DNA from: a virus
DNA: 28,492 bases
Virus record (IMG/VR): IMGVR_UViG_3300042569_002383
Location: 1 to 28,492 of that record
Strand: one strand, 5' to 3'
Under the pieces are notes generated by a model, which had not been told where the DNA came from, made no database searches, and saw nothing but the letters and a program-made list of their open reading frames with translations. The position numbers were made by a program, and so were the translations under genes. Shown here piece after piece: positions 1 through 28,492 of this stretch; position 1 is the first letter of the stretch; each line of letters starts with the position of its first letter.

Positions 1-441
1 ACAGGTGTTGAACTAATGTATCAGGCAATTAGTAATAAAATTAGACCATCAGCATTTGTATTAGGAACTGGTACTGGTGGAACACTAATGGGGGCGGGAG
101 AAACACTTAAAAATTTTTATTATGATATGGAAATTGTTGCGGTTGAACCATCAGAGTCACCAGTAATGAGTGGAGGAGAATCAGGATTACATGGGATTCA
201 GGGAATTGGTGATGGTTCTAAGTTTATGGTTGATTTAGATTTTGTTGACCACATTATTACAATATCAACAGAAGAGGCGACTCAAATGAGTCGTAGATTA
301 TCTAAAGATTATGGAATCTTTGTTGGAATTTCTGCGGGAGCAAATGTTTTGGCCTCACTTAAATACGGACAAAAGTTTGATAAGACAAATATTTTCACTA
401 TACTTTGTGATAGAGGAGACAGATACCTTTCAATATTATGA
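1..441 (+). CDS. Cysteine synthase, C-terminal part (cut by window edge)
   Basis: PLP-dependent O-acetylserine sulfhydrylase family (CysK/CysM), which makes cysteine from O-acetylserine and sulfide. The reading frame is open from base 1, so the N-terminal half with the PLP-binding lysine lies outside the window. Visible hallmarks are TGVE at the left edge, the phosphate-binding glycine loop GTGTGGTLMGAG, the GIxGIGDG region, the GISAGAN stretch and the C-terminal LCDRGDRYLS that mirrors the family's DSGERYLS. The stop overlaps the next start (ATGA), implying translational coupling with the gp47-like nuclease. Cysteine synthase is unusual in a phage and would be an auxiliary metabolic gene. 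Family assignment is firm. Whether it is catalytically complete cannot be judged here. Confidence 0.9.
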   Translation, partial: TGVELMYQAISNKIRPSAFVLGTGTGGTLMGAGETLKNFYYDMEIVAVEPSESPVMSGGESGLHGIQGIGDGSKFMVDLDFVDHIITISTEEATQMSRRLSKDYGIFVGISAGANVLASLKYGQKFDKTNIFTILCDRGDRYLSIL

Positions 442-1217
442 TTAAAACTTTAGTACACTTTTCTGATTTACATATCAGATTATATAAAGACCACAATTTA
501 TACCGTTCAATATTAGAACCCGCAATTGAACAATGGAAAGAATTGTCTCCTGACCGTATTATATTTACGGGAGACTTGGTCCACAGTAAGAATCAATTAA
601 CTCCAGAACTTATTGAGTTTGTTGTTTGGATTTTAACAGAATGTTCTAACATTGCTAAAACAATTATTATACCTGGTAATCACGATTTTTTAACAAATAA
701 TACCGAAAGATTAGACGCTCTTACACCTATCATTAATTCTTTGAATAATGATAATATTGTATACTACCGAGATAGAGGTGTGTATGAGGATGATAACATT
801 AGTTGGTGTGTTTATTCTCAATACCAAGGAAATATTCCTCCTGATATTATTGATGGTAAGGGAAGAAAGATTGGTTTATTTCATGGTCCTATTTCAGGTT
901 TAAAAACAGACCTTGGATTTGAGTTTGGTGAGGAAGCGTATGAGATTGAAAAGTTTGATGGTTTGGAAACCGTATTATGTGGTGATATTCACAAACGAGC
1001 TGAGTTCCAAATTAAAGGGGGTAAAGGTTATATGATTGGTTCAACAATTCAAAATAATTTAGGTGAAAGTATTAGTAAACACGGATATGGTATTTATGAT
1101 GTTGAAAACAAAGAATATAAATATAAAGATTTATTTAATCCAAAACCTTATCTTTCATTTAAAATAACATCATTTGAGGATATTATAAATGGAAAAGAAA
1201 AACTCACAAATGTATAA
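438..1217 (+). CDS. Mre11/SbcD/gp47-like metallophosphoesterase nuclease subunit
   Basis: Calcineurin-like phosphoesterase of the SbcD/Mre11/T4 gp47 type, which with a Rad50-like ATPase processes DNA ends for recombination, replication and host DNA breakdown. All metal-binding motifs are seen: SDLHIR (D10, H12), GDLVH (G45-H49), PGNHD (79-83), LFHGP and CGDIHKR. At 259 aa it is shorter than T4 gp47 (about 340 aa), so the C-terminal capping region seems reduced. The start overlaps the upstream stop by 4 nt (ATGA), and the end overlaps the next gene by 29 nt. Its partner, the gp46-like ATPase, lies about 1.2 kb downstream with three small genes between, whereas in T4 the two are nearly adjacent. 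Confidence 0.92.
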   Translation: MIKTLVHFSDLHIRLYKDHNLYRSILEPAIEQWKELSPDRIIFTGDLVHSKNQLTPELIEFVVWILTECSNIAKTIIIPGNHDFLTNNTERLDALTPIINSLNNDNIVYYRDRGVYEDDNISWCVYSQYQGNIPPDIIDGKGRKIGLFHGPISGLKTDLGFEFGEEAYEIEKFDGLETVLCGDIHKRAEFQIKGGKGYMIGSTIQNNLGESISKHGYGIYDVENKEYKYKDLFNPKPYLSFKITSFEDIINGKEKLTNV

Positions 1218-1818
1218 TATTGATATTAATAACACTAAAGAAATCTATGATTTTTGTTTATTAAATAAAATTTTGGATATTGATGGGTTTATTAATAAAT
1301 GTTTTAAGAATGGATTTCATATTGAAAAGTATGGTTTTATTGGGGAAGACTCAGGTAAAACACTTAATGATGGTGAAAAAGACTTAAAAACGGGTGGGAT
1401 TCAGGAAAAACGTGTAGAAATCGAGGTAATCCGAGAAATACGGGTGGAAGTACCTGTTGAAGTGATTAAAGAAGTTGAAAAAATTGTGGAGGTTATTAAA
1501 GAAGTTCCTGTTGAAAAAATAATTGAAAAAATCATCCAAGTTTCTGATGATACTCAAATAAATGAACTGTTGTTAAAAATACAACAGTTGGAAAACAGGC
1601 CACCTGAAATTGTTGAAGTTATTAAAGAGGTCATTACCCAATCAAATAACGATAAGTCATTAATGTTACAAGACACATTGAATAAATTAAGAAAAGAACT
1701 TACAGAAAAAAATAGTAAGATAACAGAACTTGAGGGGACTATCAAAAAATTAGAACAAATAAACATAAATCAAGGGGCGGCTTATATGAAAGGGTCGAAC
1801 CTAACAAAAAACATATAA
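1189..1818 (+). CDS. Coiled-coil protein with EVIKEV repeats, unknown function
   Basis: No recognised enzymatic domain. After about 65 ordinary residues comes a valine/glutamate/lysine repeat region (roughly residues 70-120, units such as VPVEVIKEVEKIVEV), then a further PEIVEVIKEV unit and a leucine-rich heptad region (about 145-195) predicted to be coiled coil. The same repeat unit occurs in the membrane protein at 6585. The ATG at 1189 has a GAGGA eight bases upstream, but this lies inside the nuclease gene. An in-frame ATG at 1210 is an alternative that would cut the overlap to 8 nt. Such VEVIKEV repeats occur in phage proteins of unknown role. An elongated structural or scaffolding role is a guess. 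Confidence 0.7.
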   Translation: MEKKNSQMYNIDINNTKEIYDFCLLNKILDIDGFINKCFKNGFHIEKYGFIGEDSGKTLNDGEKDLKTGGIQEKRVEIEVIREIRVEVPVEVIKEVEKIVEVIKEVPVEKIIEKIIQVSDDTQINELLLKIQQLENRPPEIVEVIKEVITQSNNDKSLMLQDTLNKLRKELTEKNSKITELEGTIKKLEQININQGAAYMKGSNLTKNI

Positions 1819-1819
1819 T

Positions 1820-2158
1820 ATGGCAATTTTAATTTGGTTAATCGCCGCTTATGGAATGAGTAACATACTTGTGTACAGTTCCATATTCGCAGGAATGAGA
1901 GAGTTCTTCAAAAAATGGGGAAGTAATAAATTAGTACCTTTACACGGGATTGGACAATTCATATCGGATTTACTATCTTGTATGATGTGTACTAGTACAT
2001 GGGTTGGATTTTTCTTCTCATTATGTTATTACTCACCATCACATGAATTGATTGGTACAAATATTACATCATTCTTTTTTGATGGTATGATAGCCTCAGG
2101 ATTTGTATGGGGGATAAATGCAATAATAGAATGGTTCGAAGAGAATCGACCTAAATAA
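1820..2158 (+). CDS. Small membrane protein with CxxC-W motif (DUF1360-like)
   Basis: A 112-aa hydrophobic protein with an N-terminal membrane segment (about 1-24), a second around 44-52 running into C54-M-M-C57-T-S-T-W61, and further hydrophobic stretches near 64-75 and 88-104. The CxxCxxxW arrangement inside a membrane helix resembles DUF1360 proteins, small bacterial and phage membrane proteins of unknown function. That match is from memory of the pattern, not a search. It starts 1 nt after the preceding stop, so it is probably translated with it. The two cysteines could bind metal or form a disulfide. Confidence 0.65.
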   Translation: MAILIWLIAAYGMSNILVYSSIFAGMREFFKKWGSNKLVPLHGIGQFISDLLSCMMCTSTWVGFFFSLCYYSPSHELIGTNITSFFFDGMIASGFVWGINAIIEWFEENRPK

Positions 2159-2160
2159 TT

Positions 2161-2180
2161 TATAAATAAAAAACAAAAAA
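2161..2180 (+). promoter_or_regulatory. AT-rich leader with TATAAATA octamer
   Basis: The 22-nt gap before the next gene begins with TATAAATA, identical to the T4 late promoter core, followed by an A-rich stretch ending at the ATG. T4 late transcription needs a gp55-type sigma and this window encodes a different sigma type, so the match may be chance in AT-rich DNA. The A-rich stretch could equally be the translation-initiation region, since Bacteroidetes often lack a strong Shine-Dalgarno. Confidence 0.2.
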
Positions 2181-2450
2181 ATGGGAAAAAAAGCAAAAGA
2201 ACACAGAAAAAAAACTCAAGCGAGAAACGTAAAAATTAAGGGAGAACAAAAAAAAATGCAAAAACTTTACCAAGACATGTTCAGTAAACAATTAACTGAC
2301 TTAGAATCTAAATTTTCCGGCGAAACAGAAAATTTAACTGTTAAAGTTGGAGATGTTGAGGTACCTTTTGAGGTGGTGAATAACCCAATTGAAAATATCC
2401 TTGAACAAAAACAAGTTGAAAAAATAGAAATTTCTGATTTAGAAAAATAA
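2181..2450 (+). CDS. Small basic-N-terminal protein, unknown function
   Basis: An 89-aa protein that I do not recognise. The first 30 residues are very rich in lysine and arginine with many K-K pairs, suggesting nucleic-acid contact. The C-terminal two thirds are acidic and mixed hydrophobic (FEVVNNPIENILEQ), giving a strongly bipolar charge distribution. It sits directly upstream of the gp46-like ATPase with a 4-nt gap, so it is likely co-translated with it and might serve the same recombination complex, but that is positional inference only. Confidence 0.65.
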   Translation: MGKKAKEHRKKTQARNVKIKGEQKKMQKLYQDMFSKQLTDLESKFSGETENLTVKVGDVEVPFEVVNNPIENILEQKQVEKIEISDLEK

Positions 2451-2454
2451 TAGA

Positions 2455-4827
2455 ATGGATTTATTTAATCCACCAATAGAATTTAATTATAAAATAATGA
2501 ATAGTGAATTAGAGTTTGAAACTTTTGATAATCCATATGTACAAGTTGTATGGGATGATTATGCTGAAAATTTTACTCAAGAAAAGATTAAAAGTGTTAG
2601 ACATTATTTCCAAAAAAAATACAATACGACTAATGTAAATGTTATTACTAAGACTAAGGCTAGTGATGATGTCACTCATACTGTTGACATATCTTTTAAT
2701 ATCTTGGACAAGAATTATCAGTCTGAATTAGTTAAAACATATCTAACATCTAAATCTTTAGAGAAGTATTTTGATGAGGTAATTCATCTTGATGGGATTG
2801 TTGATAATAAATTATTGGTTAATAACAGTGAAGTTACCCCATTTAAACGATGGTTCATTAAGAACATTGAGTTCTCAAATTTCCTTTCATATGGTGAGAA
2901 TCAGAAATTGGATTTTGAAAAATGTGATGGGATTACCGTAGTTGAGTCTAACCCACCAAATTTTGGAGGTAAAACAGTTTTAACTGTGGATTTATTATTG
3001 TTCTTATTCTTTAATGAGACTACTAAAACATCCAAAGCCGAAGAGGTCTTCAATCGATTCACCGATAAGAATAAAGTATCCGTTAAAGGAGAAATCATTA
3101 TCGATGGTGATGAATATATAATTGTTAGACATATTGAAAGAAAAAAATCTAAGGCGGGAGAGTGGAATGTTAAAACTGAATTGGACTTTTTTAAAAAGTT
3201 GTCTGACGGTAGTTTACAAAACTTTACAGGAGAACAAAGACGAGAAACAGAGGCGTTCATTAAAACTTCCATTGGGTCTAAAGAAGATTTCTTAATGACA
3301 ATCTTAACTACTGCAACTAACTTAGAGGATTTAATTGATTCTAAACCAACTGCTAGAGGGCAAGTTTTGTCAAGATTCATGGGGTTAGATTTTCTTAAAA
3401 AGAAAGAAGAGGAGGGAAAGGAAATCTACAGTGATTTCTCAAAATCAATGATGTCTAACATTTATAGTAGTGAAAAGTTAAAAACCGATAATGAAGATTA
3501 TAATTCTAAAATAGTTGGGTTTAATGAAGAGAACCAACAACTCCAAAAAGATTTAATTAATGTTCAGGAGAGAATCATTAAAGGTCAGGAATACAAAGAT
3601 AATTTGTTAAAGAGTAAACATAATGACATTGATAAAGAAATCAGTTTACTTTCCCCTGATAAAGTAATTTTGGATATAACAACTCTTAAAAGTCAAAGAC
3701 AAGGTGTTGAAAAACAATTTTCCGAAATAAAAGTTGTTGAACCATCATCTTTTTATCATGAGGATGAACATGATAAAGTTAAAGAAGACTACAATGAGGA
3801 GTATAAGAAAAAAGTTGAGGTTGACCATAAAATAAAAACTATTGAGGATTTGAAGAGTTCTGTTGATGGCGGAATTAAATGTGAACATTGTGGAATTAAT
3901 TTAATGATGGCATCAATTACCCAATCTAAAATTGCCGAACTTGATGGTTATATTAAGCATAAAGACCAAATTTCGGAGTTAATGCAGGTTTTATTAGGCA
4001 AAGAACAAAGTTTCGTACAACTTAAAAAAGAGTTTGATGAGTATGAAAAAAACAAACTAATAAAAGAAAAATACGAACTTAGTATTGAATCGTTTGATTT
4101 AAAAATTAAAAGACTCCAAGAGAAGTTAACAAAATATAATGAGTTACAGGATAAGATAACATCCAACGAAAAAATTGAAACCCAATTAATTAAAGCGGGT
4201 TTACGTTTAGATGACCTTGATGTTGAAAAAAGTAACACAACAAAAAAAATAAACAGTAACGATTATCAAATCCAAACGTATAAAGATAAGATTGAACAAA
4301 ATTTAAAAACAATTGTTAAGATTGGTGAAGAGGCGGAACGAGAAAAAATCTACAAAATTTATTTGGAAATATATGGTAAAAACGGAGTATCAAAAATGAT
4401 TATGAAAACGATGATGCCGTTAATCAATTCTGAATTACAAAGGTTGTTGGAGAATAGTTCTCATTTCAGATTGGAAGTTAATATTAATGATAAGAACGAA
4501 GTTGAGTTCCTGATGATTGATAACAATACTCAGGTAGAAAAACTTATGGCCTCAGGTTCAGGTTACGAAAGAACAATCGCCTCTTTAGCGTTAAGAGCTG
4601 TATTAAGTAAAATTTGTTCATTACCTAAACCAAATATTGTGGTATTTGATGAAGTCTTTGGTAAAATATCTAACGATAACTTGGATATGGTTTCCGAGTT
4701 CTTTACAAAGATTAAAGAATATTTTGAAAAAATATTTGTTATAACACATAACCCATTGGTGACCAACTGGTCTGATAATGTGGTTAAGATTAGGAAGGAA
4801 GAAAATATTAGTTTTGTGTCACAATAA
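2455..4827 (+). CDS. Rad50/SbcC/gp46-like ATPase with zinc hook
   Basis: SMC-like ATPase that pairs with the gp47-like nuclease for DNA end processing. Visible parts: Walker A-like loop SNPPNFGGKTV (165-175), a long coiled coil (about 320-680) interrupted by a zinc hook C476-E-H-C479, ABC signature ASGSGYERT (about 699-707) and Walker B IVVFDE with D732-E733, then the ITHNP switch. At 790 aa it is longer than T4 gp46 (about 560 aa). Much of the extra length is an N-terminal extension of about 130 residues before the usual start (WFIKNIEFSNFLSYG), which I do not recognise. The Walker A loop lacks the usual first glycine (consensus GxNGxGKS/T), having S/N-P-P-N instead, though the GKT is intact. 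Confidence 0.92.
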   Translation: MDLFNPPIEFNYKIMNSELEFETFDNPYVQVVWDDYAENFTQEKIKSVRHYFQKKYNTTNVNVITKTKASDDVTHTVDISFNILDKNYQSELVKTYLTSKSLEKYFDEVIHLDGIVDNKLLVNNSEVTPFKRWFIKNIEFSNFLSYGENQKLDFEKCDGITVVESNPPNFGGKTVLTVDLLLFLFFNETTKTSKAEEVFNRFTDKNKVSVKGEIIIDGDEYIIVRHIERKKSKAGEWNVKTELDFFKKLSDGSLQNFTGEQRRETEAFIKTSIGSKEDFLMTILTTATNLEDLIDSKPTARGQVLSRFMGLDFLKKKEEEGKEIYSDFSKSMMSNIYSSEKLKTDNEDYNSKIVGFNEENQQLQKDLINVQERIIKGQEYKDNLLKSKHNDIDKEISLLSPDKVILDITTLKSQRQGVEKQFSEIKVVEPSSFYHEDEHDKVKEDYNEEYKKKVEVDHKIKTIEDLKSSVDGGIKCEHCGINLMMASITQSKIAELDGYIKHKDQISELMQVLLGKEQSFVQLKKEFDEYEKNKLIKEKYELSIESFDLKIKRLQEKLTKYNELQDKITSNEKIETQLIKAGLRLDDLDVEKSNTTKKINSNDYQIQTYKDKIEQNLKTIVKIGEEAEREKIYKIYLEIYGKNGVSKMIMKTMMPLINSELQRLLENSSHFRLEVNINDKNEVEFLMIDNNTQVEKLMASGSGYERTIASLALRAVLSKICSLPKPNIVVFDEVFGKISNDNLDMVSEFFTKIKEYFEKIFVITHNPLVTNWSDNVVKIRKEENISFVSQ

Positions 4828-4858
4828 TTTGATATTAACTAAATAATTTGTAATTTTG
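4828..4858 (+). promoter_or_regulatory. Bacteroidetes-type promoter
   Basis: TTTG at 4828-4831, a 19-nt spacer, then TAATTTTG at 4851-4858 match the Bacteroidetes housekeeping-sigma consensus TTTG-N19-21-TAnnTTTG exactly. The expected transcription start is only a few bases before the ATG at 4871, so the mRNA would be nearly leaderless. It would let unmodified host RNA polymerase transcribe the following gene and the sigma gene. Confidence 0.65.
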
Positions 4859-4870
4859 TAAAAAAAACAT

Positions 4871-5425
4871 ATGAATGATAGATTAACTAGTTATATTTTA
4901 TTTGTCTTTGCTAAACACGATGAACAGGAAGAGTTTATAACATCGTTAGCTGAGGAACTATCGGTCATATCCGATTCATTAAATATAAAATTTTATTATG
5001 GGCCCGAATCTGGTATATTTACTTTTGATACCAAAGATGATTTCTCGGTTATTAAAGAATATATGGATATAATGTTTTGTGAAAGTAAAATTGTTTATAT
5101 GTTGTTACCATATGACCATGACAAAATATCAGTTGGTTTTTCGGATGATATTTATAACCACTTATTTACACAAAATGTTGGTAAAAATATATCAAGTTTT
5201 GAATCTGAGTCGCAAAAAACGTTAAGTGAAGAATTAAAAAGTAGAGTTGATTTATTTTTTGATAAGATAATTGACGATGAGGACGATGATGAGGATGAGA
5301 TTAAAAAAATTAAATCTAAACTTTCAGTTCCTTCTTTAGATGACTTACTTGATAAAATAAATGATAAAGGCCTTGTATCATTAACAAAAAAAGAACTATC
5401 TTTGCTAAAACAATACTCTAAATAA
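4871..5425 (+). CDS. Unknown protein with Bacteroidetes DUF6576-like C-terminal motif
   Basis: A 184-aa protein. The N-terminal 125 residues are a mixed alpha/beta sequence I do not recognise. A very acidic linker (IDDEDDDEDE, about 136-145) leads to a C-terminal motif of about 33 residues (LDDLLDKINDKG then SLTKKELSLLKQYSK) that strongly resembles the short DUF6576 segment found at the C-termini of Bacteroidetes membrane rhomboids and other proteins. This suggests host origin or interaction with host proteins carrying the motif. The gene directly follows a consensus host promoter and lies 5 nt before the sigma gene, so the two probably form an early operon. A regulator or anti-sigma-like partner is possible but unsupported. 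Confidence 0.75.
   Translation: MNDRLTSYILFVFAKHDEQEEFITSLAEELSVISDSLNIKFYYGPESGIFTFDTKDDFSVIKEYMDIMFCESKIVYMLLPYDHDKISVGFSDDIYNHLFTQNVGKNISSFESESQKTLSEELKSRVDLFFDKIIDDEDDDEDEIKKIKSKLSVPSLDDLLDKINDKGLVSLTKKELSLLKQYSK
5372..5404 (+). promoter_or_regulatory. Possible second Bacteroidetes-type promoter for the sigma gene
   Basis: CTTG at 5372-5375, a 21-nt spacer and TATCTTTG at 5397-5404 differ from TTTG-N21-TAnnTTTG at one position. It lies inside the end of the preceding gene, about 26 nt before the sigma-factor ATG at 5431, a plausible distance. It could give the sigma gene independent transcription. Confidence 0.4.
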
Positions 5426-5430
5426 AAAAT

Positions 5431-6231
5431 ATGAAAGAAAAAAGCTCATCAATTTCAATTAACCAAGAAGAGATACAAATATATCTTAAGGACATTCGTA
5501 AAATAAAAGTTATGACTCCTGAAAGGGAGAGAGAACTTGCAAAGATGATAGCTACTGAGGGTATTACCCAAAGAGAAAAAGATGCAATTCACAAAGAACT
5601 TTTAGAAGGTAATTTACGTTTTGTAATTACAGTGGCAAAACAATATCAAAATCAAGGATTAGATTTTCCTGATTTAATAGCCGAAGGTAATTTAGGGCTA
5701 ATGAAAGCCATTAATAATTTTGATTGGTCTAAAAACCTTAGATTTATTTCTTATGCGGTTTGGTGGGTTAAACAATCAATCTTACAGTCTTTAAATGACA
5801 ACTCAAGAACAATTAGATTACCTGTTAATGTTGTTCAAGATTTACATCGAGCAAAAAAAGAGGTTGAATCTAATGGTGCTCAACTAGATGATAAATTCCA
5901 AAGGTTACCATCGATGATTGATTTGGATATGAATATTAACGAAGATGGTGATACTTTAATTGATATTATTAAGAATGACCAAGCGGAGATGCCTGATGAG
6001 ATATTTAATAGTAAGGATATGTTAAAGTCAAAACTATTAAATCTTCTTGATTTTTTAGATGAAAGAGAAAAAGTGATTATTGAAGATTATTTTGGATTAA
6101 CAGGGACACCAAGAACTTTAGAGGATATAGGTGGTGATTTTAACTTAACAAAGGAGAGAGTTCGTCAGATAAAACAAAAGGCTTTAAGGAAAATAAGAAA
6201 TGAAAGTGATTGTTTATACGATTATATGTAA
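5431..6231 (+). CDS. Phage-encoded RpoD-like sigma-70 factor
   Basis: RNA polymerase sigma factor of the short primary type seen in Bacteroidetes (266 aa, versus about 287 aa for typical host RpoD). Region 1.2 (IQIYLKDIRKIKVMTPERE), the region 2 core (NLRFVITVAKQYQNQG, PDLIAEGNLGLMKA, FISYAVWWVKQSIL), an abbreviated region 3 beginning TIRLPVNV, and region 4 (LDEREKVIIEDYFGL, then the helix-turn-helix ending RVRQIKQKALRKIRNE) are all present. Region 2.4 and the region 4 recognition helix differ from host-like sequence (NFDWSKNLRFIS; DFNLTKERV), which may shift promoter specificity. Its likely role is to redirect host polymerase to phage promoters, analogous to but not homologous in detail with T4 gp55. 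Followed by a strong terminator. Confidence 0.93.
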   Translation: MKEKSSSISINQEEIQIYLKDIRKIKVMTPERERELAKMIATEGITQREKDAIHKELLEGNLRFVITVAKQYQNQGLDFPDLIAEGNLGLMKAINNFDWSKNLRFISYAVWWVKQSILQSLNDNSRTIRLPVNVVQDLHRAKKEVESNGAQLDDKFQRLPSMIDLDMNINEDGDTLIDIIKNDQAEMPDEIFNSKDMLKSKLLNLLDFLDEREKVIIEDYFGLTGTPRTLEDIGGDFNLTKERVRQIKQKALRKIRNESDCLYDYM

Positions 6232-6239
6232 AAAAAAGA

Positions 6240-6273
6240 AAACCTTCTATTTATTAAGATAGAAGGTTTTTTA
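6240..6273 (+). terminator. Rho-independent terminator after the sigma gene
   Basis: AACCTTCTAT (6241-6250) pairs perfectly with ATAGAAGGTT (6259-6268) across an 8-nt loop, preceded by A-rich and followed by T-rich sequence. The A and T tracts extend the stem on both sides, so it may act in both directions. Confidence 0.9.
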
Positions 6274-6297
6274 CTTTTATAAAAAAAACAAAATATT

Positions 6298-6588
6298 ATG
6301 AAAGCAATTTTAAATTTTATTGACACTTGGGGAGTTAGAATCATTACATTATTAATATTAATTATCTTTTTTAAAACTTGTTCGACTAATGGAAAAGTTG
6401 AAAAAGTTCAAAAAAGTGTAGTGGAGACTAACATTAAAGTAGATTCATTATCACTTGAATTACAAAAACAAATTAAGATTGAAGGTCTTAAATCTGAAAA
6501 AAGAATGATTCAATCTACTGATAGAAAAATTATGGATGTTAACAGACAGACAGAAATTGATAAAGAAATATCTCAACTTGATAAATGA
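6298..6588 (+). CDS. Single-pass membrane protein with coiled-coil tail
   Basis: A 96-aa protein with one N-terminal membrane helix (about 13-27, IRIITLLILIIFF-like) and a charged, heptad-patterned remainder predicted to be coiled coil. The topology (short cytosolic N-terminus, one helix, long helical tail) is that of inner-membrane spanins and also of many unrelated membrane proteins. It is the first gene after the terminator, and its stop overlaps the next start by 4 nt (ATGA), so it is coupled to the four-helix membrane protein. A role in lysis or envelope attack is plausible from position only. Confidence 0.7.
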   Translation: MKAILNFIDTWGVRIITLLILIIFFKTCSTNGKVEKVQKSVVETNIKVDSLSLELQKQIKIEGLKSEKRMIQSTDRKIMDVNRQTEIDKEISQLDK

Positions 6589-7457
6589 AAATAATTTTTT
6601 CATGGATTAAATCCAACCCAATTAGGGCTATGTTTTTATTCCCGATTATATTAGTTGGGATTATTTCTATTTCCCACGTAGTCTCTTGGTATGATTTAGC
6701 GAATCCACTTAGTTGGGCAATCTACCTATCAATAGCTATAGAGATTGGCGCTATGACGGCATTGATTGCGGCAACAAATCGAATTAAAGGTGGGGTGTGG
6801 TTTATGTTTGGGTTAGTTACTTTTGTACAAATGATTGGTAATATATTTTTTTCTTATAAAGAAATTGACTCCAACGGGGAATTATTCAAATCTTGGGTAG
6901 AACTTACTGGCCCAATATGGGAAGGTTTAGGTTCTGACATTACAGATGTTGTATCATTGAAAAGATGGTTAGCATTTTTAGAAGGTGGTTTATTACCAAT
7001 AATATCTTTAACCTCATTACATTTTTTCATTAAATACGATGAAGGTAATAGGACTGTTGTTGAACCTGAAGTGTTTGAAAAAATTGTTGAAGTAATTAAA
7101 GAAGATTCAGAGAGGGACACCAATGTCCCTCACAAAGAAGATACCATACATGATACTATACATGATGAGATTGAGATTCCTGAAAGTTATTTAACACATC
7201 ATACCACACATTATACCCCTCAAGTCGAAACAATTGTAGTTGAAAAAATTGTTGAGGTACCTGTTGAGGTTATTAAAGAAGTGGAGAAAATTGTTGAGGT
7301 ACTTGTTGAGGTTATTAAAGAAGTACCTGTTGAAGTAATTAGAGAAGTTGAGGTTATTAAAGAAGTATTTGTTGAGGTTATTAAAGAAGTTGAGGTCACA
7401 ACAACCACAACAACTGAAGATAATATTAAAAGATTAAGTTATATAAAACCTGATTAA
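6585..7457 (+). CDS. Four-helix membrane protein with EVIKEV repeat tail
   Basis: A 290-aa protein. The N-terminal half has about four membrane helices (roughly 13-35, 41-64, 69-91 and 129-150). The C-terminal half is cytosolic or periplasmic, with a linker containing a THHTTHYT histidine/threonine stretch and then a repeat block (about 215-270) built of VEVIKEV/VPVEVIKEVEKIVEV units, ending in a run of threonines. The same repeat occurs in the protein at 1189. The membrane segment contains acidic and glycine residues (AIEIGAMTAL) of the kind found in channels. Its place beside an amidase suggests a holin-like or membrane-scaffold role, but no family is recognised. Confidence 0.7.
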   Translation: MKIIFSWIKSNPIRAMFLFPIILVGIISISHVVSWYDLANPLSWAIYLSIAIEIGAMTALIAATNRIKGGVWFMFGLVTFVQMIGNIFFSYKEIDSNGELFKSWVELTGPIWEGLGSDITDVVSLKRWLAFLEGGLLPIISLTSLHFFIKYDEGNRTVVEPEVFEKIVEVIKEDSERDTNVPHKEDTIHDTIHDEIEIPESYLTHHTTHYTPQVETIVVEKIVEVPVEVIKEVEKIVEVLVEVIKEVPVEVIREVEVIKEVFVEVIKEVEVTTTTTTEDNIKRLSYIKPD

Positions 7458-7488
7458 GATAACTAAATAAAATTTTAAGTTATATGTT

Positions 7489-8094
7489 ATGTTTGATATA
7501 ATTAACTACAAAAAATTTAAACCTAAGGGTAAACAAAAGAAAAAATATCAAATAATACTAACCCACACCTCAAGGAACGTTACAGATTATTTAAACTCTA
7601 TTAAGTATAGATACTCGGGAAATTATCCTAAAATCCCAAACTATATTATAACTATGGATGGAAAAGTATTACAACTATTAGACAATACGGAACACACCCA
7701 ATACTTTGAAGAACCTAATATTAATAGGAATTCAATTATCATTTCATTAGAAAATTTAGGATGGTTACAAAAAGAACCGTTAAAAGACTATTACGTTAAC
7801 TGGATTGGTGATATTTATAAAGGTAATGTGTTTGAGAAAAAATGGAGAGACTATTTTTTTTGGCAACCTTATACCGATATCCAAGTACAGAATACAAGTA
7901 TATTGTGTAATATATTGTTTAAAGAAATGTCTATAAAACCAATGATTGTTGGGCACAACACAAAAATAAATGGTATTGAAAAATATGAAGGTGTGGTCAC
8001 TAAAAGTAATTTTGATTTGAATTTTACTGATGTTAGTCCATCTTTTAATTTTGAAAAATTTTTAAAAAAAATTAATAATGAAAAAAATTGTTAA
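7489..8094 (+). CDS. N-acetylmuramoyl-L-alanine amidase (Amidase_2/PGRP fold), candidate endolysin
   Basis: Zinc amidase that cleaves the bond between muramic acid and the stem peptide. Candidate zinc ligands are H26 (ILTHTSR), H156 (VGHNT) and D181 (FTDVSPSF), matching the H...H...D pattern of AmpD/T7-lysozyme-like enzymes. The ITMDGKVLQLLD strand and SIIISLENLGWL strand match the fold's core. Sequence is divergent and the C-terminal motif reads TDVSPSF rather than DPGP. There is no signal peptide, so export would need a holin or equivalent. Length (201 aa) fits a single catalytic domain. It is flanked by membrane proteins and followed by spanin-like genes, consistent with a lysis block. It could instead be a tail-associated wall hydrolase. 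Confidence 0.8.
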   Translation: MFDIINYKKFKPKGKQKKKYQIILTHTSRNVTDYLNSIKYRYSGNYPKIPNYIITMDGKVLQLLDNTEHTQYFEEPNINRNSIIISLENLGWLQKEPLKDYYVNWIGDIYKGNVFEKKWRDYFFWQPYTDIQVQNTSILCNILFKEMSIKPMIVGHNTKINGIEKYEGVVTKSNFDLNFTDVSPSFNFEKFLKKINNEKNC

Positions 8095-8386
8095 ATTAAA
8101 TGAATCTGAATTAATAAATTTTATTAAAAAATTTATTGCTGAAGAAGAATCTGAAGATGATTTTAATGATAATAATTTTACGGTTGAACCTAATGTTAAT
8201 ATGATACCAAGAGAAAAACAACTACAAGGTATGTTTGGTAAATATGAAGACCAAGTCCCAAATGATGTTTTAAGGTATTTAAGAAAAAATCCACAACTAA
8301 TTATGAACCGATTAGTTAAAATTTATGGGGATAAATTTTTAGAGTTTGCCGAAAAAGCTTACATTAAGAACTATAAAATAAAATAA
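8078..8386 (+). CDS. Small protein with N-terminal LNESEL tag, putative virion protein
   Basis: A 102-aa protein overlapping the amidase by 17 nt in another frame. Its first 24 residues (KIVKLNESELINFIKKFIAE) carry the short tag seen also at 10466, 16557 and 23553. The acidic stretch EEESEDDFNDNN follows, then a basic helical region with RYLRKNPQLIMNRLVKIYGDKF. No enzymatic family is recognised. The tag's FIAE sequence resembles the FIAEA of T4 internal-protein capsid-targeting sequences as I recall them, which would fit an internal head protein, but this is inference. Confidence 0.65.
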   Translation: MKKIVKLNESELINFIKKFIAEEESEDDFNDNNFTVEPNVNMIPREKQLQGMFGKYEDQVPNDVLRYLRKNPQLIMNRLVKIYGDKFLEFAEKAYIKNYKIK

Positions 8387-8408
8387 TATTTAAATTAATT
8401 AAAATACA

Positions 8409-9005
8409 ATGAATAATTCGCACGATGAAATTAAAAATTTATTAAAAGCCTCTAGAAAATTATTAAATAATGAGACTATTAATGAAGATATCCGTAGACA
8501 ATATGGGGTATTAACCGAACAAGGTGTTGACATGACTGACGATAATGTTACTAAAAAACTTAATATTACACAATCTGTTGAAGACGAAATAGATGATAAT
8601 ACAGAATCCTCAAAAGATAAAACACAAGGGTATAGAATATCTGGTGGTGTATTGGTTTTACATGGTAAAACCCAAACTGAATTAGAATTAACAACTGATG
8701 AAAAAACTGCATTCCAAGAAACTATGGATGAGTTTGTTACTGGGGTTTCTGATTTAGTTGATTTTAATAAGTTAAATGTATTCCCAAACAATGTTGAATG
8801 GTCGGGTAAAATAATTGATTTTGATATTGAGTTTTTTTTCACAATTGGCGAAGAAAATGGAGTTTATATTAATGGACAAATGATTAAGGTAGATGATAAA
8901 TTTTTAGATATGGTTAATAAATTAAAAACTTTTTATGAAAAGTTTAAATCAAAATGGGCTAAAATTATGGCATCAAGAAAAAAAACAAAAAAAACCGAAG
9001 AATAA
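8409..9005 (+). CDS. Unknown protein, possible virion component
   Basis: A 198-aa protein. The N-terminus (IKNLLKASRKLLNN, then VLTEQGVDM) is helical and acidic. The centre is a well-structured alpha/beta region (GGVLVLHGKTQTELEL, NVEWSGKIIDFDIEFFFTIG), and the C-terminus is strongly basic (SKWAKIMASRKKTKKTEE). I recognise no family. The low-complexity tagged N-terminus plus folded core resembles structural proteins of large phages. Its stop overlaps the next ATG by 1 nt (TAATG), implying coupling to the spanin-like gene. Confidence 0.6.
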   Translation: MNNSHDEIKNLLKASRKLLNNETINEDIRRQYGVLTEQGVDMTDDNVTKKLNITQSVEDEIDDNTESSKDKTQGYRISGGVLVLHGKTQTELELTTDEKTAFQETMDEFVTGVSDLVDFNKLNVFPNNVEWSGKIIDFDIEFFFTIGEENGVYINGQMIKVDDKFLDMVNKLKTFYEKFKSKWAKIMASRKKTKKTEE

Positions 9006-9346
9006 TGAAAAAATTTTTTAATGAACAAACAATTTTATTATTAATTATTGCCGTATTGGCAATTTGGAATATATTCAACACTAACAGTATTAAAACGGAT
9101 GTTGATTCATATAAAGATAAGATAAAGACAATTCAAGTACAAGTAGACTCTGTCCAAACGGTAAATAAAGAAATTGATGGAAAAATTGGTAAAGTTGACA
9201 AAAAAATTGTTAATGTTACTAAAGAGATTCATCATATTGATAATACAATAACAATAGTAAAAAATAACACAAATGAAAAAATTAATACTGCTGACAATTT
9301 TGGCGTTAACGAGCTTGAATTGTTTTTCGCAAACAGGTACCAATAA
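9005..9346 (+). CDS. Inner-membrane spanin-like protein (Rz-type topology)
   Basis: A 113-aa protein with one N-terminal membrane helix (about 8-25, TILLLIIAVLAIW) and a long periplasmic-type coiled coil of regular hydrophobic heptads (VDSVQTVNKEIDGKIGKVDKK). This is the architecture of i-spanins such as lambda Rz. The last 74 nt overlap, in a different frame, a gene with a signal peptide, which is also typical of Rz/Rz1 pairs. Spanins link inner and outer membranes and disrupt the outer membrane at lysis. There is no sequence family to recognise in spanins, so the call is by topology and position only. Confidence 0.5.
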   Translation: MKKFFNEQTILLLIIAVLAIWNIFNTNSIKTDVDSYKDKIKTIQVQVDSVQTVNKEIDGKIGKVDKKIVNVTKEIHHIDNTITIVKNNTNEKINTADNFGVNELELFFANRYQ

Positions 9347-9695
9347 AGAATCAGACACCACTAAAGTTGTTTTAACTAAAGAGGTTGCTAAACAAATTGT
9401 GAAAGACTTGATTAGGCTAGATGGATGTCAAGAAGAGTTAAAATTAACTCAAAATAAAATTATTAAACTTGAAGAAAGAGAAATTCAAAAAGATACAATC
9501 ATTTCTTTATTGAGAGATAAAGATAAGAATAACCAATTTGTTATTACTCAAAAAGATAAACAATTACAAATATCTGACGAGTTATCTAAAAGTTTAGGTA
9601 AAGAATTAAAAAGTTCTAAACGTACCACTTCCTTATATAAATTAGGAACTTTAGTTGGGATTATATCAACATCACTTTTATTAATTATTAAATAA
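9273..9695 (+). CDS. Signal-peptide plus C-terminal-TM protein, candidate spanin (o- or u-spanin)
   Basis: A 140-aa protein with a clear export signal (MKKLILLTILALTSL), a cysteine at 17 that could be lipidated (LNC) though the following FSQ also fits a signal-peptidase-I site common in flavobacteria, a coiled coil (about 55-115), and a terminal membrane helix (about 121-139, LGTLVGIISTSLLLII). A lipidated N-terminus with a C-terminal inner-membrane helix is the architecture of unimolecular spanins such as T1 gp11 (131 aa). Overlap with the Rz-like gene suggests a lysis pair instead. Either way an envelope-spanning lysis role is the best guess. Confidence 0.55.
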   Translation: MKKLILLTILALTSLNCFSQTGTNKESDTTKVVLTKEVAKQIVKDLIRLDGCQEELKLTQNKIIKLEEREIQKDTIISLLRDKDKNNQFVITQKDKQLQISDELSKSLGKELKSSKRTTSLYKLGTLVGIISTSLLLIIK

Positions 9696-9696
9696 C

Positions 9697-10428
9697 ATGA
9701 AAATTAAAGAAACATATTCTGGTGACCTAAAAACTAAAATGGCGGATGAAATGAGTAAAACAGGTGTTTTCTCACAAGGTTCAGACGCGGTCCAAACTGC
9801 AAACTCTTTTATTAGAAGTATACCTGAAAGTAAAAACAAAAAAGAAGAGATTATTCGTAAACCATTAAAGAAAGGTTTTACCAATAAGTTAGTTAGTACT
9901 AAAAAAATAACAAAACCTATAGGCAAATTAACTATGGGAATGCCAATAATGGGTGAAAAAAAAACAGAATCAACAGAATCAACAGGTTCAGGTTCTGCGG
10001 GAGGATTCTCAGAGCCATTATTCTCAACAACTAAAAAAGAAATGGAAGAAAATACGTTCAAAGCCCCAAAACTAACTATGTTTTCGGATGAAAAACCAAA
10101 ACTTAAAAAAGTTGAGGCGACAGAAGCTACAGGTTCATCATCTTCAGGTGCTTATGAAACCAATGCGGCTTGGGCAAAATCCACAAGTAAAAAAGATTGG
10201 AGAGGTAAATCTAAACCTCAAATACCTGGAGGTAAGTTCGTCCAAGTTAAAGAGAAGTGTAAAAAATTCCCATACTGTAATCAAGGAGATATTAAAGCTT
10301 TAAAAATATTTGAAAACAATACTGTTAAAAAAGTGATTACAAATATTAGTAAAAAACATAACATAAGTGAAAACGTGATTAAAACGATACTATCTTATGA
10401 GTATGAAAATAGTAAATCTAACAAATAA
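9697..10428 (+). CDS. Low-complexity protein with TGSxSxG repeats and C-terminal CX6C domain
   Basis: A 243-aa protein. The first 100 residues are lysine-rich and disordered. Two similar segments, STESTGSGSAGGFSEPLFS and EATGSSSSGAYETNAAWAKS, form an internal repeat that may act as a linker or binding element. The C-terminal 75 residues look folded: a basic stretch, the motif KCKKFPYCNQGD with two cysteines, then helices (VKKVITNISKKHNI, VIKTILSYEYE). I do not recognise a named family; the composition resembles virion-associated proteins of large phages. Starts 1 nt after the preceding stop. Confidence 0.65.
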   Translation: MKIKETYSGDLKTKMADEMSKTGVFSQGSDAVQTANSFIRSIPESKNKKEEIIRKPLKKGFTNKLVSTKKITKPIGKLTMGMPIMGEKKTESTESTGSGSAGGFSEPLFSTTKKEMEENTFKAPKLTMFSDEKPKLKKVEATEATGSSSSGAYETNAAWAKSTSKKDWRGKSKPQIPGGKFVQVKEKCKKFPYCNQGDIKALKIFENNTVKKVITNISKKHNISENVIKTILSYEYENSKSNK

Positions 10429-10442
10429 ACTGAAATATTTAG

Positions 10443-10460
10443 ATATTTATATTAAAAACA
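10443..10460 (+). promoter_or_regulatory. 18-nt element, copy 1 (possible phage late promoter or leader)
   Basis: ATATTTATATTAAAAACA lies 5 nt before the likely ATG at 10466. An identical 18-mer lies 6 nt before the ATG at 16557. Both genes encode proteins with the shared N-terminal tag. The element may be a promoter for the phage sigma factor or a conserved translation-initiation leader. Confidence 0.35.
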
Positions 10461-10465
10461 AGAAA

Positions 10466-12013
10466 ATGAAAAACACAAATAACAAATACCTTGATAATTT
10501 GGTCGCTAGATTGGTTAAAGAAACCTTAGAGGAAAGAACCGATGAGTTAACTACCAAGATAAATGAATTAGGTGGTATGGATGATGGTCATCCTAAATTT
10601 GGTAAGTTAAATTTAAATAAAATGTCAGATGAAGACTTAAATGACTTAATGAGTTCTAATGTTGAAGGTGATGACGACGACTATAAAGACCGAAGTGCGT
10701 ATAAACCATATTATGGTGAAGAAGATGGTGACGATGATTTCCAAGACGATGATTTCCAATACAATGGTGACATTGACAATGACTTTGATAATGATGAGGA
10801 ATTAGACGAATCATCAGAAGTATGTGAATGTGGTGGTGGTATGTATGAAGGTATTTGTGAAGAATGTGGTTATAGTAAAGTAGACGAAGGAATTGATGAT
10901 GAAGAAGACCTTAATGGTAAATTTGATTATGTTGAGGAAGAAGTTGATTTTGAAGATGAGGAAGAAATTGAAGACGAGACTCAATCAGAAGATAAAGAGG
11001 CTTGCAAGTACCATATGGATAATTTTGGTCCTGAGGACAAAAGAACACAACAGTTCTGTGGTTCAAATAAAATGGGTTTAAACAAATTTAAATTCTCAAT
11101 GAATGAAAGATTAAAAGGTCGACAAAGAAATATTGACAAAAACAAAAATGGTAAAATTGATTCTGAAGATTTTGAAATGTTAAGAAAAGGTGAGACTAAA
11201 GAAGGTAAAATGAATGAGAAATTAAAAGGTCGACAAAGAAATATTGACAAAAACAAAAATGGTAAAATTGATTCTGAAGATTTTGAAATGTTAAGAAAAG
11301 GTGAGACTAAAGAAGGTAAAAAATCTGTTAAACTTTCTGAGAACGAAATGATTGATTTAATAGAAAAACTTGTTAGAGAAGAAAATGCTGGCAAAAAACA
11401 AACTAATAATATTAAAAGTGCCGGAAAACCTAAAGGACTTACAAAATACGAACAAATTCACACTAAAGATGGTAAAGAAAATGATAACTATCTTAAGGAT
11501 GTTTCTAAAAAAATGAAAGATTATTTAAAAGACGGTTCTAAAGGTGATTTTGATATGAACCCTAAAATGTTTCCTAAAGGAAATGGTGAATTAGCAACAA
11601 TGAAAAAGAAAGCATATATCCCATCAACTGCGGTTGAGGACTACGTTGACAACTTTACGGCTGCTGCGTTAGAAAATTTAGATTACGATGGTATCCATGC
11701 AAATGAAGAATGGGTAACAGATAACATCGAAGGTTCTTCAAGAACAGGTAATAACCCTGAATGGGCTAACACGGGGGAATCTGATGTGAACAAAAAACGT
11801 AACAAAATCAGAAAAGATAATATGTTGGCTAAACTTAAGAGAAAGGCCTACAACAAATCACCACAACCAGTTGTTAACGATACTGCGGGTGAAGATAAAG
11901 GTAGTGTGATTATGGCTAAATTAGAGTCAACTGAACCAAAACAAGCGAAACAAATTAATGAAGAGTTTGATAGAATGAAATCTTTAATAGGTTACAATCA
12001 AAAAACTCAATAA
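10466..12013 (+). CDS. Multi-module acidic protein: zinc ribbon, duplicated EF-hand, internal tag
   Basis: A 515-aa protein from the ATG at 10466, preferred over the upstream in-frame ATG at 10397 because it avoids a 32-nt overlap and follows the shared 18-nt element. In order: an N-terminal tag-like helix (YLDNLVARLVKETLEE), a very acidic region, a CEC-x8-CEEC zinc-ribbon-like motif (about 124-138), another acidic stretch, two near-identical 37-residue units each with an EF-hand calcium loop (DKNKNGKIDSED), a second internal tag (KLSENEMIDLIEKLVREE, 289-306), a basic region, and a C-terminal INEEFDRMKSLIGYN. The internal tag right after the repeats suggests two fused tagged proteins. A virion or internal-head role is inferred; function unknown. 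Confidence 0.75.
   Translation: MKNTNNKYLDNLVARLVKETLEERTDELTTKINELGGMDDGHPKFGKLNLNKMSDEDLNDLMSSNVEGDDDDYKDRSAYKPYYGEEDGDDDFQDDDFQYNGDIDNDFDNDEELDESSEVCECGGGMYEGICEECGYSKVDEGIDDEEDLNGKFDYVEEEVDFEDEEEIEDETQSEDKEACKYHMDNFGPEDKRTQQFCGSNKMGLNKFKFSMNERLKGRQRNIDKNKNGKIDSEDFEMLRKGETKEGKMNEKLKGRQRNIDKNKNGKIDSEDFEMLRKGETKEGKKSVKLSENEMIDLIEKLVREENAGKKQTNNIKSAGKPKGLTKYEQIHTKDGKENDNYLKDVSKKMKDYLKDGSKGDFDMNPKMFPKGNGELATMKKKAYIPSTAVEDYVDNFTAAALENLDYDGIHANEEWVTDNIEGSSRTGNNPEWANTGESDVNKKRNKIRKDNMLAKLKRKAYNKSPQPVVNDTAGEDKGSVIMAKLESTEPKQAKQINEEFDRMKSLIGYNQKTQ
11099..11320 (+). repeat. 111-bp tandem duplication of an EF-hand unit
   Basis: Two head-to-tail copies, 11099-11209 and 11210-11320, of 37 codons each. 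By eye they differ at only two bases near the start (GAAAGA versus GAGAAA, giving ER versus EK). Each encodes a calcium-binding loop DKNKNGKIDSED. The near-identity at synonymous sites indicates a recent duplication. Confidence 0.95.
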
Positions 12014-12041
12014 TTTACAAACACATAATATAACTTATAAT

Positions 12042-12075
12042 TTCTCCATAGACTAACTCTATGGAGAATTTTTTT
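12042..12075 (+). terminator. Strong rho-independent terminator overlapping the next start codon
   Basis: TTCTCCATAGA (12042-12052) pairs perfectly with TCTATGGAGAA (12058-12068) across a 5-nt loop, followed by seven T. The ATG of the next gene (12061-12063) lies inside the right arm, and the T-run encodes its phenylalanines. The hairpin can both stop upstream transcription and bury the downstream start. Confidence 0.93.
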
Positions 12076-12528
12076 AATTACATATCAAATCCGTTAACTC
12101 CTGAGGATGTTGACATCTGGTTTAGGGTAAATAATATCATACCTGAAAAAATAGAGTTATTTTCCGACTTCTCACATTCCCTGAACATATTAATTGTTGA
12201 AACTTATTTAGGTGAGAATAACACCGCAAATGAAACCAAAATTGTTATGTCGTTAGACGATAATCACAAACATTTTGAATGGTGTTGGAATAAAATAATT
12301 GATAACTTTACTAAAGAGAATATTAGATTCCAACCAATTGGTGACCACTACGAATACTTCCAATCATTTTTTGTTGATATCTTTTATAATCAAAGTGACG
12401 TTAAAATTAGACATTCTATTGATAGTTACCTCAACGACCTTTTTGACACCAAAAAATCTTTCACTAAATCTGATTTAGATATGATATTAACCATATATAA
12501 AGTGTTAGATAAAAATCTTAAAATTTAA
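12061..12528 (+). CDS. Conserved-looking phage protein of unknown function, start in terminator hairpin
   Basis: A 155-aa soluble acidic protein with many aromatic residues (SNPLTPEDVDIWFRVNNI, HFEWCWNKIIDNFTKENI, YFQSFFVDIFY) and a C-terminal helix (FTKSDLDMILTIYKVLDKN). The pattern is familiar from large-phage orphans but I cannot name a family. The ATG is in the right arm of a strong terminator, so a full hairpin would hide its start. The next in-frame ATG (codon 62, MSLDDN) would remove the conserved-looking N-terminus, so the first ATG is preferred. Expression may depend on a transcript starting within the hairpin or on readthrough with melting. Confidence 0.72.
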   Translation: MENFFNYISNPLTPEDVDIWFRVNNIIPEKIELFSDFSHSLNILIVETYLGENNTANETKIVMSLDDNHKHFEWCWNKIIDNFTKENIRFQPIGDHYEYFQSFFVDIFYNQSDVKIRHSIDSYLNDLFDTKKSFTKSDLDMILTIYKVLDKNLKI

Positions 12529-12538
12529 AAAATACCTT

Positions 12539-12554
12539 TATAGTGTTTACTATA
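12539..12554 (+). other. Small hairpin in an intergenic leader
   Basis: TATAGT and ACTATA pair across a GTTT loop in the 82-nt gap between genes. It is only 6 bp and AT-rich and lacks a T-run, so it is unlikely to be a good terminator. Otherwise the gap shows only A/T-rich leader sequence and no recognised promoter. Confidence 0.25.
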
Positions 12555-12610
12555 GACCAAAAAAAATTATTTTATAATAAAACAATAAATAAACTAATTG
12601 AATTTTAAAA

Positions 12611-12787
12611 ATGGAAACATTAGAACAAATTAAAACACTAACTGAAGAATTGTCACAAGAAGTGGCCAAATTCTTTAAAGGTAATAAAAGTGCGGGTACT
12701 AGAGCTAGAAAAAACGCTCATGACTTGAAAAATTTATTACAAACACTAAGAACTGAAATACTTGAAGAAAGAAAAAAACCTCAATAA
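12611..12787 (+). CDS. Hc1-like histone H1 family small DNA-binding protein
   Basis: A 58-aa protein. The sequence METLEQIKTLTEELSQ, VAKFFKGNKSAGTRARK and DLKNLLQTLRTEILEER matches the pattern of the histone H1-like Hc1 family common in Bacteroidetes, where the core reads KFF/Y-KGNKtAGTRaRKhLQELK. These are small basic nucleoid proteins that bind DNA nonspecifically. A phage copy could compact or protect phage DNA or modulate transcription. Its stop overlaps the next ATG by 1 nt (TAATG), so the membrane protein downstream is coupled to it. Family match is from motif recognition. Confidence 0.85.
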   Translation: METLEQIKTLTEELSQEVAKFFKGNKSAGTRARKNAHDLKNLLQTLRTEILEERKKPQ

Positions 12788-12975
12788 TGCATAATTTAAA
12801 TGCAATATATTTGTTTTTATTTATCTTTTCGGTTCTGACCGTAATTAGAACGGTCGCTAGGTTTATAAGTACCCTATTACAGAACCCACCAAGTCAACTA
12901 AAATTGACTAGGTGGGAACTTATACACTTAGGATTATCACTATCCTATGTCATAACCTATTTTATTAAAAATTAA
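12787..12975 (+). CDS. Small two-helix membrane protein
   Basis: A 62-aa protein with two hydrophobic helices (about 5-31 and 46-60) joined by a short loop NPPSQLKLTRWEL. Not a recognised family. A two-helix hairpin of this size fits a class II holin, but it is far from the amidase and no other lysis evidence is near. The loop is encoded by a 13-bp inverted repeat (see 12885). Coupled by TAATG to the histone-like gene. Confidence 0.7.
   Translation: MHNLNAIYLFLFIFSVLTVIRTVARFISTLLQNPPSQLKLTRWELIHLGLSLSYVITYFIKN
12885..12916 (+). other. Intragenic inverted repeat (RNA hairpin)
   Basis: CCCACCAAGTCAA (12885-12897) pairs with TTGACTAGGTGGG (12904-12916) over a 6-nt loop, with a single A-A mismatch in 13 pairs. 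It lies within the coding region for the cytosolic or periplasmic loop of the two-helix membrane protein. The GC-rich base is notable in such AT-rich DNA. No T-run follows. Confidence 0.8.
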
Positions 12976-12977
12976 TT

Positions 12978-13427
12978 ATGAGTTTATATAAAGAGTTTTC
13001 AACATTACTTCCATACATACAGTCTGTAAGGAAACTTAAAAACTATTTAAGTTTTGACGTTAGTTTTCCTAAAACATGGAAATTACCTAAAAAATATATT
13101 GAAGAAGATAAAATTTTAGAACAAGAAAGTACTATTATTGATAATAGATTTTTTTCTTTTGTATCTGAGATAACTGAAGAAGGTGTTGAAAACACATCTA
13201 AAAATATTCAAAATATTATTAAATATAATTTAGAAAGAGAAGAGAAAGAAAAATTATTCCAAAATAAAGTAGATGAATTAAAGCATATTTTTGAAAAACA
13301 AAATCTTAAAAACTTAAAAAGTTTACAATTTGAAATAAAAAATAATAAATTAGAACTTGAATACGATGAAGAAGAGCTCGAAGGTGCTAGAGTGGTTCCA
13401 GAACGAATTAACAAAGGACAAGATTGA
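12978..13427 (+). CDS. Unknown protein with charged helical C-terminus
   Basis: A 149-aa protein. The N-terminus (LPYIQSVRKLKNYLSFDVSF, PKTWKLPKKYI) looks folded, and from residue 75 on it is a long charged helix (NIIKYNLEREEKEKLFQNKV) ending in an acidic stretch. I recognise no family. Its last 62 nt overlap the next gene in another frame, an unusually long overlap. It starts 2 nt after the preceding stop. Confidence 0.65.
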   Translation: MSLYKEFSTLLPYIQSVRKLKNYLSFDVSFPKTWKLPKKYIEEDKILEQESTIIDNRFFSFVSEITEEGVENTSKNIQNIIKYNLEREEKEKLFQNKVDELKHIFEKQNLKNLKSLQFEIKNNKLELEYDEEELEGARVVPERINKGQD

Positions 13428-13560
13428 TTTAGATAAAGGAAAGTCTGATTTAATCAACCAAATTAAAAAATTAAAAAAGGAAGAAATACTTCCTAAAATA
13501 CCTCAAACCCCTGAAAAAATATCACTATGGAAGAGAATCAAAAAAGTATTGATGGGATAA
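13366..13560 (+). CDS. Small basic helical protein, unknown function
   Basis: A 64-aa protein rich in lysine (MKKSSKVLEWFQNELTKDKI ... KRIKKVLMG). An in-frame TTG at 13357 would add three residues, but ATG at 13366 is preferred. It overlaps both neighbours in different frames: 62 nt with the gene before and 34 nt with the gene after. The aromatic WFQNEL start and the SLWKRIKKVLMG end look conserved rather than random, and the strong helix-forming composition supports translation. Function unknown. Confidence 0.6.
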   Translation: MKKSSKVLEWFQNELTKDKIDLDKGKSDLINQIKKLKKEEILPKIPQTPEKISLWKRIKKVLMG

Positions 13561-13841
13561 TTGAAAAATTAGCGTTAGTTGCTGATGCGATTGACAGTTT
13601 ATTTCCTGATGGAAAATCCGCAATCGCCTTTGAACTTAAATCAGAAGATTTTAAAAGAGTTCAAAATAACTTTCGACAAGTTGACCATACACATAAACAA
13701 TTCAAAATAGTTATTTCAAATACCGAATTTATGTTTTTGTTGGATGGGTTGTTGATTGACGAAACAGATAGGTTTTCGGAAACCCTTTCTCAGATAAAAT
13801 TAAATAAAGATACTTCCTCTGAGCAGTTGAATAATCTTTAA
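13527..13841 (+). CDS. Unknown protein, convergently overlapping a leftward gene
   Basis: A 104-aa protein with a helical N-terminus (IIEKLALVADAIDSLFPDGK), then beta-rich sequence (AIAFELKSEDFKRV, FKIVISNTEFMFLLDG). No family recognised. Starts inside the previous gene. Its last 113 nt overlap, on the opposite strand, the 3' end of the leftward gene ending at 13729, so this stretch codes on both strands. The end of the plus product (TSSEQLNNL) is low complexity and may tolerate the overlap. Confidence 0.6.
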   Translation: MEENQKSIDGIIEKLALVADAIDSLFPDGKSAIAFELKSEDFKRVQNNFRQVDHTHKQFKIVISNTEFMFLLDGLLIDETDRFSETLSQIKLNKDTSSEQLNNL

Positions 13842-14376
13842 CAAACATACAATCACTTCTTTTTTGAGATATGAAATTTTCAGAAAGATTATCTAATAGT
13901 CTTGATGAATCATCATCATTTTTTAATGTGAATAAATTATAATTGTCATCGTTTTGTACAATTACTTTATTATTTAATTTAGATATCATTTTTAAACCAG
14001 GTGGGTCTAAATATTTTTTAATAAAATCATTGATTGTTATTCTAGTATTGGTGGAATAGTCAACAATAAGTTCCTCTAAATTATATTTTGATATTTTGAT
14101 AATTGAGAAATCATTATCGTCTAAGTCAACTTTAACCTGTCTACCAAAAACATCTTTCATATACATTGGTGACAAAGTTCCTGATGTTTTTTCTAACAAT
14201 GCTAATTCATACAATGATTCGTAACCATTTTCATATTTTTTATCAAAAAAAATGGAATTACTTTTCTCAACCAATAAATTATATAACTCATTTGCTTTTT
14301 TATGTGTTTTAAATTTATTGATTATTTTCTTTTTTACTTTATTCTTAAACAGTACTACTTGATAGTTGTATGACAT
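13729..14376 (-). CDS. Conserved-looking orphan on the minus strand
   Basis: A 215-aa protein beginning SYNYQVVLFKNKVKKKIINK with a helix-strand pattern of a folded enzyme or binding protein, and motifs such as YSTAQRKYLYLILSEKGFP and FRQSTTHP near the C-terminus. I cannot assign a family. It is transcribed divergently from the DnaJ gene, sharing a 49-nt gap. On the minus strand a TATATTTG (plus 14413-14420) fits the Bacteroidetes -7 element TAnnTTTG about 37 nt before the start, but no -33 TTTG stands at the right distance. It overlaps a convergent gene by 113 nt at its 3' end. Confidence 0.75.
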   Translation of the reverse strand: MSYNYQVVLFKNKVKKKIINKFKTHKKANELYNLLVEKSNSIFFDKKYENGYESLYELALLEKTSGTLSPMYMKDVFGRQVKVDLDDNDFSIIKISKYNLEELIVDYSTNTRITINDFIKKYLDPPGLKMISKLNNKVIVQNDDNYNLFTLKNDDDSSRLLDNLSENFISQKRSDCMFVKDYSTAQRKYLYLILSEKGFPKTYLFRQSTTHPTKT

Positions 14377-14425
14377 TGAAAAATGATAATATTAACTAAA
14401 TTAGTTTCAAAACAAATATAAGTAA

Positions 14426-15349
14426 ATGAGTATGGATAATTTTTACAATACAATAGGGGTTAATGAAACCGCAACACAAGATGAGATTAAAAAAGCTTAC
14501 CGTAAATTAGCAATTGAACATCATCCAGATAAAGGTGGTGATGAAAATAAATTTAAAAAAATTTCGGAAGCCTACGATACTTTAGGTGACGAGATTAAAA
14601 GAAGTCAATATGACAATCAAAGGCAAAATCCTTTTAATAACATGGGAGGTGGAGGATTCAACCCATTTGAAGATTTGTTTAAAGGAGCATTTCATACTCA
14701 AAGAAGACGAACTGTTCCTGATAAAGTAATTGAAGTTCAGATTAGTGCTCTTGAATCGTTTATTGCGGGGGATAAGGTAATTAGTTATTCAAGACAACAT
14801 ATGTGTAATGATTGTGTTGGACAAGGTGGAGATAGAGACACTTGTAATGTATGTAATGGAGATGGATTTATTGTTCAAAAAATTGGTGGAAGTATGTTTT
14901 CTCAGGTGGTTAGACAAACGTGTAACAAATGTAAAGGGAATGGATTCGCCTATAAAAAAACTTGTGGTACTTGCCACGGACAAACAACTAGGTCTGAAAC
15001 GGAATCAATTAAGATTAAATTACCACATGGGATTGATGATGGACAATTTTTAAGGTTACAAGGTAAAGGTGATTATAAAGATGGTATGTATGGTAATTTG
15101 GTTATTAGAGTTAAAGTGATGTCTGAAAATAATTTTGAAAAACTTGGGGATGATTTAATCTATAACGCTTATTTTGATTTAAATGGGTTACACAGTGATA
15201 ATTTAGAGATTCCGCATCCACAAGGGAATATATCAATTAAATTACCAACTCAATTTGATACATCAAAACCCCTTAGAGTTAAATCTAAAGGGTATAATAA
15301 TGTTGGTGATATGTTTGTTAAACTTTTTGTTAGGTTTAACCGTAATTAA
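14426..15349 (+). CDS. dnaJ: DnaJ (Hsp40) co-chaperone, phage-encoded
   Basis: Type I Hsp40. The J-domain is at residues 1-70 with H33-P34-D35, the G/F-rich linker runs about 72-90 (NNMGGGGFNPFEDLF), and the zinc-binding cysteine-rich domain has four CxxC repeats (CNDC, CNVC, CNKC, CGTC), followed by the peptide-binding C-terminal domains. At 307 aa it is shorter than bacterial DnaJ (about 370 aa), having a reduced linker and C-terminal dimerisation part. It stimulates Hsp70 ATPase and would recruit host DnaK to fold virion or replication proteins. An alternative start two codons downstream (ATG 14432, MDNF) matches bacterial DnaJ beginnings. Its last 4 nt overlap the leftward gene. Confidence 0.95.
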   Translation: MSMDNFYNTIGVNETATQDEIKKAYRKLAIEHHPDKGGDENKFKKISEAYDTLGDEIKRSQYDNQRQNPFNNMGGGGFNPFEDLFKGAFHTQRRRTVPDKVIEVQISALESFIAGDKVISYSRQHMCNDCVGQGGDRDTCNVCNGDGFIVQKIGGSMFSQVVRQTCNKCKGNGFAYKKTCGTCHGQTTRSETESIKIKLPHGIDDGQFLRLQGKGDYKDGMYGNLVIRVKVMSENNFEKLGDDLIYNAYFDLNGLHSDNLEIPHPQGNISIKLPTQFDTSKPLRVKSKGYNNVGDMFVKLFVRFNRN

Positions 15350-15549
15350 TTTGTGAAGTAATTTTGAGCTTCGTGTATTAATTTTATAGTCCCGTATATT
15401 GCGGCAAATAAAATATAGAATGATATTGCAATTAAAAACCACTGTTGTTTTCGGAATTTACCACAAGAACTACATTTTTTTGTTGATTTAGAGGATTTAC
15501 CTGTATTAATTTCGGTTTCATCAATTACTGTTCCTTCGACTGTATCCAT
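15346..15549 (-). CDS. Small zinc-finger/TM protein on the minus strand
   Basis: A 67-aa protein. A polar N-terminus leads to C26-SS-C29 preceded by lysines, then a membrane helix (about 37-57, WFLIAISFYILFAAIYG). With only one CxxC, metal binding would need a partner or dimer. No family recognised. It overlaps the DnaJ end by 4 nt convergently. On the minus strand a TACTTTTG (plus 15579-15586) with a TTTA 19 nt upstream (plus 15606-15609) closely matches the host promoter consensus. Confidence 0.65.
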   Translation of the reverse strand: MDTVEGTVIDETEINTGKSSKSTKKCSSCGKFRKQQWFLIAISFYILFAAIYGTIKLIHEAQNYFTN

Positions 15550-15578
15550 TGTTTTTTAAATTTAAATAGTTTATGACC

Positions 15579-15609
15579 CAAAAGTAATCTAAAAATACAT
15601 TAAAGTAAA
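15579..15609 (-). promoter_or_regulatory. Leftward Bacteroidetes-type promoter
   Basis: Read on the minus strand: TTTA, 19-nt spacer, TACTTTTG. One base differs from TTTG-N19-TAnnTTTG. It is about 30 nt upstream of the ATG of the small zinc/TM protein. Confidence 0.5.
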
Positions 15610-15621
15610 ATACCTAAAACA

Positions 15622-15655
15622 TTTGCCTTTTTGGTTTTTTTCACTTATACTTTTA
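15622..15655 (+). promoter_or_regulatory. Rightward promoter candidate for the methyltransferase
   Basis: TTTG at 15622-15625, a 22-nt spacer and TACTTTTA at 15648-15655 differ from the Bacteroidetes consensus by one base and by one extra base in the spacer. It ends about 13 nt before the ATG at 15668 and is divergent to the promoter at 15579. The 118-nt region between the two genes shows nothing else. Confidence 0.4.
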
Positions 15656-15667
15656 AAAAAAATAACT

Positions 15668-16507
15668 ATGCTATCATACATCGGAGGTAAAAGTAAAATT
15701 GGAAAGTGGATTGTCCCTTTCTACCCTGAGGATATGGAGACGTACGTAGAAACATTCGGAGGGATGTTTTGGTGTTTCTTCAACATGGATTTATCCAAAT
15801 ATCCAAATCTTAAAGAAGTCGTATATAACGACTTCAATCCATTAAATTATAACTTGTTTCAATGTGTTAAAAATCCTAAACTATTATTGGATGCGATTAA
15901 TGCAATACCATGTCAACAATTTGGTGAAGAAATTACACCGTCAATTTACAAAGAACAATTTATCAGCTTCCAAGCTGAAATATTTGCCGATAATTACAGC
16001 GTACAACCTGGCGATTATGTTGTTGCCGCGAAATATGCTTACGTATTAACACAAGTATTTAGTGGTAGTAAACCTGAAACGAGTGGTTTTATTGACTTAA
16101 AAGGTAAGTATAAATCAAAATACCTTACATTTAGAGATAAGTTATCTAAACCTGAATGGGTTGAACATTTTTTAAAGATAACCAAGGTTGAGAATATGGA
16201 TTTTGAGGATGTTATTAAAAAATATGACTCACCAACAACATATATCTATTTGGACCCACCTTATTGGAAAACGGAAAATTATTACAATAATCATGACTTT
16301 GATAGAGATGACCATGAGAGATTGGCTAATGTATTAAAAGATATTAAAGGTAAATTTAGTTTATCTTATTATGACTTTGAATTATTACATACTTGGTTTC
16401 CTGAACCAAAATATCGATGGGAGAAAAAAGAATTCGCCAAAGCTGCGGCGGCTAAAAAAGGTAAGACTCAAAACATGGGGGAAGAACTTTTAATTATGAA
16501 TTACTAA
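15668..16507 (+). CDS. D12-class DNA N6-adenine methyltransferase (Dam-like)
   Basis: Transfers methyl from SAM to adenine N6. The N-terminal LSYIGGKSKIGKWI matches the FxGGK start of D12 enzymes, YVETFGGMFW is the SAM-binding FxGxG motif, YNDFNP follows it, and the catalytic DPPY is at 196-199 (YIYLDPPYWKTENYY). Length 279 aa fits Dam. ATG 15668 is chosen over an earlier in-frame ATG at 15623 because family members begin at this motif and the extra 15 residues look like noise overlapping the promoter. No partner nuclease lies nearby, so it is an orphan methylase that could protect phage DNA from host restriction. The target sequence cannot be read from the protein. Confidence 0.92.
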   Translation: MLSYIGGKSKIGKWIVPFYPEDMETYVETFGGMFWCFFNMDLSKYPNLKEVVYNDFNPLNYNLFQCVKNPKLLLDAINAIPCQQFGEEITPSIYKEQFISFQAEIFADNYSVQPGDYVVAAKYAYVLTQVFSGSKPETSGFIDLKGKYKSKYLTFRDKLSKPEWVEHFLKITKVENMDFEDVIKKYDSPTTYIYLDPPYWKTENYYNNHDFDRDDHERLANVLKDIKGKFSLSYYDFELLHTWFPEPKYRWEKKEFAKAAAAKKGKTQNMGEELLIMNY

Positions 16508-16532
16508 ATAATGGATTATTTCTTAATTCTGA

Positions 16533-16550
16533 ATATTTATATTAAAAACA
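16533..16550 (+). promoter_or_regulatory. 18-nt element, copy 2
   Basis: ATATTTATATTAAAAACA, identical to 10443-10460, ends 6 nt before the ATG at 16557. See the copy-1 entry for the reasoning. Confidence 0.35.
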
Positions 16551-16556
16551 TTTAAA

Positions 16557-17933
16557 ATGAGAATAACAACATTACTTTCGAATTTAATAGTAGAACAATC
16601 TAGATTTCAGGTTTTATTTGATAAATTAGTTAAACCTGCCACTAAATCTAAAAATATTGAGACAGGAAAAAAACCAAAAGGTATTATGGATTTTGAAACC
16701 CTAAAGGCGATTATCCTTGCTGACCCAACAACTAGAGTACCTGAAGGTAAAGATATAGACACTTTATCCATGGAAGATATGGAAAGAGTTAAAGTTGGTA
16801 AATACTCACAATGGTTACTTAAAAACTATGTTAGTCCTCAGATTGAAACTGATGATGAAGTTGATTTTAAAAGTCCTGCATATCAAAAGTCTTTAGTTGA
16901 AGGCCGAAGATTATTCATGGAGGATTTATATAAAACTACCGCTGATTTAGTTAAGTTTGAAAAGGCTAAACCCTATTTACCCCAAGAACAAAGAGACATC
17001 AATAAATTTACGGTAACATCATTATTTGATACTTTAAAAGATTTTCAAATTCCTGAAAAGAAAAGGGGTGAACTTGAAAAGAAAGAAGCTAAAAAATCAA
17101 GAGAAGGTTTTAACCACGCTGGTGGTAAAATCGTTTATGAAGGTCCAAATTGGACAATGATTAAAATTGAAGACCAAGGTAGTGTTGGTAAAGACGCGGC
17201 GGTTTACTATGGTGGATTCCATGAGTACGACCAAGGAGAATCAAGATGGTGTACGTCATCACCTGGATTAACTTATTTTAATGGATACATTAAAGATGGC
17301 CCATTATATGTCGTATTTCCAAATGATGACAAAGGTTTAGTTGGTAAAAAAACAGGTTTACCACAAGAAAGATTCCAATTCCATTTCCCTTCAAATCAGT
17401 TTATGGATAGACATGACAGACAAATTAATTTAGTTGAATATTTGAACGGACCTATGTCTGAACTCAAGGACTTCTTCAAACCTGAATTTGCGAAAGGATT
17501 AGTAACTAAAGGTGGTAATAAGGTTGAAATTAACTATCCTGATAGTTCTGCGGGTAAATTTGTTGCTTTATATGGATTTGATGAATTATTTGATAGTTTA
17601 CCTGAAAATATAGAACACTTATTAATTAATAACAAATCAAAAGAAGAGATTGCGTTAACAGTTCCTGAGTCTTTAGGTAGATTCAAAGACTTACAAGCAT
17701 TGTTATTACAAAATATCGCTAAAACATTACCTGAGTCAATCGGTCAATTACAGAATTTAAATTTCTTGGCGTTACCGTCAAATAAATCGTTACAAAGTTT
17801 ACCTGAATCAATTGCTGATATACCAGGTTTAGCGTTTATTAACTTAAAAGATAGTAACCCTGGTGTTAAAATACCTGAAAGATTAAAAGAAAAACTATCT
17901 GATGAAGGTAGTGGGTTTTATTATGTAAACTAA
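16557..17933 (+). CDS. WCTS-motif plus leucine-rich repeat protein with N-terminal tag
   Basis: A 458-aa protein. Residues 1-24 (MRITTLLSNLIVEQ) are a variant of the shared tag, with IVE at a possible protease site. Residues about 40-190 are helical. The middle (about 200-310) has the motif pattern RWCTSSPGLTYFNGYIKDGP and LYVVFPN, seen in orphan proteins of large phages where the WCT motif follows a strand-rich start. The C-terminus (about 350-450) has leucine-rich repeats (LPENIEHLLINN, VPESLGRFKDLQALLLQN, LPESIGQLQNLNFLALPSN, LPESIADIPGLAFINL). LRRs mediate protein binding. The whole architecture is unnamed to me. A tail or host-interaction role is possible. Confidence 0.75.
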   Translation: MRITTLLSNLIVEQSRFQVLFDKLVKPATKSKNIETGKKPKGIMDFETLKAIILADPTTRVPEGKDIDTLSMEDMERVKVGKYSQWLLKNYVSPQIETDDEVDFKSPAYQKSLVEGRRLFMEDLYKTTADLVKFEKAKPYLPQEQRDINKFTVTSLFDTLKDFQIPEKKRGELEKKEAKKSREGFNHAGGKIVYEGPNWTMIKIEDQGSVGKDAAVYYGGFHEYDQGESRWCTSSPGLTYFNGYIKDGPLYVVFPNDDKGLVGKKTGLPQERFQFHFPSNQFMDRHDRQINLVEYLNGPMSELKDFFKPEFAKGLVTKGGNKVEINYPDSSAGKFVALYGFDELFDSLPENIEHLLINNKSKEEIALTVPESLGRFKDLQALLLQNIAKTLPESIGQLQNLNFLALPSNKSLQSLPESIADIPGLAFINLKDSNPGVKIPERLKEKLSDEGSGFYYVN

Positions 17934-17962
17934 TTTACTTATTTTTTTACAAAAATAATGTT

Positions 17963-18253
17963 ATGGGAAATGTTGACGTAGACATATATGTTAATCAGTT
18001 TATATCATTTTTTGATAAAAACCCTGAAGAGTTAAAAATTTTAATCGGTGATGTGGATAAAAATGAATTTTATCTTAAAGTTACTGAACAATGTTATGTT
18101 AATGTTGAAAATGGGGAAGAAATTTCTTTAACAAGGCCTCAGATACTTAAAATAATTGTTAAACTTAGAAAGAGTGAAATTACTATCTTTGAAAAAACTA
18201 AGATTTACGAAATTCACCAAAAAACAAAATTCGGAAACATTTGTTTAAATTAA
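17963..18253 (+). CDS. Small conserved-looking phage protein of unknown function
   Basis: A 96-aa protein with a helix-rich acidic composition (YVNQFISFFDKNPEELKILIG) and an apparently structured middle (FYLKVTEQCYVNVENGEEIS, LTRPQILKIIVKL), ending KTKFGNICLN. I recognise no family. It sits between the LRR protein and the DUF932 gene, with a host-type promoter beginning immediately after its stop. Confidence 0.6.
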   Translation: MGNVDVDIYVNQFISFFDKNPEELKILIGDVDKNEFYLKVTEQCYVNVENGEEISLTRPQILKIIVKLRKSEITIFEKTKIYEIHQKTKFGNICLN

Positions 18254-18254
18254 A

Positions 18255-18286
18255 TTTGGTAATATGAATGGTATTCATTACTTTTG
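18255..18286 (+). promoter_or_regulatory. Consensus Bacteroidetes-type promoter
   Basis: TTTG at 18255-18258, a 20-nt spacer and TACTTTTG at 18279-18286 match TTTG-N19-21-TAnnTTTG exactly. The start of transcription would be near 18291, about 20 nt before the ATG at 18313. This is one of the two exact matches in intergenic DNA here and suggests early, host-polymerase expression of the DUF932 gene. Confidence 0.7.
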
Positions 18287-18312
18287 TATTATAAATTTAA
18301 AAACAACAAAAT

Positions 18313-19068
18313 ATGTCATACACTTCCGAGTCAATTAAATCAACCGCACCAGCAGTATTTGCAACGTTCCCATCTCAAAAGATGTCGGATAAGTATGTTT
18401 TCGTACCAACATTTGAAATTCTTGAGAATTTTGAACGTGAGGGATGGCAATTATCATCTGTTAAACAAACAGGTCGTGGTGAACATGGTGTTCACGAATT
18501 AAGATTTCGTAATGGGGAATTACCTAAAGTTGGTGATTCAATCGTAGAGGCAATTATTCGTAACTCGCATAACGGATTGGCAACATTCTCAGTTAGTGCT
18601 GGCCTTCATCGATTAGTATGTAGTAACGGTTTAACGGTACCTACGTCACTTTCTGAGTCATTCAACCTTAGACATCAAAGATTTGATTTAAATGAGGTAA
18701 AACAACTTACAGAGAGTTTTGCGGGACGGTTACCTGTAATCCAAAGGTCAGTAGACCGAATGATGAATAAAGAACTGACTTTACCTGAGAAAATTCAATT
18801 CATTAAGAAAGCTATCAACACTCGTTGGAAGACTGGTACTGTACCGCCAACTCTTGATGTTATGGAGATTATGTACCCTAAACGTGAGGAAGATAACAAG
18901 AATGACTTATGGACGGTATTCAATGTGGTACAAGAGAAGTTTATTAAAGGTGGTCTTGAGTATCAAACACAAAGAGGTAGAAAAACATCCTTAAGAGGTT
19001 TAAGTAGTATTATGGCGGTTAACCAAGTTAATACCAAACTTTGGGAACTTGCAGAAGAGATGTGTTAA
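18313..19068 (+). CDS. DUF932-family phage/plasmid protein
   Basis: A 251-aa protein of the DUF932 type. Family-like stretches are GVHELRFRNGELPKVGDS, VEAIIRNSHNGLATFSVSAG, then LHRLVCSNGLTVP and a helical C-terminal half. DUF932 proteins occur widely in phages and plasmids. Some are annotated as plasmid-transfer or recombination associated, but their biochemical role is unknown. Codon usage in this gene has more C-ending codons than its neighbours, which may reflect high expression, consistent with the consensus promoter before it. The hairpin after it could end its transcript. Confidence 0.85.
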   Translation: MSYTSESIKSTAPAVFATFPSQKMSDKYVFVPTFEILENFEREGWQLSSVKQTGRGEHGVHELRFRNGELPKVGDSIVEAIIRNSHNGLATFSVSAGLHRLVCSNGLTVPTSLSESFNLRHQRFDLNEVKQLTESFAGRLPVIQRSVDRMMNKELTLPEKIQFIKKAINTRWKTGTVPPTLDVMEIMYPKREEDNKNDLWTVFNVVQEKFIKGGLEYQTQRGRKTSLRGLSSIMAVNQVNTKLWELAEEMC

Positions 19069-19072
19069 TTTA

Positions 19073-19095
19073 AATGGGGGTAATAATCCCCCATT
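19073..19095 (+). terminator. Hairpin after the DUF932 gene, probable terminator
   Basis: AATGGGGG (19073-19080) pairs with CCCCCATT (19088-19095) across TAATAAT. The stem is strong for this AT-rich genome. The following sequence is only moderately T-rich (CATTTAATTT), so termination may be partial. Confidence 0.65.
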
Positions 19096-19110
19096 CATTT
19101 AATTTAAATT

Positions 19111-20877
19111 ATGAAAGAAATTTATTCATATACTTTGACGGATTACACCACGATAAAATTCGAGGGTACTAATGATTTATGTTTTGATAAACATGAGACT
19201 GTGAATCCATTGGGGGATGACGAACCATTAAAGAAAAAAGTTACACTATCAACCGATGATTGGGATGGAGGGTATTATGGTAAATTTAAACAAGAATCTG
19301 TTAGTGAAGACAAAGAGGATTTTATTAAAAACTATGGTAATCCTTTATGTACTGTAAGGTTGTACAGAAGAACCATTGTTGTTACTGAGAAGGATAATAA
19401 GATTGCTTTAAAAATATTTGAATATAACCGAGTTAGGATTAAGGCGACCAAATATTTTAGGTTATCAACAAGAGTTGAATTTCTAACATTTAATCATACA
19501 ACAAATTCATTATATACGGGTTATATTCTAGACTATCATAAAAAAAGAAAGTGTCGTAAAAAAATTAGAAGGTGTATTTTTGCTGAAGACCCAATTAATC
19601 GTTTTCGTTCTTTAATAAATTCTTTATTTGGTGACTACAATAAAAAAGTTATTGAACCTAAAATTTGGGGGAGGTCTGATTTAATTAATCATATTATTAA
19701 TTTGTTTGTTAACTCAATCCCTGGCACTGAAAAATACCCTGAATTATCACCTGAGTTAAAATTATATAAACGATACTTAGATTATTCGGGTATTAAATTC
19801 TCAAACAATTGGAGTTCGTTTATATTATATAATCCACAACCTAAAAAGGTTGAGTTGGTTAAGAATGGTATGAAATATATTGATACTATTATTAGTAACG
19901 CAGGTCTTAATGGAGATAAACTTAAACGTGTATTACATAAAGTAAAACAATGTGATTTTACAACATTATCTTATACTTATGAGGTTTTTGGTAAGAATTT
20001 TATAATGTCACAAAATGACGATATCATTAAAAAAATGATTGAAAACTCCGTGGTTAACGGTAGTGGCGTACAGGTTAATTTTACTAACAAGGAAAACCAA
20101 AACTCGTTCGATATCTTCAAGTTAGTATTAGATGGACAAATAAATTATAATACCTTCCATGACCATTTAAACTTTCATAATTTCTTAAATAATTTAGAAA
20201 CAATTAAGTGGAAGTCTTCTAATTACGAAGACTTTATGGATGAACACTTTGAGTGGTCAGAAAAACAAGCGTTCTATACGTCAGGTGACTTTAAAAGATA
20301 TTATGGTGAGAAGTTTAAGTCAGAAGTTGAAAGACCGTTATTGGGTGTAAATGTTCATTTTCCTGTTTTATTGACCACTAGTAAAGAATATAATAAAGAA
20401 TCTTTCATACAGTCTAATTGTGTTAAAACTTATATTAAAAAACCACACTCAGTTATTGTATCTTTAAGAAGAGATAATGTTGATTCTGAATATAGAGTGA
20501 CTATTGAATACTTTATTAAGTATAGTGGTGGTAAAGTAGTTGAATTGAAAAGAGTACAATCATTAGGTAAATTTAATTATAACTTTGGGGAAGATTGGTC
20601 AATTATTTTAGAAAACCTTGATAGACGAATAGATAACTTGGTTAAAAAAGAATTGTTTGTTTTACCTGAGATAGAATCTATATTTGGTCACAAAACAATC
20701 AAAAGTAAATTAGTTGAAATAGGCCCAAACCAATTTTATGATGTTCATAACAGAGGTAGTGAAACTAAATTAGATTGGGATAATGATATGATATATAATG
20801 TTGCTTTAAAACAAAGTATATTTGATGATTTTGAACCTAATAATTTACTAAATATGATTAATGAATTAGATTTTTAA
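19111..20877 (+). CDS. PcfJ-like large protein
   Basis: A 588-aa protein. The N-terminal 300 residues are lysine- and aromatic-rich without a recognised domain. The region around residues 420-510 has SFIQSNCVKTYIKKPHSVIV, SLRR, then VTIEYFI, RVQSLGKFN and W-x-x-x-LENLDRRI, resembling the PcfJ-like domain (named from a plasmid transfer gene), in which a cysteine-containing (H/N)CV..Y motif is followed by SLR and TLE/TIE strands. PcfJ-like proteins occur in plasmids and phages, with function unclear. The match is from pattern memory and moderate. It is the first gene after the hairpin at 19073 and is followed after 1 nt by a small orphan. Confidence 0.6.
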   Translation: MKEIYSYTLTDYTTIKFEGTNDLCFDKHETVNPLGDDEPLKKKVTLSTDDWDGGYYGKFKQESVSEDKEDFIKNYGNPLCTVRLYRRTIVVTEKDNKIALKIFEYNRVRIKATKYFRLSTRVEFLTFNHTTNSLYTGYILDYHKKRKCRKKIRRCIFAEDPINRFRSLINSLFGDYNKKVIEPKIWGRSDLINHIINLFVNSIPGTEKYPELSPELKLYKRYLDYSGIKFSNNWSSFILYNPQPKKVELVKNGMKYIDTIISNAGLNGDKLKRVLHKVKQCDFTTLSYTYEVFGKNFIMSQNDDIIKKMIENSVVNGSGVQVNFTNKENQNSFDIFKLVLDGQINYNTFHDHLNFHNFLNNLETIKWKSSNYEDFMDEHFEWSEKQAFYTSGDFKRYYGEKFKSEVERPLLGVNVHFPVLLTTSKEYNKESFIQSNCVKTYIKKPHSVIVSLRRDNVDSEYRVTIEYFIKYSGGKVVELKRVQSLGKFNYNFGEDWSIILENLDRRIDNLVKKELFVLPEIESIFGHKTIKSKLVEIGPNQFYDVHNRGSETKLDWDNDMIYNVALKQSIFDDFEPNNLLNMINELDF

Positions 20878-20878
20878 G

Positions 20879-21190
20879 ATGAAAGAAATTCCTTTATTTT
20901 GTGTTGAAATGTTTACCAAAAAGTATGGTGTTCATCCTAGTTTTGTTGAGGTGATGTTACCATATTCAGAATCCGCAATTAAAACGGTAATTAAGAAATC
21001 GTATTTACTATGGTACAATGACTTTGTTAATGAGAAAGGTGAAGTGTTAACTAAAGACACGTTATATGAATACGATTCAACAGGAGTTCTTTTGTATTTT
21101 AAAAACGGTACTCATATATTTATATTAACAAAACCCGACAAGAAAAGTATTGTTGAGTTTTTTATACATAACTTAAAAAAAATAAAATAA
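20879..21190 (+). CDS. Small protein of unknown function
   Basis: A 103-aa protein with an alpha/beta look (LFCVEMFTKKYGVHP, ESAIKTVIKKSYLLWYNDF, VLLYFKNGTHIFIL) and a basic C-terminus. Not a recognised family. It begins 1 nt after the PcfJ-like gene and ends 3 nt before thioredoxin, so the three genes are probably one transcript. Confidence 0.6.
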   Translation: MKEIPLFCVEMFTKKYGVHPSFVEVMLPYSESAIKTVIKKSYLLWYNDFVNEKGEVLTKDTLYEYDSTGVLLYFKNGTHIFILTKPDKKSIVEFFIHNLKKIK

Positions 21191-21193
21191 ACT

Positions 21194-21517
21194 ATGGAAA
21201 TTACACAAGAATTATTACAGGAAAAAATTAACAACGGAGAAAAATTAGTTGTGGATTTTTGGGCACCTTGGTGTGGCCCTTGTAAAATGATGAAACCTGT
21301 TTTTGAAACCGTTGCGGAAAAATATCAAAAAGAAAATTCTGAAGTACAATTATATACATTGAATGTTGAAGAGAATAAAGAATTTTCGTCCAAGTTAGGA
21401 ATTAGAGCAATCCCTACAATAAAATCTTTTGCCAATGGTAAAGAACAATTTTCAAGACCAGGATTACAAATGGAGTCTCAAATAAATGATATTGCAAAAA
21501 ATTTATTAAATGGATAA
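21194..21517 (+). CDS. Thioredoxin
   Basis: A 107-aa thioredoxin with the active site WC27-G-P-C30 (WAPWCGPCKMMKP), the conserved Asp21 in VVDFWAP, and the cis-proline loop (IRAIPTIKSF). Full length, no signal peptide, so a cytosolic disulfide reductase. In phages thioredoxins typically serve ribonucleotide reductase or, in T7, DNA polymerase processivity using the host protein. Neither partner is in this window. Its stop overlaps the glutaredoxin start by 8 nt. Confidence 0.95.
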   Translation: MEITQELLQEKINNGEKLVVDFWAPWCGPCKMMKPVFETVAEKYQKENSEVQLYTLNVEENKEFSSKLGIRAIPTIKSFANGKEQFSRPGLQMESQINDIAKNLLNG

Positions 21518-21794
21518 AGTATTAATTCTTTTCACAATGGAGGGTTGTCCTTTTTGTGATATAATGAAAGAACAATTAAATGAGATTGATATCGATTATG
21601 TGGTTAGGGATATTAACGAATATGAGGAAGAATATGACATGTTTGTTGAGATTACCGAAAATGACTTTGTACCGGCATTTATGATTATTGAATCACCTGA
21701 TGAAAATCCTAAGACCATGTTATTTGCTCCTGATAGAGATTTCAATGAAATTGAAGACGGGGTTAAAATAATTAAAGAACATTTTAATTTATAA
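21510..21794 (+). CDS. Glutaredoxin-like protein
   Basis: A 94-aa thioredoxin-fold protein with the redox site C13-P-F-C16 (FTMEGCPFCDIMKEQL) and the cis-proline region (DFVPAFMII). CPFC is typical of glutaredoxins (CPYC class), but the segment after the cis-proline is divergent and acidic. Overlaps the thioredoxin gene by 8 nt, so the two redox proteins are co-translated. Together they could supply electrons to a phage ribonucleotide reductase elsewhere in the genome. Confidence 0.88.
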   Translation: MDKVLILFTMEGCPFCDIMKEQLNEIDIDYVVRDINEYEEEYDMFVEITENDFVPAFMIIESPDENPKTMLFAPDRDFNEIEDGVKIIKEHFNL

Positions 21795-21817
21795 AAATCC
21801 TTCACTGGATTTTTTTA
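21793..21817 (+). terminator. Rho-independent terminator after glutaredoxin
   Basis: AAAAATCC (21793-21800) pairs with GGATTTTT (21807-21814) across TTCACT, continuing into more T. The left arm begins within the glutaredoxin stop codon. Confidence 0.85.
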
Positions 21818-21829
21818 TGTATTTACGAT

Positions 21830-22354
21830 ATGAATTTGACTTTTAAAAAAAATGGTGTCACTCATCATCCTGCAAGAACTTGGGAATTAACTGACGGTAA
21901 TTACATTAATATTTATCAGGGTAGTCGTGGACACAATCCAGAGTTAGATTTTATTGTTAAATATAAAACTGAAAAATCTAGATTAAGAGCACCATCACAT
22001 ACTCATTGGATTGTTGATTTACTTTTAAAATGTGAACATAATCCAAATGGAGTTAATTCTTATGTAACTGAATGGTTAGAGATATACGATGTTGCCTCAG
22101 CATTCAACTCTATTGAGGAACGTAATAATTATTGTTTAATGTATAACGATTATTTTACCGAAAAATATGATTTATTACAAAATTTAGGTGTTTTTTCAGT
22201 TGAATTTTTATCCGCAATGATTGAATTGTTTATTAAGTGTGAAAAACAAACGCCCAATGCCTTCATGTTTAAAACCCTTTTAGTTTTAATTAAAGATTAT
22301 TGTGAGGGTAAAAAAGACTTCTACCAAGTAGTGTCCTATTCTAAACGAGTTTAA
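21830..22354 (+). CDS. Unknown protein with SHTHW motif
   Basis: A 174-aa protein. The N-terminal part is beta-rich (LTFKKNGVTHHPARTWEL), followed by the striking RAPSHTHWIVDLLLKCEHN and then helices. The H-x-H-W cluster could bind metal, but no known enzyme family is recognised. It follows the glutaredoxin terminator and ends convergently with a leftward gene, overlapping it by 4 nt. Confidence 0.7.
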   Translation: MNLTFKKNGVTHHPARTWELTDGNYINIYQGSRGHNPELDFIVKYKTEKSRLRAPSHTHWIVDLLLKCEHNPNGVNSYVTEWLEIYDVASAFNSIEERNNYCLMYNDYFTEKYDLLQNLGVFSVEFLSAMIELFIKCEKQTPNAFMFKTLLVLIKDYCEGKKDFYQVVSYSKRV

Positions 22355-23172
22355 AAAATAATTAAATCTTTTGTTCTATCATGGATTAACCATGGTTTAT
22401 CACTAATAGGATTATTTAAATCCTCAGAAACATCGTAGTTTAATATGGTAGTTTGAAATTTATTTAAATTAAAATCAAATACATCCAATACCATAGATTT
22501 AATTGTTTCTTCCTGATAAATCGAATCTGAAATTATTCTTATATTAAAATCGTAATCTTGGTTTTTAAGCGTTGATATTTTGAATAATATCTTATTTGAA
22601 TTAATTACTTTGAATAACTGATTACAAATATATTCTGAATAATAAAAATATAATCTACCCATACTTAAACTATGTCCGTATGGGAATTCTGATGAAATAT
22701 TAAGAGGTGAATAAGAGAAGTAACTTAATTTTGTTGTATCTTCATGACCAAAATCTAACTCAACCATGAACCCTTTATGGTCCGATACTGAATTATATTT
22801 AACAGTATTATCTGATTGAACAAAGTCAATCATTTTTTGGTTAAATGACGGTCTTTCAGTATTATAGAAGGTGAACCAATATTCTTCCTTCTTAACTAAT
22901 TCATTATTGTATAAGATTAGGTCGACAACATTTATATTATCATAACCGTACTTGTTCAACAAGGATTCGTTTTCTTTATAAAACCTTTCTTTAACGTCAG
23001 ACATGTCTAATATCTTAGAAGAGTTTGTCATACCGTTTATTACAAAGAATTTACCACAATCAGTTATCTCAACTACCGTATCGTATTTTGTATCTTTGTT
23101 TATCTCTTTTAAAACAAAATCGGCAAAACTGTTTACGATTCCTTTATTTGAATATTTATTGATGTAGTTCAT
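22351..23172 (-). CDS. Unknown alpha/beta protein on the minus strand
   Basis: A 273-aa protein with regular alternation of strands and helices (VVEITDCGKFFVINGMTNSS, NINVVDLILYNNELVKKEE, GFMVELDFGHEDTT, FPYGHSLSMGRLYFYYSEYI). It looks like a folded enzyme but I cannot name it. An early impression of an S-adenosylmethionine synthetase N-terminus was not supported, as the HPDK and GAGDQG motifs are absent. The gene is leftward, next to another leftward gene separated by a terminator, so it has its own start signal. No clear promoter is visible in the gap before its start. Confidence 0.75.
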   Translation of the reverse strand: MNYINKYSNKGIVNSFADFVLKEINKDTKYDTVVEITDCGKFFVINGMTNSSKILDMSDVKERFYKENESLLNKYGYDNINVVDLILYNNELVKKEEYWFTFYNTERPSFNQKMIDFVQSDNTVKYNSVSDHKGFMVELDFGHEDTTKLSYFSYSPLNISSEFPYGHSLSMGRLYFYYSEYICNQLFKVINSNKILFKISTLKNQDYDFNIRIISDSIYQEETIKSMVLDVFDFNLNKFQTTILNYDVSEDLNNPISDKPWLIHDRTKDLIIF

Positions 23173-23218
23173 TTTTAATAATTATACCAATTAATAGTAA
23201 AAATAATTTAGATTATAA

Positions 23219-23249
23219 ATAGAAAAAGAGGTGTTTATCACCCCTTTTT
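23219..23249 (-). terminator. Leftward rho-independent terminator
   Basis: On the minus strand AAAAAGGGGTG pairs with CACCTCTTTTT across a 5-nt loop with one G-U wobble; on the plus strand the same position would be an A-C mismatch. This asymmetry shows it works for the leftward gene ending at 23272. The rest of the 23173-23271 gap holds no clear promoter. Confidence 0.85.
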
Positions 23250-23271
23250 AATAACAGAAATAAGAAATATA

Positions 23272-23445
23272 TTACTTCTTATTGTAGTACTTCTCAACAA
23301 CTTTCTTAATTGACTCTTGAATAGAAGAGTTATTAGTAGTTTGCCCTTGAACCTGAGCCAAAGTTTGATTTTGACTACTTTGTTGAGGGGTCGAAACTGT
23401 TTGAGGTTGAGTTTGATTTCCTTTATTTTTGCAACCGCAGCCCAT
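23272..23445 (-). CDS. Small Q-rich protein with MGCGC start
   Basis: A 57-aa protein beginning MGCGCKNKGN, followed by a glutamine, serine and threonine-rich linker (about 11-40), and ending in a conserved-looking helix ESIKKVVEKYYNKK. The paired cysteines near the start suggest metal binding or a structural disulfide. The overall shape (CxC, Q-rich linker, short basic helix) resembles small phage orphans of unknown function. It is followed by a clear leftward terminator. Divergent from the 23553 gene. Confidence 0.7.
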   Translation of the reverse strand: MGCGCKNKGNQTQPQTVSTPQQSSQNQTLAQVQGQTTNNSSIQESIKKVVEKYYNKK

Positions 23446-23473
23446 GGTAATAATATTTAGATTTGTTTATTCT

Positions 23474-23485
23474 TATTTATAAATA
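23474..23485. promoter_or_regulatory. Palindromic TATAAATA pair between divergent genes
   Basis: The sequence TATTTATAAATA gives TATAAATA on the plus strand (23478-23485) and on the minus strand (plus 23474-23481). It sits in the 107-nt gap between the leftward Q-rich gene and the rightward tagged gene. T4 late-type octamers are expected by chance in such AT-rich DNA, so only the divergent placement makes it worth noting. Nothing else is seen in this gap. Confidence 0.2.
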
Positions 23486-23552
23486 TCACCAATTAATATT
23501 TAATGTCAAGAAAATCAAGTTAAATTTATTTTATTTTCAAGTATTTATAGAC

Positions 23553-24917
23553 ATGGCAAATAAAGTGAGACTTACTGAACAGGGGTTACAACAACTAATT
23601 AAAAGAATTGTTGAGGAAGTTGATGGTGAATATTATAAAATATCACCAGAAGAATATTTAGAACTATTAAAGTTATCGGGGTATCACGGACAAGGAATTA
23701 GCAGATTACCAAAGTTTCAAGGAAAACCTTTGTGGATAACCGGTGATTTAAAAATAAGTAACACATCAACAGATTCTTTAGGGAATGTTGGTTATGTTGA
23801 TGGTAGTTTAGATATATCAAACACTAAGATAAGTGACATATCAAAAATTAATGTTAAAAACCATGTATGGGATGGCGGGACTCCAGTTCAACGAAAAAGA
23901 TTGGCGGCCGAATTACAAAAAAAGAAAAATGAAATGGATGTTCTTCGCGATAACGATGAATGGAACATTAATAATACAGATGATGTAGGTTTAAAGGCTA
24001 ATGCCTTATTTAAATATTTAGTTTCTGTCGGTTTAGATGTATTAGACGAAGAGGGTCAAGAAAAATTATCTAACTTAAAAATTGAGTTAGATAAACTACA
24101 AGACAAATATAACAACGTTGAAGAACCTGAATTAGTTTCTGGTTTATATGATGAAATTAGTGATTTAGAGGGTGATATTGAAGGTTTAGAGAATGAAAAT
24201 AATGATGTTTATATCATTTCCCCAAATCGTTATAGTACCTATGGGTTACAAAGTTTTGAAGTCTTAAGCCCTGAGTTTACAGACATGGTTTATAGTGTTG
24301 GGACCTCTGATGAGATGGATGACGCGGCGTTAATATACGCTAAAAATTATATTGATGAGGTTGGACTTGATGGGTTTAATCGGGGTTTTATTGATGAATA
24401 CATTGATATTAATTATCTTAGAAGTTACTTTAGTGATTGGTTTGAAGATGATATACGACAAAATTCTGAAGTTTATTTTAGTGAAGATGATTTTAAATTA
24501 ACTCAAAAACAAGAAGAAGAAAAAACTAAATTAGAACAAGAGATTGAAGAATATGAAGAAAGACAAAGTAATTTAGATTTTGACACTGAAGCTCCTGAGG
24601 AATTTCATAGAATGTATGACCAAATACAAGACCACATCGATACCTTACAAGAAGAATTAGATAATATAACACCTGATGATGAACCTACCGAGGAAATGAT
24701 AGAAGAACTTCTTGAAAGTAGGTTAAATGATGTTGAAGACAGTCCTATATATTATATTAAAGAATATGGTGCTGACATTAGAAATTTTATTGACGAAGAC
24801 GCTTTAGCTAAAGGACTTGTTGATAGCGACGGATGGGGTGTTATGAACGGGTATGATGGAGATTATGAGGAAGTAACCGTAAATGGGCAAGATTTTTATA
24901 TTATGAGAGTCGAGTAA
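23553..24917 (+). CDS. Tagged acidic protein with short beta-repeat region, putative virion protein
   Basis: A 454-aa protein from ATG 23553 (an upstream in-frame ATG at 23463 would add 30 residues of noise). It starts with the clearest copy of the shared tag, KVRLTEQGLQQLIKRIVEE. Residues about 50-95 have strand-turn repeats (LWITGDLKISNTSTDSLGN, LDISNTKISDISKINV) like short LRR or beta-solenoid units. The rest is highly acidic with coiled-coil stretches, ending NGQDFYIMRVE. No family recognised. The tag and acidic composition suggest a head or tail associated protein. Confidence 0.72.
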   Translation: MANKVRLTEQGLQQLIKRIVEEVDGEYYKISPEEYLELLKLSGYHGQGISRLPKFQGKPLWITGDLKISNTSTDSLGNVGYVDGSLDISNTKISDISKINVKNHVWDGGTPVQRKRLAAELQKKKNEMDVLRDNDEWNINNTDDVGLKANALFKYLVSVGLDVLDEEGQEKLSNLKIELDKLQDKYNNVEEPELVSGLYDEISDLEGDIEGLENENNDVYIISPNRYSTYGLQSFEVLSPEFTDMVYSVGTSDEMDDAALIYAKNYIDEVGLDGFNRGFIDEYIDINYLRSYFSDWFEDDIRQNSEVYFSEDDFKLTQKQEEEKTKLEQEIEEYEERQSNLDFDTEAPEEFHRMYDQIQDHIDTLQEELDNITPDDEPTEEMIEELLESRLNDVEDSPIYYIKEYGADIRNFIDEDALAKGLVDSDGWGVMNGYDGDYEEVTVNGQDFYIMRVE

Positions 24918-24959
24918 AAGTATTCATTTATTTATAAAATTTTTGTATATTTTTAATAA

Positions 24960-25736
24960 ATGGAAAAGAAAGGGAGACATAAAAAAGTTGAGTTTATAAT
25001 GGATACTGATTGGTTATTTCAAGGTATCTTAGATGCTGAACAAAAACAATACGTTTTATTAGACTATTTCCAAAAATTAAATAAACATTTGGAATTAATG
25101 GAGGTCTATCCAATGTTTATTGAACTATCACTACATTTAGGGAATATTCAAACCTTACTTAATAAAAACCAAATTTTATATACTGATAAAAAATTTTTAA
25201 CTAATGATGATGAGTTAGTATTATCGGATTTAAAAGTTAAAGACATTCCTGTTCTTGCGGACGAAGAAATTGACGAGTACCATCAGATTTTAAAAAATAC
25301 ACAACCACAATTATTTTACTACTTTAATTTTGCAAAATCAATTTGGAGTATGGTGTATGATTCTGTCGATATTGTTGTAAAAAAAAATAAAAATAATTTT
25401 AAAAGTAATTCAGGGTTTTTTTATTTTAAATCTAAAAATATTGTTTATGTATGGCAATATACCACCAAAAAAGTTTATAGGGTTAAGAATCAAAGTAAAA
25501 CAACTACAAAATTAGTTTACGAAGGACCACAAAATAATTTGACAATGTTAGAAATTATTTCTAAATTTTCTAAAACATATGAAAAGAACGAGGAAGTTAA
25601 TAATCCTGTTTTTGAAATGTTTTGTAAAGATATATTTCCGCTTGAGGAAACGTTAATTCCAATCTTTAAAAGAAAAGTGTTAACATATATTAGTCAAAGT
25701 GGTGGTAGTAAAAAAACGGTTAAATATATAGAATAA
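24960..25736 (+). CDS. Unknown protein, possible large-phage orphan
   Basis: A 258-aa protein. The N-terminus is DTDWLFQGILDAEQKQYVLL, DYFQKLNKHLELMEVYPMF and IELSLHLGNIQTLLN, a helical arrangement reminiscent of orphans of large phages. The middle is strand-rich (GFFYFKSKNIVYVWQYTTKK, VYRVK) and the C-terminus is helical and basic. No domain named. Coupled to the next small gene by a 1-nt overlap (TAATG). Confidence 0.72.
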   Translation: MEKKGRHKKVEFIMDTDWLFQGILDAEQKQYVLLDYFQKLNKHLELMEVYPMFIELSLHLGNIQTLLNKNQILYTDKKFLTNDDELVLSDLKVKDIPVLADEEIDEYHQILKNTQPQLFYYFNFAKSIWSMVYDSVDIVVKKNKNNFKSNSGFFYFKSKNIVYVWQYTTKKVYRVKNQSKTTTKLVYEGPQNNLTMLEIISKFSKTYEKNEEVNNPVFEMFCKDIFPLEETLIPIFKRKVLTYISQSGGSKKTVKYIE

Positions 25737-25942
25737 TGGGGCTCAAAAGTAGATTTATTGATATTGATAGCATCAATCATTACTTAAAAGGTAATGAAAA
25801 ATTAGATATGTTATTTAAGGCGGATTCTTTTATTTTTATGGATGAAACTGCGTCTAAAGTTTACGAGTGGTATATTAAAAAGTTAACTGATGAAGAAATA
25901 AAATTAAAAATCAGTGAGTATTATATAAATAAAATAAAGTAA
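25736..25942 (+). CDS. Small protein of unknown function
   Basis: A 68-aa protein with predicted helices (FIDIDSINHYLKGNEKLDML, SKVYEWYIKKLTDEEIKLK). Not a recognised family. It overlaps the previous stop by 1 nt and ends 5 nt before glutamine synthetase, so it is probably translated in the same operon. Confidence 0.6.
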   Translation: MGLKSRFIDIDSINHYLKGNEKLDMLFKADSFIFMDETASKVYEWYIKKLTDEEIKLKISEYYINKIK

Positions 25943-25947
25943 AAAAG

Positions 25948-27141
25948 ATGATAAAAATTGAATATGTATGGTTAGATGGATATGCACCAGAACCTAATTT
26001 AAGAAGTAAGATAAAAGTAATTGAAGGTGTGATTACTGATTTAACAAAAGTACCTGAATGGAACTTTGATGGTTCGTCAACAAAACAAGCCGAAGGATAT
26101 AGTTCTGATTGTATATTAAAACCCGTTCGAATATATCGTGAGAATGATTGTTATAATAAAGTGTATGTGTTTTGTGAGGTAATGAATCCTGACGGAACAC
26201 CACATGAATCAAACCATAGAACCATGTTAGGTGACGAGGTTAATGATATGTGGTTTGGGTTTGAACAAGAATATTTTATTCAAGAGGGTATTGGGAAATC
26301 AATATTAGGATTTAATCGAGGTCATATTGAAGGACAAGGTAAATACTATTGTGGTGTCGGTAGTAATGTTGTTGGACGACAATTAGTTGAAGAACATATG
26401 GATTTATGTTTAAATATGGGGATTGAAATTACCGGAGTTAATGCTGAAGTTGCTTTGGGACAATGGGAATATCAAGTGTTTGCTAAAGGTAAAATTAAAG
26501 CTGGTGATGATTTATGGATGTCAAGATATTTGATGGAGAAATTATCTGAAAAATACGGATATCATATTAACTACCACCCAAAACCTATTACTGCGGGTGA
26601 TTGGAATGGTTCGGGTTTACATACAAACTTTTCAACAAAAAAGATGAGAGAAGTTGGGGGTGAAGGTTATTTCAAAACACTATTCAATGCGCTTGAGTCA
26701 AGAAAAGAACAACATATTGAAGTTTACGGTTCAGATAATAATCTTAGATTAACTGGTAAACATGAGACACAATCAATCCATAAATTTAGTTGGGGGGTAA
26801 GTGACAGAGGAGCTTCAATTAGAGTTCCAAGGTTAGTTGCAGAATTATGGAAAGGGTATCTTGAAGATAGACGGCCAGCATCCAATGCAAACCCATACGA
26901 GGTTATCAAAGCAATTAGTGATACTATTGATATGGCTGACGAATTATCGGTTACATTAAGTAATATGTTTTCAAATGTTAATACTAAAAACTTTGATGAT
27001 TTAAAATCTAAATACAATGGAATACCAACCGCAGAAGAACTTTTGGAGGAGTATAAAAATGATGATGATTATGAGTTATCTGAAAAAATGATGGAGTCTA
27101 AAGCAAATGTTAAACCAGAGTTTATTAATAACAAAAACTAA
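25948..27141 (+). CDS. Glutamine synthetase, type II (GSII)
   Basis: ATP-dependent ligation of ammonia to glutamate. GSII hallmarks in order: the N-terminal YVWLDGYAPEPNLRSK and WNFDGSST beta-grasp, WFGFEQEYF (metal ligands), NAEVALGQWEYQV, the ATP/glutamate region GDWNGSGLHTNFST, then GKHETQSIHKFSWGVSDRGA, SIRVPR and the C-terminal YLEDRRPASNANPYEV. Length 397 aa is slightly above typical GSII (340-370 aa), with an acidic tail after the last motif. All catalytic motifs are intact, though ALGQWE replaces the usual APGQWE. A complete glutamine synthetase in phage DNA is rare and would be an auxiliary metabolic gene. Neighbouring genes make a host-chromosome origin of the segment unlikely. Confidence 0.96.
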   Translation: MIKIEYVWLDGYAPEPNLRSKIKVIEGVITDLTKVPEWNFDGSSTKQAEGYSSDCILKPVRIYRENDCYNKVYVFCEVMNPDGTPHESNHRTMLGDEVNDMWFGFEQEYFIQEGIGKSILGFNRGHIEGQGKYYCGVGSNVVGRQLVEEHMDLCLNMGIEITGVNAEVALGQWEYQVFAKGKIKAGDDLWMSRYLMEKLSEKYGYHINYHPKPITAGDWNGSGLHTNFSTKKMREVGGEGYFKTLFNALESRKEQHIEVYGSDNNLRLTGKHETQSIHKFSWGVSDRGASIRVPRLVAELWKGYLEDRRPASNANPYEVIKAISDTIDMADELSVTLSNMFSNVNTKNFDDLKSKYNGIPTAEELLEEYKNDDDYELSEKMMESKANVKPEFINNKN

Positions 27142-27149
27142 TAATATAA

Positions 27150-27449
27150 ATGAAAGATAATTGTGTGTGTAACCCAATAAATGGGGGAGATGGTAATTGC
27201 CAGTGTGTAAATTCATCTAATGTTAACATAGAAAAAGAAATGGTAAATCATCCTGACCATTACCAATTTGGTAAAAATAATGAATACGAAGCAATAAAAG
27301 TTATTGACGCTTGGGATTTAGGGTTTAGTTTAGGAAATGCAATAAAATATATTAGTCGTGCAGGAAAAAAAAGAAAAGATACAGAACTTGAAGACCTCAG
27401 AAAAGGACTTTGGTACCTCCAACACCATATCGAAAACATCGAAAAATAA
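27150..27449 (+). CDS. DUF3310 (T7 gp1.7-like nucleotide kinase family) protein
   Basis: A 99-aa protein. A cysteine-containing N-terminus (CVCNPINGGDGNCQC) is followed by the DUF3310 core: NHPDHYQFG, EAIKVIDAWDLGFSLGNAIK, YISRAGKKRK and LEDLRKGLWYLQHHIE. T7 gp1.7, a distant member of the family, is a nucleotide kinase that phosphorylates thymidylates; many phage DUF3310 proteins have unknown substrates. The CVC/CQC cysteines ahead of the domain are not part of the usual family and may bind metal. The following gene overlaps it or begins from an unusual start. Confidence 0.9.
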   Translation: MKDNCVCNPINGGDGNCQCVNSSNVNIEKEMVNHPDHYQFGKNNEYEAIKVIDAWDLGFSLGNAIKYISRAGKKRKDTELEDLRKGLWYLQHHIENIEK

Positions 27450-27753
27450 AACAGGACTTAGTAAAGAAATTTCAGTTTTAGATGCAATTACAACACCAAG
27501 TGAATTACTACGAGAAACTTTTATTAATTTTATGTGGGGATTTTTAGGTAATTCTATTGTTGTGTTTGTCGCAAAAGAATTGGACTTTTTAGTTTTAATA
27601 AATTATATTTTGTATTACGTTTTAATTTCGTATATTGTCAACAGAAAAAAATATGATACAATTTTAGGTAAGTTTATAGTTCTCCCTGGTTCGGCCGCGG
27701 GAGGAGCATTTGCGGGATATAAATTAGCTCAAATAATTACAGAAATGGTTTAA
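27358..27753 (+). CDS. Membrane protein with uncertain start overlapping DUF3310
   Basis: The coding region from about 27451 encodes a conserved-looking protein (GLSKEISVLDAITTPSELLR, ETFINFMWG) with two to three hydrophobic stretches (FLGNSIVVFVAKELDFLV, LINYILYYVLISYIV, then GSAAGGAFAGYKLAQII). The only ordinary start upstream in this frame is GTG 27358, giving 131 aa and a 92-nt overlap with DUF3310. No ATG occurs before codon 59 (FMWG). A start at ATT (about 27472), or a +1 frameshift from DUF3310, would explain the data equally well. The true N-terminus is unresolved. Confidence 0.6.
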   Translation: MQEKKEKIQNLKTSEKDFGTSNTISKTSKNKTGLSKEISVLDAITTPSELLRETFINFMWGFLGNSIVVFVAKELDFLVLINYILYYVLISYIVNRKKYDTILGKFIVLPGSAAGGAFAGYKLAQIITEMV

Positions 27754-27770
27754 TTAAAAAAAGATAAGAT

Positions 27771-27842
27771 ATGATAGGTAGTTTAGTGTATGTAAGTTTG
27801 TTATTGAATGTAGTATTAATTTTAAAATTGATACGCAAATGA
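27771..27842 (+). CDS. 23-aa single-helix membrane peptide
   Basis: A tiny ORF, MIGSLVYVSLLLNVVLILKL plus IRK, forming one membrane helix with a basic tail. It starts 17 nt after the previous stop and its TGA overlaps the next ATG by 4 nt (ATGA). Two consecutive ATGA junctions make chance unlikely. Small phage membrane peptides often act as holin modulators or host-membrane effectors, but function is unknown. Confidence 0.55.
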   Translation: MIGSLVYVSLLLNVVLILKLIRK

Positions 27843-27928
27843 TGATAGTAATGGGAATTTTAATTGTTGTTGCGATAGTGTTAACAACTGTGTTAGTGAT
27901 GGACATTTTAATTGATATAATAATATGA
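27839..27928 (+). CDS. 29-aa single-helix membrane peptide
   Basis: MMIVMGILIVVAIVLTTVLV followed by MDILIDIII, one long hydrophobic segment with aspartates near the C-terminus. It overlaps the preceding 23-aa gene and the following 176-aa gene by 4 nt each (ATGA), so three genes are translationally chained. Function unknown; a membrane-anchored effector or lysis-timing peptide is a guess. Confidence 0.55.
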   Translation: MMIVMGILIVVAIVLTTVLVMDILIDIII

Positions 27929-28455
27929 AATACTACAAAATAATTTTGGCCGGTAAAGGAGCTGAACTTTACCCATTTCAATTAAACACAAAACAATACG
28001 AAACTTTTCGTGATAACGGGGTAGAACAAGATGAGATGGAATGCGATGATATATGTGAAATATTAGAAGTTGAAAGTTTCCTTGATTCGACAAACGAATC
28101 TATTATGGGGCCTTTTGCGGATTCATTTATTTTAAGAGTTGAAGATGAGTATGGAAAAGTTGTTTATGAAACAGAAGTTTTGGATATAAAAAAAATTGAT
28201 TACGAAGAAAAATATTGTAGTAATAAAGCTTTTTTAATTGTTGAAAATTATTGTAAAGGTGAACAAGTAATTTATGATATACCACTTGAAGAAGATTTTG
28301 ATATTGATAAATTAAGATTAAAAGTCTATGATGTTGGTTGTAGAGTCGAAGTAGTAAACGAAATTATATATGATGAAAAATCATATGAAATTTATAAATC
28401 ATATGGTGATACAACTAGTAAAGGATTTAATTATCATTTAACCGCAGGAATTTAA
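27925..28455 (+). CDS. Acidic protein of unknown function
   Basis: A 176-aa acidic protein beginning MKYYKIILAGKGAELYPFQL with alternating strands and helices and an apparently two-part fold (FADSFILRVEDEYGKVVYET; KAFLIVENYCKGEQVIYDI). Not a recognised family. It is translationally coupled to two tiny membrane peptides upstream and may act with them. Confidence 0.65.
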   Translation: MKYYKIILAGKGAELYPFQLNTKQYETFRDNGVEQDEMECDDICEILEVESFLDSTNESIMGPFADSFILRVEDEYGKVVYETEVLDIKKIDYEEKYCSNKAFLIVENYCKGEQVIYDIPLEEDFDIDKLRLKVYDVGCRVEVVNEIIYDEKSYEIYKSYGDTTSKGFNYHLTAGI

Positions 28456-28460
28456 AAATT

Positions 28461-28492
28461 ATGGAAACAGGAAAAATAATAAATGGAGATTG
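28461..28492 (+). CDS. Start of a further gene, cut by window edge
   Basis: ATG at 28461 opens METGKIINGD and runs off the right edge. It lies 5 nt after the previous stop, a normal spacing in this genome. Too short to identify. Confidence 0.5.
   Translation, partial: METGKIINGD

Follow-up and report, generated by a model that had tools for sequence, protein, structure and literature searches.

Many otherwise unrelated proteins of a group of very large, uncultured, T4-related phages begin with the same 22-residue leader, which we interpret with high confidence as a capsid-targeting propeptide of the T4 kind, greatly expanded; its cleavage and the packaging and delivery of the attached proteins are inferred, there being no virion proteomics. 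What can be established at the level of sequence is the leader itself and the exact position of its end, leader exchange between homologous cargos, the co-encoding of a protease with the capsid, and the fit of the predicted cut to the rule for T4 gp21, which is reported to cut after L/I-X-E (PMC9026906). The proposal from which this work started (an earlier note on the same DNA) was that a short shared helix, fitting the (L/I)-x-E cleavage pattern of T4, may send unrelated proteins into the prohead or another compartment. The predicted cut agrees with that published rule (PMC9026906), and the prohead-targeting interpretation finds further support in the enrichment of the motif and in the S77 protease of relatives.

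The window, by which is meant the whole stretch of DNA analysed, is a 28.5 kb virus record from an AT-rich genome; over its full length and with 100% identity, it matches a 177 kb contig (G001, locus L085) at positions 104855-133346. This contig belongs to a T4-related group of jumbo phages; no phage sequence matched the window by megablast. Relatives were fetched by way of three proteins (an SbcC-like protein and the proteins encoded at 10466 and 16557), and seven more large contigs, of 215-318 kb, were taken whole, making, together with the window's own contig, a set of eight contigs (~2 Mb, 2510 called proteins). Judged by gene content alone, the group resembles the moraphages, jumbo phages of aquatic Bacteroidota, whose published gene content includes a major capsid protein, portal, prohead core protease, glutamine synthetase and DnaJ/DnaK; a shared leader was not found in the passages on gene content (PMC12619734).

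Five genes of the window carry leaders (all leader, cargo and repeat coordinates below are on the + strand). The earlier note had singled out four, at 8078, 10466, 16557 and 23553, quoting the peptides MKKIVKLNESELINFIKKFIAEE, MKNTNNKYLDNLVARLVKETLEE, MRITTLLSNLIVEQ and MANKVRLTEQGLQQLIKRIVEEV, respectively; the peptides do lie at these genes and all four genes do carry leaders, but a fifth, at 8409 (window 8409-9005), was missed. The leaders were also taken to be variants of one helix. That holds for 8078, 23553 and an internal copy in the 10466 protein, which constitute a single class, the 22-residue LTESDL type, but not for 16557 and the N-terminus of 10466, whose leaders are shorter and have in common with the LTESDL type mainly the hydrophobic-x-E end. 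At 8078, the 22-residue leader MKKIVKLNESELINFIKKFIAE (8078..8143), defined by class consensus and register and kept in homologues, has its predicted cut after E22 (FIAE↓EE; arrows mark cut sites, predicted in the phages described here), and the 80-aa cargo that follows (8144..8386) has no Pfam or PHROG match. The 8409 leader MNNSHDEIKNLLKASRKLLNNETINEDIRRQYGVLTE (8409..8519), placed by homologue comparison, would be cut at LTE↓Q; its length and sequence vary in the family, and hydrophobic-x-E, mostly followed by Q, is kept in nearly all of ~60 homologues. The 16557 leader has only 13 residues, MRITTLLSNLIVE (16557..16595; predicted cut IVE↓Q), and among 49 homologues, the most distant of them ~36% identical, residues L7 and E13 are invariant, with T4 and I11 nearly so. 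In the 23553 protein, the leader MANKVRLTEQGLQQLIKRIVE (23553..23615) is predicted to be cut at IVE↓E, possibly one residue later; all 26 distinct leaders of this family have hydrophobic-x-E placed 4-12 residues (mostly 7-8) upstream of a common core, and the cargo (23616..24917) is acidic, without a Pfam match. The description of the attached proteins as unrelated and acidic or of low complexity stands as to their being unrelated; the 16557 cargo (16596..17933), however, is a folded protein, with a helical and alpha/beta region, a WCTS motif and a C-terminal leucine-rich repeat. A Foldseek match of this protein covers the leucine-rich repeat only, is silent on function, and was set aside as a functional clue.

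Elsewhere in the window, two different genes (1189-1818 and 6585-7457) have a common repetitive coiled-coil-like stretch (VEVIKEVPVEVIKEVEKIVEV), and an overlapping gene pair at 9005-9695, near the Amidase_2 gene at 7489, comprises a gene whose product has a membrane helix at its N-terminus and another whose product starts like a signal peptide; these could be the two spanins of a lysis cassette.

In the 10466 protein, an N-terminal leader is accompanied by an acidic part carrying EF-hand-like repeats, by an internal leader copy and by a C-terminus that is conserved; this arrangement suggests a core or internal protein that, by inference, is cut more than once. The N-terminal leader MKNTNNKYLDNLVARLVKE (10466..10522) has a predicted cut at VKE↓T, and N-termini of its family in the eight contigs read ..LVSKILKE↓TLEE, IINE↓T and VLTE↓T. 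The second, internal copy that had been claimed for this protein is indeed there, once, as the LTES-type sequence KSVKLSENEMIDLIEKLVRE↓E (11321..11380, with the peptide originally quoted, KLSENEMIDLIEKLVREE, at 11330), and each of the eight family members examined has such a copy, at residues ~128-311. In one of these eight internal copies D replaces E, which counts against a propeptide. The conserved C-terminal element QINEEFDRMKSLIGYNQKTQ (11951..12010) was found in the eight contigs examined. A tandem 113-base repeat (11098..11321) specifies two EF-hand-like loops (DKNKNGKIDSEDF); its units are 98% identical, and the duplication doubles the loop.

How general the leader is was assessed with an N-terminal profile built from the tag. 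At a score above 15, the profile has 119 matches in the eight contigs, belonging to 56 families (clustered on protein bodies minus the first 28 residues), compared with 0.05 in shuffled N-termini; at internal positions it has only 22. Since the profile was iterated, selection on the first 12 residues only makes for a cleaner test. A degenerate DNA pattern for just these residues picks out at least 120 stretches in IMG/VR; run over 84,980 genomes of bacteria and archaea, it has one match only, on a 3.2 kb contig. ORFs starting MKKxxxLTExDL amount to 145 distinct proteins among the matches listed, and in these proteins residues 13-22, on which there was no selection, are nevertheless highly conserved as far as residue 22: information stands at 2-4 bits within the leader, falls to 1.2 bits at residue 23 (Q, N or S) and is ~0.2-0.4 bits beyond. 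Hydrophobic-x-E falls exactly at residues 20-22 in 127 of the 145 among the matches listed, the expectation being 3.2; the end fits the gp21 site (L/I)-x-E, save that V stands at P3 in a minority. The exceptions are mostly of a four-residue-longer form (MKKIIRLTESDLHRIVKESVNRILKE↓) with the site at 24-26. Separate contigs (L321, L324, L325, L344, L351, L375, L382, L392, L405, L407 and L412) carry this 26-residue form (LTESDLHRIVKESVNRILKE); two contigs with it exceed 400 kb and carry S77. An AT-rich genome, in which K, I and E are common, might be thought to generate look-alike lysine- and glutamate-rich helices by chance. The genome-wide N-terminal enrichment is too strong for that: the profile and register counts refute chance likeness, to which we assign next to no probability.

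The leader is amphipathic and basic (MKKIIRLTESDLTRIVKRVI). Its consensus (MKKIIRLTESDLTRIVKRVIKE), read by eye without a predictor, is charged throughout and has neither the AxA nor the cysteine of a secretion or lipoprotein signal. No match to the 23-residue leader was found among cultured phages by tblastn, a query too short for this to be evidence of absence, and no earlier description of the leader was found in the open-access literature.

The bodies to which the leader is attached are diverse. Clustering sorts the 194 tagged ORFs into 154 groups that have no detectable similarity to one another, and in a 150-member alignment the leader alone is conserved. Of the families that Pfam recognises within these 150 sequences, 12 in all and each with a single member, several are cell-wall enzymes (phage lysozyme, Tae4 amidase, SLT transglycosylase, PG-binding); matches of cargos to defence systems by PADLOC were marginal, and these assignments were rejected. 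Cell-wall enzymes, to which a few cargos belong, would be out of the ordinary among T4 internal proteins, and their presence weighs against the propeptide interpretation. T7 gp16 is a cell-wall enzyme packed in the head; the leader-bearing proteins at L408:11942-12700 and L220:7932-8825, in which lysozyme-like and SLT transglycosylase domains occur, are possibly packed in the head as well. Tagged genes often stand in tandem, as they might if the likeness of their starts stemmed from recent duplication or recombination of DNA segments, with no function at the protein level. However, where copies in the same genome agree in a residue, their codons for it differ 37-50% of the time, which is near the expectation from genome codon usage, so that the copies are old and kept at the protein level. 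The cargos, too, are unrelated, and we give this explanation almost no credence.

The large contigs that include a head module have a T4-type portal (PF07230), an S77 protease (PF03420) and gp23 (PF07068), in T4 order. S77 is also present in 26 of 34 further contigs that were found, among the matches listed, through the tag pattern only; the eight that are without it are probably fragments, because the gp23 gene is missing from them too, and every gp23-bearing contig tested has the protease. Protease family S78 was found in none of 20 contigs tested. The relatives' protease can be aligned with T4 gp21, and H85 and S140, which we take to be the catalytic residues of gp21, are conserved in it. 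A gp21-like protease is thus found in relatives, beside a T4-type portal and gp23, but not in the window's own, incomplete, 177 kb contig, which has no S77 protease, gp23 or portal; the protease of the window's virus is consequently inferred from relatives, and its absence from the contig has to be counted against the propeptide interpretation. In the relatives' major capsid protein, FLINE↓A stands at the place of FLTE↓A in T4 gp23 (matched by eye; a PDB search with this N-terminus alone returned only noise).

Genes of the head module begin with leaders that are shorter but alike in form (MELNKIIKKVLRE↓A, MKTDLVSRVVKRVLRE↓T), and the N-termini of T4 gp24 (MAKINELLRE↓S) and gp22 (MLKEQLIAE↓A) are of like form. 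These N-termini, in head modules and in T4 itself, together with a site that obeys the gp21 rule, are difficult to reconcile with a small domain for regulation or dimerisation, or a degron, that has no part in assembly and was spread by gene fusion, a very improbable explanation in our judgement even if it would suit cargos that are mostly small, of unknown function and located in variable gene clusters. The flavobacterial phage immuto does not carry the leader class despite its related gp23 and S77, an observation that speaks against a propeptide. Immuto (L426-L429) has a different recurring N-terminus, NFxLxxFLxENKLT, in two genes adjoining terminase; possibly it is another leader class.

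The strongest argument for the predicted cut site comes from leader swaps: the same cargo is found with unrelated leaders, each ending in hydrophobic-x-E directly upstream of the common body. The cargo RYMFFSNLEQ follows MKKVIKLSESKLTELVKRIMSE↓Q, MKTDLVSRVVKRVLRE↓T, MKDNKLQNLIKKVLEE↓Q and MKNLDNLIKQVLKE↓Q, and in a fifth member MEKKLINEDIQNIKYLFGYKPGRVISE↓Q is located farther upstream; KPEMGGKYCFG follows MTKIIRLTESDLTNIVRRVIEE↓QMN and MAKRFIITEEEKGDILSKYGLVSE↓QMN; AVGVPxxI follows MKIKIKESQYTKLNE↓A, MKKNLIITENQLEIIVNNLLLNE↓A and MELNKIIKKVLRE↓A; and NQxxVDxxLDKIS follows, in one genome, both MKKIIRLTESDLTRIVNRVINE↓NQ and MKYLITESQYEILIE↓NQ. An amphipathic, basic leader, some of whose cargos are cell-wall enzymes, could also be a helix for localisation or docking (whether to a phage replication compartment, to the inner membrane or to a host complex) that the head protease does not cut. 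That would leave unexplained the sharp hydrophobic-x-E end, the survival of the site where the remainder of the leader has been exchanged, and the strict company of the S77 protease, and we consider it improbable.

Two further leader classes emerge from the same contigs: an ITESQ type (114 N-termini, 54 families; 1.6 in shuffled sequence) and an MNLQENIxRIxxMM type (34 N-termini, 23 families; 3.3 shuffled). Both are real and heterogeneous, a clear site not being present in all members; the lack of an obvious hydrophobic-x-E end in part of the ITESQ class is evidence against a propeptide. A candidate 'short L..II.KVL.E' class proved too loose (62 as against 23 shuffled) and was left out of the counts. 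Over all proteins, taking one per family, hydrophobic-x-E has a peak at residues 16-25 (~1.7-2.2 fold) that is so mild as to make the pattern alone unusable as a predictor. At G001:163552-168165 (L194:3552-8165), five consecutive genes start with MNLQENIxRI, the last of them after a few residues, and one gene of the run specifies a P-loop protein after MNLQENIQRIKQMMGLLTE.

The mechanism that we propose is the following. The amphipathic leader would dock its protein into the assembling prohead core; the gp21-type (S77) protease would then cut after the glutamate of hydrophobic-x-E at the leader's end; the freed cargo would be retained in the head with the DNA and probably be delivered into the host at infection. 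Over the classes counted, there are roughly 10-40 leader-bearing genes per contig, hydrolases and a P-loop protein among them, and we lean, if only slightly, toward the broader notion that in these phages a large and exchangeable repertoire of effectors is loaded into the head through several parallel leader classes that have only the protease site in common. If that is true, the head would be a general protein-delivery vessel with a cargo that the sequence reveals. The internal proteins of T4 include anti-defence effectors such as IPI; few proteins of this type are known because their bodies have no sequence in common. A leader of fixed length with a cut site would make virion-packed, probably injected, proteins predictable from genome sequence alone. 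In these uncultured phages, over 150 mutually unrelated clusters of cargos become candidate anti-defence and take-over proteins, and the leader itself becomes a candidate address tag with which proteins could be loaded into very large heads.

Among known systems, the phiKZ/SPN3US head proteins offer one comparison: there, as is inferred here, a phage protease removes N-terminal propeptides of ejected proteins after glutamate. Those propeptides are mostly 111-254 residues long and have no single common sequence (PMC10052503), and the SPN3US prohead protease is gp245, whereas capsid and protease here are of T4 type. The closer parallel is with the capsid-targeting sequence (CTS) of T4 IPI, IPII, IPIII and Alt, which gp21 cuts, likewise a short N-terminal leader with a hydrophobic-x-E end on unrelated bodies; in both systems an S77 protease is co-encoded, small cargos are hypervariable, and core and shell proteins bear the same kind of site. 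The likeness is one of form only, the leader being too short for a claim of homology. The T4 CTS propeptides, on non-conserved bodies, are 10-19 residues long (PMC9026906, PMC3012670), as against 22 residues here and 26 in the other form, and T4 has a handful of cargos where these phages have tens per genome. Unlike T4, these phages also have several interchangeable leader classes, an internal leader copy in one conserved protein, and cell-wall enzymes and a P-loop protein among their leader-bearing genes.
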